A program made the translations under genes and the position numbers. Positions 1 through 64,000 of a stretch of 64,000 bases of DNA are shown here, piece after piece. The notes beneath the pieces are model-generated. The model had not been told where the DNA came from. It made no database searches and worked only from the letters and a program-made list of their open reading frames with translations. Each line of letters begins with the position of its first letter. The first letter of the stretch is position 1. This stretch comes from Oscillospiraceae bacterium (GTDB lineage Bacteria > Bacillota > Clostridia > Oscillospirales > Oscillospiraceae), in NCBI GenBank assembly GCA_902778665.1, contig CACYYN010000005.1:1-64000 (forward strand), in the 5' to 3' direction.

Positions 1-296
1 ACTTGGTTGCTGGAATCCACTCCGCAAAACTCAGAAAATGCGCGACTGTCTATAGCCTCTGCAACCGTTCCCTCATCGGAAAGATTGTAGAGATTCTGCA
101 GTATGAATAACCGAAGCATCAATTCCAGGTCATAGGGCTTGTTGCCGCGCTCTCCTTTGTAATAGTACGGCTGTATGAGTGCCTTCCACTCGCCCCACGG
201 GATGATGCGATCCATCTGCTCCAGAAATTCCTTTTTCTTTGTCCGTACTTTCGCCAACTCATCGTTAAACGCGGACAGCGTAATCTGTTTATTCAT
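1..296 (-). CDS. IS5-type transposase, N-terminal part (cut by window start)
   Basis: The minus-strand frame opens at ATG 296-294 and runs off the left edge, so only about 98 residues are visible. The sequence carries the N-terminal domain of IS5/IS4-group transposases: a tryptophan-containing stretch (WGEWKALIQPYY), a basic GERGNKPYDLELMLR block and the family hallmark LYNLSDEGTVAEAID, then FCGVDS. The DDE catalytic core would lie beyond the window, so activity cannot be judged. The IS end should fall between 297 and about 420 but I could not delimit the terminal repeat. Proximity to a tRNA gene fits a mobile insertion near a tRNA. Confidence 0.75.
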   Translation of the reverse strand, partial: MNKQITLSAFNDELAKVRTKKKEFLEQMDRIIPWGEWKALIQPYYYKGERGNKPYDLELMLRLFILQNLYNLSDEGTVAEAIDSRAFSEFCGVDSSNQ

Positions 297-427
297 ACCG
301 CTATTTTACCATATTGCATGCAAAGCCGCACTACTCATTTTCTGTGCGGTGTTGCCATAAATTATTCTACCATTTGGGGAGTGCCTTTTCAAGTAGAGAC
401 CCAAGTTTTTATCGCAGCGAAGGGAAT
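297..427. other. Probable IS terminal region
   Basis: Non-coding stretch between the transposase start and the tRNA terminator. It holds a short inverted repeat, CCGCAC at 326-331 and GTGCGG at 344-349. This could belong to the IS end or its promoter region. No target-site duplication could be defined because the other IS end is outside the window. Confidence 0.3.
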
Positions 428-465
428 AAAAAAGCACAGAGCCGATACATGAATATCAGCTCTGT
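428..465 (-). terminator. Rho-independent terminator after tRNA-Leu
   Basis: On the minus strand a 7-bp stem, ACAGAGC (465-459) with GCTCTGT (442-436), is followed by six T residues (433-428). It sits 11 bases past the encoded CCA end of the tRNA. Confidence 0.8.
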
Positions 466-475
466 ACAGATATTA

Positions 476-561
476 TGGTGCCGGTGGTCGGACTCGAACC
501 GATACGTTGTTGCCAACGAGGGATTTTAAGTCCCTTGTGTCTACCATTCCACCACACCGGC
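476..561 (-). tRNA. tRNA-Leu (anticodon TAA)
   Basis: Minus-strand cloverleaf with a perfect 7-bp acceptor stem (GCCGGTG / CACCGGC), T-loop GTTCGAGTC, and an anticodon stem of GGGA / TCCC around TAA flanked by C/T and A. The long variable arm is as expected for class II tRNA-Leu. The 3' CCA is encoded at 478-476. Confidence 0.95.
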
Positions 562-659
562 AGCTTTTGCCTTAATAATTTATCACCGCCGAGTCGGAAA
601 GTCAAGCAAAGCTTGCCGATTGCGGGAGAATATGGTAAAATCAATTGCAGAGGTGTCTT

Positions 660-1700
660 ATGAACAAGAGAAGACTGATTATTTTCACATTGATTACGCT
701 TGCGGTGCTCTCCCTGGGGATCTGTATCGCAGTGTTTACGCCCGTGCCGATTCCGGCAGGGGTGGAGAATATGGTGCGCGTCTATACCCGCAACAAGCCG
801 GACGCAAAAATCACCGTGGCGGTTATCACCCCGGAGGGAACGGAGACCTATGCCTACGGGCATGACGGTATCCGCATTCCTGTGCCGGAAATCTCCTACG
901 AGATCGGAGACATTACCAAGACCTTTACCGGAGCTATCGCCGCAAAGGCCGTCATGGACGGGATTTTATCTCCGACAGCCCGGATTTCAGACATTTTACC
1001 CCTTTCCAGGGCGGTCTATTCCCCCACGGTTTTTGAGCTGCTGACCCATTCCTCGGCCTACTCCTCCTACGCACCGGGAATCTCCCGGGCGGAGGGTTTT
1101 ATAGGCAGAAACCCCTATGAGGGGATCTCCGCCAATGATGTTGTTTCTCAGACCTTCGGCTTTAAGCTGACTTACGAGCCGCCTTACCTCTATTCCTATT
1201 CCAATTTCGGCACGGCGGTTGCGGGGGCTGCAATATCAAAACTCTATGATGTGGATTTCTACAGCATCCTCACCATCTTTGCCCAGGAGGAGCTCGGACT
1301 GCGGCATACCTGGGTTGATCTGGAGGGAGAGCTCGACCACGGCTGGGCCTGGAAGGATACGGATGCCTATCTTGCCTCCCACGGTCTCAGCTCAACCATC
1401 GGGGATATGGTGGCCTATGCCCGGCTTTATCTCAACGGCGGGCACGAGTTTCTCAACCTGGCAGCTGAGCCCATGGTGGAGATTAACGCGGATAACAGCG
1501 TAGGCTATTTCTGGAATGTCACCAACAGCGGCAATATCCTCTGGCATTCCGGAGAGACGGGGCATTACGCCTCCCAGATCATGATTGACCGCAATCGGCA
1601 CATCGCAGTGATCATCCTCTCCAACTACGGCAATGACCGCTACGGCAATATCCGTGAGATCGGCTTTGCACTGATGGACGAAGTGGAAAATGCAGCATAA
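660..1700 (+). CDS. Serine beta-lactamase-like (class C / PBP4*) protein, nucleophile replaced by Asp
   Basis: 346-residue exported protein with an N-terminal signal or anchor helix (about residues 5-27), then a beta-lactamase-like/CubicO fold. The start at ATG 660 is chosen over TTG 645 because AGAGGTG (649-655) is well spaced before it. The YSN motif (YSYSNFGTA) and the HSG triad motif (WHSGETGHYAS) are intact, as is the Lys of the SxxK motif (K87). The serine position is Asp84: GDITKTFTG instead of GSVTKTFTG. Family members are D-Ala-D-Ala peptidases, esterases or beta-lactamases that need this serine for acylation, so this copy is probably inactive or works by another route (inference). 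No partner gene is obvious next door. Confidence 0.8.
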   Translation: MNKRRLIIFTLITLAVLSLGICIAVFTPVPIPAGVENMVRVYTRNKPDAKITVAVITPEGTETYAYGHDGIRIPVPEISYEIGDITKTFTGAIAAKAVMDGILSPTARISDILPLSRAVYSPTVFELLTHSSAYSSYAPGISRAEGFIGRNPYEGISANDVVSQTFGFKLTYEPPYLYSYSNFGTAVAGAAISKLYDVDFYSILTIFAQEELGLRHTWVDLEGELDHGWAWKDTDAYLASHGLSSTIGDMVAYARLYLNGGHEFLNLAAEPMVEINADNSVGYFWNVTNSGNILWHSGETGHYASQIMIDRNRHIAVIILSNYGNDRYGNIREIGFALMDEVENAA

Positions 1701-1752
1701 ACGCCCGCCTGAACGTTTGTTTTCAGAGGCGGAGAAATAAGGAGATCAGACC

Positions 1753-1998
1753 ATGGCAAACAACAATTCTTACCCGGAACTCTACCATCTCGTGGATCTG
1801 CAGGACTGCCCGTATTGCGGCGGCAGCGCCCTGCTGGAAGAGGAGAACGGCTGGTGCTTCTATGTCACCTGTATGGACTGTGACCGGCACACCGTAGAGG
1901 TGGAATACCGCTCGCCCGACAAACGGGAAGAGGCGGCCCGTCAGGCGGCCTACCTGTGGAATGTGGGCAAGCTGCTCACCGGCACGCCGGGAGAATGA
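1753..1998 (+). CDS. Lar-type small zinc-ribbon protein
   Basis: 81-residue cytosolic protein with a treble-clef-like arrangement C19-P-Y-C22 ... C40-M-D-C43 and the C-terminal RQAAYLWN motif. This pattern is seen in the Lar restriction-alleviation-like family and in many small phage-derived zinc proteins. AAGGAGAT at 1739-1746 precedes ATG 1753. It lies about 30 bases upstream of coaX and is probably co-transcribed with it. A restriction-alleviation role is family naming only; the actual function is unknown. Confidence 0.65.
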   Translation: MANNNSYPELYHLVDLQDCPYCGGSALLEEENGWCFYVTCMDCDRHTVEVEYRSPDKREEAARQAAYLWNVGKLLTGTPGE

Positions 1999-2032
1999 CC
2001 GGCAGCCATGCTTGCAGGGGAGGAGAGACATC

Positions 2033-2809
2033 ATGATCCTTGCCATTGACGTGGGCAACACCACCACGGTTCTGGGCTGTATGGAAGAGGGCGTCATTGT
2101 CGACACCGTCCGTATGCGCTCGGAGAGCGGCATCACGGTTGCAGAGGCCGCCATCCGCATCCGGAGTCTGCTGCACTACATGTCCGTCCGTGAGGAGGAG
2201 CTGGAGGGAGCGGTTATGGCCTCTGTGGTCCCGCAGATGACAGAGCCTCTGGCCGAAGCAGTCCGGAAGCTGACAGGCAGAGAATGCCTGATCGTGGGCC
2301 CGGGTGTCCGCACGGGCCTCAACATGAAGATCGATGATCCAACCACTCTGGGGGCAGACCTGGCTGTGGGGGCGGTTGCCGCCATCTCCTGCTACAGTGT
2401 GCCTGCAATTATCATCGATATGGGCACAGCCACCAGCATCACCGTGGTAGACGGGAAGAACACCTTCCGCGGCGGAGCGATTCTTCCGGGGGTCAAGCTT
2501 GGGTTTGAAGCCCTTGCCTCCGGCACCAGCCTTCTCCCGAAGATTGATATCTCACGGCCGGACCGCTGTATCGGCACCAACACCGCCGACTGTATGCGCT
2601 CCGGGGCGATTCTGGGCACCGCGTCCATGATTGACGGTATGATTGACCGCATGGAGGAGGAGCTGGGGGAGAAGTGCATGCTTCTTGCCACAGGCAGTCT
2701 GGCCGGGGCTATCATACCCTGCTGCCGGCATGAAATCCTCTGCGACGAGAACCTGCTGCTCAAAGGCCTCTGGACCATCTACCGGAAAAACACAAAACCA
2801 AAAACCTGA
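2033..2809 (+). CDS. coaX: Type III pantothenate kinase
   Basis: 258 residues, the usual length for CoaX, an ASKHA-fold enzyme that phosphorylates pantothenate with ATP in the first step of coenzyme A synthesis. Diagnostic motifs are the N-terminal DVGNTTTVLG phosphate loop (from D6), GPGVRTGL, DPTTLGADL, IDMGTATSI and FRGGAILPG. ATG 2033 is chosen because GGGGAGGAGAG lies just upstream and the protein then begins MILAIDVGNT as in homologues. The type III enzyme is typical of Firmicutes. A terminator follows directly. Confidence 0.95.
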   Translation: MILAIDVGNTTTVLGCMEEGVIVDTVRMRSESGITVAEAAIRIRSLLHYMSVREEELEGAVMASVVPQMTEPLAEAVRKLTGRECLIVGPGVRTGLNMKIDDPTTLGADLAVGAVAAISCYSVPAIIIDMGTATSITVVDGKNTFRGGAILPGVKLGFEALASGTSLLPKIDISRPDRCIGTNTADCMRSGAILGTASMIDGMIDRMEEELGEKCMLLATGSLAGAIIPCCRHEILCDENLLLKGLWTIYRKNTKPKT

Positions 2810-2826
2810 CCCGAATGAGGTCATTC

Positions 2827-2857
2827 AGCTGCCGGCATGCCGGCAGCTTTTTATTTT
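2827..2857 (+). terminator. Terminator after coaX
   Basis: GC-rich perfect stem AGCTGCCGG / CCGGCAGCT (2827-2848) followed by TTTTTATTTT. It separates coaX from the GntR operon. Confidence 0.85.
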
Positions 2858-2869
2858 CGGGAAAAGAGC

Positions 2870-2898
2870 TTGACAGATTCAGCTGTATGATGTATATT
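2870..2898 (+). promoter_or_regulatory. Promoter of the gntR-ABC operon
   Basis: Consensus sigma-A promoter: TTGACA at 2870-2875, a 17-base spacer, TATATT at 2893-2898. The -10 element overlaps the start of the palindromic operator. Confidence 0.8.
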
Positions 2899-2927
2899 AA
2901 CTGTGTTAATTCGATTAATACAGTTAA
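2897..2927. promoter_or_regulatory. Palindromic operator, likely GntR autoregulatory site
   Basis: Two 14-base arms, 2897-2910 and 2914-2927, are inverted copies with one mismatch (half-site core TTAACTGTGTTAAT) around TCG. The palindrome covers the end of the -10 box and the start site, 22 bases before the gntR ATG. YtrA-type GntR repressors usually bind such a site to repress their own operon; the link is inferred from position. Confidence 0.7.
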
Positions 2928-2948
2928 TTCTTTGTTTGGAGGATCAGA

Positions 2949-3311
2949 ATGATCAGCATCAACTACCGCGACGGCCGCCCCATCTATGAACAGGTGCGGG
3001 ACGGTTTCCGCCAGCTGATTATCACCGGGGTGCTGCCCGCCGGGAGCAGAATGCCCTCGGTGCGGGAGATGGCCTCGTCCCTCACCATCAATCCCAACAC
3101 CATTCAGCGGGCTTACCGTGAGCTGGAAGCGGAGGGATACACAGTCTCCGTGCCCGGCAAGGGAAGCTTTGTGACGGACCGGCTGGATGCGGTTCTTGCC
3201 AGAAGGGAAGCGCTTCTCACAGACTTCCGCTCTCTGGTCGGGGAGCTGAAGCAGGTGGGGGCGGAGAAAGCCGACCTTACGAGAGTGATTCAGGAGGAAT
3301 ACAACACATGA
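2949..3311 (+). CDS. GntR-family (YtrA subfamily) transcriptional regulator
   Basis: 120 residues with an N-terminal winged helix (IYEQVRDGFRQLI ... MPSVREMA ... NPNTIQRAYRELE ... GKGSFV) and only a short C-terminal dimerisation tail, the YtrA-type layout. These regulators sit first in operons for ABC transporters that respond to cell-envelope stress or peptide antibiotics. TTTGGAGGA (2933-2941) precedes ATG 2949. The stop overlaps the start of the ABC ATPase gene by 4 bases, so translation is coupled. The adjacent palindrome is the probable operator. Confidence 0.9.
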   Translation: MISINYRDGRPIYEQVRDGFRQLIITGVLPAGSRMPSVREMASSLTINPNTIQRAYRELEAEGYTVSVPGKGSFVTDRLDAVLARREALLTDFRSLVGELKQVGAEKADLTRVIQEEYNT

Positions 3312-4213
3312 GTGACGCAATTGTGATCCGGGATCTGGTCAAAACCTTTGACGGATTTCGTGCGCTGGACGGGGTGAATCTCACCGTTCCGTCCGGCTCG
3401 GTTTATGGTCTGGTCGGAACAAACGGAGCGGGGAAGAGCTCCTGCATCCGCTGCCTGGCGGGCATTTATCGGCAGGACAGCGGGGATATTCTGGTGGATG
3501 GTCAGCCGGTGTTTGAAAACCCTGCCGTCAAGGCACGCATCGCCTATATTCCGGACGATATCTTCTTTTATTCCCAGGCGGGAATCCATGACATGGTGAA
3601 GGTTTTCCGTGACGTCTATCCTTCCTTCCGGATGGACCGGTTTGCTGAGCTGGGCAAAATCTTCAATCTGGATCCGAAACAGCCCCTGAGAAAGTTCAGC
3701 AAGGGCATGCAGAAGCAGGCAGCTTTCTGGCTTGCTCTGTCCGTCATGCCGGATGTGCTGCTGCTGGATGAACCCATGGACGGGCTGGATCCTCTCATGC
3801 GCCGCAAAACATGGAGTGTGCTGCTGGGTGAGGTGGCAGAGAGGGAGCTTACGGTTCTTGTCTCTTCCCACAACCTGCGGGAGCTGGAGGATGTGTGCGA
3901 CCATGTGGGTATTCTGGACCATGGGAAGATGCTTCTGCAGCGCAGCCTTTCCGACCTGCAGGAGAACATGGTGAAAATTCAGGCGGTTCTCCCGGAGGGG
4001 ACGGACCTGCCGGAGGGGCTTCATGTGCTGCACCGCTCCGCAACAGGCCGTCTGCAGCAGCTGATTCTCCGCGGAAAAGCGGAGGATGTGGAGCGGCAGA
4101 TCGCCGCCTGCAACCCGGTGTATATGGACGTTCTGCCTCTGACACTGGAAGAAATCTTTATTTACGAGCTGGGAGGTGCTGATTATGAAGTTCAGAACAT
4201 CCTTCTTTCATAA
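3308..4213 (+). CDS. ABC transporter ATP-binding protein
   Basis: 301 residues. Walker A GTNGAGKSS (residues 37-45), Q-loop region near IPDD, signature FSKGMQKQ (130-137), Walker B LLLDEP (151-156), D-loop GLD and switch SSH. The C-terminal extension of about 80 residues is typical of YtrB/EcsA-like exporters. It pairs with the permease encoded next (29-base gene overlap) and is under the GntR promoter. Substrate unknown; by family precedent, an exporter or envelope-stress transporter is more likely than an importer. Confidence 0.9.
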   Translation: MSDAIVIRDLVKTFDGFRALDGVNLTVPSGSVYGLVGTNGAGKSSCIRCLAGIYRQDSGDILVDGQPVFENPAVKARIAYIPDDIFFYSQAGIHDMVKVFRDVYPSFRMDRFAELGKIFNLDPKQPLRKFSKGMQKQAAFWLALSVMPDVLLLDEPMDGLDPLMRRKTWSVLLGEVAERELTVLVSSHNLRELEDVCDHVGILDHGKMLLQRSLSDLQENMVKIQAVLPEGTDLPEGLHVLHRSATGRLQQLILRGKAEDVERQIAACNPVYMDVLPLTLEEIFIYELGGADYEVQNILLS

Positions 4214-6059
4214 AGGCCTTGCTCTGAATCTTCTCCGCCGCTGCTGGCCTGTGTGGCTGGCGTATCTGGCGGTGATGATATTCGAGTTTCCGATGAACAT
4301 TTACGGCAATATGCAGAGCTGGCGCGGACCGTTGCCGGATCTCGCCGAAATGCTGACCAACAGTATCCTGAACAGCGCGTGCAGCGCAGCAGAGATCTCC
4401 TTTTTTGTCTGCATTGTGGTGGTGATGGCGGTGTTCGGCTATCTTTACAACATGCGCACCTGCGGCATGATCAATGCGTTCCCCGTCCGCAGGGAAACGG
4501 TTTTCTGCACCTTCGCCCTCACGGGTCTCGTGCCTGTGCTTCTCGCTGACTGTCTGGCGGCACTTCTGACTGTTATTCTCATCGGCAATGCCGCCCCTGC
4601 CTGGACCATCGGACAATGGCTGTCCATGGCGGTGATGAGCAATGTGGCGTTTTACGGCTTCGGCGTTTTCTGTGCCATGCTCACCGGCAGCCTCTTTATC
4701 CTGCCGCTTGTCTATCTGGTGCTGAATTTTACTGCGGTTGTCGTAGAAGAATGCCTGCATGCACTGCTCGGTGTTTTCCTCTACGGATATGCCCGTCCGA
4801 AGGGCACAATTTCCTGGCTTTCTCCCGGCAATGCGGTTTTTCGTGATATCCATGTCCGATATGTCTATGATCGGACCGGCATCGGTGCAACCGCATATTC
4901 GATTGAAAACGCCTCTGCCCTTATTACCTATTGTGTTTTCGGCGTGGTGTTTCTGCTGCTTGCCCTGCTGCTCTACCGGAAGCGGCGGATGGAGGCTGCC
5001 GGTGACACGGTGGCAATCCCGGTTTTAAAACCGGTGTTCAAATACTGCATGGCGTTCGGCACAGCCCTTGTGCTTGCCGGCTTCGTCACGAGCGGGCAGT
5101 CGCTTCACTCCCGCACTGCTGCCCTTCTCGCATGCGCCATGCTGCTTCTCGGTGCCTTCATCGGGTATTTTACGGCCGAAATGCTGATGCAGAAGACCGT
5201 GCACGTCTTCACCTCCCGCTGGAAGGGGCTCATCATCACCTGGGGGATACTGCTGGTTTTCTCCGCCTTCTGTGAAGCGGACTTAATCGGTTATGAAAAG
5301 CGCCTGCCTTCGGCAGAAGAGGTGGAGAGCGTGTCGGTGGGTGCCTACGGGATGTCAGAGCTCCGGGAAGCGCAGAATATTGCAGACGCCGTGGCAATTC
5401 ACCGTGACATTATTGCGCATAAGGATGAGCAGGAGAAAAAGCTTGACTCCTCCTATGCAACCACCATAAACTATGAATACCATCTGAAAAACGGAAGAAC
5501 GCTTCGCCGCACCTACCGGCTTGCCTCCGGAGAGCAGGAACGGCAGGAAAAGGGTGATCTCTGGCAGATGCAGGAGCTGCTGAACCGGCCGGAGGCGATC
5601 CTTGACCGCGTCCGTGAGGAAAACGGCGGGCTCACGCCGGAAAGCATTGACAGGGCAAGCGTCTATACCCGTGTGTATGACGAGAGGACCCGTTATGAAA
5701 CAGAGAAGGACCTTGTGCTCACCGCTGAACAGGCCCGGGACCTCTATCTGAACGGCATTCTCCCGGATATGGAGGAGGGGAGAATCGGGCGGATGAAGTT
5801 TTTTGAGAAGGATGATCGCCTTTCGGATACGTCCATCAGCCTGGAGCTCTCCGCAGCAGAGGAAAACTTCCTTGGCGGAGGCACTTCTCCTGTCCCTGCA
5901 CGCCGTTTTTATTCTCCCTATTTCAGCGTCGATCTGGACTCTGTGCATACCATCGCCTGGCTGAAGGAGAATGCAGGGCTTGAAGTGATGCCCTACACCC
6001 GCCCCTCCTATGAAGACGACATGATGATAGCCGCACCCGCTTATACAGGTGTTGGATAA
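4185..6059 (+). CDS. ABC transporter permease with large C-terminal soluble domain
   Basis: 624 residues. About six to eight hydrophobic helices lie between residues 20 and 370 (for example VWLAYLAVMIFEF, FFVCIVVVMAVFGY, VVFLLLALLLYR and IITWGILLVFSAF). They are followed by a polar segment of roughly 250 residues ending IAAPAYTGVG, probably outside the membrane. ATG 4185 is chosen over GTG 4176 because GGGAGGTG (4171-4178) is correctly spaced. It overlaps the ATPase gene by 29 bases, so the two form one transporter. The soluble tail resembles nothing I can name and may sense or bind substrate. Confidence 0.85.
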   Translation: MKFRTSFFHKGLALNLLRRCWPVWLAYLAVMIFEFPMNIYGNMQSWRGPLPDLAEMLTNSILNSACSAAEISFFVCIVVVMAVFGYLYNMRTCGMINAFPVRRETVFCTFALTGLVPVLLADCLAALLTVILIGNAAPAWTIGQWLSMAVMSNVAFYGFGVFCAMLTGSLFILPLVYLVLNFTAVVVEECLHALLGVFLYGYARPKGTISWLSPGNAVFRDIHVRYVYDRTGIGATAYSIENASALITYCVFGVVFLLLALLLYRKRRMEAAGDTVAIPVLKPVFKYCMAFGTALVLAGFVTSGQSLHSRTAALLACAMLLLGAFIGYFTAEMLMQKTVHVFTSRWKGLIITWGILLVFSAFCEADLIGYEKRLPSAEEVESVSVGAYGMSELREAQNIADAVAIHRDIIAHKDEQEKKLDSSYATTINYEYHLKNGRTLRRTYRLASGEQERQEKGDLWQMQELLNRPEAILDRVREENGGLTPESIDRASVYTRVYDERTRYETEKDLVLTAEQARDLYLNGILPDMEEGRIGRMKFFEKDDRLSDTSISLELSAAEENFLGGGTSPVPARRFYSPYFSVDLDSVHTIAWLKENAGLEVMPYTRPSYEDDMMIAAPAYTGVG

Positions 6060-6107
6060 TTCGATCATTCAAGAATCAGTAAAGAATCATCAGAAAGGAA
6101 GAAAAGC

Positions 6108-8498
6108 ATGAAAAACGCACGAATCCTCAGCATCATCCTTGCCGTTGCCCTGGTTTTTACACTGCTGCCTGCCTTCGGCACCACCGCTGCCTTTGCAGAC
6201 GGGCAGGGCAACAATTACACCGTCTCCTATGCAGATGCCAACACGGCTTCCGTTGGCGTAAATTATGTAAACCCGGTCGGCTTTACCGATCAGGGTATAT
6301 ACTGCACCGGTTCGGAACGGATCGGCAGCGAGATTCCGGAGGGGGCGACAGAGGAATACCCCGGGCAGTATGATGTCTATCAGAATGTCCTGGTCTTCAT
6401 CTCCTTTGACGGCTCTGTCCGCAAGCTGGATTATTCCACCTTCCGTATGGAGAAGGAACACCCGGACAAGTATGCCTATGAATCTGACTGCTATATGCAG
6501 GGCATCCGGGTGCTGCCGGACGGGAATCTGGCAGAGCTGGCGGTTTTCTCCGAAAGCTGGAGCAACACGCCCGATGCCAACCGCAACAATGAAAACTTCT
6601 GGAGTGACGCCCATTATTCCCAGGAGTACTATCTCCGCATCCTGAGCCCCGAGGGCAACGAGAAATCCGTTTTCCTCATCCCCACACTGGACGATGAATA
6701 CATCGGCCCCTTCGGGTCGGACCGTGACGGGAATGTGGTCTGCTCTGTGGGCAGCAGACTGATCTCTGTGAATCCGCAGGACGGCACGCCTAACTGGGTG
6801 CAGGAAGTGAATGTCTATCCCGACCGCGTCATCACCCTCGCTGACGGCTCCCTTGCTTTTACCGCCTGGGGAGATGAGAGCCTTGGCATCTACTTTGTGG
6901 ATGCCGCAACCGGTGTGGTCAGCACCCCCTCCCGCATTCCCTCCGACGCCTACCTTGTGACCCCGGGGGAGGGAGAATATCCCCTCTATTACTCCAACGG
7001 CAGTGCCTTCTTCGGCTTCGTCCCGGGAGACGGCACCAAAACCTGCCTTCTCAACTGGATCAACCTTGACATTGCAGTGGAGGTTTCCGGCGATGTGCTT
7101 GTGAGAGACGACGGCACCATCACCGGTGTGATCCCCATGGAGGATGACAGCCAGGGCGTGCGGATTTTCACCATCACGCCTGCCGATGGGCCCTTTACCG
7201 GAGATAAAAAGGTTATTACCCTTGCTACCCCCTGGCTGGATTATGAGAAGCGTGCCCAGGTGCTGGCCTTTAACCGTGAAAATGATGCAATCCACGTCAA
7301 CATTGCGGACTATTCCGTTTACAATGCGGATGAGACCTACGGCGGCAGCACGGAAGCCTGGAACGGCGGCGTCAGAAAGCTGGAGGAGGACCTCCTGAAG
7401 GGCTATGCGCCAGATATCATTGAACTCAACTCTCTGAGCGTGGAGCGCCTGGCAGCGCAGGGCCTGCTGGAGGATCTGTACCCTTACCTGGATGCCGACG
7501 CAGATCTCAATCGGGATGACTATTTCTCCACGGTTCTGTCAAGTGCGGAGATAGACGGAAAGCTTCTCTATACCGTGCCCGGCTTCGGCATCAACACGCT
7601 GATGGGAGAGCCCTCTGTGGTGGGGGATCATCCGGGCTGGAACTACCGTGACTTTCGTGCAGCCCTTTCTTCCATGAAGCCCGGTGCCCGTGCTTTGAAC
7701 ATCTACACCACCTCTGCTGACGTTCTGGAGCGCTGCTTCAGCATGAATTTTGACCGTTATGTTAACCTCGCTGACAGGACCTGCAGCTTTGAAAACGGTG
7801 ACTATCTGGATCTCCTCACCTTTGCCTCCTCCTTCCCGGCAGAATACAGCTGGGAGAGCTACAGCTACGAGCAGGAGTCAGACTATGTCTCCCTGCAGGA
7901 AGGACGACAGATGCTGGTTTCCGGCTACCTCTCCAGTATTTATGAGGTGCTGTATTCTTCCGCCCTCTTCGGCGGAAGGCCCTTTACCTGCATCGGTTAT
8001 CCGGTGGGCAGCGGCACCGGCAACTTCTTCTCCATCCAGCCCGGTTTCGGCATTTCCTCCGCTTCTGCAAATAAGAATGAGGCATGGCAGTTTATCAGAC
8101 GCTGGTTTACCCCGGAGCTTCAGGCTCAGCAGTACTTCATGCCTACCAGCCGTGAGGCATTCCGGGCAAAGCTGGATGAGGCCATGACTGTGGAATACCG
8201 CAAGGATGACAGCGGAGAGCTGCTTCTAGATGCTAACGGCGAGCCCATCCCGGAGATGCGGGCTTCCGTCCTCGATGCAAACGGGGAAGAGAAGGGCGTG
8301 TATGCTCTGACGCAGCAGGATGCCGACCAGCTTCTGGAGCTGGTGGAGACCACCACCCGCCGTGAGACGGTGGATCCTGAAATCGAGGCCGTCATTCTCG
8401 AGCAGGCCTATGACTTCCTGCACGGCACAAAGTCAGCCGAAGAGACAGCGCACCTCACGCAGGAGGCAGTGCAGGCGTATCTTGCATCCAACAGCTGA
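6108..8498 (+). CDS. Secreted two-part protein: propeller-like N-terminal half and solute-binding-like C-terminal half
   Basis: 796 residues with a clear Sec signal peptide (residues 1 to about 31, cleavage near AFADG) and no lipobox. Residues about 40-360 consist of repeated short strands (SFDGSVRKLDYS, RVLPDGNLAELAV, DRDGNVVCSVGS, LADGSLAFTAWG) suggestive of a beta-propeller. Residues about 370-720 resemble family 1 extracellular solute-binding proteins (VLAFNRENDAIHVNIADYS, PDIIELNSLSVERLAAQGLLEDL, NKNEAWQFIRRWF). It is 49 bases after the permease, but the usual importer partners are absent, so it may be a partner of the GntR-ABC system or a free sensor. Confidence 0.7.
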   Translation: MKNARILSIILAVALVFTLLPAFGTTAAFADGQGNNYTVSYADANTASVGVNYVNPVGFTDQGIYCTGSERIGSEIPEGATEEYPGQYDVYQNVLVFISFDGSVRKLDYSTFRMEKEHPDKYAYESDCYMQGIRVLPDGNLAELAVFSESWSNTPDANRNNENFWSDAHYSQEYYLRILSPEGNEKSVFLIPTLDDEYIGPFGSDRDGNVVCSVGSRLISVNPQDGTPNWVQEVNVYPDRVITLADGSLAFTAWGDESLGIYFVDAATGVVSTPSRIPSDAYLVTPGEGEYPLYYSNGSAFFGFVPGDGTKTCLLNWINLDIAVEVSGDVLVRDDGTITGVIPMEDDSQGVRIFTITPADGPFTGDKKVITLATPWLDYEKRAQVLAFNRENDAIHVNIADYSVYNADETYGGSTEAWNGGVRKLEEDLLKGYAPDIIELNSLSVERLAAQGLLEDLYPYLDADADLNRDDYFSTVLSSAEIDGKLLYTVPGFGINTLMGEPSVVGDHPGWNYRDFRAALSSMKPGARALNIYTTSADVLERCFSMNFDRYVNLADRTCSFENGDYLDLLTFASSFPAEYSWESYSYEQESDYVSLQEGRQMLVSGYLSSIYEVLYSSALFGGRPFTCIGYPVGSGTGNFFSIQPGFGISSASANKNEAWQFIRRWFTPELQAQQYFMPTSREAFRAKLDEAMTVEYRKDDSGELLLDANGEPIPEMRASVLDANGEEKGVYALTQQDADQLLELVETTTRRETVDPEIEAVILEQAYDFLHGTKSAEETAHLTQEAVQAYLASNS

Positions 8499-8507
8499 AA
8501 AAAGGTG

Positions 8508-8536
8508 TTGACATCCCCTTGACAACAGGATAAACT
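8508..8536 (+). promoter_or_regulatory. Promoter ahead of the aldolase gene
   Basis: TTGACA at 8508-8513, a 17-base spacer, TAAACT at 8531-8536. A second TTGACA lies at 8519-8524 inside the spacer. Its start site would fall inside the hairpin that follows. Confidence 0.55.
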
Positions 8537-8538
8537 AA

Positions 8539-8570
8539 GGTCACCTGGGTGAATGCCCGGGTGACCTTTT
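8539..8570 (+). terminator. Hairpin terminator after the secreted protein gene
   Basis: An 11-bp stem (GGTCACC..GGG at 8539-8549 with CCC..GGTGACC at 8556-8566, one wobble pair) is followed by TTTT. It lies directly downstream of a promoter-like sequence, so it might also act as the 5' leader hairpin of the aldolase mRNA. Confidence 0.65.
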
Positions 8571-8608
8571 CACATTGTTTCAGTATGATATTTTAAAGGA
8601 GAAAGTGA

Positions 8609-9901
8609 ATGAACATCCAGTACATCCATCCGGCAGACCAGTTGGTCATGTTTATGCAGCGTATTTATGACAAGGGTATGACCACCATGTCCGGCGGCAA
8701 TCTTTCCATCAGAGATTCCGACGGCAACGTCTGGATTACCCCGGGCAGTGTCGACAAGGGCTCCCTCACGAGGAAGGACATTATCTGTGTCCATCCGGAC
8801 GGAACGATGGAAGGCCCCCACAAGCCCTCCTCCGAGCTGCCGTTCCATCTCTCCGTCTACAAAATGCGCCCGGACCTCAACGCGGTTCTGCATGCCCATC
8901 CGCCTGCCCTCGTTGCTTTCTCCGTTGTCAGAAAGGTACCGAATCTGGACCTGCTCCCCACTGTCCGCCGCATCTGCCGGGATGCACAGATTGCAACCTA
9001 TGATGTGCCGGGCTCCCAGGCTTTGGCTGACCAGATCGGCAAGGTGTTTGAGCGCGGCTGTGACATTGCCATTCTGGAAAACCACGGTGTGTGCGTCGGT
9101 GCTCCCGATATGTTTACGGCCTTCCAGCGGTTTGAAACCCTCAACTACACGGCCGAGCTGGAAATTCTTGCCAGCAAAATCGGCAATCTGAAGACCCTTC
9201 CCGAGAATGCCTACCGCACCTCCAAGGTCAACTTCAACACTCAGATGGATGACTTCATCCCCAAAACCCACACATCCGAAGAGCTGGCTGCCCGCCGCGA
9301 TATGATCAACCTGATCCATCGCTCCTACAAGATGGGCCTCTTCACCGCAACACACGGCACCTATTCTGTCCGCCTCTCTGACGGAAGCATGCTCATCACC
9401 CCCTACGGGCTTGACCGCGCCTACCTGCAGGAGGAGGACCTGGTCAGAGTGAAAGCCGGCATGAAAGAGGTCGGCAAGACGCCTTCCCGTGCTGTCGGCA
9501 TGCACCAGAAGATCTATGACGCCCACCCGGATGTAAATGCAATTCTCCTTGCTCACCCCGTGCACGCAATGGCGTTTGCCGTTTCCGATGCCAAGTTCGA
9601 TGCCCGCACCATCCCCGAGTCCTATATCCAGCTGCGCAACGTCAAGAAGCTCCCCTATGAAGACATCTATAATAACCTGGATGCCATCATCGCCGAGTTT
9701 GAGCCGACCCACCCCGCAGCCATCGTGGAGAATGACTGCGTCATCGTTACCGGTGCTAACCTGCTGGGTGCCTTTGACCGCCTGGAGGTTATGGAGTCTA
9801 CCGCCAACTCCATTCTCAATGCCCATGAGCTGGGTGAGATGGTGCACATCAGCGACAAAGAGATTGAAGATCTCAAAGTTGCCTTCAATTTTGAAGACTG
9901 A
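8609..9901 (+). CDS. Tandem class II aldolase/adducin-domain protein
   Basis: 430 residues made of two class II aldolase (FucA/AraD-like) domains. The first (about 1-215) keeps the Zn site: HAHPP (H95, H97), H159 in LENHG, and E76 in SSELPFH. The second (about 225-425) has LLAHPVHAM and IVENDCVIV, so it lacks at least two of the three metal histidines and is probably structural or regulatory. Family members cleave or epimerise sugar phosphates (fuculose, rhamnulose or ribulose phosphates); the substrate here is unknown. AAAGGAGAAAG precedes ATG 8609. It is a single-gene unit with its own promoter and terminator. Confidence 0.8.
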   Translation: MNIQYIHPADQLVMFMQRIYDKGMTTMSGGNLSIRDSDGNVWITPGSVDKGSLTRKDIICVHPDGTMEGPHKPSSELPFHLSVYKMRPDLNAVLHAHPPALVAFSVVRKVPNLDLLPTVRRICRDAQIATYDVPGSQALADQIGKVFERGCDIAILENHGVCVGAPDMFTAFQRFETLNYTAELEILASKIGNLKTLPENAYRTSKVNFNTQMDDFIPKTHTSEELAARRDMINLIHRSYKMGLFTATHGTYSVRLSDGSMLITPYGLDRAYLQEEDLVRVKAGMKEVGKTPSRAVGMHQKIYDAHPDVNAILLAHPVHAMAFAVSDAKFDARTIPESYIQLRNVKKLPYEDIYNNLDAIIAEFEPTHPAAIVENDCVIVTGANLLGAFDRLEVMESTANSILNAHELGEMVHISDKEIEDLKVAFNFED

Positions 9902-9947
9902 TCAGGCTGAAATCATTTTTCCGCAAAAACAAACAGAAAACAGCAAA

Positions 9948-9975
9948 GGGGCTGCCTCAAAAGGCAGCCCCTTTT
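9948..9975 (+). terminator. Terminator after the aldolase gene
   Basis: Perfect 10-bp stem GGGGCTGCCT / AGGCAGCCCC with a 4-base loop, followed by TTTT. The convergent minus-strand gene ends 11 bases away, so it may serve both directions. Confidence 0.85.
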
Positions 9976-9985
9976 CAAATCCGGT

Positions 9986-10312
9986 CTATTCCTCCGGATA
10001 CGGCTCAATTCCAAAGGCGCAGCGCACGGCCTTCTCTATTGCAGATGCAGGTGCATCCGAGGGAAGGGCATCGATGTCCTCCAGAATTCCGATTTCCGCA
10101 TATTTCGGGTTGTCGATGCTGGAGAGGAGATAAAACTGCTTTCCGTCAAACACCGCGGTTCCCGCCCGGTAATAAACACCTTGCCGCTCAAAAATCCGGC
10201 GCTCCCCGCTGATTGCCTCTGCGGCTTTCAGCCCGGCGGGCACGGCGCCGTACTGCACAAAAAAGCGCTCAATCTGTTCCAGCTTCTCTTCTGACTGTGC
10301 CTTGTTATCCAT
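9986..10312 (-). CDS. Hypothetical protein, 108 aa
   Basis: Small soluble, mildly acidic protein starting MDNKAQSEEKLEQIERFFVQ. It has no signal peptide, membrane helix or cysteine pair. The middle part (GVYYRAGTAVFDGKQFYLLSSID) suggests a compact alpha/beta fold. It lies 50 bases downstream of the HAD gene on the same strand and may be co-transcribed with it. I do not recognise the family. Confidence 0.6.
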   Translation of the reverse strand: MDNKAQSEEKLEQIERFFVQYGAVPAGLKAAEAISGERRIFERQGVYYRAGTAVFDGKQFYLLSSIDNPKYAEIGILEDIDALPSDAPASAIEKAVRCAFGIEPYPEE

Positions 10313-10362
10313 TTGCTCCGACTCCTCCGTTTTTCTCTGTCACATGGGCATGTTCTGAACCA

Positions 10363-10848
10363 TCATGTGCTTTCAGAATTCTCTTCAATTTTACGGATCC
10401 GTTTTGCTTCCGCTAAAACCTTTTCCGCCCAGTGCTCATCCGGTTCATAAACGCGCATTGCCCGAAACCCGTATTGCCTTGCGTTTTCCAGTATGGCCTT
10501 TTCGTCATCGATATGCAGGGAGATGTGGTAGAAATTCGGCATTTTCTGCGGCAGAGGCTGCGGCCTTTTCCGCTGCACCTCCTTCTGATGCCGCTCGCCG
10601 TTTATAATGCGGTCAAATTTAACGCCGTATCTCCGAAACAGATTTTTAATATAGGTCTCGGTGCGCAGGGAGGAGGTATAAACCCAGACCTCAAAACCTG
10701 CATGCTGCAGGTCGTGGATCAGCTGCGGCGTGCCCTTTCGCAGCCTGTCCGGAAACAGCCTGTTGAAAGGGAAGTGCAGTGCCGGCTCTGTCTCATACCG
10801 ATCAGGGGAGACAAAGAGCACATCGTCAAGGTCAAAAGAAATTCTCAT
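10363..10848 (-). CDS. HAD-superfamily hydrolase
   Basis: 161 residues. HAD motif I is FDLDDVL with nucleophile D6 and acid D8, motif II VYTSS, and motif IV HIDDE. A lysine or arginine for motif III is likely in the RKRPQPLPQK region. It has a small cap only. HAD enzymes of this type are Mg-dependent phosphatases, but the substrate is not predictable. The proline-rich arginine stretch in the middle is atypical. Confidence 0.75.
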   Translation of the reverse strand: MRISFDLDDVLFVSPDRYETEPALHFPFNRLFPDRLRKGTPQLIHDLQHAGFEVWVYTSSLRTETYIKNLFRRYGVKFDRIINGERHQKEVQRKRPQPLPQKMPNFYHISLHIDDEKAILENARQYGFRAMRVYEPDEHWAEKVLAEAKRIRKIEENSEST

Positions 10849-10997
10849 CTGTGTCTGCCTTCTTTTGTGTTTGTACGCTTTCTCATTTTATTACTGCTGT
10901 TGTTTGTTTCTCGAAACATATACGAAATTTCGATAATTTCACCAAAATTCAGGCTGTTTGCCTGAAAATAGGGATAAATCTTTGTGGATGATAGATC

Positions 10998-11026
10998 TTG
11001 ATTCTTTTGCAGGAAAAGACTATAAT
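10998..11026 (+). promoter_or_regulatory. Strong promoter of a small-peptide gene
   Basis: TTGATT at 10998-11003, a 17-base spacer, consensus TATAAT at 11021-11026. The start codon of the 40-residue gene follows 35 bases later. Confidence 0.75.
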
Positions 11027-11061
11027 CCCTCCCAATCCTGAAAGAAAGGAGGCGGAAAAAC

Positions 11062-11184
11062 ATGCGTGATGATCGTCAGGTTTCCGCTTGGTATGAGCTC
11101 GATGATGAGCCGAATTTTCCCAATCTGCTGAATGATGAGGACTTCGTCTGCTATTACTGGACGCTCCCGTTCTGCAATCTGTAA
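11062..11184 (+). CDS. 40-residue acidic peptide, monocistronic
   Basis: ATG 11062 is preceded by GAAAGGAGGCGG, an ideal ribosome binding site, and the frame stops at TAA 11182-11184. The peptide is acidic in the middle (YELDDEP, NDEDF) and aromatic and cysteine-bearing at the C-terminus (VCYYWTLPFCNL). It has a consensus promoter upstream and a terminator 20 bases downstream, so it forms a complete transcription unit. There is no signal peptide and no processing gene nearby. It could be a signalling or modified-peptide precursor or a small regulator; I cannot name it. Confidence 0.55.
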   Translation: MRDDRQVSAWYELDDEPNFPNLLNDEDFVCYYWTLPFCNL

Positions 11185-11205
11185 AGTGAGAAAATGAATG
11201 ATTTG

Positions 11206-11239
11206 CCGGCAAGCTGTTTTGCTTTGCCGGTGTTTTTTT
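11206..11239 (+). terminator. Terminator of the small-peptide unit
   Basis: CCGGCAA (11206-11212) pairs with TTGCCGG (11224-11230), extended by GC/GC across a one-base bulge, followed by seven T residues (11233-11239). Confidence 0.85.
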
Positions 11240-11245
11240 ATGAAA

Positions 11246-11271
11246 CCACCCCGCTCTGATGAGCGGGGTGG
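11246..11271 (-). terminator. Hairpin downstream of hypB
   Basis: Perfect 11-bp stem CCACCCCGCTC / GAGCGGGGTGG with a 4-base loop. On the minus strand it follows the hypB stop codon and is trailed by a short T run. Confidence 0.65.
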
Positions 11272-11281
11272 AAACGGTTAT

Positions 11282-11950
11282 TCAGCTGTTCCAGGTGTCG
11301 ATCTGCTCACGCAGCCAGGCAGCCCACTCGTCAATTCCCTCACCGGTACGGGCGGAAATCGGAATGATTTTGATATTCGGGTTGCGCTCCAGAGCACGCT
11401 TTTTGCATGCTTCCAGATCAAAGTCAAAATAGGGGAGGACGTCAATCTTGTTGATCAGCAGGCAGTCGCAGATGGAGAACATGAGCGGATACTTCAACGG
11501 CTTGTCATCGCCTTCCGGCACGGAGAGAATCATGGCATTCTTCACGGCACCCGTGTCAAATTCTGCCGGGCACACCAGATTGCCGATATTCTCCAGAATG
11601 GCAACATCGATATCCTCATCGCCCAGGCCTTCAATACCCTGCCTGGTCATGCCTGCATCCAGATGGCACATGCCGCCGGTATGGAGCTGGATCACCTTTG
11701 CACCGGTCTTCTCGATGGTGGCGGCGTCCACATCCGAGTCGATGTCGGCCTCCATCACGCCGATACGGTAATCATCCTTCAAGGCTGCAATGGTGCGCTT
11801 CAGGGTTGTGGTTTTGCCGGAACCGGGGGAGGACATCAGGTTTAAAAGAAATGTCTTTCTGCGCTTCAGCTCCTCGCGCAGCTTGTCTGCCTCGCGGTCG
11901 TTATTTTCAAAAACACTCTGTTTTATTTCCAGTATACGGTAACCTTCCAT
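11282..11950 (-). CDS. hypB: Hydrogenase/urease nickel incorporation GTPase HypB
   Basis: 222-residue SIMIBI-class GTPase that, with HypA, delivers Ni to the [NiFe]-hydrogenase large subunit. P-loop SSPGSGKTT (40-48), metal-switch region with EADIDSD and HTGGMCHLDAGM (the CH pair binds Ni/Zn at the dimer interface), NKID specificity motif and PISARTGEG. It lacks the N-terminal His-rich nickel-store region of some homologues. ACAGGAGG precedes the ATG. No hypA, other hyp genes or hydrogenase genes are in the window, so its partners must be elsewhere. Confidence 0.93.
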   Translation of the reverse strand: MEGYRILEIKQSVFENNDREADKLREELKRRKTFLLNLMSSPGSGKTTTLKRTIAALKDDYRIGVMEADIDSDVDAATIEKTGAKVIQLHTGGMCHLDAGMTRQGIEGLGDEDIDVAILENIGNLVCPAEFDTGAVKNAMILSVPEGDDKPLKYPLMFSICDCLLINKIDVLPYFDFDLEACKKRALERNPNIKIIPISARTGEGIDEWAAWLREQIDTWNS

Positions 11951-12064
11951 TTTTCAAACCTCCTGTCAAAATCGACTTATTGTAGCACAGTTCCCGCTTA
12001 AATTCAACCGGCCGTTGTGAGAAAGAAATTCCGTTGCGTGACAGGAAAACCGGTGCTGCGGCAT

Positions 12065-13588
12065 TCATTCGCCTGTTGTCTCATAGCGTACGCGGTCAAA
12101 CACTGCCTGGCGGCTGTGGGTAAGGGCGTCCACCGCGGCGAGGCCGACAAACGTGCCGGTGAATTCACCGAACTGTGAGTATTCATCGGAAAAATGATCG
12201 GTCGGAAACACGCTTCCGAAATCATGCCAGTTTTCATGATCCTCCGACCAGAAAAACCGGGAGCTGTTCCCCCGGATGCGAAGGCGCAAAAAGAGTGCCC
12301 CGGATGCAGGCATGCGATTTTCCGGATATTCCGACTTATTTCCGTTTTCCACGTGCAGAATGCCGAGTGCCGGCCTGCCGAGCGTCTCTGAGAAATAGAT
12401 CCGGAAGAAAAGCCAGTTCATGTTGTCATAGTACAGGGCGATCCCCGCACTTTGCTGGAATGCTTCAGGCTGAAAATCGACCCGAGCTTCAAACAGAACG
12501 TCGGAAGTATCGGTCAGCTTCCGGCACAGAAGGCTGACCTCGTTGGTGCTGGAGAGATTCTCTCCGCCGCGCAGGATGAAGCTTTCCCCATTTCTTTTCA
12601 GGAACCTTTCGGGCATCTGCCGCGGGCAGTACCATGCCCAGTCGGGGCAGGTCGGCTTCCACGCCGGCAGAGAGGGCTCCTCCGTCTCTTCTTGTGCAAG
12701 GTTTGTTCCATCCGGCATCCGCAGCCAGCCGTCTTCCGTCCAGATCATTTTCTGCATGGCGGTTTCTCTGCCAAGCACACAGCGCAGTTCAGGCAGAAGG
12801 GGGCGGGAACAGTGGTAGAACAGGTAGGTTTCACCGTTCGGCAGGTCGACATAGCTTCCGTGCCCGGCCTTCTGCAGCTTCGTGTCCGGATTGAAGAGGA
12901 ACGGACGCAGATGGTCCGGATTTCCTCTGAGATTGAAGGGCTCCGGATGGCTGGTGAGGATCGGGTTTTTCGAATCTCCCTCATAGGGACCGAAAACACT
13001 TTTGGAACGTGCCATGGTGACGCAGTGTCCGTATCCGGTTCCGCCCTCGGCACACATGAGATAGTAATAGCCGTTCCTTTTGGTAAGAGCTGGCCCTTCC
13101 AGACAGCCCCGGTCCGTTCCGCCTCGCCAGATACGTGTGAAATGCGGGTCAATGCGCTTTTCATCCGGCAGATACTCGCAAAGGCAGATTGCACCGGGAT
13201 GCTCATAACCTTCCCGGGTTTCCCATTCCAGGCTGACAACCCATTTCCGCCCGTCATCATCGTGCAGCATGGAGGCGTCAAATCCTGCCGAGTGCAGATA
13301 TACCGGCTCTGACCAGGGGCCCCGGATGTCCTTCGCCGTAATGAGATAGTTGCTGATATCAAAAAAGCGGGCGTTCATGCTGTGCATGACACCGTAGATG
13401 CAATAGAAAAGCCCATCCTTTTCGCACCAGGTTAAATTTGGCGCCCAGATTCCCTTGGCAGAAGGCAGCCCTCTCAGGTTGGGGCACATGTCATCGGTGA
13501 GGACGTGGGTAATGAGCTCCCAGTGCTTCAGATCCCGTGAGTGATACACCGGCAGTCCCGGCATCCATTCAAAGGAGGACAGCATCAC
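12065..13588 (-). CDS. Glycoside hydrolase family 43 (beta-xylosidase/arabinofuranosidase type), 5' end uncertain
   Basis: About 507 residues from GTG 13588. A five-bladed GH43 propeller is indicated by SSFEWMPGLPVYHSRDL, FDASMLHDDDGRKW (pKa-modulating Asp) and CLEGPALTKRNGYYYL (general acid Glu). It is followed by a C-terminal beta-sandwich (about residues 325-505) as in GH43 xylosidases. No signal peptide, so it likely acts on imported oligosaccharides. The frame stays open upstream and encodes GEDPCVCRREEDIYV, which aligns with the N-terminal DPS catalytic-base motif, but I find no ATG, GTG or TTG there. Either a non-standard start is used or the 5' end has decayed. The best-placed standard starts are GTG 13588 or ATG 13585 behind GAGGAAG. 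Confidence 0.8.
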   Translation of the reverse strand: MMLSSFEWMPGLPVYHSRDLKHWELITHVLTDDMCPNLRGLPSAKGIWAPNLTWCEKDGLFYCIYGVMHSMNARFFDISNYLITAKDIRGPWSEPVYLHSAGFDASMLHDDDGRKWVVSLEWETREGYEHPGAICLCEYLPDEKRIDPHFTRIWRGGTDRGCLEGPALTKRNGYYYLMCAEGGTGYGHCVTMARSKSVFGPYEGDSKNPILTSHPEPFNLRGNPDHLRPFLFNPDTKLQKAGHGSYVDLPNGETYLFYHCSRPLLPELRCVLGRETAMQKMIWTEDGWLRMPDGTNLAQEETEEPSLPAWKPTCPDWAWYCPRQMPERFLKRNGESFILRGGENLSSTNEVSLLCRKLTDTSDVLFEARVDFQPEAFQQSAGIALYYDNMNWLFFRIYFSETLGRPALGILHVENGNKSEYPENRMPASGALFLRLRIRGNSSRFFWSEDHENWHDFGSVFPTDHFSDEYSQFGEFTGTFVGLAAVDALTHSRQAVFDRVRYETTGE

Positions 13589-13690
13589 ATAAATGTCTTC
13601 CTCTCTGCGGCAGACGCATGGGTCTTCTCCCTTTTTTCTGTTGGATAGCTTTATTATAGTGGTGCGTGAGTGTGGGAAAAAGAAAGGATG

Positions 13691-14569
13691 TTATCGAAAA
13701 GATGGCAGGATATTCTCATTCTTATTTTCAATCTGTTTGGTCTGCCTGCGGATTTCGCTTGGTGTTTTGTGAAACCGCTCGGCAAACAGCCTGCGAAACA
13801 GAGGATAATTGGTAAAGCCGTGTTTTTCCAGAAGTGTGCGGATGGGACTGTCCGTCAGGATAAGATCGTGATACAGTTTACCCATTCGGTAATCGTTGAG
13901 ATATTCCAGATAGGTCATCCCGGTGGTCTCCCGGAAGAGGCGGCAGAAATAGTTCTTCTGCAGGTGCAGCATTGATGCAATCTCATCCAGGGTGACAGGC
14001 TCAGAATAATGCTCCCAGGTATACTGAAATACACGCTGAATACGTTCACGATTCCTGTCGGTTTCAGGAGTGGATGCTTTCTCTGCCGGCACGGAAAACT
14101 CCGTATACAGGATGTGAAGCGATTCGGAGATGAGCCACTCCAGACGCAAAACGTAACAGAAGGGCTTGTCCCGATAGGTGTGATATATTTCCTTACAGTT
14201 ATCCCGTATTTTCTTCAGCAAGGCAAGCTTCCGTTCATCTGTTGTATGCATATCAATGGCAAACGAGCGATGTAGCAGTTCCGGAGACAGATGATGAGGC
14301 CTCTGAATGGGGATCTGGATGAGAATGGAAGTGTTGCCGTCCGGATTGAGCGCAGCGTGCAGTTCATTCGGAGCAATGACAATAAAATCCCCCGCTTTTA
14401 AATCAGTGAATTGTTTTTCGGTTTCCAGGGTGAGGGAGCCTTCCAGAACACAGATGATCTCTATGGCGTTATGCCAGTGCATGGACACATAGCTGCCCGG
14501 ATCCACGGAGTATTCGACGTAAAGCGTGTTCAGCACATTCGGCTCTATCGGCTCATAATACTGACTCAT
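13691..14569 (-). CDS. AraC-family transcriptional regulator
   Basis: 292 residues: an N-terminal cupin sensor (HWHNAIEIICVLEGSLTLE, LKAGDFIVIAPNELHA) and a C-terminal double helix-turn-helix (VTLDEIASMLHLQKNYFCRLF, YLEYLNDYRMGKL, GFTNYPLFRRLFAERFHKTPSEIR). Such regulators sense sugars and activate adjacent glycan genes. It sits between the GH43 gene (same strand, 102 bases downstream) and the divergent GH5 gene. Two direct repeats in the divergent intergenic region are its likely binding site. AGCAGGAGCAG precedes the ATG. Confidence 0.88.
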   Translation of the reverse strand: MSQYYEPIEPNVLNTLYVEYSVDPGSYVSMHWHNAIEIICVLEGSLTLETEKQFTDLKAGDFIVIAPNELHAALNPDGNTSILIQIPIQRPHHLSPELLHRSFAIDMHTTDERKLALLKKIRDNCKEIYHTYRDKPFCYVLRLEWLISESLHILYTEFSVPAEKASTPETDRNRERIQRVFQYTWEHYSEPVTLDEIASMLHLQKNYFCRLFRETTGMTYLEYLNDYRMGKLYHDLILTDSPIRTLLEKHGFTNYPLFRRLFAERFHKTPSEIRRQTKQIENKNENILPSFR

Positions 14570-14594
14570 AATACTGCTCCTGCTTAGAAAAGTA

Positions 14595-14627
14595 AGATAA
14601 TATCATTCCATGGTTTAGATAATATCA
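14595..14627. promoter_or_regulatory. Paired direct repeats, candidate AraC-regulator site
   Basis: AGATAATATCA occurs exactly at 14595-14605 and 14617-14627, a 22-base period (two helical turns). The second copy ends 4 bases before the -35 element of the GH5 promoter, the usual geometry for activation by an AraC-type dimer. Assignment to the adjacent regulator is inference. Confidence 0.6.
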
Positions 14628-14631
14628 GGAA

Positions 14632-14660
14632 TTGCCATCATTGTAAAGTCTCCCTATAAT
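14632..14660 (+). promoter_or_regulatory. Promoter of the GH5-GH3 glycan genes
   Basis: TTGCCA at 14632-14637, a 17-base spacer, TATAAT at 14655-14660. The weak -35 box is consistent with activator dependence. The -10 box abuts the first in-frame ATG of the GH5 gene, which argues that translation starts further downstream. Confidence 0.65.
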
Positions 14661-15839
14661 ATGATCAGATTCCGATATCAGAAATTATACCGAAATACAG
14701 GTGAAGAGGAGGAGAATATTATCGAAAACATCAGAGGAACGAACTTCGGGAACTGGCTCGTGCTGGAAAAGTGGATGAAGCCGGATCTTTTCGCCTCGTC
14801 CGGCACGGAAGACGAAACCTGGCTCTGCCGGAAAGAAAAGCCTGAAATACTCCGCGCCCTGCTGACGGAACACCGTGATACATACATTACAGAGGACGAT
14901 TTTGCCTATGTTGCCTCCCTGGGGCTGAACTTTGTCCGCCTGCCGGTGCCGTACTTTGTGTTCGGGGACCGGGAGCCTTTCGTGGGATGCATCGAATATG
15001 TGGACAGGGCGTTCGACTGGGCGGAGAAGCACGGCATTCAGATTCTGCTGGATCTGCATACGGTTCCTCACAGCCAGAACGGCTATGACAACGGGGGCAT
15101 CACCGGCGTCTGCAAATGGTGCCACTATCCGGACGAAGTCGAGTTTGCGCTGACTGTGCTGGAGCGGCTGTCAGAGCGCTACGGCAAACGCAGAGGGTTG
15201 TACGGAATTGAGGTTCTGAATGAGCCCATCAGCTGGATTGTTTATATCACCGCACCCTCTACCGGAAAAGCGGTTGATAAAGAAGAGGCAAAGGGATCCG
15301 GTTATGTCCCGATGCCGTTTCTGCGTGAATTCTACACCAGGGCATATCAGAGAATGCGTGTTTTTCTGCCGAAAGATAAAACCATTGTCTTCCATGACGG
15401 TTTCCGCTTTACGGCGTGGAATCGCTTCTTCCGGGAATCAAAGTTTGAGAACGTCGCCCTTGACACGCATATCTATATCTTCGCGATGGAGAACTTTGTC
15501 CCGATCCGCACGCCGTGGGTGTATCAGCGGTATGTGAATATCAACAGGCGGGCACTGCAGCGCGTGCAGAAGGACGTGCGCGTGATAGTCGGTGAGTGGT
15601 GCATCAGCAACCGCTATGCCATTGCCGGCAAAACACCGGAGGAGCGGAAAAAACGCTTCAATGAAATAGCCGCCATGCAGCTTTCGGCGTGGAATGAAGC
15701 CTACGGCTGGTTCTACTGGAATTATCAGCTGCTGCGTGACCGCACAACCCCGACGGATGAACTCTGGAAGGAGAGCTGGGATCTCTGCCGCTGTGTCCGC
15801 AACGGCTGGATCGATCCGAAAACCTTTCAACAGGCATAG
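14661..15839 (+). CDS. Glycoside hydrolase family 5 (cellulase/exo-beta-glucanase type)
   Basis: Cytosolic GH5 TIM-barrel, 392 residues from ATG 14661. Motifs: GTNFGNWLVLEKWM, FVRLPVPYFVF, LDLHTVPHSQNG, acid/base Glu in EVLNEP (residue 188), nucleophile Glu in VGEWC (residue 312) and WFYWNYQL. RGVNLGGWLVLEKW-like N-termini are typical of the exo-1,3-beta-glucanase branch. ATG 14661 directly follows the -10 box, so it is probably not transcribed. The better site is AGGAGG (14707-14712) ahead of ATT 14718, which would give IIENIRGTNFGNW; no standard start codon lies between. There is no signal peptide, so it probably acts on imported glycans. Confidence 0.82.
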   Translation: MIRFRYQKLYRNTGEEEENIIENIRGTNFGNWLVLEKWMKPDLFASSGTEDETWLCRKEKPEILRALLTEHRDTYITEDDFAYVASLGLNFVRLPVPYFVFGDREPFVGCIEYVDRAFDWAEKHGIQILLDLHTVPHSQNGYDNGGITGVCKWCHYPDEVEFALTVLERLSERYGKRRGLYGIEVLNEPISWIVYITAPSTGKAVDKEEAKGSGYVPMPFLREFYTRAYQRMRVFLPKDKTIVFHDGFRFTAWNRFFRESKFENVALDTHIYIFAMENFVPIRTPWVYQRYVNINRRALQRVQKDVRVIVGEWCISNRYAIAGKTPEERKKRFNEIAAMQLSAWNEAYGWFYWNYQLLRDRTTPTDELWKESWDLCRCVRNGWIDPKTFQQA

Positions 15840-15918
15840 GCATCATTCCCGGCAGGGGAAAAAGGAAATCAAGCGCCACAGAGATGACGCATGATGATAT
15901 TATTTCAAGGAGGCTTTT

Positions 15919-18900
15919 ATGAAAAAAAGCAAGAGCAGAGTCAGGCTCTTCAGAGGTCTGAGCGCTGTATTAGCGTCTTTGTTCATTCTGATGCTGTGTC
16001 TGACGACAATGGCAAACGCTAATTCCAGCGTGATCAACAGGGAGCTCGGTCTGACCAATTTTGTCACCGAGCAGGGCGAGTCCAATCAGGATACCGCCTA
16101 TTTTAAATCTGCTTTCAGCTCCGTCGCCGAGCTGGAAGAAGCAAAGCATGAACTGGCGGTTTCCATCGGAGAGGAAGGCAGCGTCCTTCTGAAAAACAAT
16201 GATAAAGCCCTTCCGCTGGACAAAGAGACCGAAAAGGTCACCGTGTGGGGTCTGAACTCCATTTTCCCGACGCTCGGCGGTCTGATGGGTTCTCCCGTCT
16301 CTCCCACATCCGACGCAGGGCAGAATGCCGTCGGCATTCTGGACGCCCTCGGCATGCGGGGCGTGCAGGTCAACGGCGACATGGCAGGCTTCTACGGCCA
16401 GTTTTACGGCAATGTCCGCAAGAGCAGCCTCTTCGGTGCTGAAATTCCCGGCCACAGCCTGACGGTCAGCTTCGCCAACATCTATGAGCTGCCTGACAGC
16501 TATCAGGTCGGTGAGCTCTCTGCCGATGACTATACGGAGGATGTGCTCGCCACTGCTGACGGCACAACGGCAATCGTTCTTCTGACCCGTGACAGCTCCG
16601 AGGCCGCCGACTACAGCCTCACCATGACGAAGGACCCCTCCGGCAACACCTTCGATTCCCCGCTGTCCCTCTCGGCCTATGAGCGTCAGATGCTGGATCT
16701 TGCCAAAGAGCACAGCAACGGGAAGGTTATTGTTCTTCTCAACACGGACGCCGTGATGGAAGTGGAAGAGCTGAAGCAGGATGCGGATGTAGACGCCATT
16801 CTCTGGACAGGCCTGCCGGGCATGTACGGCTTTGAGGGTGTGGCTGATGTGCTGGTGGGCAACGCAAGCCCCTCCGGCCGCATGGTTGACACCTACGCGG
16901 TCAGTGCAAAGTCTTCACCGGCCATGGTGAACTTCGGCATCCACACCTATGAGAATGCATCCATTGTCCCCGGCAGCCCGCTTACTGCAGACAATCTGGC
17001 TGACTGGTACCTAGTGGAGAGCCAGGGCATCTACAGCGGTTATAAATACTATGAAACCCGCTATGAGGACGCTGTCCTCGGCCAGGGCAATGCCGACGCC
17101 GCTGCCGGCGCCATTGACGGCAAGGCCTGGAACTATGCTTCCGAAGTTTCCTATCCCTTCGGATATGGCATGAGCTATACCACCTTCACGCAGGAGCTGA
17201 AGGATGTAAAGGTGGAAATCGGCGGAACATCCGTTGCCACAGTCAATGTCACCAACACCGGTGACGTGGCAGGGAAGGACGTTGTGGAGCTTTATGTACA
17301 GGCTCCGTATACATCCGGCGGCCTTGAAAAGGCAGCGATCCAGCTTCTGAACTTCGGCAAAACCGATGTTCTGCAGCCCGGCCAGTCCCAGGAGCTGACC
17401 ATTGAGTTTGATGCGCAGTATATGGCCAGCTATGACGAGAAGCTCATCAAGGAAGACGGCACAGCCGGCGCATGGGTTCTGGATGCGGGTGAGTATTACT
17501 TCACCGTCGGCAACGGCGCCCATGAGGCGATCAACAATGTGCTCGCAAAGAAGCTGGGCAGCACGGACAACCTGATCACCGTCTGCGAGGATGAGGTGAT
17601 CAGCGAGGCCAAGGTGGTTGCGGTTTCTCTCAATAAGGATTCCGAGACGTATTCCGTCAACGTGCAGAATGCGCTGCAGGAGGTTGACCTGAATAACCTC
17701 ATCCCCGGCGCGGTGGAATACACCACCCGTGCCGACTGGACCAAAGGCTGGACGCCGGTAACCAGTATCACCGCCAACGACACTATGCTTGTCGGGCTGC
17801 AGAACCGCACCTATCAGCTCACACCCAATGACGATTATGAGATCACCTGGGGTGAAAACAGCGGCCTGACCCTCGCCAACATGCTGAAGTTTGACGAGAA
17901 CGGCAATTATCTCGGCGCACTGGATCTGGACGATCCGCTGTGGGATGCTCTCATTGAGCAGGTGACGCTGGAAGAGGCCATCACCTTCCTCGAAAATGCC
18001 ACGGATGAATTCGACGCCATCCTGTCCATCGGCCTCGGCAACGTCTACAACAACGACGGCCCCCTCGGCTTTGTCAGTGACCAGGTTTCCGGCTACGCTG
18101 CCAAGTGGGATGCCTCCATGAGCGGCGAACCCACCTACGTAGGAGCAGGCGATGAATACGCCCGCTGGACCATGGCCGAAATGCCCACCGAGCCTGTGGT
18201 TGCTGCCACCTTCAATCAGGAGCTGGCTGAGCGCGAAGGCGAGCTCATCGGAGAAGACGGTATCTGGGCCAACATTTCCGGCCTGAATGCACCGGGCGCA
18301 AACCTGCACACCGTGGCTTACTGCGGCCGTGCCCATGAGTATTATTCCGAAGACCCCATGCTCACCAACCGTATGGCATCCGCATTCGTGACCGGCTCCT
18401 GGAGCAAGGGATTGTGGAGCGTTCTGAAGCACTTTGCCATCAATGACATTGAGTCCAACCGCACGGGCCTTTCCACCTTCATCTCCGAGCAGGCGGCACG
18501 TGAAAATGCGCTGCGTGCCTTCCAGGGCCCGCTGACCAACGGAAGCAAGGCGGGCGTCATGACGGCCTATAACCGTGTCGGCACCACCTTCTCCGGCGGC
18601 AACAGAGGCCTCGTCACCCAGATTCTCCGCAACGAATGGGGCTTTGACGGCTGGATCATGACAGACTATGCCGCAGCCGGCTTTGACTACATGAACTGGC
18701 TGGACAATATCTATGCAGGCGGCGGCGCTCTTCTCTGCACCTCTGCAAACTACAGCACCTCTGCCCACGGCTCCATGAGCGATGCGAAAATCATCAGCCA
18801 GGTGAAGGCCGACTCCGCCTTCCAGCATGAGATGCAGGAAGCACTCAAGCACTTTATGTATGTGTTTGCAGGCAGCAATGCCATGAACGGCGTTTCCGCC

Positions 18901-19038
18901 AACACAAAGATCGTCTATGTCAGAACCTGGTGGGAAAATGCCCTGACAGCGGCTGACATCGCTCTGGGTGTTCTGACTGTCGCAGCGCTTGCCGACTATG
19001 CCGTCGCTGCCGCGAAGGCCAAAAAAGCCGGACAGTGA
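15919..19038 (+). CDS. Circularly permuted, membrane-anchored GH3 beta-glucosidase-type enzyme
   Basis: 1039 residues. An N-terminal signal-anchor helix (about 12-33) is followed by the GH3 C-terminal alpha/beta sandwich (about 65-330: ESGSVLLKNN-like block, VDTYA, NASPSGRM). A fibronectin III-like domain (about 425-530, VNVTNTGDVAGKDVVELYV) comes next, and only then the catalytic TIM barrel (about 670-960: EYYSEDPMLTN, KHFAINDIESNRTG, VMTAYNRV). The predicted nucleophile is D916 in GWIMTDYAAAG. A second hydrophobic helix lies near the C-terminus (about 1000-1030). The order sandwich-FnIII-barrel is the reverse of standard GH3 but is known in some rumen bacteria. CAAGGAGG precedes ATG 15919. 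Confidence 0.88.
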   Translation: MKKSKSRVRLFRGLSAVLASLFILMLCLTTMANANSSVINRELGLTNFVTEQGESNQDTAYFKSAFSSVAELEEAKHELAVSIGEEGSVLLKNNDKALPLDKETEKVTVWGLNSIFPTLGGLMGSPVSPTSDAGQNAVGILDALGMRGVQVNGDMAGFYGQFYGNVRKSSLFGAEIPGHSLTVSFANIYELPDSYQVGELSADDYTEDVLATADGTTAIVLLTRDSSEAADYSLTMTKDPSGNTFDSPLSLSAYERQMLDLAKEHSNGKVIVLLNTDAVMEVEELKQDADVDAILWTGLPGMYGFEGVADVLVGNASPSGRMVDTYAVSAKSSPAMVNFGIHTYENASIVPGSPLTADNLADWYLVESQGIYSGYKYYETRYEDAVLGQGNADAAAGAIDGKAWNYASEVSYPFGYGMSYTTFTQELKDVKVEIGGTSVATVNVTNTGDVAGKDVVELYVQAPYTSGGLEKAAIQLLNFGKTDVLQPGQSQELTIEFDAQYMASYDEKLIKEDGTAGAWVLDAGEYYFTVGNGAHEAINNVLAKKLGSTDNLITVCEDEVISEAKVVAVSLNKDSETYSVNVQNALQEVDLNNLIPGAVEYTTRADWTKGWTPVTSITANDTMLVGLQNRTYQLTPNDDYEITWGENSGLTLANMLKFDENGNYLGALDLDDPLWDALIEQVTLEEAITFLENATDEFDAILSIGLGNVYNNDGPLGFVSDQVSGYAAKWDASMSGEPTYVGAGDEYARWTMAEMPTEPVVAATFNQELAEREGELIGEDGIWANISGLNAPGANLHTVAYCGRAHEYYSEDPMLTNRMASAFVTGSWSKGLWSVLKHFAINDIESNRTGLSTFISEQAARENALRAFQGPLTNGSKAGVMTAYNRVGTTFSGGNRGLVTQILRNEWGFDGWIMTDYAAAGFDYMNWLDNIYAGGGALLCTSANYSTSAHGSMSDAKIISQVKADSAFQHEMQEALKHFMYVFAGSNAMNGVSANTKIVYVRTWWENALTAADIALGVLTVAALADYAVAAAKAKKAGQ

Positions 19039-19055
19039 AAAGAGGAGGGATCATT

Positions 19056-19439
19056 ATGAAAAAAAGATTGGGCTTTTATCTCACTGCAGTGTCTGCAGTT
19101 CTCGCACTGGTCGGCATCTTCCTGTACGGAAGTGTGACCAATTCCAATGCCTATGTCCGTCCGCTGCTGGCTGTGAGCGTTGTTCTTTCCCTGCTGGTGC
19201 TGGCAGTTACCATGGCAAAGGGAAGCATGCCAGGCGGCAATGTTGTGACGCTTATTAACTCCGCACTGTGCATGGCGGCGGTGGGCCTCGCAACAATCCC
19301 GGTGATCAGCATGATCGTCTTTGTGGCCATGGGCATGAATGCCTATTCCACCATAGCCAGTTTCGTGGTGTTTGCGGTGGTGGCACTCATTGCCTGGATA
19401 CTGAACATCATCAGCGCCTTCTCCGGTATCACGGAATAA
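19056..19439 (+). CDS. Small four-helix membrane protein next to GH3
   Basis: 127 residues, almost entirely four hydrophobic segments (FYLTAVSAVLALVGIFLY, LLAVSVVLSLLVLAVTM, AAVGLATIPVISMIVFV, FVVFAVVALIAWILNII). ATG 19056 is chosen because AGAGGAGGG lies just upstream; a GTG at 19035 lacks this. It begins 17 bases after the GH3 stop and shares its terminator, so the two are co-expressed. It may be a membrane partner of the anchored GH3, but its function is unknown. Confidence 0.75.
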   Translation: MKKRLGFYLTAVSAVLALVGIFLYGSVTNSNAYVRPLLAVSVVLSLLVLAVTMAKGSMPGGNVVTLINSALCMAAVGLATIPVISMIVFVAMGMNAYSTIASFVVFAVVALIAWILNIISAFSGITE

Positions 19440-19456
19440 AAAGTATAATCAACAGC

Positions 19457-19498
19457 AAAAAAATCCGGCCTCAGAAACGTCTGAGGTCGGATTTCTTT
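19457..19498. terminator. Bidirectional terminator
   Basis: 12-bp stem (ATCCGGCCTCAG at 19463-19474 with CTGAGGTCGGAT at 19481-19492, one wobble pair) flanked by AAAAAAA on the left and TTCTTT on the right. It ends the GH3 operon and probably the convergent lipoprotein gene. Confidence 0.8.
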
Positions 19499-19547
19499 CA
19501 TGGCGCCTTTCCCGCTCAACGAGGGATTCAGGCTGCAGTTTTTAATT

Positions 19548-20642
19548 TTAGGCGGGGATGAGCACCGTCTCCTGACCGGTCTGGTCATTGATCCAGTGGA
19601 GCTTGCCGTTTTCGATATAGAAGCTGCCCGTGCCGCCGAAGCTCTCCTGAGAGACGGTGTAGCTGGTATCGCTGGAGTAAGTCTCCACCCAGTAGTGGCC
19701 GTCCTCATAGATCATGATATCATTGCGGTATACATTTGCCGTCATCATCCAGCAGGCGCGCTCGAAGGCGGAGCCGGACCAGGTGATGGCCACATGCACG
19801 CTGCCCTCACCGGCGTAGCTGAAGGTAAGCTGGCAGCGTCCGGCAATTTCTTCGGCCCAGCGGCCCTCAAAGCCCCGATGGGGCTGCACATAGGTGGGCG
19901 TGGAGGGGTAGGTGGCTCCGGATGCTCCGGGCAGAACCGTGATGCGGGCAGAGCCGGAATCGGTGTAGCCGTAATTGTTGCTGAACCTGCAGTAGACTCT
20001 CCAGCCGTTCAGCTCCAGGGGGATTTTGTCAAGAGTCATGTCCTTGGCATAGCCGTTGATCACATTCAGCGTGGGGAAGACGTATGCAATGTCCTTATAG
20101 GTGATGTCGCGGGTGTTGTCGGGGCTGACAAAGTGCCACTCGGCCAGCACGGCGTTTTCGTAGCGGGTGACGAACTGGCACTTGCCGTTTACCTGCACCG
20201 TCTCATCGGTAGGATTCTTGGTGATCCGCGGGAGATTGGCCTGGTTGGAGACAGCCGGCGCCGGGGTGGAGAAGACCGCTGGGGCGCTGGTCGCCGCGGG
20301 GACGATGGGTGCAGCCGTCACCACAGGCGCTGCCGTCACAACGGGTGCTGCCGTCACCACAGGCGCAGCCGTGACAACGGGCGCAGCCGTCACCACAGGC
20401 GCAGCTGTCACAACGGGTGCTGCTGTCACAACAGGTGCTGCCGTCACAACAGGTGCACTCGTGGGAGCCGGCGCAGACGCGGGTATGCTCTCAGCTGTGG
20501 GAGCCGGCGTGGGCACCGGGGCAGGCGTCACCGCACTGATCTGGGCTGCGGGGGATGCTCCGCTGCCGCCCGAACTGCCGCAGGCAGAGAGAGCCAGCAG
20601 GGCAAGAGTCAGAATCATGATAGAAAAGATTTTCTTTTTCAT
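19548..20642 (-). CDS. Lipoprotein with VVTAAP repeats and an immunoglobulin-like domain
   Basis: 364 residues. Signal peptide with lipobox LSAC (C21), a Ser/Ala/Pro/Thr linker, eight exact VVTAAP repeats (residues 65-112) and an Ig-like domain (about 135-230: LPRITKNPTDETV, YENAVLAEWHFVSPD, NGYAKDMTL, ELNGWRVYCRFSN). A C-terminal beta-rich domain (about 255-364) ends ENGKLHWINDQTGQETVLIPA. The Pro/Ala linker probably spans the wall. The Ig-like domain has a close paralogue in the exported protein at 32215-33570. Likely an envelope display or binding protein; ligand unknown. Confidence 0.75.
   Translation of the reverse strand: MKKKIFSIMILTLALLALSACGSSGGSGASPAAQISAVTPAPVPTPAPTAESIPASAPAPTSAPVVTAAPVVTAAPVVTAAPVVTAAPVVTAAPVVTAAPVVTAAPVVTAAPIVPAATSAPAVFSTPAPAVSNQANLPRITKNPTDETVQVNGKCQFVTRYENAVLAEWHFVSPDNTRDITYKDIAYVFPTLNVINGYAKDMTLDKIPLELNGWRVYCRFSNNYGYTDSGSARITVLPGASGATYPSTPTYVQPHRGFEGRWAEEIAGRCQLTFSYAGEGSVHVAITWSGSAFERACWMMTANVYRNDIMIYEDGHYWVETYSSDTSYTVSQESFGGTGSFYIENGKLHWINDQTGQETVLIPA
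20307..20450 (-). repeat. 18-bp tandem repeat encoding (VVTAAP)8
   Basis: Eight in-frame 18-base units with scattered synonymous changes. The protein repeat is exact while the DNA is not, so selection acts on the peptide. Confidence 0.85.
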
Positions 20643-20776
20643 GGATCATACCTCGGTTTTTCAATAGAATCAGTTTTATTATAGTGCCGAGCGGCATTTT
20701 TTGCAAGGGGATGGGCAGGAAGATGTTTTCTGTCATGCTGGGGCTTGCGTGACGGAGAAAAAATGTGCGCATCTCC

Positions 20777-20805
20777 TTGCTTTCCCGCCGCGGGGCATAT
20801 ATAAT
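20777..20805 (+). promoter_or_regulatory. Promoter of HAD phosphatase gene
   Basis: TTGCTT at 20777-20782, a 17-base spacer, TATAAT at 20800-20805. Confidence 0.6.
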
Positions 20806-20846
20806 GCCTGTGTTCCGCACCGTGCGGTACAGAAAGGCAAGGCTTT

Positions 20847-21500
20847 ATGAAATTTCAATTTGTGTTTTTTGATCTGGACGGAACATTGCTCGATACCCTC
20901 GATGACCTGCGCGATTCCGTCAATACCATTCTCGGCAGGCATGATCTCCCTCCGATTACCCGGCCGGAAGCTGCCCACTTTCTGGGCAACGGGGCTGCCC
21001 ACCTGGTGCACTGCGCACTGAAGGGGAGAGCCACCGGAGAGGCCGAGCAGAAGATTCTGGAGGAATACAAGCTCTTTTATCAGCAGCACTGCCGCATCCG
21101 CACGGCGCCCTATGCCGGGGTGATGGACCTGCTTGCCGATCTGAAGCGGGCGGGGGTGCGCATGGCGGTGGTCTCCAACAAGCCGGACCCCGCCGTGAAG
21201 GAGCTGAACACCGCCTTCTTCGGCGAGGAGCTGGAAGCCGCCATCGGGGAAAAGCCCGGTGTGCGCAGAAAACCCGCCCCTGACACCCTCTTTGAAGCCA
21301 TGCGCCTCATGGGTGCGGAACGGGAAAACTGTGTCTATATCGGGGATACGGAGGTGGACATTCAGACGGCGAAAAACGCTGCCATGCCCTGCATCAGTGT
21401 GTCCTGGGGCTTTCGCAGTGTCTCCGAGCTGAAGGAAGCCGGGGCTGAGATCATTGCGGACTCTGCAGAGGAGCTCAAAAAAATCCTTCTGGAGGCGTAA
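20847..21500 (+). CDS. HAD phosphatase, phosphoglycolate phosphatase-like
   Basis: 217 residues. Motif I FFDLDGTLLDT with helical cap (GNGAAHLVHCAL), motif II VVSNK, motif III RRKPAPD and motif IV YIGDTEVDIQTAKNA. The sequence fits the Gph/PgmB-type subfamily. The likely role is phosphoglycolate or other small phosphoester clearance (housekeeping repair), but HAD specificity is not secure. It ends 7 bases from the convergent rsmG stop. Confidence 0.85.
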   Translation: MKFQFVFFDLDGTLLDTLDDLRDSVNTILGRHDLPPITRPEAAHFLGNGAAHLVHCALKGRATGEAEQKILEEYKLFYQQHCRIRTAPYAGVMDLLADLKRAGVRMAVVSNKPDPAVKELNTAFFGEELEAAIGEKPGVRRKPAPDTLFEAMRLMGAERENCVYIGDTEVDIQTAKNAAMPCISVSWGFRSVSELKEAGAEIIADSAEELKKILLEA

Positions 21501-21506
21501 AACGGC

Positions 21507-22220
21507 TTACCGGATCGGGGCTTTTTTGATCTGTGCCCATCTGCGGGGATAGGCTGCGGGGGTCTTTCCCACCTTCCGGATGAGGATCACGCTGTGGCGG
21601 ATCTCTGTGCCCGGCACGGTGTAGACCTGGCACGTTTCCACCTTTCCGCCCAGACGGCGGACGGCCGGTTTGGCCTCGTCCAGCTCCTGCTCAAAATCCG
21701 GGCCTTTCATTGCCAGGAAGAGCCCGCCCTCCTTCACAAAAGGCAGGCACAGCTCGCTGAGCACATTCAGTCCGGCCACCGCCCGGGAGGTCACAATGTC
21801 GGCCTTCTCCCGGTGGTCCTTCGCCGCTTCCTCTGCCCTTGCGTGCAGGCAGGGCGTGGTCTCAAAGCCCAGGGCGGAGCAGACTTCTTTGAGAAAGCCG
21901 ATGCGCTTGTCCAGGCTGTCCAGCAGGGTCAGGTTCATCTCCGGGCAGGCTATTTTCAGCGCAAGCCCCGGGAAGCCGGCCCCCGTGCCGATGTCATAAA
22001 CGGCCTTGCCTGCAAAGCCGGCATAACGGAGCAGGGCGGCGCAGTCTAAAAAGTGGAGCCTGGCCACGTTTTCCTCACCGGTGATGGCCGTCAGGTTCAT
22101 CACCCGGTTCTTCTCCTCCAGAAGGGTATAATAGGTGCGGTAGCGTGCGCAGGCTTCCTCCGGGAGAGGAAGGCCCAGCGTTTCAAACCCATCCTGCAGA
22201 ATCTCTTCCAGTGTGTTCAA
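21507..22220 (-). CDS. rsmG: 16S rRNA (guanine-527-N7) methyltransferase
   Basis: 237 residues. SAM-binding motif YDIGTGAGFPGLALKI (about 75-90), N-terminal NLTAITGEENVARLHFLDC block and TSRAVAGLNVLSELCLP are diagnostic of RsmG (GidB), which methylates G527 in the 530 loop of 16S rRNA. The start overlaps the TSCPD gene by 4 bases, so the two are coupled. The usual neighbours mnmG and parAB are not here. Confidence 0.93.
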   Translation of the reverse strand: MNTLEEILQDGFETLGLPLPEEACARYRTYYTLLEEKNRVMNLTAITGEENVARLHFLDCAALLRYAGFAGKAVYDIGTGAGFPGLALKIACPEMNLTLLDSLDKRIGFLKEVCSALGFETTPCLHARAEEAAKDHREKADIVTSRAVAGLNVLSELCLPFVKEGGLFLAMKGPDFEQELDEAKPAVRRLGGKVETCQVYTVPGTEIRHSVILIRKVGKTPAAYPRRWAQIKKAPIR

Positions 22221-22480
22221 TTTGCCTCCGCGGCGCGGGCCTTCATAATCTTCAGTGCCTGGGCAAGCTGATCCGGGCAGGAGGTGTTTTTAAATCCGCA
22301 GCGGATCCCCTCCATCTTGGAGATGGCGGTGTCAATGTTCATGCCCTCCACCAGCCGGGCGACGCCCTGGCCGTTGCCGTTGCATCCGCCGATGATGTTG
22401 ACATGCGTGATGATATCGCCGTCGGTCTCAATCTCCATCTGCTGGGAGCAGACGCCCTTTGTTCTGTATGTATATTCCAT
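22217..22480 (-). CDS. TSCPD-domain four-cysteine protein
   Basis: 87 residues with four conserved cysteines (KGVCSQQ, IGGCNGN, IRCGFKN, TSCPDQL) and the C-terminal TSCPD signature. This small family (TIGR03905) resembles the C-terminal domain of vitamin B12-dependent ribonucleotide reductase and is widespread in Clostridia. Function is unknown; metal binding is plausible. CAGAAGGAGAAAACC precedes the ATG. It is co-transcribed with rsmG. Confidence 0.85.
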   Translation of the reverse strand: MEYTYRTKGVCSQQMEIETDGDIITHVNIIGGCNGNGQGVARLVEGMNIDTAISKMEGIRCGFKNTSCPDQLAQALKIMKARAAEAN

Positions 22481-22548
22481 GGTTTTCTCCTTCTGATACG
22501 TTGAATTCTCTCAACTATACCATGGAGTGCCGAAACTTGCAACCGGAA

Positions 22549-22592
22549 ATCTTCCGGGATTCAGGACTGCATCTTCCGGGATTCAGGACTGC
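22549..22592. repeat. Perfect 22-bp tandem duplication
   Basis: Two exact abutting copies, 22549-22570 and 22571-22592 (core TTCCGGGATTCAGGACTGC), followed by an inverted pair CACACCTT (22592-22599) and AAGGTGTG (22613-22620). It lies 63 bases upstream of the rubrerythrin -35 box. Confidence 0.9.
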
Positions 22593-22654
22593 ACACCTTC
22601 CCCGCATGCGCTAAGGTGTGAAATGTTGCGCGCAATCATTCAAATAAAATTCAC

Positions 22655-22683
22655 TTTACAAAAAATTGCGGATGTGGCATAAT
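22655..22683 (+). promoter_or_regulatory. Promoter of rubrerythrin-rubredoxin
   Basis: TTTACA at 22655-22660, a 17-base spacer, CATAAT at 22678-22683. Confidence 0.7.
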
Positions 22684-22736
22684 GCAGGTGTATGGAGATC
22701 CATAATTAAAATATATTATTAGAAGGAGACAAGAAA

Positions 22737-23303
22737 ATGAAAAAATGGGTTTGCCCGGTATGCGGTTACGTCCACGAGGGAGACACCCCTCCCGAGAAGT
22801 GCCCCGTCTGCAAGGTTGACGGCAGCAAGTTTACCGAGATGAAGGGTGAGCTGACCTGGGCTTCTGAGCATGTGGTCGGCGTCGGCAAGCAGTTCCCGGA
22901 TGAGGTCCCTGCCGAAGTGAGCGAAGAGATCATTGCCGGTCTGCGTTCCAACTTTGAGGGTGAGTGCTCCGAGGTCGGTATGTATCTGGCCATGGCACGC
23001 GTCGCCTACCGTGAAGGTTATCCCGAAATCGGCATGTACTGGGAGAAGGCCGGCCTTGAAGAGGCTGAGCACGCCGCCAAGTTTGCCGAGCTGCTGGGCG
23101 AGGTCGTGTCTGACAGCACCAAAGAGAATCTGAAGGTTCGCGTGGATGCTGAAAACGGTGCCACCCAGGGCAAGACGGATCTTGCCAAGCTCTGCAAGAA
23201 GTACAACCTGGACGCCCTCCACGACACCATCCATGAGATGGCACGTGACGAGGCCCGCCACGGCAAGGCATTTGCCGGCCTGCTGGCGAGATATTTCAAG
23301 TAA
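22737..23303 (+). CDS. Reverse rubrerythrin
   Basis: 188 residues. The rubredoxin-type Fe(Cys)4 domain is at the N-terminus (C6/C9 and C22/C25), followed by a four-helix di-iron domain with [22 protein letters not shown] and DEARHGKAF ligands. This is the reversed domain order of classic rubrerythrin. The enzyme reduces hydrogen peroxide in anaerobes. AGAAGGAGA precedes ATG 22737. A rubredoxin, its probable electron donor, is encoded 50 bases downstream. Confidence 0.93.
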
Positions 23304-23353
23304 GCCGTTTATCCCTGAGGGATTTTCACTTTTTTGAAGAAAGGAGAACAATC

Positions 23354-23488
23354 ATGGTATACGTCTGCAGCGTCTGCGGCTGGGAATATGACGAAGACGA
23401 GCAGGGCACCAAGTGGGAGGATCTCCCCGATGATTTCGTCTGCGAAGTCTGCGGTGTCGGCAAGGAAGATTTTGCCCCTGCTGAATAA
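23354..23488 (+). CDS. Rubredoxin
   Basis: 44-residue electron carrier starting [14 protein letters not shown]. Iron ligands are C5, C8, C30 and C33 in the CxxCG ... CxxCG arrangement. It is slightly shorter than typical (about 52), with a shortened middle loop. AGAAAGGAGA precedes ATG 23354. It shares the promoter and terminator with reverse rubrerythrin, forming an oxidative-stress defence pair. Confidence 0.93.
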
Positions 23489-23501
23489 GTAGGAACCTGA
23501 A

Positions 23502-23557
23502 AAAGCCCTGCCCGGGATAGGCACAAGAGCTTATCCGGAGGCCGGGCTTTCTTTTTA
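23502..23557 (+). terminator. Terminator after rubredoxin
   Basis: Long interrupted stem (AAAGCCC.GCC.. at left with GGC.GGGCTTT at right, inner pairing CCGGGATA / TATCCGG) ending in TTTCTTTTT. Confidence 0.8.
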
Positions 23558-23576
23558 TCTGTAGGATTGTTCTTTT

Positions 23577-24446
23577 TTGAAGGGAGTGACCGTTCTGGAC
23601 GGGGAAGTGCTGTTCCATATTGTTCCGGCGTTTTATCCGGCGTTCCGATGCAAAGCGGGGGAGTGCCGCCACAGCTGCTGCAGAGGCTGGGAAATTGACA
23701 TTGACGAAAACACCCTTTCCGCCTATCAGTGCCTTCCCGGTGCGTGGGGGGAGAGGCTTCGCGCCGCCATTGCGGAAGAGGATGACACCGCCCACTTCCG
23801 CCTGACGGAGGAGGAGAACTGCCCCTTCCTGCGGCCGGACGGCCTGTGCGACGTGATTCTTGCCCTGGGTGAGGATGCCCTGTGCGATATCTGCGCCCTT
23901 CATCCCAGGTTTTATGAACTGATCGGCCCTTATGAGCTCTGCGGTCTCGGGCTGAGCTGCGAGGCTGTGTGTGAGCTTCTTTTGGATCTCTCCCATCCCC
24001 TCACATTCCTCTGCGAAGAGACGGGGGAAGAGTTATCCCTCCCGGCCCTTCTGAGCCGCCTGGGCTTTGACGCAAGCGAAAAGGCGCTCACCTTTACCCC
24101 GGTGGAAGACATGCATGCCATGCTCCGGCGGCTGGAGAAAACGGAGCCCATCGATGAGGCCTGGACCCGCCGTCTGGGCGAGATCAGGCAGAAAATAACT
24201 TCCGGCATCCCGGCAATACCGGAGGGAGAAATCTATGACCGCATGCTCCGATATATCCTCTACCGCACCGCGGAGAAGATCCCGGAGGCGGGGCTTTCTG
24301 CCGTTCTGGCCTTCGGGCGGGAGAGCGTGAGCTTCATCGCCCTGGAAGACGCCCTCTTCGGCTTTGACGCCGAGCATCTCCGCCGCTGGTCCGAGCAGAT
24401 CGAATACAGCACCGAGAACGTGGATTTTCTCCTCTCCTGCCTGTGA
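23577..24446 (+). CDS. FliB-like lysine-N-methylase homologue
   Basis: 289 residues with the FliB cysteine signature: FRCKAGECRHSCCRGWEIDIDE near the N-terminus, ENCPFLRPDGLCDVI and DICALHPRFYE. FliB methylates flagellin lysines in Salmonella, but many Clostridia carry homologues without flagella and their targets are unknown. No flagellar gene is in this window. The start is uncertain: TTG 23577, GTG 23586 or GTG 23607 are possible, none with an ideal site. Confidence 0.75.
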   Translation: MKGVTVLDGEVLFHIVPAFYPAFRCKAGECRHSCCRGWEIDIDENTLSAYQCLPGAWGERLRAAIAEEDDTAHFRLTEEENCPFLRPDGLCDVILALGEDALCDICALHPRFYELIGPYELCGLGLSCEAVCELLLDLSHPLTFLCEETGEELSLPALLSRLGFDASEKALTFTPVEDMHAMLRRLEKTEPIDEAWTRRLGEIRQKITSGIPAIPEGEIYDRMLRYILYRTAEKIPEAGLSAVLAFGRESVSFIALEDALFGFDAEHLRRWSEQIEYSTENVDFLLSCL

Positions 24447-24472
24447 ATTCCCCATCTCTGCCGGTTTTATGG

Positions 24473-24501
24473 TTGAAGAAAAACGCATCTTGTGGTATGA
24501 T
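24473..24501 (+). promoter_or_regulatory. Promoter of the membrane protein / TPR-LRR pair
   Basis: TTGAAG at 24473-24478, a 17-base spacer, TATGAT at 24496-24501. Confidence 0.6.
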
Positions 24502-24539
24502 AAACTATCTGAAGGAATCCTTATTTGCGAGGTAAAAAC

Positions 24540-25433
24540 ATGAAAAACCGTCCGAACCAGTATGTGCTTGACAGAAAAAGCTTCTGTGGAAAGGCAGCCA
24601 TACTCTGCCTCTTCCTTGCGATGGTTTTCCGTTGCGTGGGCGGTCTTCTGAATCTGACCATTTTTGAAGACCCTTTTGCAACCGTGGAGTTTCTCCTGCC
24701 TGTGGGTTGCTGCATTCTGTACATTCTCTGCATTCTGATCTTCGGCAGAAGATGGTTTAAGATTTCGGTTGTGCCCTTTCTGCTGGGTGTGATGGCCTGC
24801 GTGCTCAGGCTCTACTCCTATGACAATCTCCTCCAGCAGGAGGCATCTTTTGAAAGGATCCTCTGCAGCATCTTCTTTTACCTGATTGTGGCGTCTGCCT
24901 ATTCCGGCATCGTTCTGGGTTCCCTGCGGGGGAAGACCCTTCTGCTGCTCCTCTTCCTGGTGCCTCTGGGCAGCCATGCCTGGTTTGAGATTTACCCCCT
25001 CTTCCGTGACGGGATCCGGGTGGAGCCCTCTCTGATCCTGATGGAGCTGAGCGTCCTGTGTGTGATCTTTGCCATGCTGTTTGCCGCGGCCGGCATGCAT
25101 CTGGGTGTGCCGGGCAGCAGGAGCACCGGCAGCAAGCCCGCCCCTGAGACGGAGGAGACGGATGCTGCCCCTGCAGCCGCTCCCGCAGAGCCCTCTGCCG
25201 CCGAGCGTGTTGAGGCCCCTGCCGCTGCTGCCGAAGCTGTTGGCGAGGCCCCTGCTGAAGAGCCTTTCGCACCTGCATCCGCCCCCGCGGCGGAAGCGGA
25301 TGAGGAAGAGGACACGGAAGAAGAGGACGGTTATGATCCATTCGCACCCTCTCCCATTCATCTTACGCTGAATCCCGATCTGGATGAAGACCGACCGGAA
25401 GGGGAAGCGGGACAGGATGGGGCTGATGCCTGA
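24540..25433 (+). CDS. Membrane protein with acidic Ala/Glu-rich tail
   Basis: 297 residues. Five to six hydrophobic segments lie in the first 190 residues (for example AAILCLFLAMVFRCV, FLLPVGCCILYILCILIF, LLLLLFLVPLGSHAW, LSVLCVIFAMLFAAAG). A low-complexity Ala/Pro/Glu tail of about 95 residues ends in acidic repeats. The start is ATG 24540 by position. The stop overlaps the next ATG (TGATG), so it is translationally coupled to the TPR-LRR gene. Function unknown; possibly a membrane scaffold for that partner. Confidence 0.7.
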   Translation: MKNRPNQYVLDRKSFCGKAAILCLFLAMVFRCVGGLLNLTIFEDPFATVEFLLPVGCCILYILCILIFGRRWFKISVVPFLLGVMACVLRLYSYDNLLQQEASFERILCSIFFYLIVASAYSGIVLGSLRGKTLLLLLFLVPLGSHAWFEIYPLFRDGIRVEPSLILMELSVLCVIFAMLFAAAGMHLGVPGSRSTGSKPAPETEETDAAPAAAPAEPSAAERVEAPAAAAEAVGEAPAEEPFAPASAPAAEADEEEDTEEEDGYDPFAPSPIHLTLNPDLDEDRPEGEAGQDGADA

Positions 25434-27280
25434 TGAACAAGCACGAAAAAGCCCCCCCTCGGCACGACAGCTATGAAAGCTATCTTGCCAGACGGCGGGT
25501 GGAGGAGGCAGGCAACTCACTGCCGGTCTACCGACGGTCTCGCTCACCGGAGAAGGTGAGAAGGAGCAGAATCATCTTTTTTACCCTGGTGGCTTCGGCG
25601 GCACTGCTGGTGTCGGCCCTGGCCTTCATGATCCGCACCATTCAGGAAAATCAGGCGTACGACCGTTATATTGAGACCGCCCAGATGAATATGCTCGAGG
25701 GCGATTATGACAGCGCTCTTTCTCTCCTGCGCAAAGCGGGCTCCATTGATTTTTCGGATGACTGTCTTCTTCTCATGGCCCAGTGCTATGAGGCCCAGGG
25801 TAACTATGACAGAGCTATCGAAGCTCTTCGCAACATGACCTCCACCGACGCTGCCATCACTTCCAAAATTGCCTCCATTGAGGCAAAGAAGAAGATCAAG
25901 GCCAACGCAGGCCTTGTCTCCGTGGCCGGGTCTTCCCACAGCATCACCGAGACCAGCCTCGTGCTGGACAATCGCTCCCTGGGAGACGGCGTCTTAACCG
26001 AAATTGCCAAGATGTATGCTCTCAGCAATCTCTCTCTGGCGGGCAACGGCATCACGGATATTTCGCCCCTCAGCGCACTCGGCGGCCTCACCACGCTGAA
26101 TCTCAGCAACAACGCCATCAGCGACCTCTCGGCCCTCTCATCCCTCACTTCGCTGCGCACCCTTTATCTGGACGGAAATCCGATCACGGATTTCTCTCCC
26201 CTCTACTCCCTCCCGTCCCTTACAACCCTCAGCATCAAGGGCATCAGCATGACGGATGAGGCCCTCCGCGCCCTCTCCAACGCGCTGCCCAGCTGTGCCA
26301 TCAACGGGGCGAAGACCACGGAGAACAATCAGATTATCGCGCTCGGCGGTGAGACCTTTCAGGCGGATGTGACGTCCCTTGATCTCAGCGGCCGGGCACT
26401 GACGGATATTTCAGCCCTCTCCGCCTGCCGGAATCTCACATCCCTGAACTTAAGCGGCAATGCCATATCCGACATTACCCCCCTGATGGACATCCCAGCC
26501 CTGCAGGATCTCATCCTCTCTTATAACAGCATCTCAGATCTCCGCCCGCTGATGGGGCTTACGTCCATCCGCACGCTGGATGTGTCCTACAATGCTGTGT
26601 CCTCCACGGTGCCGCTTACCGGCCTTGTCTCCCTGCAGGATCTCAACCTTGCGGGCAATCCGGTCAGCAACTTCACGGGGCTTGCGGGGCTGACCAACCT
26701 GAAATCTCTCAACCTTTCCTCCACCGGCATTGATGATGCGGCCTCCGTGGGCCTTTACGGCCTCACCGGGCTGAGCCAGCTGAATCTGGAGAATAACCCC
26801 GCCTTCACCGGCGACGGCTATGATAAGCTCCGCTCCTATATGCCCGGGTGCAGAATTCTCCATTCCGACCTGGTCTACTCCGTCCCGGCCCAGTCGTTAA
26901 CCATTTCCTCCAACACCACCGTGCTGGATCTTGCCAACCGCGGCGTCAGCGATCTCTCTTTCCTCATGCAGCTGAGCAACCTGGTCTCTGCCAATCTCAG
27001 CCGCAATTCCATCTCCGGCGTCAACGCCTTTCAGTATACCGACAGCCGCTGGACCCTCACCTCCCTCGACCTCAGCTACAACAGCATCACGGACGTGACG
27101 GGGCTCTCCGGATTGCAGAACCTGACGACGCTGGATCTTTCCAACAACCTTATCACCAATATCATGCCGCTCTATACGCTGCGCAATCTCCGCGAGCTGA
27201 ACGTAACCGGCAATCCGCTCTCGGCCGATCAGATCCGCGATCTCAACGCCATCCTCCCGTCCTGCTTTATTCGGTACTGA
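25433..27280 (+). CDS. Membrane-anchored TPR plus leucine-rich-repeat protein
   Basis: 615 residues. A basic cytoplasmic N-terminus leads to one membrane helix (about 43-63, IIFFTLVASAALLVSALAF). Two TPR-like units follow (about 73-145: MLEGDYDSALSLLRKAG, QCYEAQGNYDRAIEALRN). About 17 internalin-like 22-residue leucine-rich repeats come next (about 170-610, LTTLNLSNNAISDLSALSSL style), in two or three blocks split by non-LRR inserts near 280 and 480. Topology predicts the TPR-LRR part outside. This suggests a surface or envelope binding protein. Confidence 0.85.
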   Translation: MNKHEKAPPRHDSYESYLARRRVEEAGNSLPVYRRSRSPEKVRRSRIIFFTLVASAALLVSALAFMIRTIQENQAYDRYIETAQMNMLEGDYDSALSLLRKAGSIDFSDDCLLLMAQCYEAQGNYDRAIEALRNMTSTDAAITSKIASIEAKKKIKANAGLVSVAGSSHSITETSLVLDNRSLGDGVLTEIAKMYALSNLSLAGNGITDISPLSALGGLTTLNLSNNAISDLSALSSLTSLRTLYLDGNPITDFSPLYSLPSLTTLSIKGISMTDEALRALSNALPSCAINGAKTTENNQIIALGGETFQADVTSLDLSGRALTDISALSACRNLTSLNLSGNAISDITPLMDIPALQDLILSYNSISDLRPLMGLTSIRTLDVSYNAVSSTVPLTGLVSLQDLNLAGNPVSNFTGLAGLTNLKSLNLSSTGIDDAASVGLYGLTGLSQLNLENNPAFTGDGYDKLRSYMPGCRILHSDLVYSVPAQSLTISSNTTVLDLANRGVSDLSFLMQLSNLVSANLSRNSISGVNAFQYTDSRWTLTSLDLSYNSITDVTGLSGLQNLTTLDLSNNLITNIMPLYTLRNLRELNVTGNPLSADQIRDLNAILPSCFIRY

Positions 27281-27316
27281 CGGGCAGCCGGGCAGAAAGA
27301 ATTCCCGCATAGGGGC

Positions 27317-27345
27317 TTCAGTTTCGGCGGAATTTATGTTATAAT
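27317..27345 (+). promoter_or_regulatory. Promoter of hpf
   Basis: TTCAGT at 27317-27322, a 17-base spacer, TATAAT at 27340-27345. A small inverted repeat (CACCGAATGGTG) sits in the leader. Confidence 0.55.
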
Positions 27346-27405
27346 GGATGCACCGAATGGTGTACCGATAATCGTCCATTTTCCACAAAAGAAAGGAGCA
27401 CTATT

Positions 27406-27960
27406 ATGAAATTCACATTCACAGAAAAGCGTATGGGTTCTTCCGAGGAACTCAGAGAGTATTCCCGCCGCAAAATCGGCAAGCTCGACCGGTTTTTCAA
27501 AACCGAGGCAGAGGCTTTTGTAACCTTCAGCCTGGAGAGAGGGAGATACCTCGCTGAAATCACCATTCACAACAACGGCATGTACTACCGTGCCAGTGAG
27601 CTGACGTCTGACATGTACGCCTCTGTTGATTCCGGCGTGGCAGCTATCGAACGCCAGATCCGCCGCAACAAGACCCGCCTGGAGAAGCGTCTCCGCGAGG
27701 GTGCCTTTGAAAAAGAGCATGTTCCTTCCTATGCCCCTGCAGAAGAGGAGAAGGAGGATGAAGAATTCAAAATCATCCGCAGCAAGCATTTCTCCATCAA
27801 ACCCATGTCCCCCGAAGAGGCTATCCTGCAGATGAATCTGCTGGGCCATGAGTTCTTTGTGTTTAAAAACATGCAGGAAGACGAAGCGGTCTCCGTGGTC
27901 TACAAGCGTAAGCAGGGCGGCTACGGTCTGATCTGCGACGACGGAACGCAGGAGGAATAA
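27406..27960 (+). CDS. hpf: Ribosome hibernation promoting factor (long form)
   Basis: 184 residues. The N-terminal S30AE/YfiA domain (about 1-100, MKFTFTEKRMGSSEELREYSRRKIGKL, VERQIRRNKTRLEKR-like helix) joins an acidic linker. The C-terminal dimerisation domain (about 125-180) carries IIRSKHFSIKPMSPEEAILQMNLLGHEFFVF. Long HPF promotes 100S ribosome dimers in stationary phase or stress. GAAAGGAGC precedes ATG 27406. Confidence 0.93.
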   Translation: MKFTFTEKRMGSSEELREYSRRKIGKLDRFFKTEAEAFVTFSLERGRYLAEITIHNNGMYYRASELTSDMYASVDSGVAAIERQIRRNKTRLEKRLREGAFEKEHVPSYAPAEEEKEDEEFKIIRSKHFSIKPMSPEEAILQMNLLGHEFFVFKNMQEDEAVSVVYKRKQGGYGLICDDGTQEE

Positions 27961-28008
27961 ATTCTCCGCAGCTTTCCCGATTTATTTCACTAAAATCAGG
28001 AAAAGCTG

Positions 28009-28037
28009 TTGAATTGCACCGCGTTTCGTTGTATAAT
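28009..28037 (+). promoter_or_regulatory. Promoter of the LysM coiled-coil gene
   Basis: TTGAAT at 28009-28014, a 17-base spacer, TATAAT at 28032-28037. Confidence 0.7.
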
Positions 28038-28080
28038 TACCTATCCACGCATGAATTATACAGCAGGAGAGTACAAGCAT

Positions 28081-29850
28081 ATGGCTGATCAGAAGAAGAC
28101 TCCCGTAAGTGGGAAGACAGACTATACAAAAATTGTTGCAATTGCTCTTGCGGTCTGTGCGGTTGTCGCCCTTATCCTCGGCATCAACCTGGGCAATGTG
28201 TCCGGAAAGCTGAAGAAGAGTGTTGACGAAGCTGCAAAGCTGACGGAGACGGTCACTCAGAAAGAAGAGGAGATCACCGCCATCACCGCCGAGAAGGAAG
28301 AGGCTGTGGCAGCCGCCATCGCCGAGAAGGAAGAGGCCGTTGCTGCGGTCACTGCCGAGAAGGAAGAGGCTGTTGCCGCCGTCGTGGCAGAGAAGGAAGA
28401 AGCCGTCGCAGCCGTAACGGCTGAGAAGGAAGAGGCCGAGGCTGCTGCCGCTGTGGCACTTGCCGAGAAGGAAGAGGCCGTCACCACCCTTCGTATGCGC
28501 GATGAAGACCCCGATTCCTATGTGGCCATGGAGGTTGAGAAGCAGGTTGCCGAGAGAACGGCCGCCTTTGAAACCCAGCTCCAGTCCATGAAGGAAGAGG
28601 CTGCCGCAGCAGCCGAAGAGGCAGAGAAGAAGTTCGCCGATCTGACCGCCGGACAGGACAGTGCCATTGCTGCCGCTGTTGCCGAGCATGAAGAGGCGAT
28701 GACCCTTGCTCATGCCGCCGACAAGGAAGAGGCCCTGGCCGCTGCCGCTGCCCAGCATGAAGAAGCCCTGGCCGCTGCCGCCCTCGAGAAAGAGGAGGCA
28801 CTGCAGGCCGCTGCCGACGACAAGGCCGATGCCCTTGCCGCAGCCGATGCCGAGAAGGCTGAAGCACTTGCCGCTGCCGCTGCCGAACATGAGGAAGCTC
28901 TCGCCGCTGCCGCCGCCCAGCATGAAGAAGCCCTGGCCGCTGCCGCCGCCGATAAGGAAGAGGCACTTGCCACTGCCGAAAACGACAAGGCGGAAGCTCT
29001 TGCCGCTGCTGCCGAGCAGGCCGCTGCCGACAAGGCCGAGGCTCTCGAAGCCGCCGCTGCCGAAAAGGCTGAGGCTCTCGAAGCTGCCGCTGCCGACAAG
29101 GCCGAGGCTCTGGAAGCTGCCGCTGCCGACAAGGCTGAGGCACTGGAAGCTGCCGCTGCAGACAAGGCCGAGGCTCTGGAAGCCGCTGCCGCCGAAAAGG
29201 CTGAAGCACTGGAAGCTGCCGCTGCCGCTGCTGCTGCCGACAAGGCCGAAGCACTGGAAGCTGCCGCCGAAGCCGCTGCCGAAGACAAGGCCCAGGCTCT
29301 GGAAGCTGCCGAAAATCAGAGACTTGCCGATCTGGAAGCTGCCGAGAATCAGAGACTTGCTGATCTGGAAGCTGCCGAAAACCAGCGTCTGCAGGATCTG
29401 GAGAATCTGGCAAAAGAGCATGAGATTGAAATCAAAGACATTCGCAAGGCTCACCGCGTAGAGCTCCTCAAGCTGAAGAAGGTTCTGGAAGATGACCTTG
29501 AAAAGCTGCAGGCTGAATACGAAATCACCGAGGAAGAGCTGAACAACGCCTCCGAAGATGATGCCGAGCTGATCCAGCAGATCAAGGATAAGATCGTCAA
29601 CCTGAAGGAGCAGATTAATCAGCAGGCCGCTCTGATTGAAGAGCTCAACCACCTCCTGGGCAACAGAGGCTATGAGTTCAATGAAGAGGGCGACGTGATC
29701 TACACCGTCACCAAGGGCGACACCCTGGCCAAGATCTGCGCAAAGTGCGGTCTCGACTACTGGAAGAACAGTGCCGAAATCCTTGAGATCAACGGTCTGA
29801 AGAATGAGAATGAAATCTTCATCGGCCAGATCCTCAAGCTCCCCGGCTGA
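28081..29850 (+). CDS. Membrane-anchored Ala/Glu-rich coiled-coil protein with C-terminal LysM
   Basis: 589 residues. A short cytoplasmic N-terminus and one membrane helix (about 19-40, IVAIALAVCAVVALILGIN) lead to roughly 470 residues of repetitive alpha-helix built from EKEEAVAAV and AAADKAEALEA-type units. A LysM domain closes the protein (about 541-589, YTVTKGDTLAKICAKCGLDYW ... IFIGQILKLPG). LysM binds peptidoglycan, so the rod probably spans from membrane to wall as a spacer or tether. ATG 28081 is chosen for the AGGAGAG site and because the upstream promoter excludes earlier starts. Confidence 0.85.
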   Translation: MADQKKTPVSGKTDYTKIVAIALAVCAVVALILGINLGNVSGKLKKSVDEAAKLTETVTQKEEEITAITAEKEEAVAAAIAEKEEAVAAVTAEKEEAVAAVVAEKEEAVAAVTAEKEEAEAAAAVALAEKEEAVTTLRMRDEDPDSYVAMEVEKQVAERTAAFETQLQSMKEEAAAAAEEAEKKFADLTAGQDSAIAAAVAEHEEAMTLAHAADKEEALAAAAAQHEEALAAAALEKEEALQAAADDKADALAAADAEKAEALAAAAAEHEEALAAAAAQHEEALAAAAADKEEALATAENDKAEALAAAAEQAAADKAEALEAAAAEKAEALEAAAADKAEALEAAAADKAEALEAAAADKAEALEAAAAEKAEALEAAAAAAAADKAEALEAAAEAAAEDKAQALEAAENQRLADLEAAENQRLADLEAAENQRLQDLENLAKEHEIEIKDIRKAHRVELLKLKKVLEDDLEKLQAEYEITEEELNNASEDDAELIQQIKDKIVNLKEQINQQAALIEELNHLLGNRGYEFNEEGDVIYTVTKGDTLAKICAKCGLDYWKNSAEILEINGLKNENEIFIGQILKLPG

Positions 29851-29880
29851 TCGGCACACCTACCCCCGATAAAACACGAA

Positions 29881-29915
29881 TCCCTGCAGAGGACATCCTC
29901 TGCAGGGATTTTTTT
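29881..29915 (+). terminator. Terminator after LysM gene
   Basis: Perfect 12-bp stem TCCCTGCAGAGG / CCTCTGCAGGGA with a 4-base loop and seven T residues. The last bases overlap the stop codon of the convergent GNAT gene. Confidence 0.9.
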
Positions 29916-30639
29916 ATCCTTCTGCCGGTCTGTATTCATAGACCAGCCTGTCAAATATGCGTGCTCCGACTTCAATGTCGTTCTTCTCCGTGCAGACGAG
30001 CTTCATCCCTGCCTTTTCCAGTACCCTTCGGGAAGCGATGTTTTCAGACGCGCACCATGCCGTCACGCAATGGATGCCTTCATTTCCCGTCAGATAATCC
30101 AGCACCTTCTTCAGGGCGGCAGTCGCAAGGCCGCGCCTCTGCCAGCCGGGCACGACACTGAAGCCGACCTCAATCCGATCATCCTGAAAATCATAGGCCC
30201 CGATTGTTCCGACGATCACATCATCCATATCCATGATCCAGGAATAGACATGCTCGTCCCGGTAACTGTCGATAAAGCCGCGCACGGTTTCCTGCGCCAT
30301 CTCCGCTGTCGCGTAGGGGTTCCACCCTGAGTATGCGGACAGTGCCGGATCTGTTCCCAGATACCGATAGAGATCAGGCGCGTCATCCATGCGGTATCTG
30401 CGCAGCACCATACGCTCCGTATGTAATTCCACGGTTCCGTGCACTTCGATTTCCTCTATGGAAACGATCTGGGATTTATAGATCAGACAGTCTTCTATGA
30501 AAACACCGTCCTCCTCACCGCCGTATTCACATTCCAGGAAGTCGGCATTTCCATACTCCGCCATGCCGGAGTAGGTTTCGCCCCATTTGTCCGTCAGGCG
30601 GACGTGTTTTCCGTCGTATTTTGAAAGGTCCATAGCCAT
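29914..30639 (-). CDS. GNAT acetyltransferase with N-terminal Sm-like domain
   Basis: 241 residues. Residues about 1-62 form a short beta-barrel-like domain (DGKHVRLTDKWGETYSGMAEY). Residues about 70-235 are a RimJ-type GNAT domain (TERMVLRRYRMDDAPDLYRYL, VGTIGAYDF, IEVGFSVVPGWQRRGLATAALKKVLDYL, SENIASRRVLEKAGM). It transfers acetyl from acetyl-CoA to an amine; substrate unknown. ATG 30639 is chosen because GCAGGAGAAAA precedes it. Confidence 0.85.
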   Translation of the reverse strand: MAMDLSKYDGKHVRLTDKWGETYSGMAEYGNADFLECEYGGEEDGVFIEDCLIYKSQIVSIEEIEVHGTVELHTERMVLRRYRMDDAPDLYRYLGTDPALSAYSGWNPYATAEMAQETVRGFIDSYRDEHVYSWIMDMDDVIVGTIGAYDFQDDRIEVGFSVVPGWQRRGLATAALKKVLDYLTGNEGIHCVTAWCASENIASRRVLEKAGMKLVCTEKNDIEVGARIFDRLVYEYRPAEG

Positions 30640-30693
30640 TTTTCTCCTGCGTATATCGTTTCCGGTTTCCTCCGTTTCCGGACTTCTCAACCT

Positions 30694-31590
30694 TTATTCT
30701 GAAACCTTGCTTTTCCTGCTAAAGAGAAAGATGGAAAGCAGGACAAGAAGAATCCCGAGAATCTTCACGCCTGTCACGCTCTCCGAAAAGGCAAACACGC
30801 CGATCACCGTCGCAACCACAAGCTCAATTGACGCGATCACCGGAACTTTGCTGGTCTCCTTCATTTCAGACAGACCGTCGAAATAGAGGGCGTAAGCAAG
30901 CGCAGTGGGAATCAGCCCGAAGAGAAGCCCGCACAGAAGGAGCTTGCCGTTGAAGGGGACCTCCACACTCATCCACGGGCGGCGTACGAGGGCAATGAAA
31001 AGGCAGCCGAAAAACAGGTTATACGTTGCCACCGCGAAGGGGGAGGCTTCCTCCTGCATGGCGATCCTCCCGATCACGGCGGTCATGGCGTATGTAAAGC
31101 CGGCGCCAACCCCGACCAGAATCCCGAGGGGCGCCAGCGACGCAGCACTGAAATCTCCGCCGGTGGCTGTGAAGGCGCACCCCGCCACATTCACCAGCAG
31201 GGCAATCCATTTCAGCACGTCCAGCTTCTCTCGGAAGAGCAGCATCGACGCAATGCTTGTAAAGATTGGCGCCGTATACAAAAGGACAGAGCCGACGGAC
31301 ATCCCGTTCATGCTGATGGACATACTGTACAGAATGTTGAATATCCCCTGGCAGACGATGCCCAGCAGGACGCAGGACAGCAGTGTCTTTCGCCCGATGC
31401 GAAATGCTTTAGGCCTGTCAATGATCACCGTCATGCCTGCCAGCGCAGCGGTGCCGAACAACAGTCGGAGAAAGCTGGTATAGGACGGTGAGGAGCCCTG
31501 CGCCTCCATCAGCTTGACAAACAGCCCGATGCTGCCCCAGAGACATCCGGTAATGAATATTTTGATAAAGCTCTTGTATTCTGAGTTCAT
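30694..31590 (-). CDS. EamA/DMT-family transporter
   Basis: 298 residues with ten predicted membrane helices in two EamA halves (GCLWGSIGLFVKLM ... ; GILVGVGAGFTYAMTAVIGR ...). Typical motifs are SFLRLLFG near the start of the first repeat and TALAYALYFDGLS in the second. Members export or import amino acids and other metabolites; the substrate cannot be read. ATG 31590 (MNSEYKSF) is preferred; TTG 31614 is possible. Confidence 0.88.
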   Translation of the reverse strand: MNSEYKSFIKIFITGCLWGSIGLFVKLMEAQGSSPSYTSFLRLLFGTAALAGMTVIIDRPKAFRIGRKTLLSCVLLGIVCQGIFNILYSMSISMNGMSVGSVLLYTAPIFTSIASMLLFREKLDVLKWIALLVNVAGCAFTATGGDFSAASLAPLGILVGVGAGFTYAMTAVIGRIAMQEEASPFAVATYNLFFGCLFIALVRRPWMSVEVPFNGKLLLCGLLFGLIPTALAYALYFDGLSEMKETSKVPVIASIELVVATVIGVFAFSESVTGVKILGILLVLLSIFLFSRKSKVSE

Positions 31591-31610
31591 GTCTGCCTGT
31601 ATTCTCTCCC

Positions 31611-31841
31611 TCAAAATCCTGTTCTGTCGGGATGATTATATCCCGGAATGCAAAATCCTGTAAAGAATAAATTGAGAGAAAAAGGGGAGAGCAGGTATGA
31701 TTTTGTTCTTTTTCGATCAATAAAGTCTTTCATTAGCTGGGATTTCCCGGAACGCCTGATTCCGGTGATGATTTTGATATCTGGAGTCCCCCTTAGATTG
31801 CTGAGGCGATTAAGCAACGAAGAGCGTTCAATCAGCTTCAT
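31611..31841 (-). pseudogene. 5' fragment of an AAA+ (DUF4143-type) ATPase gene
   Basis: The frame starts [41 protein letters not shown], the exact N-terminal pattern of the common 400-residue AAA ATPase/DUF4143 proteins, including the Walker A GIRRSGKS. After about 47 residues the homology stops and unrelated codons run to a stop. The remaining 85-90 percent of the gene is absent, so it is a truncated relic, possibly from a deletion that joined it to the transporter locus. Confidence 0.75.
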
Positions 31842-31934
31842 GTCAGCATCATCACTTTCAAAACTCTAAAGAAATTTAACTTTTGAAACTGGTAACAGTC
31901 CCGTAATCGTTCCAAGTGTACTTTTCCGCTTCTT

Positions 31935-31963
31935 CAGAAAAAATACCTCCACGTTCGTGGAGG
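31935..31963 (-). terminator. Hairpin with T run on minus strand
   Basis: CCTCCACG (31946-31953) and CGTGGAGG (31956-31963) form a perfect 8-bp stem with a 2-base loop. On the minus strand it is followed by TATTTTTT. Confidence 0.55.
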
Positions 31964-32095
31964 ATTCTCATAATTCATTTGTTGTTGACTTCATGATGGA
32001 ATTGTTATAGAGTAAAGATGCAAGGGGCTTATACCTCCGTTTCCGGCGGTCAGCTCCTGGCAGGTTAAGTTCTTACAGTAGAATTAATCTAGTAC

Positions 32096-32133
32096 AGAAT
32101 CGCCACCGGGCCGGGTGGCGGTTCTGCTTTTTT
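32096..32133 (+). terminator. Rho-independent terminator, no obvious gene upstream
   Basis: AGAA.CGCCACC pairs with GGTGGCG.TTCT across a 6-base loop, then TTTTTT (32128-32133). No protein-coding gene precedes it on the plus strand within 500 bases. Confidence 0.75.
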
Positions 32134-32167
32134 GCTACCATTTTACGATATCATGTTATATTCTCTC

Positions 32168-32196
32168 AAAAGAGAAAACCGCCCTTTCGGGCGGCT
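32168..32196 (-). terminator. Terminator of the zinc-ribbon protein gene
   Basis: On the minus strand the CCGCCC / GGGCGG stem (32194-32189 and 32184-32179, GAAA loop) is followed by TTTTCTCTTTT, 20 bases after the gene's stop codon. Confidence 0.8.
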
Positions 32197-32214
32197 TATG
32201 TATTTATAGCAGCT

Positions 32215-33570
32215 TTAATTATATGGTGTAGGCATATATGGTGTAGGTACTGGTATTATCTGCGGAATATATACTTCCGGTTCGAAGGTATAAACATAAT
32301 GGATTGTGTCAGCACCGGTAGAATTATATATATATGTATTCTTGAAAAACGAGAAATTACTGAAAGCGCCACCCATCTCATCAGAAGATAGACGTACTCC
32401 GCAAACCGGGCAAAGGTAATTATATCCACCATTATCCCTATGCACCCAATTGAGTCCTATTAAATTGTCAAATTCATATCCACATTTTGCGCAAGCGTAA
32501 TGGTTATGAGAAAGTTCTTTTGGCCTCTGCTTTGTCAGATCCAAGACATTGCCGGAAGATATCAGAAGCTGAATAGGGTTTTCTGAGTTTCCTGATGTCA
32601 AAATTTTCCCGCAAGCTGGACAGTAATAATAACTTTTTCCCGGTGGAGTATTATCTATTGCAACCCTCAGACCTGATACTTCCTGAAATTCATATCCGCA
32701 GTAATTACATGCATAATGAAGATGGTTCTGCATATCTGGTACATACAAAGGTGTGCCATGAACAATGACTTTTCCAAGTACTTCCAGTCTATCGAGTGCA
32801 TTTCCACCATTTTCATCTGTCAGTTCTGTCCCACATGCAGGGCAAAAATACTCGGCTGCAAATCCGGAGCTCTTCTCTCGTCTAAGTCCCATCAGATTGT
32901 CAAATTCATAGCCGCATTTTGCACATTGATAACGCGAATGATTATATGAAGTTGCATTTTCAGTTTTGGTAGTATTAGCAGGGACTCCTGTAACAGTAAG
33001 CGAAGCAGTTGCAGTATCTGTATAGCCATTGGCATTACTGAAACGGCAATATACCTTCCACCCGTTGAGTTCAGATGGTATATTCTCGAGGGTCATGTCT
33101 TTCGCGTAACCGTTTATGATTTTCAAGGTAGGAAACAGAACTTGTGCAGTTGAATATCCTATGTCTGTTGTGCCGTCAGGGCTGACGAAGTGCCATTCAG
33201 CAATATCCGCATTCTCATACCTTGTGACAAACTGGCACTTTCCGTTTGCTTCCACGATTTCACTTCCAGGATTTTTTGTAATCCTAGGCAGATTAGCAGA
33301 AACAGGGGTCGGTGCAAGCGGCACAAGAGTTGGAACTGGCGTTGGGGAAGAAGGAACAGGCGTAGAAAGTGGCGTCGGAGATGGTGTTAAAACAGGCGTT
33401 GGAACAGGAGTTGAGACGGGCGTGGGTTCCGGTGTACTTTGTGAGGTCGGGGCAACATTAGCCACGGTCTGAACAACAGCCTGATTTCTGGAATATCCTG
33501 CCATGTACCCGAAAACCAGTCCGACGACTAGAATAAGAATTACGGATAAAGCTATAAGAACCTTTTTCAT
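32215..33570 (-). CDS. Exported protein: Ig-like domain plus three rubredoxin-like zinc ribbons
   Basis: 451 residues. One N-terminal membrane or signal helix (about 4-24), a Thr/Pro-rich spacer of PTPVxTP repeats (about 44-92), then an Ig-like domain (94-194) closely matching the one in the lipoprotein at 19548-20642. Three tandem ribbons follow: C216/C219-C243/C246, C288/C291-C317/C320 and C360/C363-C387/C390, each reading CxxCGYEF ... CPxCG. Base composition is more AT-rich than its neighbours. Extracytoplasmic CxxC ribbons are unusual; they might bind Zn or Fe. Function unknown. Confidence 0.75.
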   Translation of the reverse strand: MKKVLIALSVILILVVGLVFGYMAGYSRNQAVVQTVANVAPTSQSTPEPTPVSTPVPTPVLTPSPTPLSTPVPSSPTPVPTLVPLAPTPVSANLPRITKNPGSEIVEANGKCQFVTRYENADIAEWHFVSPDGTTDIGYSTAQVLFPTLKIINGYAKDMTLENIPSELNGWKVYCRFSNANGYTDTATASLTVTGVPANTTKTENATSYNHSRYQCAKCGYEFDNLMGLRREKSSGFAAEYFCPACGTELTDENGGNALDRLEVLGKVIVHGTPLYVPDMQNHLHYACNYCGYEFQEVSGLRVAIDNTPPGKSYYYCPACGKILTSGNSENPIQLLISSGNVLDLTKQRPKELSHNHYACAKCGYEFDNLIGLNWVHRDNGGYNYLCPVCGVRLSSDEMGGAFSNFSFFKNTYIYNSTGADTIHYVYTFEPEVYIPQIIPVPTPYMPTPYN

Positions 33571-33715
33571 GAGAACACCACTCCAATCATTTTACTTATA
33601 TTAACATACTCGCAAAATGATTACAATAGAATAAAAATATATTTTCAAAATTATGACAGCATATCTACTCAAGCTATATTAAGATAACCAATTAAAGTAA
33701 AATGATTTTCCTCGT

Positions 33716-33751
33716 CTGCACTTCAGCATATCGAAGTGCAGATTTTTTTTT
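33716..33751 (+). terminator. Terminator-like hairpin just ahead of a small ORF
   Basis: Perfect 9-bp stem CTGCACTTC / GAAGTGCAG with an 8-base loop, followed by nine T residues. No gene ends before it on this strand, so it may be a leader attenuator for the peptide gene starting 14 bases later. Confidence 0.65.
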
Positions 33752-33764
33752 GACAAGTAGAAAA

Positions 33765-33944
33765 ATGAGCGAAAAAAATGAGAGCGTACTTATGAGCAAC
33801 GAAGAAATGGACAAAGTCAATGGTGGAGTTGCTAAACCCAATAAAGAGGGAGGAACTACCATTAGTGATGGAAAAGACCAAAGACCTAAATTTGATTTAG
33901 ATATGGATGATGTAGAAAAAATCAGAAAACAATTAGGCTTATAA
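33765..33944 (+). CDS. 59-residue peptide with double-glycine-type leader
   Basis: Starts MSEKNESVLMSNEEMDKVNGG, resembling the LSxEELxxVxGG leaders of class II bacteriocins and several RiPP precursors cleaved by C39 peptidase transporters. The following 38 residues (VAKPNKEGG ... IRKQLGL) are highly charged and lack Cys, Ser clusters or a hydrophobic core, unlike most bacteriocins. No C39-type transporter or modification enzyme lies in the window. The ribosome binding site is weak. It lies in an AT-rich accessory patch. Bacteriocin-like or signalling peptide is the leading guess. Confidence 0.5.
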   Translation: MSEKNESVLMSNEEMDKVNGGVAKPNKEGGTTISDGKDQRPKFDLDMDDVEKIRKQLGL

Positions 33945-34006
33945 TCAGAGCTAAAATAACAGATCTCCGCTTGCTGCCTGCGCCACAACCCGCCTGTGGC
34001 GCTTCT

Positions 34007-35398
34007 TCAGTCCCACCCGTGGGGGCCGTCGTCCCACTCGTAGTAGATGCCGCGCTCGTCATAACGGCGGATGATGCTTTTCGCCAGGCGGGCCTCCCGT
34101 TTGCGCACGGCGGGGTCGAAGACGTGATAGACCTCGAAGGGCGTTTCTCTGCCGCAGCGGGGGCAGTAGCGGGCGTCGGGAGGGGCCTCAAAGCCGCAGC
34201 CGGTGCAGATGTTTTCCAGTGCACAGCAGCAGATGCGGCAGTCGGTGCGGCGGTCGGAATTGTCCGTGCCGCAGCGGGGGCAGAAAAGGGTGTGGCGAAA
34301 GCGCAGCTCATCTTTCGGCGGCGGGGTCACCTTTCGGCTTCGTACCTCGGGCGGCGGCGGGAGCAGCTCGCCCTCCTCCGTCAGCAGGTTCTGCTTAAGG
34401 TAGGCGGTGGGCTTGCCGCACACCAGGCAGTAGCGGGCGAAGGGCGGGTTGGGGTGCCTACCCCTCCGGCCGGGGGCAGCCTTGTCCGTGCCCTCGCACT
34501 CGTTTGTGAGGCTGAGACCGCATCGGGTGCAGTAGTTGGCCTCCGGGTCGTGGTCCGCCATGCCGCAACCGGGGCAGACGGTCATTCTCCGTATCCCGGC
34601 CCCCGGGGGCGGGAGGGTGTTTTTGTCGGAGGCGAGAAAGCCGAAGCGCTTCTCCCCGCAGGCGTAGCAGGCCCTTGCCCCGGGGATCTTCGGCTCCAGG
34701 CACATGCGGCAGCGGGAGGCCACCGTATGCTTTATGCCGCTGAGGACGGGATCGGTGAAAGCGCTGTCTGTCCGCCTCATGTCCTCCTCCAGCAGTGTGA
34801 GCCGCACCCGGGCGGCCGAGGACGTCAGCAGAAAGGCGCGCTCCACCAGCCCCGCGTCCGACAGGCGCTCGGCAGGGATGGGGGCGAGGACGACTCCGCG
34901 CTTCCACTCCGTGCGCTTTTCCCCGGGCAGGGGCACCGCCTTTGTATAGCCGTAGGTGCGAAAAAGCTCTTTCACGGCGGGGGCGGGGCAAAGAAGGTTG
35001 CGCGCAAAGCAGTCGGCCTCCCGCTCCATCACCCCATAGAGGGTGCTGCCGGCGCTGATGGGCCCCGTTGTGCCGGCCTCCTCATGGTGGCCGAGGAAGA
35101 TATGCCCCAGCTCATGGGCGACGGTGAAGCGAAAGCGGAGATGGTCCGTACGCTCCTCGTTATATAAAATCAGGTATCGGTCCCCGCGGCGGACGGAGGA
35201 GGCGTCCCTTCCGAAAAGGCTGAAGCATTCCTCCACGGTGCGGCCGGTCATCTGGCAGAACTGCCTGTAGGAGAGGCAGCGGATGCCGTAATGCCTGAGA
35301 ATCTGCCGCGGGCTCACCGGGTAAGTGCCGATGCCCGCCTCTCCCAGCACCCGGGCGGCGGAGCGGATCGGGCGAAAAAAATCAGCGGATCTCGTCAT
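34007..35398 (-). CDS. IrrE/ImmA-type metallopeptidase fused to multiple zinc ribbons
   Basis: 463 residues. The N-terminal peptidase domain has H95-E-L-G-H99 in FTVAHELGHIFLGHH and the third-ligand region MEREADCFARNLL. The C-terminal 230 residues hold at least five CxxC pairs arranged as zinc ribbons (CRMCLEP ... CYACGEK, CPGCGMAD ... CTRCGLS, CLVCGKP, CPRCGTDN, CTGCGFE ... CPRCGRE). ImmA-type proteases cleave the XRE repressor encoded beside them to induce the element. The gene shares one base with that repressor gene. The ribbon-rich tail is unusual and could bind nucleic acid or the repressor. Confidence 0.85.
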   Translation of the reverse strand: MTRSADFFRPIRSAARVLGEAGIGTYPVSPRQILRHYGIRCLSYRQFCQMTGRTVEECFSLFGRDASSVRRGDRYLILYNEERTDHLRFRFTVAHELGHIFLGHHEEAGTTGPISAGSTLYGVMEREADCFARNLLCPAPAVKELFRTYGYTKAVPLPGEKRTEWKRGVVLAPIPAERLSDAGLVERAFLLTSSAARVRLTLLEEDMRRTDSAFTDPVLSGIKHTVASRCRMCLEPKIPGARACYACGEKRFGFLASDKNTLPPPGAGIRRMTVCPGCGMADHDPEANYCTRCGLSLTNECEGTDKAAPGRRGRHPNPPFARYCLVCGKPTAYLKQNLLTEEGELLPPPPEVRSRKVTPPPKDELRFRHTLFCPRCGTDNSDRRTDCRICCCALENICTGCGFEAPPDARYCPRCGRETPFEVYHVFDPAVRKREARLAKSIIRRYDERGIYYEWDDGPHGWD

Positions 35399-35778
35399 CA
35401 GAAAAGATCCGCTTCATCGATGCCGTCGCTCTCCGCGTCGGCGAAGGCGGTGTCAAAGGCGGTCCGGAGCATGGCCATCATGCGGCTCTGGTCCTCCGGC
35501 GAAAGGCTGTTCTTGGCGCGGGCGATAATCCGCAGGTCCCGGTCGTCCGTTATCACATCATTGAGCGTCAGCAGATAGTTGTAATCCAGCCCCAGCGTCT
35601 GCGAGAGCAGCTGCAGGGTGCGGGTGTCGGGCACAATGGTGGGGTCCTTCTCCAGCTTCGAAATGGTGGCGTTGTTGATCCCTGTTTTTTCCGCGAGCTG
35701 ACGCTGAGAAAGGCCCAGCAGCTTCCGTTTGGCAGCCACCACAGCGCCCAGGCGGGAGGGGGGAACATCTCTTGCCAT
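35398..35778 (-). CDS. XRE-family repressor
   Basis: 126 residues with an N-terminal helix-turn-helix (LGAVVAAKRKLLGLSQRQLAEKTGINNATISKLEKD, about 10-45) and a C-terminal helical dimerisation part. It lies in the position of a CI-like repressor, divergent from the early genes, with overlapping operators between. The partner IrrE-type protease would relieve repression. Its own promoter is TTGACA-17-TATACT on the minus strand. Confidence 0.88.
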   Translation of the reverse strand: MARDVPPSRLGAVVAAKRKLLGLSQRQLAEKTGINNATISKLEKDPTIVPDTRTLQLLSQTLGLDYNYLLTLNDVITDDRDLRIIARAKNSLSPEDQSRMMAMLRTAFDTAFADAESDGIDEADLF

Positions 35779-35864
35779 TCAACTCACTCCTTTACAAAGA
35801 TAATAGCTTTTTTCCTCTGAAAGCCTGTCGGGAAAATGCCGGTACATGGCTTTCAGCCGGGAAC

Positions 35865-35893
35865 AGTATACCATACCTGTTGCGCGTTGTCAA
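35865..35893 (-). promoter_or_regulatory. Repressor promoter (leftward)
   Basis: Reading leftward: TTGACA at 35893-35888, a 17-base spacer, TATACT at 35870-35865. Confidence 0.8.
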
Positions 35894-35927
35894 CAGGTAT
35901 TATTTTTAGCGTTGACAACGATCAACG
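35875..35927. promoter_or_regulatory. Lysogeny-switch operators
   Basis: Two inverted repeats lie between the divergent promoters: ACCTGTTG (35875-35882) with CAACAGGT (35891-35898), and CGTTGA (35910-35915) with TCAACG (35922-35927). Each overlaps one promoter, so a single repressor could control both directions. Confidence 0.65.
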
Positions 35928-35940
35928 TACCTGCTATAAT
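35912..35940 (+). promoter_or_regulatory. Early rightward phage promoter
   Basis: Perfect consensus: TTGACA at 35912-35917, a 17-base spacer, TATAAT at 35935-35940. Confidence 0.85.
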
Positions 35941-35997
35941 CCAGTATGTTGATTGAAGGCAACAACCAACAAAACCGACTCAGAAGGAGGAAAACAG

Positions 35998-36675
35998 ATG
36001 GCGAGAGAATATGTCCCCGTGCCGATTGAGTACCTTTCAGAGATGGAGCCCCTGAGCGATGAGAACTTCGGCCGCCTGATCCGCGCGCTTCTGCGCTCCG
36101 GGCAGGACGGCACCCCCATCGACCTCACCGGCGACTGCCGGTTCTACGCCGTGCGGGTGATGAACAAGGACGACCACTATGCCGCCCGGGCGAAGGAGGA
36201 AGAGGCAAAAGCCCAAAAGCGCAGCCGCCATGCCAGTGTTGCCGCAAACGGGAGATATCACAGGGAAGAGGGTTCTCAGGCATGCCCGAGCAGCGAGGAT
36301 CCTGCCCGGGCAGGTAATACCAAACCAGACCAAACCAATCCAGACCAAACCATTCCATTCCAAACCAATATTATCAGCGCAGAGTCGGAAGGGACTTCCG
36401 CTGCTGCGCCGGCTATTCCCCTGAATGATGGCAGTGAATTTTTTGCGGAAGAGAAGGACATGGCGGAGTGGAAGCTGGCCTATCCCGCGGTGGATGTGGA
36501 GCAGGAACTGAGAGAGATGCGTTCCTGGTGCCTGGCAAACCCCAAGCTGCGCAAAACCAGAAACGGCGTGCGGAGGTTTATCGTTTCCTGGCTTTCTCGC
36601 CAGCAGGACAAGGGCCACCCGGGCATGGCCGTGAAACCGAAAAAAGAGCGCGTTTTCGTGCCCACCGAGTTTTGA
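35998..36675 (+). CDS. Phage early protein, replisome-organiser-like
   Basis: 225 residues, first gene after the early promoter, with AGAAGGAGG before ATG 35998. The N-terminal part (EYLSEMEPLSDENFGRLIRALLRS ... FYAVRVMNKDDHYA) matches the layout of phage DUF6291-type proteins. A low-complexity linker made of TKPDQTNPDQT-type repeats follows. The C-terminal LRKTRNGVRRFIVSWLSRQQDK is typical of DnaD-like phage replication proteins. Probable role in replication initiation, by position and motif only. Confidence 0.6.
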   Translation: MAREYVPVPIEYLSEMEPLSDENFGRLIRALLRSGQDGTPIDLTGDCRFYAVRVMNKDDHYAARAKEEEAKAQKRSRHASVAANGRYHREEGSQACPSSEDPARAGNTKPDQTNPDQTIPFQTNIISAESEGTSAAAPAIPLNDGSEFFAEEKDMAEWKLAYPAVDVEQELREMRSWCLANPKLRKTRNGVRRFIVSWLSRQQDKGHPGMAVKPKKERVFVPTEF

Positions 36676-36687
36676 GGAGGGAAGAGC

Positions 36688-37107
36688 ATGCGGCAGAAGG
36701 ATTATAACAAACACAGAACCGGCAGCAGAGACATGTATAACGCCGAGGGCTATAAGGACATGACCGCCTATCTCGCCCTGCGCAACGTCGAGCGGGAGGA
36801 GCGGGCAAAGCGATACGGCAGAAAGCGCCGCCGCTCCGGCACCCGCCACCCGGTGGACAGGCTGAAGGCCGCTCTCAATGAAAACGAGCGGTTTGTCTGG
36901 GAGGAGATGGCCAACGCAATTATCATCCAGGCCGCTGAGGACTGGCGGGAGGCAAAACGAAAACTGCAGAAGCATCCCTCCTGTGAGGAGGCAAAGGCCA
37001 CCGTGAAAGAAACCGAAAGCTTTTTCCTCTCACGCGATTATGCTGCCCTCACCACCTATGACGGGCGAAAGCTGCTGAAAAGATTGAAGGAGGAATTCGG
37101 AGAATGA
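36688..37107 (+). CDS. Phage hypothetical protein, 139 aa
   Basis: Basic, helical protein (YGRKRRRSGTRHPVDRLKAALNENERFVWEEMANAIIIQAAEDW). It has no known catalytic motif. It lies 12 bases after the previous gene and overlaps the next by 4 bases, so it belongs to the early operon. Perhaps a DNA-binding or replication accessory protein; not recognised. Confidence 0.6.
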   Translation: MRQKDYNKHRTGSRDMYNAEGYKDMTAYLALRNVEREERAKRYGRKRRRSGTRHPVDRLKAALNENERFVWEEMANAIIIQAAEDWREAKRKLQKHPSCEEAKATVKETESFFLSRDYAALTTYDGRKLLKRLKEEFGE

Positions 37108-37529
37108 GTCAGATGACGCCGGAGCAGTATCTCTCCCAGGCCTTAAAGCTGGACAGAGAGATCAACCGCAAAATCGACCGCCTTGGAGATCTATACGCCG
37201 CCTGCACCAAATCCACCTCACTCCTCACTCTCACGCCCGGCGGCGGACATGATAACCGCGCCTTCGAGACCAGAATGGAAAAGTACACCCTCCTCCGGGA
37301 CGAGATCAATGCCGACATTGACCGCTTGGTGGATCTGAAGACCGAGATCATGCACGTGATCGATGCCCTGCCGGATGAGGACTGCCGCTATGTGCTGGAG
37401 GAGTTCTATCTGCAGGGAAAGACATTGTGCACCATCGGGGATGAGATGGGGTATACAAAGCATTATGTATATGAACTGAAGAAAAAAGCGTTGGAGATAA
37501 TTTGCGTCCCTGCAAAAAGATCCACATAA
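37104..37529 (+). CDS. ArpU/sigma-70 region 4-like phage late regulator
   Basis: 141 residues. An N-terminal helical region precedes a C-terminal helix-turn-helix that resembles sigma region 4 (DCRYVLEEFYLQGKTLCTIGDEMGYTKHYVYELKKKALEI). Such DUF1492/ArpU/RinA-type proteins activate late structural genes in phages of Gram-positive bacteria. It is the last gene of the early operon, as expected. Confidence 0.75.
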   Translation: MSQMTPEQYLSQALKLDREINRKIDRLGDLYAACTKSTSLLTLTPGGGHDNRAFETRMEKYTLLRDEINADIDRLVDLKTEIMHVIDALPDEDCRYVLEEFYLQGKTLCTIGDEMGYTKHYVYELKKKALEIICVPAKRST

Positions 37530-37586
37530 AACCACACATTTCCACACACTGAAGTGTGGTAATATTACACTGGCAAAAATGAAATA

Positions 37587-37618
37587 AGAGATCCGCCCCG
37601 AAAAAAGGGCGGATCTCT
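37587..37618 (+). terminator. Strong hairpin after early operon
   Basis: Perfect 12-bp stem AGAGATCCGCCC / GGGCGGATCTCT with an 8-base loop. There is no T run after it, so it may be a processing or pausing hairpin rather than a terminator. Confidence 0.5.
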
Positions 37619-37676
37619 CATTCAGACAGGGTCAGTTCTCTGTCTGATTTTTTATCTTCAGCGAAGGGGGTTTTGC

Positions 37677-37868
37677 ATGACAGATCTGAAAGACTATCGC
37701 CTGGAGCCGCCGGAATACCCGGAGCCGCCCGCCTGCCCACTCTGCGGCAGTGAAACCTATCACGATATCTATATCGGGACGGAGGGCGTCGTCGGCTGTG
37801 ATGACTGCGTTGCGTGGCTGCCTGCCGAGGAGTGGTGGAAGGAGCTGGAAGAGGAGAAGCGGTGGTAG
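37677..37868 (+). CDS. Small phage zinc-ribbon protein
   Basis: 63 residues, acidic, with CPLC and CDDC pairs (ACPLCGSETY ... VGCDDCVAWLP), a single zinc ribbon. GAAGGGGG precedes ATG 37677. Small Lar-like zinc proteins of this sort are common in prophages. Function unknown. Confidence 0.6.
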   Translation: MTDLKDYRLEPPEYPEPPACPLCGSETYHDIYIGTEGVVGCDDCVAWLPAEEWWKELEEEKRW

Positions 37869-37882
37869 TTGGCCCTAAAGGA

Positions 37883-37928
37883 CTGCGACTCGCTAAGAGC
37901 CGGGCAGAGCCCGGTTGCTCGCTTGCAT
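37883..37928 (+). repeat. Palindromic repeat family 2, copy 1
   Basis: 46-base element whose core GCCGGGC-AGA-GCCCGG forms a hairpin, ending TTGCTCGCTTGCAT. An inverted copy with 41 of 46 matching bases is at 39864-39909. Three of the five changes fall in the 3-base loop, so the stem is conserved. Confidence 0.8.
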
Positions 37929-38007
37929 ACCCATAAAGGGCACAGGTGGCTCTGCGGGCGCTCATCGCTTCGCGTCGTAGTTGTGTAGTTGGGAGAGAAT
38001 AATCTGA

Positions 38008-39954
38008 ATGCAACCACATTATGTTAAGTTAAAGGGTGCTCCTTCTCCGAAGAGAGAATATGTCCTGGAGTACAGCAATCTCTGCGGCGGTCTCAATCTC
38101 TGGGATCCGGATTACCGGCTGAAGAATAATGAGAGCCCGGAGATGAAAAATCTCCTCTGGCGAAACGGCATGCTCTGCTCCCGCAAGGGGCAGAGATTTC
38201 TGTGTGAATATCAGCTTGGGCAAGGCTTTGCAGCTTATCCACGGTTATGGCATGGGTGCATTTTCGCCCACATCGGGGCGAATATTTTTTGCTTCCGGGT
38301 GGAGGAGGCTCGCTCTGAGTCTTCAGCATCTGGCGCGGAGACAACAGATGCCACGATATCAGATGTCTATCCGCGCTTAAATGAGAGTGGCACTGAGACT
38401 GCTGCAGAGAGTGGGTTCGTTGCGTCTCCCATCCTCCTTGCCACCGGCATTCCGAAGATTCGTGGCACGTTTTTTACCTTCAGCGACAAGCTCTATTACA
38501 AGACCAAAGGAGCCTATAAGGAGATCACGGCAACACAGGTGGACGGGGAATGGAGTTTTGCATGCAATGAGGTTTTCCCCTATGAGCCGGTGATCGTCAT
38601 CAACGCCAATCCGGCAACGGGAGCCGGAGATCTTTACCAGCCGGAAAACCGCATGAGCAGCAGAAAGACAGCCTGGTACAACGCCGTGGACGGAGCAAAA
38701 ACCTATTATTTGCCTGTCAAGGCGGAGAGGGTCACCTATGTAGAGGTTGGGGGTTATCACGTCACATCCGGCTGGAGCTATGATCCGCAATACGGGAGAG
38801 TGCTGTTTGATGTGGCGCCTCCGGTCACGGATCCGCCCACAAATAACACGGTTCGCATTACCTATGAATTGGATAATACGGAAGCTCAGAAATCAATTGA
38901 TGATTGCCGTTATGTCGCTGTCTACGGCGGCACAGGAGAATTGTGTGTTGTGATGGCAGGATCTGAAGATCAGCCCAATGCCTACTTCTGGAGCGGGAAC
39001 TCCAGCCTCAAGATGGATGCAAGCTACTTCCCGATGGAACAAGTTCAACTCGCCGGTTCGAGTGAAGAGCGCATCACTGCCTTCGGCAAACAGCAGGACA
39101 ACCTGATCATCTTCAAGGAGGGCTCCGTGGGCAAAACCACCCTGGGCACGCAGACGATTAACGGCCGCATCTTTATTGATCTGCCCTATGTGCCCGTCAA
39201 CGCCTCCATCGGCTGCGACCTGCCCTGGAGCATTCAGATTGTGGAGAACAACCTGGTCTTTGCCAACCGGAAGGGGATTTATATGCTGCTGGACACCACC
39301 CCGGCCAACGAGAACAACATCGTCTCACTCAGCAGGAAGATCAACGGGAGTGCGGAGAGACCGGGGTATTTGTTTGATGTAGGTGCTCGCTCGCAGTCTG
39401 TTGCAAGCAAGCTGGGAACGTCGCGCGTCAGGTCACGCGTCGCATTGCTCAATGAGGACCTGGTGTGCTCCTGCGATGACGGAACCCATTATTATCTGAC
39501 GGCGGGAGGTCACACCTGGGCGTGGAACTATGAGCTCTCCGGCTGGAAGGATCCTTCCTGGTTTCTTCTCACCAACACCAATGCAGTGGCTTTGATTTGT
39601 GAGGCAGGGGACATTTTCCATATCAATGGGGCCGGTAGCTTAACTGGTTTACATAATGATTGTAATGACTATGGAGAACCGATTGAAAGACTCTTCCGAT
39701 TTCCCACCATGAATTTCGGCAGCTACGACTGCCGAAAGAATGTGAACTCTGTGCTTGTCACGCTGGGGGCTTATGAATTGGAAGATACTGAGCTCTGGTA
39801 TCTGTGGAGGCCGAAGCTCGCTCGCAGAGCACAGCAGGCGGCTCGTGCGCGCCTGCAGGCGCCATGCAAGCGAGCAACCGGGCGGAGCCCGGCACTTGGC
39901 GAGTCGCAGGGGACAACGCTTCTGCCACGATTTCAGATGTCTATCCGAGCTTAA
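38008..39954 (+). CDS. Phage structural protein (stabilisation/tail-type) carrying repeat insertions, C-terminus altered
   Basis: 648 residues, beta-rich, without signal peptide. It opens with YSNLCGGLNLWDPDYRLKNNESPEMKNLLWRNGMLCSRKGQ, the layout of podovirus head-completion or stabilisation proteins that open with a list of specification residues. Repeat-derived peptides interrupt it: EARSESSASGAETTDATISDVYPRLNE (about 99-126) and ARSQSVASK (about 460). A composite element near 39805-39959 shifts the frame, replacing the natural C-terminus with LARRAQQAARARLQ... The displaced C-terminal codons run on to 40175. GGGAGAG precedes ATG 38008. Probably defective or altered. Confidence 0.6.
   Translation: MQPHYVKLKGAPSPKREYVLEYSNLCGGLNLWDPDYRLKNNESPEMKNLLWRNGMLCSRKGQRFLCEYQLGQGFAAYPRLWHGCIFAHIGANIFCFRVEEARSESSASGAETTDATISDVYPRLNESGTETAAESGFVASPILLATGIPKIRGTFFTFSDKLYYKTKGAYKEITATQVDGEWSFACNEVFPYEPVIVINANPATGAGDLYQPENRMSSRKTAWYNAVDGAKTYYLPVKAERVTYVEVGGYHVTSGWSYDPQYGRVLFDVAPPVTDPPTNNTVRITYELDNTEAQKSIDDCRYVAVYGGTGELCVVMAGSEDQPNAYFWSGNSSLKMDASYFPMEQVQLAGSSEERITAFGKQQDNLIIFKEGSVGKTTLGTQTINGRIFIDLPYVPVNASIGCDLPWSIQIVENNLVFANRKGIYMLLDTTPANENNIVSLSRKINGSAERPGYLFDVGARSQSVASKLGTSRVRSRVALLNEDLVCSCDDGTHYYLTAGGHTWAWNYELSGWKDPSWFLLTNTNAVALICEAGDIFHINGAGSLTGLHNDCNDYGEPIERLFRFPTMNFGSYDCRKNVNSVLVTLGAYELEDTELWYLWRPKLARRAQQAARARLQAPCKRATGRSPALGESQGTTLLPRFQMSIRA
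38333..38376 (+). repeat. Palindromic repeat family 1, copy a (inside a gene)
   Basis: Stem GCGCGG (38333-38338) with CCGCGC (38371-38376), inner stem AGACA (38339-38343) with TGTCT (38364-38368), then TTAAATGAG. Other copies have GCTCGG / CCGAGC at the same place: both arms changed together. It is translated in frame as part of the structural protein. Confidence 0.75.
39385..39412 (+). repeat. Palindromic insert within the structural gene
   Basis: GCTCGCTCGCA (39385-39395) can pair with TGCAAGCAAGC (39402-39412) with two G-T wobbles and a 6-base loop. It encodes ARSQSVASK and resembles the left part of the element near 39825. Confidence 0.55.
39864..39909 (-). repeat. Palindromic repeat family 2, copy 2 (inverted)
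   Basis: Reverse-complement counterpart of 37883-37928 with 41 of 46 matching bases. It is nested inside a family 1-type composite element and lies within the reading frame at the 3' end of the structural gene. Confidence 0.8.
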
Positions 39955-39959
39955 ATGAG
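39912..39959 (+). repeat. Palindromic repeat family 1, copy b (right half)
   Basis: Shares GACAAC..GCCACGAT.TCAGATGTCTATCC.. with copy a (38340-38385) over 46-48 bases, ending CCGAGCTTAAATGAG. The left outer arm is missing, apparently replaced by the nested family 2 copy. Confidence 0.75.
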
Positions 39960-40175
39960 GGAGTTCAAAGAGATACTATGGAAACACAGGGGACGATTCT
40001 CTGTGTTCCGGGCACCAGGCCGGACAGCACAAGGGTCCCGTCAGTATTTCGCCGGAGACCTATGTGCAGACGTGTCCTGCACTTCACCATGAAGCTCATC
40101 AATTCAAATCTGAATGAGGACTTTGAGCTCGTCGGGGCTCAGGTGTTCTACAATGTGCAAGGCAGGTTGAGATAA
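39955..40175 (+). pseudogene. Displaced C-terminal codons of the phage structural gene
   Basis: In a different frame from the main gene, this segment encodes METQGTILCVPGTRPD ... VLHFTMKLINSNLNEDFELVGAQVFYNVQGRLR, a plausible natural C-terminus for a phage head-completion protein. It contains a family 3 repeat (39984-40006). It can be translated only as an extension of an internal frame starting near 39804, so it is probably not made as part of the full protein. Confidence 0.55.
39984..40006 (+). repeat. Palindromic repeat family 3, copy 1
   Basis: ACACAGGGGACGATTCT followed by CTGTGT: ACACAG at one end pairs with CTGTGT at the other. The inverted copy at 50330-50351 differs at one base. Such GGGGACGRTTCTCTGTG sequences are reminiscent of REP elements. 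Confidence 0.7.
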
Positions 40176-40198
40176 AAAAACCAGCACTAATGTGCTGG
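40174..40198 (-). terminator. Terminator of the toxin-antitoxin operon
   Basis: On the minus strand CCAGCAC / GTGCTGG with a 4-base loop (40198-40181) is followed by TTTTTTT, 17 bases after the antitoxin stop. Confidence 0.8.
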
Positions 40199-40214
40199 CA
40201 AAATTTAGGTTCTA

Positions 40215-40433
40215 TTAAACTATGGCATTGAGGTTGTCCCAATCAATTTCAGATTCTTCGATAAATCCGCTTTTTTCTGCTGCTAATAACGATTCTTCTT
40301 CCTGAGAAGTCAACTTTGTAAAATCAGGATCCCAGGCGATAAGAAGTTTTTTGATAAACTGGTATGCAAATTCCTGATCAGCTTCCGGCAGGAGGTTCAT
40401 CATTTCAGCAGCGTGCATCACTGTTTCAGACAA
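40215..40433 (-). CDS. Antitoxin of a RelE-like pair
   Basis: 72-residue acidic helical protein (MSETVMHAAEMMNLLPEADQEFAYQFIKKLL ... IEESEIDWDNLNAIV) of a family found next to RelE/ParE toxins. It lies 17 bases downstream of the toxin gene on the same strand, so gene order is toxin first. It is cargo within the prophage, possibly maintaining it. Confidence 0.7.
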   Translation of the reverse strand: MSETVMHAAEMMNLLPEADQEFAYQFIKKLLIAWDPDFTKLTSQEEESLLAAEKSGFIEESEIDWDNLNAIV

Positions 40434-40450
40434 GAATAATTCCCCCTTTC

Positions 40451-40711
40451 CTATTTATAAACATCCCCACGATTTCCAATATCAATAATATAAAGTATTT
40501 CCAGTTCACCTTCAAGACCATATTTGTAAATTATTCTCCATCCGCCTACACGTAATCGGCTTCTACCCTCAGCAGAACCCTGCATAGGTTTGGTGTCTCC
40601 AACGGGTGGTTTTTGTGTCAGACCGGCAATTGCTGATCGAATACGGTCAACAGATTTTCGATCAAGTTTTGCTAAAAATTTAAGAGAGTCCTTTGAGTAT
40701 TTTATAAGCAC
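40451..40711 (-). CDS. RelE/ParE-type toxin
   Basis: 86 residues from GTG 40711, chosen because GAAGAAGGTG lies just upstream; earlier in-frame starts give unrelated residues. It shows the RelE fold pattern: IKYSKDSLKFLAKLDRKSVDRIRSAIAGL, MQGSAEGRSRLRVGGWRIIYKY and LEILYIIDIGNRGDVYK. The toxin is expected to cleave ribosome-bound mRNA. It is paired with the antitoxin downstream. Confidence 0.82.
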   Translation of the reverse strand: MLIKYSKDSLKFLAKLDRKSVDRIRSAIAGLTQKPPVGDTKPMQGSAEGRSRLRVGGWRIIYKYGLEGELEILYIIDIGNRGDVYK

Positions 40712-40786
40712 AAAATCACCTTCTTCAATATCTGAATTATAAAGATTTTTAATGAAATGGTCAAGAACCAAATGACAGGAGCAAAA

Positions 40787-41104
40787 ATGGAAGAACAAAA
40801 AAAGAATCCTGAAACCCTCGGCGGGCTGTGCAGTCACATGCTCTCATCCCCGATGCCCACATCGGATGATCCGAGGGATGCATTGCTGGAGCTTTGCGTC
40901 AGACCCACATGTGCTGCCTATATTGTCTATGGCATGATACAAAAAGCTGCCAGGGGGGATACCTCGGCAGCCAAGTTTATTAAAGAAATCAACGGAGAAG
41001 GGCCTTCATTGGACGAAAACGGTATTACCGATCTGCGGTCTCTCAGCGATGTTGTCCTCTGCCGTCTGGCAGGCTTCACGCTGGAGAAGCTGATGCTTCA
41101 GTGA
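40787..41104 (+). CDS. Small terminase subunit-like protein
   Basis: 105 residues from ATG 40787, with ACAGGAG upstream. Helical sequence with AAYIVYGMIQKAARGDTSAAKFIKEINGE, a block common in small terminase or terminase-associated phage proteins. It precedes the large terminase gene but is separated from it by two host-like genes on the opposite strand. Role in DNA recognition for packaging is inferred. Confidence 0.55.
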   Translation: MEEQKKNPETLGGLCSHMLSSPMPTSDDPRDALLELCVRPTCAAYIVYGMIQKAARGDTSAAKFIKEINGEGPSLDENGITDLRSLSDVVLCRLAGFTLEKLMLQ

Positions 41105-41172
41105 GGCGTGATCTCGGCAAACCGGAATTGCCTTTTATGGAGACACGCCACTTTTCGCTTCGGAAAAAAGGA

Positions 41173-41700
41173 TCACTTATTATTCTGTTTTGCGATCTGC
41201 TCTGTAAGATGGATGCTTCTGCTGTTCCACGGTACCAGAGCATCGCAGGTCAGCGACTTTGAAAAAATAAGGGTTGGATACTCCTGACAGGCAGGATCCT
41301 GTTGATTCAGATAGGGCTCACAGACATAGCCGTTGGCTTTATAAAATGCGATCGCGGTATCATTGTGCTCCGCATCCGTATAGAGCCGTGCAAACCGGTA
41401 TCCTCTGGCGGCCGCCATCTCCTCAAACCGCTTCAGAGCTTCTGAGCCGAGGTGCTTTCTCCGGAAACCTTCCCGGATGCCGAACCAGCCAAGCCAGGCA
41501 CTTTCAGGGTCTTCGGGATAGGAGTAGATCCCGATGATGCCCACACATACGTCGTCCTCGCAGATCAGATAATACTCGAGGGGGGAGGCATCCTCAAGAG
41601 AGTCTTTATAGTTCCTCTCGGCGCTCTCTCCGGGGAACAGTTCCTCCTGTATTTCAACGGCATAGCGGAGGTTGCTCTCCGTAATTCGTTCCAGCTTCAT
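41173..41700 (-). CDS. GNAT acetyltransferase (cargo)
   Basis: 175 residues. The GNAT core shows VGIIGIYSYPED, WLGWFGIREGFRRKHLGSEALKRFEEMA (acetyl-CoA pyrophosphate loop) and NDTAIAFYKANGYV. Inserted between the small and large terminase genes in the opposite direction. Substrate unknown. GGAGAGAAGAAC precedes the ATG. Confidence 0.85.
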   Translation of the reverse strand: MKLERITESNLRYAVEIQEELFPGESAERNYKDSLEDASPLEYYLICEDDVCVGIIGIYSYPEDPESAWLGWFGIREGFRRKHLGSEALKRFEEMAAARGYRFARLYTDAEHNDTAIAFYKANGYVCEPYLNQQDPACQEYPTLIFSKSLTCDALVPWNSRSIHLTEQIAKQNNK

Positions 41701-41994
41701 GTTCTTCTCTCCTGACAGCGGGTGCTTTTCAAAAACAATATATCATACTTTTCCGATCTAGTGAATTCTTAATTCTCACTTCGGGCCGGATGAATGATTA
41801 ATCCTCTTCTGCGGGGGCTGATGCAGGCACATCCGGATCATATGCAGGAACATCATATCATACCAAATATCACAGAACCGTCAAACAGTTCTGACCTGTT
41901 GAACGGATTATAACATGACATACATCATCCTGCAAATACCGCTTTTTTGACAACTCCAAAAAATCCATACCAAACTATCTCATCAAATCCCGAT

Positions 41995-42795
41995 TTACAG
42001 CACGAACGATTCCAGATCATCCGGAATAAACAGGTTCCCGTGATAATACTGAGCTCCTTCTTCAAGATACAGGCGCTTTCTGTCGGCCAGATTTTTGTCT
42101 TCTGTATGGTAGAGGAGCAGATTCCTGACATTCAGTTCCTCCGCCAGCTGGCATGCATCCTTTACCGTAGAATGGTGCTTCTCATACGGATCAAAGAGTT
42201 CCCGCTCTGAATAGAGACAGAATGCCTCATGAAGCAGCCACTCGCTGTTTCTCGCATACGCTTCTTCGCAGTCCTCGTAAGGCTCGTCCCCGCAGCAGGT
42301 CAGTTTTTTCCCATCCCCCAGATCCATGCAGAATCCATACTGCTTCGCCTTGGTGGATCGGATATCAAAAAAGGCGGTCTCATGACCGATCACATTCATC
42401 GCTTCGCCGTCATGGACTTCTATCAGATGCAGTCTGTCATCGATGAATCTTGTCTCTTTCTCAAGCAGCAGCTTCCCGGCCATATCACGGATCAGAGCCA
42501 GAACTTCTTTGTGTGAGTAAATACAGGCTTCTCCTTCATACTTCCCGTGGTTCATAAACTGACAGATCATCCGAACCATCCAGATGATTCCCATCAAGTG
42601 GTCGATATGTTTATGCGTCACAAAGATATGGCGCACATCCGTCCAGTTATAGCCTGCATGCTTCAGCTGATGAAGGACTGCACTTCCGCCTCCGCCATCC
42701 ACCATAAAATATTGGCCCTTGTCCTCGATGATAAAACATGTATTATAGCACTCCGTCACAAGCGCATTGCCTGTTCCAAGCATTGTTAGTTTCAT
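41995..42795 (-). CDS. Metallo-beta-lactamase-fold hydrolase (RNase Z-like)
   Basis: 266 residues. It begins MKLTMLGTGNALVTECYNTCF and has the metal motif THKHIDHLMG, with further ligand positions around CCGDEPYEDCEEAY, LLHEAF and LLLYHTED. The overall layout is that of ElaC/RNase Z-like phosphodiesterases. It may process tRNA-like or other phosphodiester substrates. It is a second opposite-strand gene wedged between the terminase genes, 294 bases from the GNAT gene; that gap holds nothing I can recognise. Confidence 0.8.
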   Translation of the reverse strand: MKLTMLGTGNALVTECYNTCFIIEDKGQYFMVDGGGGSAVLHQLKHAGYNWTDVRHIFVTHKHIDHLMGIIWMVRMICQFMNHGKYEGEACIYSHKEVLALIRDMAGKLLLEKETRFIDDRLHLIEVHDGEAMNVIGHETAFFDIRSTKAKQYGFCMDLGDGKKLTCCGDEPYEDCEEAYARNSEWLLHEAFCLYSERELFDPYEKHHSTVKDACQLAEELNVRNLLLYHTEDKNLADRKRLYLEEGAQYYHGNLFIPDDLESFVL

Positions 42796-42872
42796 CTGTT
42801 GTCTCCGTGAAAGTTCGATTTGTCCGGATCATTATACCCTTAAGAACGAAATCCTGTAAAGGAGATTTTTTT

Positions 42873-44396
42873 ATGAACAATGACCTGCTTGCCGAGCTGG
42901 CTCGAAGAGAGTTGGCCCGGCGTTATTATTCGGAATACCTGGCATATTCCTATGGAGCAAACTGGATCAGGACAAAGCTTTCGTCCTATCTGGCACAGAG
43001 AATCCAGAATTTTATAGAGACGGATACCGGTCATGCCTATGACATTCTGATCATCGAATGCCCTCCACAGCACGGCAAGAGCATGACCGTGAGTGAGAGC
43101 CTGCCAAGCTGGTACCTGGGCAAACATCCGGAGAGAAACATCATCCTGGCATCCTATGATTCAGACTTTGCCGAACGCTTCTGCCGGAAGAATAAGGAGA
43201 AAATTAAAAACGTTGGCAGGCATCTGTTCGGCATCGAGATCGGGGCTATTGACCGGGCGGGGGAGTTTGAACTGAGTAACGGGAAAGGAAGAATGATATC
43301 CCGAGGCATCATGTCCGGCATCACGGGCAACCCGGCAAACCTGATTATCATCGATGACCCTGTGAAGAACCAGCAGGAGGCAGATTCTCCGGCATACAGA
43401 AACCGTGTATGGTCCGAATGGCAGGCATCTCTGAAGAGCCGCCTTGCTGCCAAGGGGAAGGTTGTGGTCATCATGACCCCATGGACGGATGACGACCTGG
43501 CTGCCAGAATCATCCGGAATGAAAAGAATGTGCAGCTGCTTCGCCTGCCGGTGGAGGCGGAAGAAAACGATCCTCTGGGCAGAGAAGTCGGTCAGGCACT
43601 TTGCCCGGAATTGGGCAAAGATGATCAATGGCTGGCAGATTTTAAGGCTTCCTATATCTCCGACCCGCAGGGTGGGCAGAGAGCGTGGACGGCTCTGTAT
43701 CAGTGCTCCCCGAGACAGGAGGAGGGGAATATCGTGCGGAGGAACTGGTTCCGGTTCTACGAACCGAGGGGACAGAAAACAGGGAATAGGGCAAAGGGCA
43801 TAGGGATTAGGGACTCAGAATATGTGGAGGAGCCGGAATCCTATGGTACGGAATTGATCTCTGTGGATGCCTCCTTCAAAGGGGATGATACCAGCGACTT
43901 TGTTTCCATCCAGGTATGGGGCAAACGGGCGAAGGATTATTATCTGCGGTATTGCCTGAATAAGCACCTCAACTTCCCGGATACGCTGGAGGCGATTAAA
44001 ACCATCTATCGGTTGTTCCCGAGGGCGAGGACTGTATTGATCGAAGAGGCTGCCAACGGCCCGGCCATCATCCAGACGCTGCAGCGGGAGATGTTCATCA
44101 TCCCGGTCACGCCTCTTGGAGGCAAGATCAGCCGGGTGAATGCCATCTCGCCGGCAATCGAGTCCGGGCATGTGTTCCTGCCGGATCCTGCAAAGGCTCC
44201 CTGGGTGACAGATTATATTGACCAGTGGGTCGCATTTCCAAATTCCAAACACGATGACATGGTGGATGCCACCAGCCAGGCCCTTGCCCGGATGATTTAT
44301 TCCTCCGGTGAGGTCTGGGAGGAAAAGGAGCAGAAGCCGGTGTTTGACGTGGAAAGATTATTTGATCCTTATAACTATAACAGGAGGGACTATTAA
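42873..44396 (+). CDS. Terminase large subunit
   Basis: 507 residues from ATG 42873 (AAAGGAGA upstream). Walker A ECPPQHGKS (62-70), Walker B NLIIIDDP, coupling motif IMTPWTDDDL, and the nuclease domain with SVDASFKGDDTSDF, IEEAANGPAI and HDDMVDATSQA. It is the ATP-driven packaging motor and DNA-cutting nuclease. Residues about 299-316 (RGQKTGNRAKGIGIRDSE) are encoded by a GGGGACAG..AGGGAATAGGG-type repeat, inserted in frame in the linker between ATPase and nuclease. Confidence 0.92.
   Translation: MNNDLLAELARRELARRYYSEYLAYSYGANWIRTKLSSYLAQRIQNFIETDTGHAYDILIIECPPQHGKSMTVSESLPSWYLGKHPERNIILASYDSDFAERFCRKNKEKIKNVGRHLFGIEIGAIDRAGEFELSNGKGRMISRGIMSGITGNPANLIIIDDPVKNQQEADSPAYRNRVWSEWQASLKSRLAAKGKVVVIMTPWTDDDLAARIIRNEKNVQLLRLPVEAEENDPLGREVGQALCPELGKDDQWLADFKASYISDPQGGQRAWTALYQCSPRQEEGNIVRRNWFRFYEPRGQKTGNRAKGIGIRDSEYVEEPESYGTELISVDASFKGDDTSDFVSIQVWGKRAKDYYLRYCLNKHLNFPDTLEAIKTIYRLFPRARTVLIEEAANGPAIIQTLQREMFIIPVTPLGGKISRVNAISPAIESGHVFLPDPAKAPWVTDYIDQWVAFPNSKHDDMVDATSQALARMIYSSGEVWEEKEQKPVFDVERLFDPYNYNRRDY
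43769..43816 (+). repeat. Repeat family 4 copy inside terL
   Basis: GGGGACAGAAAACAGGGAAT followed by AGGGCA and AGGGATTAGGG units. It matches the intergenic sequence at 48891-48930 and keeps the terminase frame open. Confidence 0.75.
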
Positions 44397-44398
44397 AT

Positions 44399-44680
44399 AT
44401 GGAAACAGCTAAAACCTATGAGGAGTATGTCCTCCTGGAACTGGAGGAAAAGAAGGAGCAGCTGAAAAGACTCACCGAGGCCAGCAGGAGCTGCATCGAG
44501 GTCATGGACGATGTGAACTCTTTTCTGGATATCATGAAGAAGCATCTGAATCTGCATAAGGCTGCAGACGGGAAGAAGATCATCACCATGGAATATATCT
44601 TTGAAGAATATGATCCGGATGAGTTCAAACTTCTGAAAGAGCTGTTCCATCTGGAAGTGAAGGGGGAAAGCAATGAATGA
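44399..44680 (+). CDS. Phage hypothetical protein, 93 aa
   Basis: Acidic helical protein starting METAKTYEEYVLLELEEKKEQLKRLTEA, with coiled-coil character. It lies 2 bases after the terL stop, with GGAGGGAC upstream, and overlaps the next gene by 8 bases. Virion or packaging accessory role possible; not recognised. Confidence 0.6.
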   Translation: METAKTYEEYVLLELEEKKEQLKRLTEASRSCIEVMDDVNSFLDIMKKHLNLHKAADGKKIITMEYIFEEYDPDEFKLLKELFHLEVKGESNE

Positions 44681-44894
44681 GATTCTTGTCGGCACAAGTG
44701 TTGTTTTGGTGGTGCTGCTGACCTTTGCCTCCGGTTTTTTCATGGGCCGCGGCTTCCGTGAGAAGCCGCTTTTGCCCGTCGAGCCTGCAGTGCAGGACCG
44801 GATCAAACAGCTGGAGTATGAAGCTGATCAGAAGGCTCTGGCGGAATGCATGAATTATTCCATCGATGTGGCGTACAGGGTCAATGATAAATGA
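44673..44894 (+). CDS. Small membrane protein, 73 aa
   Basis: One N-terminal membrane helix (ILVGTSVVLVVLLTFASGFFMG) and a charged C-terminal helix. It overlaps the upstream gene by 8 bases. Could be a spanin- or holin-accessory-like phage protein; not recognised. Confidence 0.55.
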   Translation: MNEILVGTSVVLVVLLTFASGFFMGRGFREKPLLPVEPAVQDRIKQLEYEADQKALAECMNYSIDVAYRVNDK

Positions 44895-44972
44895 TAACTT
44901 GAATCCGTGAAACTTCTCCGCCTTTTCGGGAATAAGGATAATGGCAATGTAGAGCTAATCTGCTTTGCATGG

Positions 44973-45001
44973 TTGACAATTATTCTACTGCGTGGTATAA
45001 T
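44973..45001 (+). promoter_or_regulatory. Consensus promoter of the dehydrogenase cargo gene
   Basis: TTGACA at 44973-44978, a 17-base spacer, TATAAT at 44996-45001: a perfect match to the sigma-A consensus. Confidence 0.85.
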
Positions 45002-45098
45002 TTTATCATACTTTTGCGAATACTCCTCTGGTGATAGAATTATTTGACGTTATTCAGCAAACCCAAATAATAAATAGTATAGAGAAGGAGAAAAATTC

Positions 45099-46298
45099 AT
45101 GGGTAAAGCATATGCAAGGTTTTTTCAGGCCGTAACATCAATCGTGTTATATTTCTTTCCTTGGAGCGTGGCAAAACAAATTACCGGAGCCGGGTGTGTT
45201 ACTAAGCTGCCGGAGATCATCAAAGGAGAAGGTATTGACAATGTGCTGATTGTGACAGATCAGAATCTAAGAAAAATAGGCCTTTTGGACAGCCTGCTCA
45301 AATCCTTGGAGGAGGCAGGTATTCGATATACCATTTTTGATGATGTGAAGCCTAATCCTACAGATCGTAATGTGGAAGAAGGGTTGCTTTTCTACAAGAA
45401 TAACGGTTGCCGGGGAATGATTGCATTTGGCGGCGGTTCTCCTATTGACTGTTCCAAGGCAATCGGGGCAAGAGTGGCACGGCCGAATAAGACAACTACT
45501 CAAATGAACGGATTGTGCACAGTACGCCGCAGAATTCCGAAGATTTTTGCAGTCCCTACCACAGCAGGTTCCGGCTCCGAAACAGCTATGTCTTCACTCA
45601 TTATAGAGGAGAAAACACACCATAAGGCTGCTATTCACGACCCTCTGATGATCCCTCCTTATGCAGTGCTTGATCCGCAATTGCTTGTCAGTCTTCCGCC
45701 TGCAGTCACATCCACAACCGGCATGGATGCTCTGTGCCACGCAGTAGAATCCTATATGAATCATACTTATTGCACAAAGCTGGAGATTGATTTCGCGTTA
45801 GATGCTGTTCGTCTCATCCATGAAAACTTGGTGACATCATACGAGAATGGAAACAACCTTGAAGCGAGACTGAATATGCAGATTGCTGCATTCAAAGCAG
45901 GTCGTGCGTTTACCAGAGGCGGTGTAGGCTATACCCATGCAGTCGGCCATGCCTTGAGCGGACTGTACGATATCCCGCATGCCCTCGCTATGGCTGTAAT
46001 TCTTCCCCATGCATTGCGGCAGGATGGTTCAGCTGCCTATTTTCGGTTAGCAAGGCTTGCTGAAGCTTGCGGTATGGAGGGGGCAGATGATGCAGAGAAA
46101 TCAGAGAAATTCATTTCCTGGATCGATCATATAAATGCCAAAATGGCTATCCCTGATAAATTTAAAAATCTCATCAAAGATGAAGACATACCGCAGATTA
46201 TTGAATGGGCAATGAAGGAGGCCAATCCACTTTATCCTACCCCGGTATATTGGGAAAAGCCGGACTTTGAACGTCTGATACAAACGATCCGAGCATAA
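45099..46298 (+). CDS. Iron-containing alcohol dehydrogenase (cargo)
   Basis: 399-residue type III (Fe-dependent) alcohol dehydrogenase. NAD-binding GGGSPIDCSKA; PTTAGSGSE; metal-site motifs TGMDALCHAVESYM and GGVGYTHAVGHALSGLYDIPHALAMAV. It reduces aldehydes or oxidises alcohols with NAD(P)H. Its own promoter and terminator make it an independent moron-like unit between terL and the portal gene. AGAAGGAGA precedes ATG 45099. Confidence 0.92.
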   Translation: MGKAYARFFQAVTSIVLYFFPWSVAKQITGAGCVTKLPEIIKGEGIDNVLIVTDQNLRKIGLLDSLLKSLEEAGIRYTIFDDVKPNPTDRNVEEGLLFYKNNGCRGMIAFGGGSPIDCSKAIGARVARPNKTTTQMNGLCTVRRRIPKIFAVPTTAGSGSETAMSSLIIEEKTHHKAAIHDPLMIPPYAVLDPQLLVSLPPAVTSTTGMDALCHAVESYMNHTYCTKLEIDFALDAVRLIHENLVTSYENGNNLEARLNMQIAAFKAGRAFTRGGVGYTHAVGHALSGLYDIPHALAMAVILPHALRQDGSAAYFRLARLAEACGMEGADDAEKSEKFISWIDHINAKMAIPDKFKNLIKDEDIPQIIEWAMKEANPLYPTPVYWEKPDFERLIQTIRA

Positions 46299-46379
46299 TC
46301 CCCTCTGTCCGGCTTGATAACCTTTTTCACGCCCTGCCGGATTCAACTTCACTTGGCAAAATCCCAACATAATATCATC

Positions 46380-46409
46380 AGCCCGCCGTCACATCACGGC
46401 GGGCTGTTC
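46380..46409 (+). terminator. Terminator after the dehydrogenase gene
   Basis: Perfect 10-bp stem AGCCCGCCGT / ACGGCGGGCT with a 6-base loop, followed by GTTCTTC. Confidence 0.75.
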
Positions 46410-46441
46410 TTCTGTGCAGCGGTCAATATAAGGAGAAAAAA

Positions 46442-48304
46442 TTGAACGATTATCTTCGAGATGCCTGGAAATACTATGAGTACGGGCGATTGTATAACAA
46501 CAACCTGACTCCGAATCAGTACACCATGGTCAACACCAACAATGAATTTTTCATCGGCAACCAGTGGATCCATATGCCGGATAATGAGGCCATGCGTAGG
46601 TTGGCTAAACCTACATTTAATATCATCAAGAGAGTCACGTCTTTGTTTGTAGCAAGCCTGACTTCCAGTAATACCACAATTTCATTTGAGCCGCTTTCTT
46701 ATCAGAATGATGGAGAAGCGGCTTCTTTTGCGACAGCTGAAGTTAGAAATCTGCTGGAGAAATTCAAAATGGACTATCGCATCAGGGATGCTTTGTTTGA
46801 CGGCGCTATCACCGGTGACTATGCAGCTCACTTCTTCTGGAATCCGGAAGCAAGGCCATACGGCGGAGCCTTCGGAGAGTACAAGGGCGAGATCGAGATG
46901 GAGCTGATCGACGGCATCAACGTCATGTTCGGCAATCCGAATTGCCGTGATGTGGAGAAGCAACCCTATGTGCTGATTGTGGGCAGAGATACCGTAGAAA
47001 ACCTGAAGCGGGAATATGACTACTGGAAACCAAGACAGATTAAAGAAGGACCGGACAAAGATATCATCCACCCGGATGCCGAGACATATAACTTTACGGG
47101 TATCGGAGGGAAGACGGAAATCCACGGCGACGATGATAAAACCGGAAAGGCTTTATTTGTGTACCTGTACACCAAAGTCTGGAAGGACGAGCAGTACATT
47201 AATCCCAAAACAGGTCTTGTGGAGATCAGGAAGATCCAAACGGTTCACGTGACCAAGGCTACAAGACACTGCAATATCTTTGAAGATGTGGACACCGGTT
47301 TGAGTCGTTATCCTCTTGCATGGGGAAACTGGCAGAAGCAGCGCAATCAGTATCACGGGAGAGCACTGGTCACGGAAATTATCCCGAATCAGATCTTCAT
47401 CAACCAGATGATGGCTATGGTCTTCCGGCATCTGCAAACCCAGGCATTCCCAACCAAGATTTATAACGCAGACCTTATACCCAATATCAGCAACGAAGTC
47501 GGCACAGCGATCGGGGTGAGGAATCTGCAGCCCGGGCAGCAGATCGGAGAAGTGATTTCCACCATACCGGCTGCCAATATGTCTGCACAGATCATCCAGG
47601 CGATTGATCTCTGCATGGCATACACGAAAGAGTGCCTGGGTGCTACGGATGCCCAGATGGGGTCTGTGAGACCGGACAATACTTCTGCCCTGATGGTGCT
47701 GCAGAATGCATCTGAGGTTCCGTTGGAAAACACCCGTGCAGGTTTACATGAGTGGGTGGAAGACATTGGTGCCATTCTGCTGGACATGATGGGAACCTAT
47801 TACGGTAAGCGGCCGATTGTTCGGGAGAAAATGATGGAAGAGCCTGTGCTGGGTGCTGACGGCAAACAGGTGATTGACCCGATGACCGGCAAACCTGCGA
47901 GCACGAAGGTGACCAGGCGTGTTGTGGAAGAGTTTGATTTCTCGATCTTCAAACATCTCTGGCTGAATATCTCCGTCGATGTGGGCGCTACTACATACTA
48001 CAGCGAGATCGCGATGGTACAGACGTTAGATAACCTCCGGAGAGACGGAACGCTGAATATCATCGAATATCTGGAGCGAATGCCGGATAAGCTGATCACG
48101 AGGAAGCAGGAGCTGATTGAGTCTTTGAAGAAGCAGGCGAATCTGCCGGTTTCTGCACCGGAGACAGGTAAAGGAGGTGAGGACATTGGTCATGTAGTGG
48201 GCAGTGAGCTGGACGCTGCAAAGAAAATAGCCCAGTTACCGACAAGCATGCAGGCAAAGTATAACGATTTGCCGAAGACGGCGCAAAGAGCGCTGATCAA
48301 ATAA
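46442..48304 (+). CDS. Phage portal protein
   Basis: 620 residues from TTG 46442, preceded by AAGGAG at 46431-46436. Pattern of P22-type portals: WKYYEYGRLYNNNLTPNQYTMVNTNNEFFIGNQW, KPTFNIIKRVTSLFVASL, NQMMAMVFRHLQTQAFPTKIYN and NTSALMVLQNASEVPLENTRAGLHEWVEDIG. It forms the dodecameric DNA gate of the head. It is followed by scaffold and capsid genes in canonical order. Confidence 0.88.
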   Translation: MNDYLRDAWKYYEYGRLYNNNLTPNQYTMVNTNNEFFIGNQWIHMPDNEAMRRLAKPTFNIIKRVTSLFVASLTSSNTTISFEPLSYQNDGEAASFATAEVRNLLEKFKMDYRIRDALFDGAITGDYAAHFFWNPEARPYGGAFGEYKGEIEMELIDGINVMFGNPNCRDVEKQPYVLIVGRDTVENLKREYDYWKPRQIKEGPDKDIIHPDAETYNFTGIGGKTEIHGDDDKTGKALFVYLYTKVWKDEQYINPKTGLVEIRKIQTVHVTKATRHCNIFEDVDTGLSRYPLAWGNWQKQRNQYHGRALVTEIIPNQIFINQMMAMVFRHLQTQAFPTKIYNADLIPNISNEVGTAIGVRNLQPGQQIGEVISTIPAANMSAQIIQAIDLCMAYTKECLGATDAQMGSVRPDNTSALMVLQNASEVPLENTRAGLHEWVEDIGAILLDMMGTYYGKRPIVREKMMEEPVLGADGKQVIDPMTGKPASTKVTRRVVEEFDFSIFKHLWLNISVDVGATTYYSEIAMVQTLDNLRRDGTLNIIEYLERMPDKLITRKQELIESLKKQANLPVSAPETGKGGEDIGHVVGSELDAAKKIAQLPTSMQAKYNDLPKTAQRALIK

Positions 48305-48326
48305 TGATGGAGGATACAAAACAAAA

Positions 48327-48890
48327 ATGGATGAACAACTGGAATATGCGCTTGAAGGAACAGGAGCAGAAACAGCAGTACACGAGAAAACAGCTGTACA
48401 GGTTCCATCCCCGGACCCCACCCCGGAAGAAGCAACCCAAACCGGTGGGGAAGAAGAAATGAATCAAGAGAGCCCGACAGAAGGAGCTGAGAATGCTTCC
48501 GCTGCCGGGCTCTCTGCATCCACCGCAGAAGTGGTACTACCTCCCTCCCAGGGGACCGGGCCGTTGTCCGCCGAAGAGGGGAGGGGCTCAGAGGGTCGTG
48601 ACTACTATGCGGAATGGAAGGAACTGGCTGAAGCACATCCGGAGGTGGTGGGCAAGGAATTGCCCGAAGACATCTATCAGGCGTGCATGCAGAGCGATCT
48701 GCCTCCTCTTCGTGTGTATGAATCCATGATGCTGCAGAAGCAGGCGGATCAGATTTCTGCTCTTCAGCAGGAGATTGCGACTTTGAGGCAGAACGCAGAA
48801 AACACAGCGAGAGCCCCGGTAGTGGCAGCTGCCGAAGGCCCCGCAAATGAACCGGAAGACCTTTTTATGAAAGGCTTCAATTCATATTGA
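48327..48890 (+). CDS. Putative scaffolding protein
   Basis: 187 residues. The N-terminal half is disordered and Glu/Ser/Thr/Pro-rich. The C-terminal helical part carries DYYAEWKELAEAHPEVVGKELPEDIYQACMQ and a coiled coil (LQKQADQISALQQEIATLRQ). Position between portal and capsid genes and composition fit a scaffold. Function is inferred from position. Confidence 0.65.
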   Translation: MDEQLEYALEGTGAETAVHEKTAVQVPSPDPTPEEATQTGGEEEMNQESPTEGAENASAAGLSASTAEVVLPPSQGTGPLSAEEGRGSEGRDYYAEWKELAEAHPEVVGKELPEDIYQACMQSDLPPLRVYESMMLQKQADQISALQQEIATLRQNAENTARAPVVAAAEGPANEPEDLFMKGFNSY

Positions 48891-48975
48891 GGGGACAGGG
48901 GACAGGGAATAGGGAGTAGGGGATAAGGGGGCTTCCTGTGGCAGCGGGAGGCTGCCCCCTGATTCCTGTGTCCTG
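48891..48975 (+). repeat. Repeat family 4, intergenic copy
   Basis: Starts directly at the scaffold stop: GGGGACAGGGGACAGGGAAT, then AGGGAGTAGGGGATAAGGGG, a GGCAGCGGGAGGCTGCC hairpin, and an inverted CCTGTGTCCTGTACCC. The outer parts can pair. Similar to sequences at 43769-43816 and 52870-52917. Confidence 0.7.
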
Positions 48976-49050
48976 TACCCTTTCTCAACAGACGAATCAT
49001 TTTAAACCAATAAAAATCTAATTAAGAAAAATAATGGAGGATTAACAATT

Positions 49051-50196
49051 ATGGCAGGTGGAATGAATCTAGCAACCAAATATCTCAGAGAAGTAGATGA
49101 ACGCTGGGTTTCGGAGTCCCAGGCGGCACTGGTAACAGGCAATGCCTTTGAATATAAGGGCGACCAGACCTTTGTAGTTTACAGTATTCCGTATGCGCCG
49201 CTGAATGACTACACCAGAAGCGGCATGAACCGTTACGGCAACCCCAATGACCTGAGCCGAAATATCCAGACCCTGAAGGTCACCCAAGACAAGGGCTTCA
49301 GCTTCGTGATTGACCGTGGAGATTATGTCCAGAGTGAGTTTGTCAGCAACCCGGGTAAGAGCCTGGCAAGGGAGCTCAAGGAGGTTATCGTCCCGGCTTA
49401 TGACCGGTACTGCTTCCGCACGATGGCATTTTCCGCTATTGACAACGGGCACAATGCCACGACCGAAGTGACAAAGGCGAATGCCCATGCCATGCTTCTC
49501 AATGGCATTGAACACATGAGCGACCGCAACGTGCCGATTGATAACTGCTACGCTTTTTGCACGTATCATTACGGCAACCTGCTGATGCAGGACCCTTCGT
49601 TTATCCGCAATGGCAATTCTTCTCAGGAGATGCTGAAGACCGGGCGGATCGGCATGGTAGACGGCATTGAAATTGTCCTGGTGCCACACAGCAAGCTGCC
49701 GGCAGGGTCTGCATTCCTGCTGGTGCATAAGGATGCCTGCGTGGCACCGAGACAGCTGGAAAAATATGTGACTCACGAGGACCCTCCCGGACTGTCCGGC
49801 ACTCTCTGCGAAGGCCGCGTGCTTTATGACTGCTTCGTTCTCGACGAAAAGGCAGACGGAATTTACTACCACGGAGGTCAGCCTGTGCTGAAGGATATTC
49901 CTTTCATTACGTCCGCAACAAATCCCGGAAAATCTTCTATCATCATGAACATGGAGAAGGAGAAGGACACCAACAAGTGGTATTACATCACGGCTGAGGA
50001 CCATGCTTCTCTCCCGGAGGTAACTTACGGCACTGCCATTGATCCCACCAGCGGGGCATGGGCAGGTGCAGTGGAGATCACCGGTATGGAGATGGAAATC
50101 ACGCCTCCTGAGGGACACACCCGCATCAAGGTTGTGGAAGTGCTCCGCAGCATGAAACCGATCGGCGTTTCCGAGAGGAAACTGAATATCGGATGA
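49051..50196 (+). CDS. Major capsid protein
   Basis: 381 residues. It starts MAGGMNLATKYLREVDERWVSESQAALVTG, a typical capsid N-arm for this phage group, followed by VTQDKGFSFVIDRGDY and EVIVPAYDRYCFRTMAFSA of an HK97-like fold. A C-terminal beta domain of about 90 residues (ITSATNPGKSS ... EGHTRIKVVEVLRSM) may be a decoration-type domain. ATGGAGG is upstream. It is placed after portal and scaffold as expected. Confidence 0.82.
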   Translation: MAGGMNLATKYLREVDERWVSESQAALVTGNAFEYKGDQTFVVYSIPYAPLNDYTRSGMNRYGNPNDLSRNIQTLKVTQDKGFSFVIDRGDYVQSEFVSNPGKSLARELKEVIVPAYDRYCFRTMAFSAIDNGHNATTEVTKANAHAMLLNGIEHMSDRNVPIDNCYAFCTYHYGNLLMQDPSFIRNGNSSQEMLKTGRIGMVDGIEIVLVPHSKLPAGSAFLLVHKDACVAPRQLEKYVTHEDPPGLSGTLCEGRVLYDCFVLDEKADGIYYHGGQPVLKDIPFITSATNPGKSSIIMNMEKEKDTNKWYYITAEDHASLPEVTYGTAIDPTSGAWAGAVEITGMEMEITPPEGHTRIKVVEVLRSMKPIGVSERKLNIG

Positions 50197-50206
50197 TGAG
50201 GTTTTT

Positions 50207-50277
50207 ACCTCGTAAGTAGTGCAATTAAAGGGCTCGGATGACAGCATTGTACCTCGAACCTGCTGCTCTATCCGAGC
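50207..50277 (+). repeat. Palindromic repeat family 1, copy c
   Basis: Begins ACCTCGTAA..AGTGCA a few bases after the capsid stop, then stem GCTCGGAT (50232-50239) with ATCCGAGC (50270-50277) and inner CAGC / GCTG. The loop keeps GTACCTCG, as in copies d and e. Confidence 0.8.
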
Positions 50278-50329
50278 TTTTATGGAGGAAAAGTTGTCAG
50301 TTGCATAAGTCTCTGATGAGACTGTAAAA

Positions 50330-50351
50330 ACACAGAGAACCGTCCCCTGTG
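50330..50351 (-). repeat. Palindromic repeat family 3, copy 2 (inverted)
   Basis: Reverse complement of 39984-40006 with one mismatch in 22 bases. Lies just before the connector gene's ribosome binding site. Confidence 0.75.
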
Positions 50352-50369
50352 CGAATTAGGAGGAGAAAA

Positions 50370-50978
50370 GTGACTTATGGCGAATTGAAAAACAGAGTAT
50401 TGGAGCTCATCTTCAGTTACAGCGTGGCAGGGAGTCAAATCCCTGCCACGTATAACAATCAGGCGGATTATATCGCTATGATTCCGGGGCTGGTGAACAA
50501 CGGGCAGATGGATATTGTTACCAGCGTGAAACGCATTCCGGCAATTGTGCATCTGGAAGACCTGGAGCAGGAACAAGTGGGAGAGCGAATACTTTATAAG
50601 CTCCCGGAAGATTGTTGGCTCCCTTTTACAGGTGGGCTTCTTCTGAAGAGAAACAGAAGGTATGAGCGTTTCTTTGGTTACCGGTTTATCTCCGGTAATA
50701 TCGAACTGCCGTGTCATCATCCGCCTGACTTGGCACTGGAATATTGGCGATATCCGGAGAGAGTGAGTTCTGAGACAGGTGATGACGTTGAACTGGACAA
50801 CACTCCTGATGTGCATGAGTGCCTGGTGTTCTATGTGGCAGCCCATCTGCTCGCTTATGATGATGCTTACCGATACACCGTGTTTCTGAATATGTACGAA
50901 GAACGAATCAGCCGTTTGAGAGAACTTGTCTGGATTGAGCCCGGACCCATTGAGGATGTTTACAGGAGGAGAAAATGA
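50370..50978 (+). CDS. Head-tail connector protein
   Basis: 202 residues from GTG 50370, chosen for AGGAGGAG just upstream. MTYGELKNRVLELIFSYSV and DVHECLVFYVAAHLLAYDDAYRYTVFLNMYEERI are characteristic of gp4-like head-completion/adaptor proteins. It overlaps the next gene by 4 bases. It follows the capsid gene as expected. Confidence 0.7.
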   Translation: MTYGELKNRVLELIFSYSVAGSQIPATYNNQADYIAMIPGLVNNGQMDIVTSVKRIPAIVHLEDLEQEQVGERILYKLPEDCWLPFTGGLLLKRNRRYERFFGYRFISGNIELPCHHPPDLALEYWRYPERVSSETGDDVELDNTPDVHECLVFYVAAHLLAYDDAYRYTVFLNMYEERISRLRELVWIEPGPIEDVYRRRK

Positions 50979-51640
50979 GCAAACTGACCATTTGGAACAC
51001 GTTAAAGCACAAAGGTTTCAGCGATGAGGCCGCCGCTGCCATCCTCGGCAACATGGAGGCGGAGAGCAACTGCATCAGCATCCGGGTACAGGGTGACTTT
51101 ACTGACGAATATGCGGATTCCGCCTTCTACACCCGCATGGTGGACGAGGGAAAGGTGAGCCGAAGCGCCTTCATTCATTCAGGCCCCGGCGGCGGAGGCT
51201 ACGGCCTCCTGCAGTGGACGTATCCCACCCGGAAGGCCGGGCTTTACGATCTGGCACAGTCACAGGGCGCCTCCGTCGGAGATGAGACCATCCAGCTGGA
51301 ATGGTTTATGAAAGAGCTGTGGCAGGAGGAGTATCAGAGCGTGCGGGAGACGCTCCTGCACTGCCCGTCTATCCGCGCCTGCTCAGACGTGCTGGTGAAG
51401 GTCTTCCTCCGCCCTGCAGATCAGAGTGAGGCGGCGCTGCAGAAGCGTGCCGATCTCGCACAGGGATTATTCCGGCAGTTTGTAGAGCCGAAAGCGGAGG
51501 AGGCAGACACTGCATCAAAAGAAGATGCCGGGATGGTGAAGATCACGGAAGAAGAGTTCCGTATCTATTCCAGAGCAGTTCTGGTTGTGCTGACACTGCG
51601 AGATCTGCTGCAGGCAATGGAGGAATTTAAGTATGAGTGA
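50975..51640 (+). CDS. Phage tail lysozyme-domain protein
   Basis: 221 residues. The N-terminal 150 residues match the phage tail lysozyme domain (TLKHKGFSDEAAAAILGNMEAESN, GGGGYGLLQWTYPTRKAGLYD, VKVFLRPA), a muramidase-like fold that breaches peptidoglycan at infection or lysis; the Glu in MEAES is the probable acid. A C-terminal helical tail ends RAVLVVLTLRDLLQAMEEF. Eight-base overlap with the next gene. Confidence 0.8.
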   Translation: MSKLTIWNTLKHKGFSDEAAAAILGNMEAESNCISIRVQGDFTDEYADSAFYTRMVDEGKVSRSAFIHSGPGGGGYGLLQWTYPTRKAGLYDLAQSQGASVGDETIQLEWFMKELWQEEYQSVRETLLHCPSIRACSDVLVKVFLRPADQSEAALQKRADLAQGLFRQFVEPKAEEADTASKEDAGMVKITEEEFRIYSRAVLVVLTLRDLLQAMEEFKYE

Positions 51641-51851
51641 TGCGATACTGGTAGCGATTATCACGAGTGCTGTGACATTGTTCGGGGTTATTCTCGCGAA
51701 CAGTAAGGCAGCTGCGGTGACGAACAATGAAATCAAGCATCTGACGGAGGAAGTGAAAAAGCACAACAACTTCGCCCAAAGGATGCCGATTGTGGAAGTG
51801 CAACTGGGAGAGTTAATGAAAAGGGTGGAAGCTCTGGAAAGAAAAAGCTGA
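51633..51851 (+). CDS. Small TM plus coiled-coil phage protein
   Basis: 72 residues. N-terminal helix AILVAIITSAVTLFGVILANS, then a heptad-rich segment (VEVQLGELMKRVEALERK). Its place next to lysozyme and holin suggests a lysis accessory protein (XhlA-like), by position only. Confidence 0.6.
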   Translation: MSDAILVAIITSAVTLFGVILANSKAAAVTNNEIKHLTEEVKKHNNFAQRMPIVEVQLGELMKRVEALERKS

Positions 51852-51895
51852 CTGCAAAAGCAGCCAGCGAGGTGAGACATCTATTTAGAAATCGG

Positions 51896-52111
51896 TTAAG
51901 ACCAGGCCATTTGCAATTCACGCTTGTTGTTGGCACAGTCTGTGAGGTATAGATTGATCAGAGTCTGATACGGAAGACCATATTGTTCGGAAAGATGTTT
52001 AAAATAATCGATCGTCTCTTCGTTGATATTAATCGTAACCTGTTTTTTCATACGATTGGTATAGGGATTTTTGCGAGGATTCAGTTTTTCAATATCATAT
52101 TCTTCTCTCAT
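51896..52111 (-). CDS. brnA: BrnA-type antitoxin
   Basis: 71 residues from ATG 52111 (TGGAGGAAAC upstream). C-terminal ribbon-helix-helix: KKQVTININEETIDYFKHLSEQYGLPYQTLINLYLTDCANN, the BrnA/CopG-type DNA-binding fold that neutralises BrnT and represses the operon. It begins one base after the brnT stop codon ends. Confidence 0.85.
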   Translation of the reverse strand: MREEYDIEKLNPRKNPYTNRMKKQVTININEETIDYFKHLSEQYGLPYQTLINLYLTDCANNKRELQMAWS

Positions 52112-52112
52112 T

Positions 52113-52412
52113 TCAGTTTCCTCCATTCCAGTCGGCGTAGGTTTCACGTTCACGCTTCGTAGCTTTTCTCGCAGAAATAATACGAATAATATCATCGTTT
52201 CCGCGATAACAATGACTGACAATACAGAGCCTTTCAGCCTGAGACAGTCCGAGAATCAGAAATCTTTCTTCAGAATCAGAGTGGTCGGGATCATCAAAAA
52301 CAATGGCTTCCGTGTCATAGAAAACTGTCACAGCCTCGGAAAAATCTATGCCATGCTTTTGGATGTTAATCCGATTCTTGTTTTCATCCCAAGTAAATTC
52401 TATTTCTTTCAC
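52113..52412 (-). CDS. brnT: BrnT-type toxin
   Basis: 99 residues with the BrnT signature: EFTWDENKNRINIQKHGIDFSEAVTVF, ERFLILGLSQAERLCIVSHCYRG and IIRIISARKATKRERETY. It is a RelE-fold ribonuclease that inhibits translation. Promoter-like sequence lies in the AT-rich stretch upstream. Cargo on the strand opposite to the phage late genes. Confidence 0.88.
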   Translation of the reverse strand: MKEIEFTWDENKNRINIQKHGIDFSEAVTVFYDTEAIVFDDPDHSDSEERFLILGLSQAERLCIVSHCYRGNDDIIRIISARKATKRERETYADWNGGN

Positions 52413-52575
52413 AATTATAATATACCTATAAAATCAATATGTCAAGAAAATGATTCTTTGCATTCCCAATTAGTAAAATTTCAGAAATATGCTGCCTCTT
52501 AAATATAACACACATCATTTGAAGCAACAAGAGAAAAGCCATCTCAGATGGCAAAGGAGATAAATGGAGGCTTTT

Positions 52576-52791
52576 ATGAACAAACAGGATATTATACGCA
52601 AACTGACCAGCCGCAAGTTCTGGCTGGCTATTGCAGCGTTTATTACAGAGCTGATTGTTGCCTTTAAAGGCGACGCAGAGACGGCAGAAACCATTTCCGG
52701 CATGATTATGGCCGGCGCAACAGTAATAGCCTATGTGCTTGGGGAAGGTCTGATCGATGCAGCGAATGTGAGTGATTTATGCTCGATATAA
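52576..52791 (+). CDS. Holin
   Basis: 71 residues from ATG 52576 (TGGAGG upstream; ATG 52564 also possible). Two hydrophobic helices: KFWLAIAAFITELIVAF and ISGMIMAGATVIAYVLGEGLID. This matches small class II holins of Gram-positive phages (MNKQDIIRKLTSRKFWLA start). Forms the membrane lesion for lysis. Confidence 0.82.
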   Translation: MNKQDIIRKLTSRKFWLAIAAFITELIVAFKGDAETAETISGMIMAGATVIAYVLGEGLIDAANVSDLCSI

Positions 52792-52804
52792 GGTTAAGCA
52801 AGTT

Positions 52805-52850
52805 GCTCGGTAGACAATATTGTACCTCGTACTGTCTGCTCTATCCGAGC
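52805..52850 (+). repeat. Palindromic repeat family 1, copy d
   Basis: Stem GCTCGG (52805-52810) with CCGAGC (52845-52850), inner AGACA (52812-52816) with TGTCT (52833-52837), loop with GTACCTCGTAC, then TTAAAT. It starts 14 bases after the holin stop. Confidence 0.8.
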
Positions 52851-52869
52851 TTAAATTAATATGAAATGA

Positions 52870-52917
52870 ACAGGGAAGAGGACAGGGGTGTATCCTGTTC
52901 CCTGAACCCTGTATCCT
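52870..52917 (+). repeat. Repeat family 4, hairpin copy
   Basis: CAGGGAAGAGGACAGGG and an opposed TCCTGTTCCCTG..CCCTGTATCC can fold back on each other. It ends just before the ribosome binding site of the next gene. Confidence 0.6.
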
Positions 52918-52934
52918 AAAAACCGGAGGTTTTT

Positions 52935-54104
52935 ATGGCAAAAGCATCGAGGCCGGGGAATCAGGCGGTGGCCGGCATTGCCGGGACATCGACCACGTCC
53001 CCGACGTATTACAAAAGTGAAGCTGCAGGTTCTGCAGCAGGAAGCACAGGAAAGAGCTCATCCTCCGGGACGGGCTCTTCTTCCAATAAGAGTACAACAA
53101 GTAATAAGAGCAGTACAAGTACCTCAGTGAAGAATTCATATTCCAGCAGTGTGAAATCGAGTTCAGGAGGGAGTGCGGGCAATTCGGCTTTACCCGGTGA
53201 GGTGGAAGTTCCGTACAGTGACAAGTTCTATGCCGCACTGGCTGCCGGGGTGCCCAATGGGATTAATGCCAGCGAGTTCATTGCAAAGGATAAGGCTGCG
53301 GATGCGGCGAAGGGTGTGGTTGCAGGGGCAAAAGCGAATATCATGCCGGGCAAAGTGGCACCCATTGATTATGTGGATATCGCCCGGCAGAAAGCGGAGC
53401 TGGCAGCGAGAGAAAATCAGGAAAAGGGCAGAGCTGTGCTGGAGTCTGATTATGCTGTTGCCCAGGGGGTCAAGGCTCTCAATCGGAATCTGCAGGACAG
53501 CAGAGCAAAGTTCCAAACCCAGCGCAATCAGGTTGAGGCCGATGAGGCGAAAGCTCTGGACAATCAGGTTCTGTATGCGGAAGCAAGAGGCGACCGGGGC
53601 GGAATCGGGAAAACCCAGTACGGCGGTATCCGGAACACGGCTGCCACAAACCGCCAGGTGGTCAACTCAGCCGAGGTAAAGCTGCAGACAGACACGGCCA
53701 GGCAGATTGCTGACCTTCAGGCGCAGGGAGAATTTGAAAAGGCAGACAAGGTGCTTGCGATCAGCAACAGGTATCTCACCGAGCTTCAGAACCTGGAAAA
53801 GTGGACAAAAGAGAAGAATGTTGGCGTACAGGAGTTTAACGCAAAGCTCCGGCAGTGGGAGAACGAGTACCTGCTGAAGGTAGGGGAATATCTCACAGAC
53901 ACAGAACTGCAGGCGGCGAAGCTGTTCGGTGTTGCAGCAAACGGTGCCGAGACGGCGGAAACCCGGAATGCAGTGAATGACCGCTATGCGGAAGGAGCAC
54001 GTGCCATGATGAACGCCGGCATCGTGCCGAGTGCTTCTCAATTGGAAGCGATGGGTTGGACGCCGGAGCAGTACTGGATTTACAGGATGGCGAACGGGGG
54101 CTGA
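52935..54104 (+). CDS. Phage structural/ejection-type protein with Ser/Thr-rich N-terminus
   Basis: 389 residues. Residues 1-85 are low complexity (KSSSSGTGSSSNKSTTS). The rest is helical and Ala/Gln/Glu-rich (VKALNRNLQDSRAKFQTQRNQVEADEAKAL, KLQTDTARQIADLQAQGEFEKADKVLAISN). The C-terminus is YAEGARAMMNAGIVPSASQLEAMGWTPEQYWIYRMANGG. This resembles internal or ejection proteins of short-tailed phages, by composition. Last gene of the module. Confidence 0.6.
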   Translation: MAKASRPGNQAVAGIAGTSTTSPTYYKSEAAGSAAGSTGKSSSSGTGSSSNKSTTSNKSSTSTSVKNSYSSSVKSSSGGSAGNSALPGEVEVPYSDKFYAALAAGVPNGINASEFIAKDKAADAAKGVVAGAKANIMPGKVAPIDYVDIARQKAELAARENQEKGRAVLESDYAVAQGVKALNRNLQDSRAKFQTQRNQVEADEAKALDNQVLYAEARGDRGGIGKTQYGGIRNTAATNRQVVNSAEVKLQTDTARQIADLQAQGEFEKADKVLAISNRYLTELQNLEKWTKEKNVGVQEFNAKLRQWENEYLLKVGEYLTDTELQAAKLFGVAANGAETAETRNAVNDRYAEGARAMMNAGIVPSASQLEAMGWTPEQYWIYRMANGG

Positions 54105-54174
54105 CCTCGTAATCAGTGCACTCAAAATGCTCGGGAGACAACACATTACCTCGTAATGAGATGTCTATCCGAGC
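54104..54174 (+). repeat. Palindromic repeat family 1, copy e
   Basis: Starts at the last base of the stop codon with ACCTCGTAA..AGTGCA, as in copy c. Stem GCTCGG (54129-54134) with CCGAGC (54169-54174), inner AGACA (54136-54140) with TGTCT (54162-54166), loop ATTACCTCGTAATG. Confidence 0.8.
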
Positions 54175-54213
54175 TAAATAAAAGAAAATGATAGGGTTAG
54201 GGTAAAGATGAAA

Positions 54214-54227
54214 TGCTCTATCCGAGC
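54214..54227 (+). repeat. Palindromic repeat family 1, partial copy f
   Basis: Only the right arm, TGCTCTATCCGAGC, identical to the right arm of copies c and d. It marks the last phage-type sequence before the host ABC locus. Confidence 0.6.
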
Positions 54228-54338
54228 TATAAAGAGAAACGAAACCACACAAGCGTACCCACGAATAATCCGCCTGCCCGGATGCGTTTTCTTAAGCTGT
54301 TTTGTGATTTTGTTCTTTTCTTTTTTTCCCATGCATAT

Positions 54339-54344
54339 TATAAT
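54339..54344 (+). promoter_or_regulatory. -10 element of the sugar ABC operon
   Basis: TATAAT at 54339-54344. The only -35 candidate at 17 bases is a T-rich TTTTCT, so activation by a regulator is possible. Confidence 0.45.
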
Positions 54345-54375
54345 CAGAGTATCCTGACCATGGGAGGAAGACAAG

Positions 54376-55497
54376 ATGAGAGTGGTTCTTCAGAACCTCA
54401 CAAAAGTATTCCCCAGCCGCCAAAAAAAAGGTGAAGTAGTTGTCGCAGTCGATCATTTTAATTTTGAGATTCCCGACGGAAAGCTGATCGGCCTTCTGGG
54501 CCCTTCGGGATGCGGGAAGAGCACGGCCCTGAACCTGATCTGCGGGCTTGAAACGCCGACCGAAGGAAAAATATTCTTCGGTGACGATGATGTGACCGAA
54601 CTTCCGCCGGAAAACCGGGGCGTCGGTCTGGTGTTTCAGAACTATGCTCTCTATCCGCACCTGACCGTGCGGCAGAATATCCTCTTTCCGCTGCAGAACC
54701 TGCGGGGAAGTGAGAAGCTGTCCAAACAGGAAATGGAGGAGAGGGCGCTTCAGGCCGCGAAGCTGGTGCAGATTGAGATGCTGATGGAGCGCAAGCCCAG
54801 CGAGCTCTCCGGCGGCCAGCAGCAGCGTGTCGCCATTGCCCGTGCGCTGGTGAAGATGCCGCGTGTGCTCCTTCTGGATGAGCCCCTCTCCAACCTTGAC
54901 GCCCGTCTTCGCCTGCAGACGAGAGAGGAGATCCGCCGTATCCAGCGGGAGACGGAGATCACCACCGTTTTTGTCACCCACGATCAGGAGGAGGCCATGA
55001 GCATCTCCGATCTGATAGTTGTGATGAAGGCCGGCGTTGTCAACCAGATCGGCAAACCCCAGGAGGTCTATGACAATCCTGTCAATCTCTTTGTGGCCAG
55101 ATTCCTGGGCACACCCAGCATCAATCTCTTTGACGGCAGCGTGAAGGCCGGAAAGCTTTTCATCGGCGGGGAAGAGGTGCTGTCTGTCCCCGGCGCAGAG
55201 GACGGAGAGGTCACCGTCGGCATCCGGCCGGAGGGATTTATCCTGAAGAAAGACGGCGCCTTCACCTGCACACTGGAACGCGTGGAGGTGATGGGCAGAG
55301 ACACAAGCGTTGTCTGCACCCATACATCATCTCTCAATGACAATATCCGTGCCATCATCCCGGCTGAGGATGCCGCCGACGCCTCCGGAAAGCAGGCCCG
55401 CTTCGATCTCAAACCGGCCAAGGTTCTGCTTTTCAACCCGAAGACGGAAGAACGCATCCTCTTTTCTTTCGGTGAGAAGCAGGAGGCAAAAGCATGA
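54376..55497 (+). CDS. Sugar ABC importer ATPase (MsmX/MalK/UgpC-like)
   Basis: 373 residues. Walker A GPSGCGKST, Q-loop VFQNYALYPH, signature LSGGQQQR, Walker B VLLLDEPLSNLDA and switch VFVTHDQEEA. The C-terminal TOBE-type regulatory domain (about 240-370) is typical of carbohydrate uptake ATPases. GGGAGGAAG precedes ATG 54376. It overlaps the permease gene by 4 bases. It energises uptake with the two permeases and solute-binding protein downstream. Confidence 0.92.
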   Translation: MRVVLQNLTKVFPSRQKKGEVVVAVDHFNFEIPDGKLIGLLGPSGCGKSTALNLICGLETPTEGKIFFGDDDVTELPPENRGVGLVFQNYALYPHLTVRQNILFPLQNLRGSEKLSKQEMEERALQAAKLVQIEMLMERKPSELSGGQQQRVAIARALVKMPRVLLLDEPLSNLDARLRLQTREEIRRIQRETEITTVFVTHDQEEAMSISDLIVVMKAGVVNQIGKPQEVYDNPVNLFVARFLGTPSINLFDGSVKAGKLFIGGEEVLSVPGAEDGEVTVGIRPEGFILKKDGAFTCTLERVEVMGRDTSVVCTHTSSLNDNIRAIIPAEDAADASGKQARFDLKPAKVLLFNPKTEERILFSFGEKQEAKA

Positions 55498-56384
55498 TCA
55501 GACGCACGTCGAAGGCATGGCTTTACCTCCTGCCTGCCCTGCTCTTTCTGGGCTTCTTCATGGTCTACCCTCTCTTTGACGTGTTCGTCTATTCCGTGGA
55601 GGAGGGATATAATTCCGCATCCCAGACCTATTTCGGCACCGGGCTCTATAACTACTCCTATGTTCTTCATGACCCTTATTTTCTCCAGGCAGTGAAGAAC
55701 ACGTTTATCATTGTGATTATCACGGTTCCTCTCTCCACGGCCTTTGCGCTTGCCATTTCTCTCGCTCTCAGCTCGGTGAAAAAGCTGAAGGAGCTGTATC
55801 AGACGGTGTTTTTCCTGCCCTACGTCACCAATACCCTGGCGGTTGGGCTGGTGTTTATGATTCTCTTTAAGAAGACCGCCTATACCGACGGTATGGTGAA
55901 TCTCCTCATCCAGCTCTTCGGCGGGAAGTCTGTTGACTTTATTGACGGACCTTACTGGGCGAAGATGTTTGTGATGTGTTTCTACACCATCTGGGTGGTT
56001 ATGCCCTTTAAAATCCTGATTCTCACCAGTGCCCTGGCCTCCGTCAATCAGGACTATTACAACGCTGCCCGGGTCGATGCCACGCCCAAATGGCGCATCT
56101 TCACCAGAATTACCCTGCCCATGATCTCACCCATGATCTTCTACCTGATCATCACCGGCTTTATCGGGGCATTCAAGGCCTACAGTGACGAGGTGGCCCT
56201 CTTCGGCACAGATCTCAACGCCGCCGGCATGAACACCATCGTGGGCTATGTCTACGACATGCTCTACGGCAACAGCGGCGGATATCCGTCCTATGCCTCT
56301 GCAGCTGCCGTGCTGCTTTTTGCCATCGTCCTGACCATCACCTGCATCAACCTGCTTGTCAGCGGCAGGAATGTGAGAACCTGA
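55494..56384 (+). CDS. Sugar ABC transporter permease 1 (UgpA/LacF-like)
   Basis: 296 residues, six membrane helices starting LYLLPALLFLGFFMVYPLFDVFVYSV. The EAA coupling loop reads YYNAARVDATPKWRIFTRITLPMISPMIFY. One half of the heterodimeric channel. Twelve bases separate it from the second permease gene. Confidence 0.92.
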   Translation: MIRRTSKAWLYLLPALLFLGFFMVYPLFDVFVYSVEEGYNSASQTYFGTGLYNYSYVLHDPYFLQAVKNTFIIVIITVPLSTAFALAISLALSSVKKLKELYQTVFFLPYVTNTLAVGLVFMILFKKTAYTDGMVNLLIQLFGGKSVDFIDGPYWAKMFVMCFYTIWVVMPFKILILTSALASVNQDYYNAARVDATPKWRIFTRITLPMISPMIFYLIITGFIGAFKAYSDEVALFGTDLNAAGMNTIVGYVYDMLYGNSGGYPSYASAAAVLLFAIVLTITCINLLVSGRNVRT

Positions 56385-56396
56385 GGAGGGACAGCT

Positions 56397-57167
56397 ATGA
56401 ACAACACCGATTATCAGAAAATTGCGCTCGGTGCTGCCCGGAGGGAGCGGGCAGGGAAGATCGGGCTCTATGTCTTCCTGACCCTCTGGGCGCTGATGGT
56501 GCTCTTTCCCTTCTACTGGATGCTCCTCACCTCCGTGAAAAGCTACAGCGCCTACAACTCCGAATACGTCCCGAAGTTTTTTACCCTCGCACCCACCCTG
56601 CAGAACTATGTCGACGCCTTTACCCTGGTTCCGCTTGCCCGGTATTTCACCAACACCATCATCTTCACCCTGGCCACCACGGCAATGATGATGCTTGTGA
56701 TTGTCCCGGCGGCATTCGCCTTCGCCCGGCTGGAGTTTCGGGGGAAGAATCTCCTCTTCACCCTCTTCCTCTCTCTCATGATGATCCCCAGCGAGCTGGT
56801 GGTCATCACCAACTTCCAGACCATCACCAACTGGGGCATGCGCAACACCTTCTGGGGCCTGATCCTGCCCTCGGTGACGTCAGTGTTCTACATCTATCTT
56901 CTGAAGGAAAACTTTGAGCAGATCCCCGATGAGCTCTACAAAGCCGCCAAGGTGGACGGAACCTCCGACCTGAAGTATCTCCTGCGGGTGATGATCCCCA
57001 TCTGCCGGCCGACGCTCATCACCATCACCATTCTCAAAATCATCGAATGCTGGAATTCCTACGTCTGGCCCAGGCTCATCACCGATAACGAAAACTACTT
57101 CCTCGTCTCCAACGGCATTCAGGCCATCCGCGAGAACGGCTTCGGGTGGTCATCTCCATCCCGCTGA
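56397..57167 (+). CDS. Sugar ABC transporter permease 2 (UgpE-like), C-terminus lost by frameshift
   Basis: 256 residues with the first five helices (LYVFLTLWALMVLFPFYWMLLTSV ...) and EAA loop ELYKAAKVDGTSDLKYLLRVMIPICRPTLITI. After NGIQAIRENGFG the frame ends in WSSPSR. The expected last helix continues in another frame as VVISIPLIVLFLIFHKKIMEGVSRGGTKG, with its stop overlapping the next ATG. Comparison with the usual family length suggests about 10 residues are also missing. GAGGAGGGACAG precedes the ATG. Either a mutation or a sequence error. Confidence 0.88.
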   Translation: MNNTDYQKIALGAARRERAGKIGLYVFLTLWALMVLFPFYWMLLTSVKSYSAYNSEYVPKFFTLAPTLQNYVDAFTLVPLARYFTNTIIFTLATTAMMMLVIVPAAFAFARLEFRGKNLLFTLFLSLMMIPSELVVITNFQTITNWGMRNTFWGLILPSVTSVFYIYLLKENFEQIPDELYKAAKVDGTSDLKYLLRVMIPICRPTLITITILKIIECWNSYVWPRLITDNENYFLVSNGIQAIRENGFGWSSPSR

Positions 57168-57234
57168 TCGTGCTGTTTCTGATCTTCCACAAGAAGATTA
57201 TGGAAGGGGTTTCAAGAGGAGGGACCAAGGGATG
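57136..57234 (+). pseudogene. Out-of-frame last helix of permease 2
   Basis: Encodes VVISIPLIVLFLIFHKKIMEGVSRGGTKG then TGA 57232..57234 region overlapping the ATG of the solute-binding protein gene (ATGA), the coupling expected of the original gene end. Confidence 0.75.
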
Positions 57235-58851
57235 AAGTATATGGGAAAACGTTTTTCTGCGCTGCTCATTCTCGCGGCGATGGTTTTAAGCGCATTTCTC
57301 CTCACCGGGTGCCACGGGGCGCAGCAGCGTGCCGCCTTTCAGATTCCCGAATTGTTTGACGAAAGCCGCCACTTCGACCTCACCTTCTGGGCGAAGAATG
57401 ACACCAACAAGGTCCAGACGGCCATTTACGAGAAGGCCATCCGGGATTTTGAGGCCCTCTATCCCAACATCAGTGTCACCATGCGCCTCTATACCGATTA
57501 CGGCCGGATCTATAACGATGTCATCACCAACATCGCCACGGACACCACCCCCAACATCTGCATCACCTATCCGGACCACATTGCCACCTACATGACCGGA
57601 AAGGACGTGGTGGTGCCGCTGGATGATCTGCTCACCGATGCCAGATACGGCCTCGGCGGAAGCGAGGTGAAGTTTGATTCTCCCAGAGCGGATGAGGTGG
57701 TGCCGGAATTCCTGCAGGAGTGCCGCATCGGAGGCGTCTGCTACGCCCTGCCCTATATGCGCTCCACGGAGGCATGCTTTATTAACAAGACCTTTGTGGA
57801 AAAGCTGGGCTACACCCTGCCGGAGACCCTGACGTGGGACTTTGTGTGGGAGGTGTCCGATGCCGCTGCGAAGAAAGAAGACGGGGTCTTCCTTCTCAAC
57901 AACCAGAAGGTCATGATTCCCTTCCTCTATAAATCCACCGACAATATGATGATCCAGATGCTGCGGCAGCTGGGGGCGGATTATTCCGACGCCTCCGGGA
58001 GAATCGGCATTTTCAACGACACCACGAAGAGTGTTCTCCGCACCATAGCCGAGCATGTTTCCCGCGGCGCATTTTCCACCTTTAAAATCTCCAGCTATCC
58101 GGCCAACTTCCTCAATGCGGGCCAGTGCGTCTTTGCGATTGACTCCACTGCCGGCTCCACCTGGATGGGCACCCATGCGCCGCTGCTTGACATCAGTGCC
58201 GATAAAGTGGTAGACTTTGAGACCGTTGTGATGCCCATTCCCCAGTTTGATCCGGAGCATCCGCAGATGATCTCCCAGGGCCCGTCCGTGTGCATGTTCA
58301 ACAAGGAGGATAAGCAGGAGGTGCTGGCCTCCTGGCTGTTCATGCAGTATCTGCTGTCAAACGCCGTGCAGATCGCCTATGCCGAAACGGAGGGCTATGT
58401 GCCCGTCACGAAAAAGGCGCAGCAGGCGGAGGAATACCTGGATTATCTGAGCCGGATCGGGGAGGACAACAGCGAGCATTACGATATCAAAATCCTCGCC
58501 TCCCGGCTGCTGATGGATCACACGGGTGACACCTTTGTCACCCCCGTCTTCAACGGCTCTGCGTCCCTTCGGGATGCGGCGGGGCAGATGATTGAAAACG
58601 TCACCAAGTCCGTCCGCCGGAAGGAGACGGTGGATGACGCCTATTTTGAAAAGCTCTATGACGACATGGTTTCCCTCTATCATCTCAACCTGGACGGAAC
58701 CGGGGCCTCCGCCTCCTCCCGGCAGGAGCTGGGGCCGCTGCCGCACACCTCGGTTGTGCTGCTCACTTCCCTGGTCTGTGCATGGGTGCTGATCGGGGCC
58801 TATGTTGTCTTCCGGGAGCTCAGAAAGAAAAGCAAAAACAGGAAAGGCTGA
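57232..58851 (+). CDS. ABC solute-binding lipoprotein with C-terminal membrane helix
   Basis: 539 residues. Lipobox LTGC (C27) after a signal helix, then a family 1 extracellular solute-binding fold (FDLTFWAKNDTNKVQTAIYEKAIRDFEALYPNI, DTTPNICITYPDHIATYM, ALPYMRSTEACFINKTFVEKLG). Unusually it ends with a membrane helix (about 505-525, SVVLLTSLVCAWVLIGAYVVF) and a basic tail, so it may be anchored at both ends. Substrate probably an oligosaccharide, from the permease type. GAGGAGGGACC precedes ATG 57232. Confidence 0.85.
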   Translation: MKYMGKRFSALLILAAMVLSAFLLTGCHGAQQRAAFQIPELFDESRHFDLTFWAKNDTNKVQTAIYEKAIRDFEALYPNISVTMRLYTDYGRIYNDVITNIATDTTPNICITYPDHIATYMTGKDVVVPLDDLLTDARYGLGGSEVKFDSPRADEVVPEFLQECRIGGVCYALPYMRSTEACFINKTFVEKLGYTLPETLTWDFVWEVSDAAAKKEDGVFLLNNQKVMIPFLYKSTDNMMIQMLRQLGADYSDASGRIGIFNDTTKSVLRTIAEHVSRGAFSTFKISSYPANFLNAGQCVFAIDSTAGSTWMGTHAPLLDISADKVVDFETVVMPIPQFDPEHPQMISQGPSVCMFNKEDKQEVLASWLFMQYLLSNAVQIAYAETEGYVPVTKKAQQAEEYLDYLSRIGEDNSEHYDIKILASRLLMDHTGDTFVTPVFNGSASLRDAAGQMIENVTKSVRRKETVDDAYFEKLYDDMVSLYHLNLDGTGASASSRQELGPLPHTSVVLLTSLVCAWVLIGAYVVFRELRKKSKNRKG

Positions 58852-58854
58852 TAT

Positions 58855-60036
58855 ATGCAGAAAATGATTCCTCTCTCCATCCCCAATTTTGAAGGAAATG
58901 AGAAAAAATACGTCAATGAAGCACTGGACCAGGGCTGGGTCTCCACCGGGGGCGCCTACATCACCAGGCTGGAAGGGCAGCTGGCCTCCTTCCTGAAAAC
59001 AGAGAATGTGGCCGCCTGCCAGAGCGGCACGTCGGCACTGCACCTTTCTCTCATTGAAGCCGGTGTCGGCCCCGGTGATGTGGTGCTGGTCCCGCCGCTG
59101 ACGTTTATCGCGGCGGTCAATCCGGTGCGCTATCAGCAGGCTGTGCCCGTGTTTATCGACTGTGACGACAGCTTCTGCATGGATCCCGTCAAGCTCCGCT
59201 CCTTCTGTGAGGAGGAGTGCCTCTTTGACGGCACTGTGCTAACCCACAGGGGCAGAGCGGTGAAGGCGCTGATCGTGGTGCATGTGTTCGGCAATATGGC
59301 CGACATGGAAGCGATTATGGACATCGCCGGAAAGTATCATCTGCAGGTGATTGAGGACGCCACCGAAGCCCTGGGGACGCACTACACCGCCGGCCGGTAT
59401 GAAGGCCGGTACGCCGGCACCATCGGCCACTTCGGGGCATTCAGCTTCAACGGCAATAAAATCATCACCACGGGGGGCGGCGGTGCTGTCACCGCCTCAG
59501 AGAGCGCAAAGGTGGACCATATCCGCTATCTCTCCACCCAGGCCAAGGACGACCCCCATTATTATATCCACCACGAAATCGGCTACAACTACCGCATGAC
59601 CAATCTTCAGGCGGCGCTGGGTGTGGCCCAGATGGAGGAGCTGCCGGAGTTTATCTGCCGCAAGCAGGCAAACTACGCCCTCTACCGGGAGCAGTTTGAG
59701 GGCTTCCCCCTTGCAGAGCTGATGCCGTTTCGCAGCGGCACGGCATCCAACTGCTGGTTCTACTCCCTGAAGATTGACCGGAATGAAATCCATGCCTCCA
59801 TGCGTGAGATCATCACCGCCCTGCAGGACCGGGGAATTCAGACCCGGGCCATCTGGGGTCTTATCAACGAGCAGCTGCCCTATGAAGGGGAGGAGACCTA
59901 TCACCTGGAGAAGGCGCCCTATTATGCCTCCCGCATTCTCAATCTGCCGTGCAGCACCCAGATAACCCGGGAGGAGATTCTCACCGTCTGCCGTGAGGTG
60001 AAGCAGCTGCTTGAAAACCTTGCAAATTGTTCATGA
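58855..60036 (+). CDS. DegT/DnrJ/EryC1-family sugar aminotransferase
   Basis: 393 residues, PLP-dependent. Motifs: GWVSTGGAYITRLEGQLASFL, ACQSGTSALHLSLIEAGVGPGDVV, PVFIDCD, VIEDATEALGTHY, and the PLP lysine in FSFNGNKIITTGGGGAV; closest in style to LegC/PseC-type enzymes. It transfers an amino group to a nucleotide-linked keto-sugar. It starts 3 bases after the solute-binding gene and so belongs to the ABC operon, although partner sugar-nucleotide enzymes are absent from the window. Confidence 0.88.
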   Translation: MQKMIPLSIPNFEGNEKKYVNEALDQGWVSTGGAYITRLEGQLASFLKTENVAACQSGTSALHLSLIEAGVGPGDVVLVPPLTFIAAVNPVRYQQAVPVFIDCDDSFCMDPVKLRSFCEEECLFDGTVLTHRGRAVKALIVVHVFGNMADMEAIMDIAGKYHLQVIEDATEALGTHYTAGRYEGRYAGTIGHFGAFSFNGNKIITTGGGGAVTASESAKVDHIRYLSTQAKDDPHYYIHHEIGYNYRMTNLQAALGVAQMEELPEFICRKQANYALYREQFEGFPLAELMPFRSGTASNCWFYSLKIDRNEIHASMREIITALQDRGIQTRAIWGLINEQLPYEGEETYHLEKAPYYASRILNLPCSTQITREEILTVCREVKQLLENLANCS

Positions 60037-60044
60037 TTTTTCTC

Positions 60045-60072
60045 TTGCAATGTGGGACAGATGCGATATAAT
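60045..60072 (+). promoter_or_regulatory. Promoter of the secreted OB-like protein gene
   Basis: TTGCAA at 60045-60050, a 16-base spacer, TATAAT at 60067-60072. Confidence 0.65.
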
Positions 60073-60126
60073 ACAACTGTACCCGGGCAGATCCGGAAAC
60101 CCATTAAAAAAGGAGAATCATCGAAA

Positions 60127-60828
60127 ATGAAAAAAGCTCTCGCTCTCTTGCTCGTTTTTGTCATGGCCTTCTGCTTTGCCTGCACCGCTGTTGCAGAAGA
60201 AGTAATGTCCTATGAGGACTATGCTGCTGCCGAAGTGGATACTCCGGTCTGCGTGGAAACCTATGTTCAGGCACACCAGTCCTGGTGGGACGGAAAAGTC
60301 ACCGTTTACACCCAGGATCAGGACGGCGCTTATTTCGTCTACAACATGGCATGCTCCGAAGAGGATGCGGAAAAGCTCGTTCCCGGCACCAAAATCAAGG
60401 TTACCGGTTACAAGGGCGAGTGGTCCGGCGAGGTTGAAATTGTAGACGCCACCTTTGAGTTTGTTGAGGGGGATGCATTCATTGCAGAGCCCGCTGATGT
60501 GACAGAGCTTCTCGGCACCGAGGATCTGATTGCCCATCAGAATGAGCTGGTTTCTCTCAAGGGGATGACGGTGGAAGCTTATGACGAGTCCGGCGCTGCA
60601 TTTGTCTACAAAAACGAAGTGGACAAGACGGACGACCTCTACTTCAAAGTCTCCAAAGACGGTGAGACCTATGAGTTCTGCGTGGAGTTCTATCTCTGCG
60701 GCAACGACACCGATGTTTACAAAGCTGTTGAGGCTCTGAAGGTCGGCGATGTGGTTGATCTCGAAGGCTTCCTCTACTGGTATGAAGGCGCAAACCTCCA
60801 CACCACGGCTGTCACAGCTGCAGCGTAA
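60127..60828 (+). CDS. Secreted protein, 233 aa, possible duplicated OB-like fold
   Basis: Signal peptide with cleavage near AVAEE (about residue 22). The mature part seems to be two similar beta-barrel-like halves: VDTPVCVETYVQAHQSWWDGKVTVYTQDQDGAYFVYN ... LVPGTKIKVTGYKGEW, and NELVSLKGMTVEAYDESGAAFVYKN ... LKVGDVVDLEGFLYWYEG. This pattern suggests OB-type domains as in secreted nucleotide- or oligosaccharide-binding proteins. AAAGGAGAA lies upstream of ATG 60127. Single gene with own promoter and terminator. Ligand unknown. Confidence 0.65.
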   Translation: MKKALALLLVFVMAFCFACTAVAEEVMSYEDYAAAEVDTPVCVETYVQAHQSWWDGKVTVYTQDQDGAYFVYNMACSEEDAEKLVPGTKIKVTGYKGEWSGEVEIVDATFEFVEGDAFIAEPADVTELLGTEDLIAHQNELVSLKGMTVEAYDESGAAFVYKNEVDKTDDLYFKVSKDGETYEFCVEFYLCGNDTDVYKAVEALKVGDVVDLEGFLYWYEGANLHTTAVTAAA

Positions 60829-60868
60829 AGGGCAGATCCTTACGCTCCTTCAGCCCACCGGCATGATC

Positions 60869-60898
60869 ATCAGCCGCCCGAACGGACGGCTGATTTTT
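60869..60898 (+). terminator. Terminator after the secreted protein gene
   Basis: 8-bp stem ATCAGCCG / CGGCTGAT with a 10-base loop, followed by TTTTT. Confidence 0.8.
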
Positions 60899-60974
60899 AT
60901 GCAATTCGGAAACAAAAAAGTGAAAAAACAAAGATGTAGCTTTATGGGAGAGCCTGTGCTATAATCTATTCACA

Positions 60975-61017
60975 TTATGTTAACACTTTTGTTTAGCATT
61001 ATTTTTATGTTAACACT
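60975..61017. promoter_or_regulatory. 13-bp direct repeats upstream of murA
   Basis: TTATGTTAACACT occurs exactly at 60975-60987 and 61005-61017, a 30-base period, between a TATAAT at 60960-60965 and the murA start. It contains the palindrome GTTAAC. Candidate site for a regulator. Confidence 0.55.
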
Positions 61018-61038
61018 AAGAGATGGCAGGTGTTTCGT

Positions 61039-62349
61039 TTGGAACGATATGGATATGTGATTAACGGTGGCAGGCCGCTGAAAGGAGAAGTTGTGATCAG
61101 CGGGGCCAAAAATGCAGCCGTTGCCATGATCCCGGCAGCTCTTCTGGTGGATGGGGTCTGTCGCATAGAGAATATGCCCCACATCAGTGACACCGATATG
61201 CTCCTCACCATTATTTCGGAGCTCGGTGCGAAAATCCGTTTTGTGAACCGTTCTACGGTAGATATAGACTGCACCCATGTTTCCTTTCATGATACCCCCT
61301 TTGACCTGATGCGCAAAATTCGCGCCTCCTATTATCTGATCGGCGCCATGCTGGGCCGTTTCGGCGTCTCGAAGACCACTATGCCCGGCGGCTGCAATTT
61401 CGGTGAGCGCCCCATTGACCAGCATATCAAGGGGATGGAAGCGCTGGGGGCAGAGGTCTCCATTGAGCACGGCTTCGTCTATGCCTACGCCAAAGAGGGC
61501 AAGATGCGCGGGTCCAAGATTTATCTGGACAAGGTTTCCGTCGGCGCCACCATCAATATCATTCTCGCCTCGGTGCTGGCCTCCGGCAGAACGATTATTG
61601 AAAATGCCGCGAGAGAGCCCCACATTGTCGATCTGGCCAACTTCCTCAACTCCATGGGCGCTGACGTGCGCGGCGCGGGCACTGACACCATCAAAGTCTA
61701 TGGGGTGGACAAGCTGCACGGAGGCACCTATGCCGTCATCCCGGACCAGATAGAAGCCGGCACCTATATGGTTGCTGCGGCAGCCACCGGCGGGGAAGTG
61801 CTGATTAAAAACGTAATCCCCAAGCATCTCGAGTGCATCAGCGACAAGCTGCGGGAAACCGGCACCATCGTGCAGAAGTATGAGGATGCGGTTCTGGTAA
61901 AAGGTGCCACCAACCTGCACAAGGTCAACATCAAAACCATGCCCTATCCCGGCTTCCCGACGGATATGCAGCCGCAGATGGCCGTGCTTCTCTGCAAGGC
62001 CAGCGGTACCTCCGTCATCACCGAGGGCATTTACGACAACCGCTTTAAATATGCCCAGGAGCTGCGCAAAATGGGTGCCAACATCCAGGTGAACGGCCGT
62101 GTGTGCATTATTGAAGGGGTGCAGAGAATGACGGGGGCTCCCGTCATGGCCTGTGACCTGCGAGCCGGTGCCGCCATGGTGATTGCCGGCCTCGCCTCGG
62201 AAGGGGAGACCGTGATTGAGGATGTGCACTATATTGAGCGTGGTTATGAAGACCTGATCGGTAAGCTCAAAAATCTCGGTGCGGATATCGAAGCGGTCTG
62301 GTTTCCCGATTCAACGGACGGGCCGTCCCGGATTACCATCGCCGGATAA
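61039..62349 (+). CDS. murA: UDP-N-acetylglucosamine 1-carboxyvinyltransferase
   Basis: 436 residues from TTG 61039 (AGGTG at 61028-61032, 6-base spacing, gives MERYGYVINGG as in homologues); GTG 61030 is the alternative. First committed step of peptidoglycan synthesis: enolpyruvyl transfer from PEP to UDP-GlcNAc. Motifs: GAKNAAVAMIPAAL (catalytic Lys and Asn), catalytic Cys in MPGGCNFGERPIDQH (fosfomycin target), PYPGFPTDMQPQ and RAGAAMVIAGL. The sequence GGCNFG differs slightly from the usual GGCxIG. Confidence 0.95.
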   Translation: MERYGYVINGGRPLKGEVVISGAKNAAVAMIPAALLVDGVCRIENMPHISDTDMLLTIISELGAKIRFVNRSTVDIDCTHVSFHDTPFDLMRKIRASYYLIGAMLGRFGVSKTTMPGGCNFGERPIDQHIKGMEALGAEVSIEHGFVYAYAKEGKMRGSKIYLDKVSVGATINIILASVLASGRTIIENAAREPHIVDLANFLNSMGADVRGAGTDTIKVYGVDKLHGGTYAVIPDQIEAGTYMVAAAATGGEVLIKNVIPKHLECISDKLRETGTIVQKYEDAVLVKGATNLHKVNIKTMPYPGFPTDMQPQMAVLLCKASGTSVITEGIYDNRFKYAQELRKMGANIQVNGRVCIIEGVQRMTGAPVMACDLRAGAAMVIAGLASEGETVIEDVHYIERGYEDLIGKLKNLGADIEAVWFPDSTDGPSRITIAG

Positions 62350-62363
62350 CAGAAAAAGCTGAA

Positions 62364-62389
62364 AAAGGGTGCTGAAGGCACCCTTTTTT
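62364..62389 (+). terminator. Terminator between murA and rlmH
   Basis: AAAGGGTGC / GCACCCTTT stem with a 5-base loop, then a T run to 62389. Confidence 0.8.
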
Positions 62390-62416
62390 CTTTCATCAGA
62401 CAGGGAGGAAATGAAC

Positions 62417-62899
62417 ATGATGTCGGTCAGAATGATCTGTGTGGGCAAGCTCCGGGAGCCTTTCTACCGGGATGCTTTTGCGGAATATGCCAAGCGCCTG
62501 GGCGGCTACTGCCGCTTTGAATGCACCGAACTGCAGGAAGTGCGCCTGCCGGACCAGCCTTCCGAGAGGGAGATTGCCGCGGCACTTGACAAAGAGGCAG
62601 ATCTTGTGGTAAAAAGTATGTTGCAGGGCTCTTATATTGTGGCTCTGTGTGTGGAGGGCAGAAAGCTCTCCAGTGAAGATCTGGCGTCCGTTCTGCGTGC
62701 ACGGGAATCCTCGGGCAAGCCGAAGATCTGTTTTGTCATCGGCTCCTCCTACGGCCTTTCCGATAAGATCAAACGCAGTGCGGATCTTTGCCTTTCCATG
62801 TCGGATATGACATTTCCTCATCACCTTGCCCGGGTGATGCTGGCAGAGCAGATTTACAGGGGTTTTAAAATCAACGAAGGCTCCTCTTATCACAAATAG
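62417..62899 (+). CDS. rlmH: 23S rRNA (pseudouridine-1915-N3) methyltransferase
   Basis: 160-residue SPOUT methyltransferase. MSVRMICVGKLREPFYRDAFAEYAKRL at the start, the knot region FVIGSSYGLSDKIKRSADLCLSMSDMTFPHHLARVMLAEQIYRGFKI at the end. It methylates N3 of pseudouridine 1915 in helix 69. ATG 62417 is chosen for spacing to GGGAGGA; ATG 62411 is possible. Confidence 0.95.
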   Translation: MMSVRMICVGKLREPFYRDAFAEYAKRLGGYCRFECTELQEVRLPDQPSEREIAAALDKEADLVVKSMLQGSYIVALCVEGRKLSSEDLASVLRARESSGKPKICFVIGSSYGLSDKIKRSADLCLSMSDMTFPHHLARVMLAEQIYRGFKINEGSSYHK

Positions 62900-62930
62900 A
62901 CATTTTACCGCAAGGAGGATCACGGGCAAA

Positions 62931-64000
62931 ATGAGCAACTACAAAGAAGAATATCAGAGATGGCTGGACAGCCCCACCCTCACCGAGCGTGAGTGGGAAG
63001 AGCTCAATGCCATTTCTGAGGACGAAAAGGAAATTGAAAACCGTTTCTATGCCCCGCTGGAGTTCGGCACCGCCGGCCTTCGCGGCACCATGAAAATCGG
63101 TCTTCACAACATGAATGTCCATGTCATCCGCCATGCTACCCAGGCATTTGCCGATGTCATCAGGGCGGAGGGCCCCGAGGCCATGAAGAAGGGCATTGCC
63201 ATTGCCCATGACTGCCGCCTCAACAGCCGGGAATTTGCCGAGGAGGCTGCCTGCGTTATGGCTGCCAACGGCATTTTCGTGCGTATTTTTGATGCGCTGC
63301 GTCCGACACCCGAGCTCAGCTTTGCCGTTATTCATTACGGCATGGCGGCTGGGCTTAATATCACCGCAAGCCACAATCCCAAGGAGTATAACGGCTACAA
63401 GGTCTACTGGTCTGACGGTGCCCAGCTCCCGCCCCAGAAGGCGGAGGACATTGCCAGACGCATGGCGGAGACCAACGCCAATATCTTCACCTGCTATAAG
63501 ACCTGTGATTTTGACGAGGCGGTCAAATCCGGCAAAATCTCCGTTATGGGGGAGGAGACGGATGAGGCATTTCTCGCCTGTGTTCTCGGCCAGGCCATTG
63601 ACAGGGAGACCGTAAAGGAAGTGGCGGACGATTTCAAAATCGTCTACACACCCTTCCACGGCTGCGGCTACCGCATGGTGCCGGAGGCGCTCCGTCGTCT
63701 GGGCATTAAACACATCTATCCCGTGGAGGAGCAGATGGTCCTCGACGGCAGCTTCCCCACGGTGGTAAGCCCCAACCCAGAAAACCCGGAGGGGTTCTAT
63801 CTGGCAGTGGATCTGGCCAAGAAGGTGGGCAGCGACCTCATCATCGGCACCGACCCTGACTCTGACCGCGTCGGTACCATGGCCCGCAACGCTCAGGGCG
63901 ATTACGTCACCATCACGGGCAACCAGATGGGCGTGCTGCTGCTGGACTATATTATTCAGGCCCGTAAAAAGACCGGCACGCTGCCGGCCAATGCAGGCGC
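62931..64000 (+). CDS. Phosphoglucomutase/phosphomannomutase, 5' part (cut by window end)
   Basis: At least 356 residues, open to the window edge. PGM/PMM alpha-D-phosphohexomutase: FGTAGLRGTMKIG, the phosphoserine loop NITASHNPKEYNGYK (catalytic Ser), KIVYTPFHGCG and the metal loop GTDPDSDRVGTMA. The long N-terminal lead (YKEEYQRWLDSPTLTEREWEEL) is that of the PgcA-type phospho-sugar mutases (about 570 residues). It interconverts hexose 1- and 6-phosphates. AAGGAGG at 62912-62918. Confidence 0.93.
   Translation, partial: MSNYKEEYQRWLDSPTLTEREWEELNAISEDEKEIENRFYAPLEFGTAGLRGTMKIGLHNMNVHVIRHATQAFADVIRAEGPEAMKKGIAIAHDCRLNSREFAEEAACVMAANGIFVRIFDALRPTPELSFAVIHYGMAAGLNITASHNPKEYNGYKVYWSDGAQLPPQKAEDIARRMAETNANIFTCYKTCDFDEAVKSGKISVMGEETDEAFLACVLGQAIDRETVKEVADDFKIVYTPFHGCGYRMVPEALRRLGIKHIYPVEEQMVLDGSFPTVVSPNPENPEGFYLAVDLAKKVGSDLIIGTDPDSDRVGTMARNAQGDYVTITGNQMGVLLLDYIIQARKKTGTLPANAG

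Follow-up and report, generated by a model that had tools for sequence, protein, structure and literature searches.

Several families of non-autonomous, mostly palindromic mobile DNA of the REP, MITE and RPE kind, from a lineage of ruminant-gut Oscillospiraceae, have probably moved into and colonised one prophage family. The elements are multi-copy and dispersed over unrelated sites, occupy a given junction or linker in some related phages and not in others, and form composites; those of family 1 (F1) are hairpins with covarying stems. The prophage described here lies in the window, the whole 64,000-nt stretch of DNA that was analysed. Its host is congeneric with a ruminant Oscillospiraceae MAG and holds several related prophages in its genome, so that filled and empty sites could be compared. 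A first-pass annotation had claimed several repeat families for this prophage; F1 to F4 were found in the places it gave, together with a fifth family (F5) and, in sister prophages, at least two more beyond these.

F1 is a hairpin of ~53 nt whose stem varies in sequence and retains its pairing. Five of the six F1 sites first proposed (38333, 39912, 50232, 52805 and 54129) stood, while the sixth proved to be a truncated right end only (54214..54236); all are on the forward strand. Their extents were taken from model R1, trained mostly on phage F1 copies; a second model, R2, was trained on chromosomal copies only. At site A (38331..38381, stem GCGCGG/CCGCGC), F1 lies in frame in a virion structural gene on the forward strand, whose N-terminal reading frame spans 38008..39954 (phrog_3287). 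At site C (39901..39955), the left arm of F1 is replaced by an abutting F2 element (39864..39909, forward strand, 46 nt), the left part of an F2-F1 composite. The 38008-39954 frame ends inside this F1 copy, and in the window prophage the gene is split here over two frames, with its C-terminal part in the other frame (39804..40175, forward strand). Just past the stop codon of the major head protein gene (49051..50196, forward strand), F1 is joined by a 5' CTCG..AGTGC box (50205..50282, R1 match 50230-50282). Two further copies lie upstream of and after a tail-position gene (52935..54104, forward strand; a label given by position only, with no Pfam match), at 52803..52855 and 54104..54179 (R1 match 54127-54179), respectively.

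The two arms of the F1 stem covary. Six or more paired bases were retained in 72 of 83 copies, compared to a mean of 24.6 and a maximum of 35 when partners were shuffled (300 rounds), a count that leans upward because the copies came from models that reward pairing. The outer stem was invariant in the first alignment (A2) and thus carried no covariation information. The 83 copies comprised 45 phage and 38 other copies; 14 of the 38, with surroundings unchecked, came from G173, G169, G164 and G195. Left out of the 45 were L123, L126 (which shares a contig with L060), L127-L131, L058:9257, L058:11891, L059:16793 and L059:17089, and also L061:3495, the one opposite-strand copy, which lies 4.2 kb upstream of recognised phage genes. 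When nine stretches were folded, two F1 copies folded better than their shuffles (z = -4.9 and -3.0). GC-rich short hairpins are common, and some of our stretches folded like shuffled sequence, as a chance or composition artefact would have it. That explanation is nevertheless refuted by the covariation, by the dozens of copies and by pattern shuffles, in which the window counts of the F3, F1 and F2 patterns were each reached by 0 of 100 dinucleotide shuffles; we give it practically no weight.

The remaining families largely followed the first description. The site C copy of F2 is inverted relative to an intergenic copy (37883..37928, reverse strand, 46 nt), and the two are 89% complementary over 46 nt, in agreement with the inverted pair first noted. 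The F3 pair (39985..40007, forward strand, and 50329..50351, reverse strand; 23 nt each), likewise described earlier as inverted, is 96% complementary; the first copy, a hairpin of the GGGGACGGTTCT type, is coding in the C-terminal reading frame of the virion structural gene. Two members of the proposed F4 trio match each other at 80% over 40 nt: an in-frame insertion of 60 nt (20 codons; 43766..43825) in the terminase large subunit gene (42738..44396, forward strand) and a hairpin flanked by the scaffold-position and capsid genes (48889..48985, z = -4.2). The third, at 52866..52925 (z = -2.8), is a looser, F4-like hairpin and a candidate family member only; all three are on the forward strand. 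F5 is a coding module at site B (39384..39442, forward strand), with 40 nt identical in loci L010 and L016 of C59. Besides the two F4 hairpins, F3 folded better than shuffles (z = -2.7). Four stretches did not, namely the F2-F1 composite (+0.3), F2 at 37880 (-0.6), the terminase F4 (-0.1) and F5 (+1.0), so that folding does not show these four to be palindromic.

Beyond the window, F1 occurred at ~42 places in the host genome. Of these, 17-18 lie in prophage DNA of ~115 kb (a hand estimate; the 18th copy, on C39, had E = 0.0115) and 24 lie elsewhere, some of which could be phage DNA unlike that of the window. The non-prophage copies adjoin many different genes, at loci whose DNA, apart from the elements, is not homologous to the window prophage; such loci could still be phage DNA of another kind. 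An F2 copy on C13 (L002) sits between two genes read by eye as aroB and aroA. Thus the early remark that the chromosome has no copies held for the flanks in the window, where neither R1 nor R2 detected a copy beyond the prophage at E<0.4 (R1 gave one weak match, with E = 0.45, at 16039), and failed for the genome. Reverse-strand echoes of the palindromes were removed from the match lists. Four of 25 same-genus genomes carried F1 at E<=0.001, with 34, 27, 5 and 1 matches, and RGIG2288 had 121 matches. In searches of 50,697 phage records, whose output may miss near records, blastn with F1 returned no match and all terminase matches were <60% identical.

Of ten gene junctions or coding linkers compared among related phages, nine have F1 in some phages and lack it in others. 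Site A is empty of F1 in C39, C51, C55, C72 of G173, L057 and L061, the post-capsid junction is empty in C60 and L061, and C50 and C13 have no F1 ahead of the tail-position gene. The junction after that gene carries F1 in 11 of 11 phages, and some copies may therefore be inherited by descent. The F4 insertion in terminase is present in the window prophage, C39, C51 and L055 and missing from 11 other orthologues. The comparison first proposed as a possible refutation of mobility came out in favour of mobility: copies lie at numerous other loci, and orthologous phage genes are found both with and without inserts. The phages of G168 and G172 (terminase 61-62%) were excluded from the junction counts, and models R1 and R2 found no F1 in their stretches; L056, the fourth IMG/VR match (22%), also had none and was dropped. 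The flanks of filled and empty sites are too diverged to fix exact F1 ends or a target-site duplication from this comparison. For a chromosomal copy (C3:84966), the two flanking genes are not adjacent in the relatives listed; gene order is unconserved there, which leaves no empty site to compare.

Recombination between prophages could yield much of this pattern without transposition, which counts against mobility. Old elements would then have been scattered by homologous and illegitimate recombination among co-resident prophages, with loss. One genome does contain several related prophages, the MCP junction and the terminase F4 sites are shared as if by descent, and the modules are mosaic: the F2-F1 composite was found in the window prophage, C13, C15 and L053, and an F5-F1 composite in C39, C59 (twice), L053 (twice) and L054. 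However, the F2-F1 composite is at site A in L053 but at site C of the same gene in the window prophage, and F1 adjoins many genes in loci without window-prophage homology outside the elements. We consider recombination alone quite improbable as the source of the pattern.

The elements occur both after stop codons and inside reading frames, as first noted, with 14 of the 45 phage F1 copies within phage reading frames. Eight F1 copies of one gene encode a ATISDVYPSLNE-like peptide, found at three linkers of a virion protein; F1 copies in the portal gene (46442..48304 in the window, forward strand) are read in another frame, as, by eye, are primase-like copies. In-gene elements lengthen the frame rather than ending it, with the exception of the split gene at site C of the window prophage. 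These insertions suggest that a virus protein can survive being reshaped by small passenger DNA. The structure predicted for the insert-free virion protein (from three sequences) had a mean pLDDT of 34, a score at which linker placement is not readable.

All 45 phage F1 copies, in a set that leaves out the opposite-strand L061:3495, were co-oriented with the phage late genes. For 22 chromosomal copies, the upstream ORF was on the same strand in 10, on the opposite strand in 11 and missing in one. The uniform phage orientation would be expected of functional RNA or DNA signals of the late operon, selected as post-stop hairpins that shield mRNA 3' ends, take part in their processing or serve as binding sites for a regulator. 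So would a stem retained despite sequence change and the F1 copy that 11 of 11 phages have after the tail-position gene, and REPs are reported to lie mainly downstream of genes, where they are plausibly transcribed (PMC3733652). Against such signals, related phages often lack F1 at the other junctions, 14 of the 45 phage copies are inside coding sequence, chromosomal copies face either way, and no element has an Rfam match. The Rfam search (window positions 36000-55500, E up to 0.5) gave one match, at 54957-55008, below the gathering score and not at an element, and a known Rfam RNA was rejected. We regard selected late-operon signals as an unlikely explanation. If the elements are mobile, as we favour, the same-strand bias could stem from insertion into single-stranded replicating phage DNA or from selection against the antisense orientation.

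A transposase acting on F3 may be of the RAYT type. No Y1 transposase (PF01797) was matched in the host genome, which is 84% complete, consistent with the earlier remark that the window has none of RAYT type. In two same-genus genomes, the F3 core flanks PF01797 genes at two of 11 such loci scanned (L091-L100, L136). In locus L098 of G173 (RGIG4485), the GGGGACGGTTCT core occurs three times, to either side of the gene, and L099 of G154 has one copy ~90 nt away. The likeness is confined to the 12-nt core, and the L098 arms differ from window F3. F1 was found at none of ten PF01797 loci (10 of 29 PF01797 matches; R2, filters off, 12 loci), with only the controls L134 and L135 matching. Thus, of the proposed link to REP sequences and RAYTs, the F3 part is upheld, while F1 as the REP of a RAYT is rejected for the loci tested, and no GTAG/CGTC tag was seen in F1. 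Its mover may be other than a Y1 transposase; the search for an autonomous partner, made among Y1 genes, found none. In C50 and, by sequence likeness, in C13, the gene next after the tail-position gene encodes a GIY-YIG nuclease. This nuclease was dropped as a candidate F1 mover, as host genes occupy that position in the window.

We propose that RAYT-type transposases would act in trans to copy F3 by way of a single-stranded hairpin, and that some other enzyme would copy F1 in the same manner, after which recombination would shuffle the copies among co-resident prophages. Insertions would survive where they do little harm, right after stop codons or in virion-protein linkers in a stop-free frame. 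A more far-reaching reading, which we hold only tentatively and think doubtful, makes the phage family both habitat and vehicle for coding palindromes: repeated frame-tolerant insertion at a restricted number of late-gene junctions and virion linkers, and the swapping of modules between co-resident prophages, would diversify the portal, terminase and virion proteins, and phages would carry the elements between hosts. If phage genomes house dense palindrome families, transfer of palindromes between hosts is possible too. Whether coding palindromes are freight that is merely put up with or raw material of some use is a long-standing question, which becomes testable on virion proteins, because one host has several related prophages with the same genes filled and empty.

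In the parts of the literature that our search reached, we found no phage-borne MITE, REP or RPE elements like these. Reviews of small bacterial mobile repeats, a REP survey and a REPIN paper do not treat phage-borne families; there, "phage" appears only in a general abstract sentence, in CRISPR remarks or in a reference. By eye, attC sites and CRISPR-like repeats were considered and dropped. Like the bacterial MITEs RUP, NEMIS/Correia and BOX, the elements are small, non-autonomous, multi-copy, hairpin-forming and sometimes composite, as BOX elements can be; for F1, no target-site duplication was found across the diverged flanks and, among the Y1 genes searched, no autonomous parent. REP and REPIN sequences are moved by RAYTs (Y1), and F3 shares its 12-nt core with hairpins flanking PF01797 genes. 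F1 resembles REPs in its hairpin form, covarying stem and preference for gene ends; it differs in its long, conserved, asymmetric loop, in having no Y1 neighbour at ten loci, and in showing no GTAG/CGTC foot by eye in 35 aligned copies (without a tally), the stem-adjacent bases being variable. CGTC-like letters are present within the F1 loop. The stoperators of cluster A mycobacteriophages are also one-orientation repeats at phage gene junctions; unlike F1, they are short repressor sites that are not known to form a hairpin or to lie in coding linkers. The in-frame coding inserts bear out the likeness to Rickettsia palindromic elements suggested at first, a likeness that rests on descriptions of RPEs rather than sequence comparison. 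As far as those descriptions go, both comprise several short palindrome families, intergenic and in frame in protein genes, with no established mover. Unlike RPEs (105-146 bp), the present elements, with an F1 core of ~53 nt, crowd the structural genes of phages of gut Oscillospiraceae, and one virion protein has a similar peptide more than once, yet other genes read F1 in other frames.

The four families of short repeats that the first-pass annotation had reported in the prophage were all found where claimed. For F1, a hairpin with a core of ~53 nt, model R1 (trained mostly on phage copies) matched five copies, all on the + strand (38331, 39901, 50230, 52803 and 54127), and found no further forward match in the window at E<0.4; the sixth copy listed, at 54214, is a right-end remnant only. 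The pattern counts of F1, F2 and F3 were each reached in 0 of 100 shuffled windows. Two F1 copies folded better than shuffles, by 3.0 and 4.9 sd; the F2-F1 composite at 39864, the F2 stretch at 37880, F5 and the terminase F4 did not. The prophage also carries ParE and BrnT toxin-family genes on the other strand from the phage genes (40451-40834 and 52113-52409, both – strand) and, on its left side, a double zinc ribbon and M78 peptidase protein next to an HTH regulator gene (34007-35395 and 35398-35775, both – strand).

Of 83 F1 copies (45 phage, 38 other), 72 had a perfectly paired stem of 6 bp or more, in many sequence variants, compared to a mean of 24.6 and a maximum of 35 over 300 rounds of shuffling stem partners, although the count is somewhat inflated because the copies were found with models that reward pairing. 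Cells changed on both stem sides numbered 7 in alignment A4 (1.9 in shuffles) and 3 in the inner stem of alignment A2 (1.0 in shuffles), where the outer stem was invariant. Phage stems were mostly GCTCGG/CCGAGC, and chromosomal stems of the own genome were mostly longer and GCGCGTGA/TCACGCGC-like. By eye, there is a second box, CTCGnnnnnAGTGC, unpaired and 5' of the stem, and one like it in the loop.

Including the window, the own genome comprises 2.73 Mb in 79 contigs (84% complete). Further terminases lie on contigs C39, C51, C55 and C57 (89-95% identical over the main pieces), and the window's phage genes have orthologues on C13, C15, C48, C50, C59, C60 and C65 as well. Capsid proteins were 96-98% identical among the contigs that have one; the other phage genes were less alike, some below 60%. 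Since the terminase matches at C39:4533-6065 (one TGA, one TAA) and C55:12639-12974 (one TAA) hold internal stops, some sister prophages may be decaying. Elsewhere, close relatives of the window's terminase occur in two MAGs titled Oscillospiraceae, RGIG2288 from goat duodenum and RGIG4485 from roe deer omasum (the latter assigned to the window's genus), and in three IMG/VR contigs (75-87% identity).

With R1 or R2 (trained only on chromosomal copies) at E≤0.005, and no place counted twice, we found F1 at 17 prophage places of the own genome (18 with C39, E 0.0115) and at 24 others, so the absence noted for the flanking chromosome holds for the window but does not extend to the rest of the genome. 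F1 density was ~17 times higher in prophage DNA (18 vs 24 places), because this DNA amounts to only ~115 kb by hand estimate. With R2 alone, 14 of the 39 matches listed fell in the same prophage contigs. Across genomes F1 was patchy, occurring in 4 of 25 of the same genus and 0 of 15 others of the order; the phage-type model with strict filters found it in 1 of 150 genomes of the family. The same R2 search gave 121 F1-type matches in RGIG2288 (3.5 Mb) and 34 in the own genome.

Occupancy by F1 was scored over the loci covering each site, linker sites being taken from protein-gene alignments. F1 followed the major head protein (MCP) gene in 7 of 9 loci (one copy, in L058, matched by R2 only); this junction was empty in C60 and L061 (the two genes overlap there). 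Between the scaffold-position gene and MCP it was present in 3/10 loci, upstream of the tail-position gene in 3/9, after that gene in 11/11, between g44399 and portal in 4/10 (L053, L055, L059 and C51) and between g50349 and lysin in 1/8. Among the linkers, F1 filled 2/8 loci at site A of the virion structural gene, 3/11 at site B, 3/11 at site C, and 2/9 in portal. By these counts occupancy was variable at nine of the ten sites and fixed at one; the proposed comparison of orthologous phage genes thus revealed states with and without inserts at nine.

Some of these junctions hold other features. C50/C57 carry another palindromic family, F6 (CCCTCATGGGGAGGGG...CAGCTTTGCTGTGGTGGGTGAGG), in an intergenic position at the MCP junction (L119, L116); by eye, this family is apparently coding in linkers of other phages (L118, L127, L061). 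A ~150-nt repeat, F7 (...GAATGTCATATCAGGTAAACGCC...TGACATG...GTGCCGTTTTGACGA), recurs at the junction upstream of the tail-position gene in L053, L054 and L121. After the tail-position gene and its F1, C50 has a GIY-YIG gene (L116:4426-5151; PF01541 in a domain search of L116) and C13 a like ORF (L124, reversed, 8257-8985). In the window's late operon an iron-containing alcohol dehydrogenase gene (PF00465, 45099-46298) is flanked by a small gene on one side and portal on the other, a place where the other phage loci compared had no match to it.

As the annotation had noted, copies also lie inside reading frames (14 of 45 phage F1 copies). Sites A, B and C together hold eight F1 copies from five phages in one shared frame, encoding ATISDVYPSLNE-like peptides, and the F2-F1 composite gives an identical peptide run, GAMQASNRAEPGTWRVAG, at L053 site A and window site C. 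At the latter the virion gene is split: ORF 38008-39954 ends within F1 and the C-terminal part continues in another frame. An F5-F1 composite is in frame in the L053 homologue of window gene 36688-37107, and F1 lies within a primase-like gene in C48 and C55 (D5_N and PriCT_1 in C55). The terminase F4, a 60-nt insertion in the window, is shared, with length changes, by C39 and C51, as well as by L055 (counted from a separate comparison outside the alignment) and absent from 11 other orthologues.

All 45 phage F1 copies were co-directional with the phage late genes, although many are non-independent through shared descent; the one copy on the opposite strand, L061:3495, is located upstream of the phage genes that were recognised. 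At 22 own-genome loci without window-prophage genes, the ORF upstream of F1 shared its strand in 10 cases, ran the other way in 11 and was absent in 1, these ORFs being called mechanically, so that some may be spurious. The mixed chromosomal strands therefore argue against a strict RNA function there, and the contrast with the phage copies argues for a phage-specific cause of the strand bias.

No PF01797 (Y1 transposase) match was found in the own genome, in agreement with the reported lack of a RAYT-type transposase in the window; within the genus, such a match was found in 16 of the 31 genomes searched. In RGIG4485, a 253-aa PF01797 open frame has GGGGACGGTTCT repeats, the F3 core, on both sides, and L099 is a second case of the core beside a PF01797 gene, making 2 of the 11 PF01797 loci scanned for it. 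From their size and flanks, we read these genes as putative RAYTs. In RGIG2288, PF01797 gave a single good match and two weak fragments.

We infer that F1 moves at all from its filled and empty sites. Most simply, the repeats can be explained as non-autonomous DNA that would insert, be shuffled among related prophages and survive where harmless. In the literature covered, which lies largely outside subscription journals, phage-borne families are not treated in the passages on RPEs (PMC10969869, PMC2229807), REP families (PMC3733652), REPINs (PMC3116915) or HUH diversity (PMC6006769). The suggested REP/RAYT kinship stands for F3, which looks REP-like with a mover of known type. F1, the most counted family, lay beside none of the 10 PF01797 loci tested and in these differs from REPs in the RAYT flank, but is like them in form, and in behaviour it resembles RPEs, of which in-frame insertion into genes is a feature (reviewed in PMC10969869, PMC2229807).
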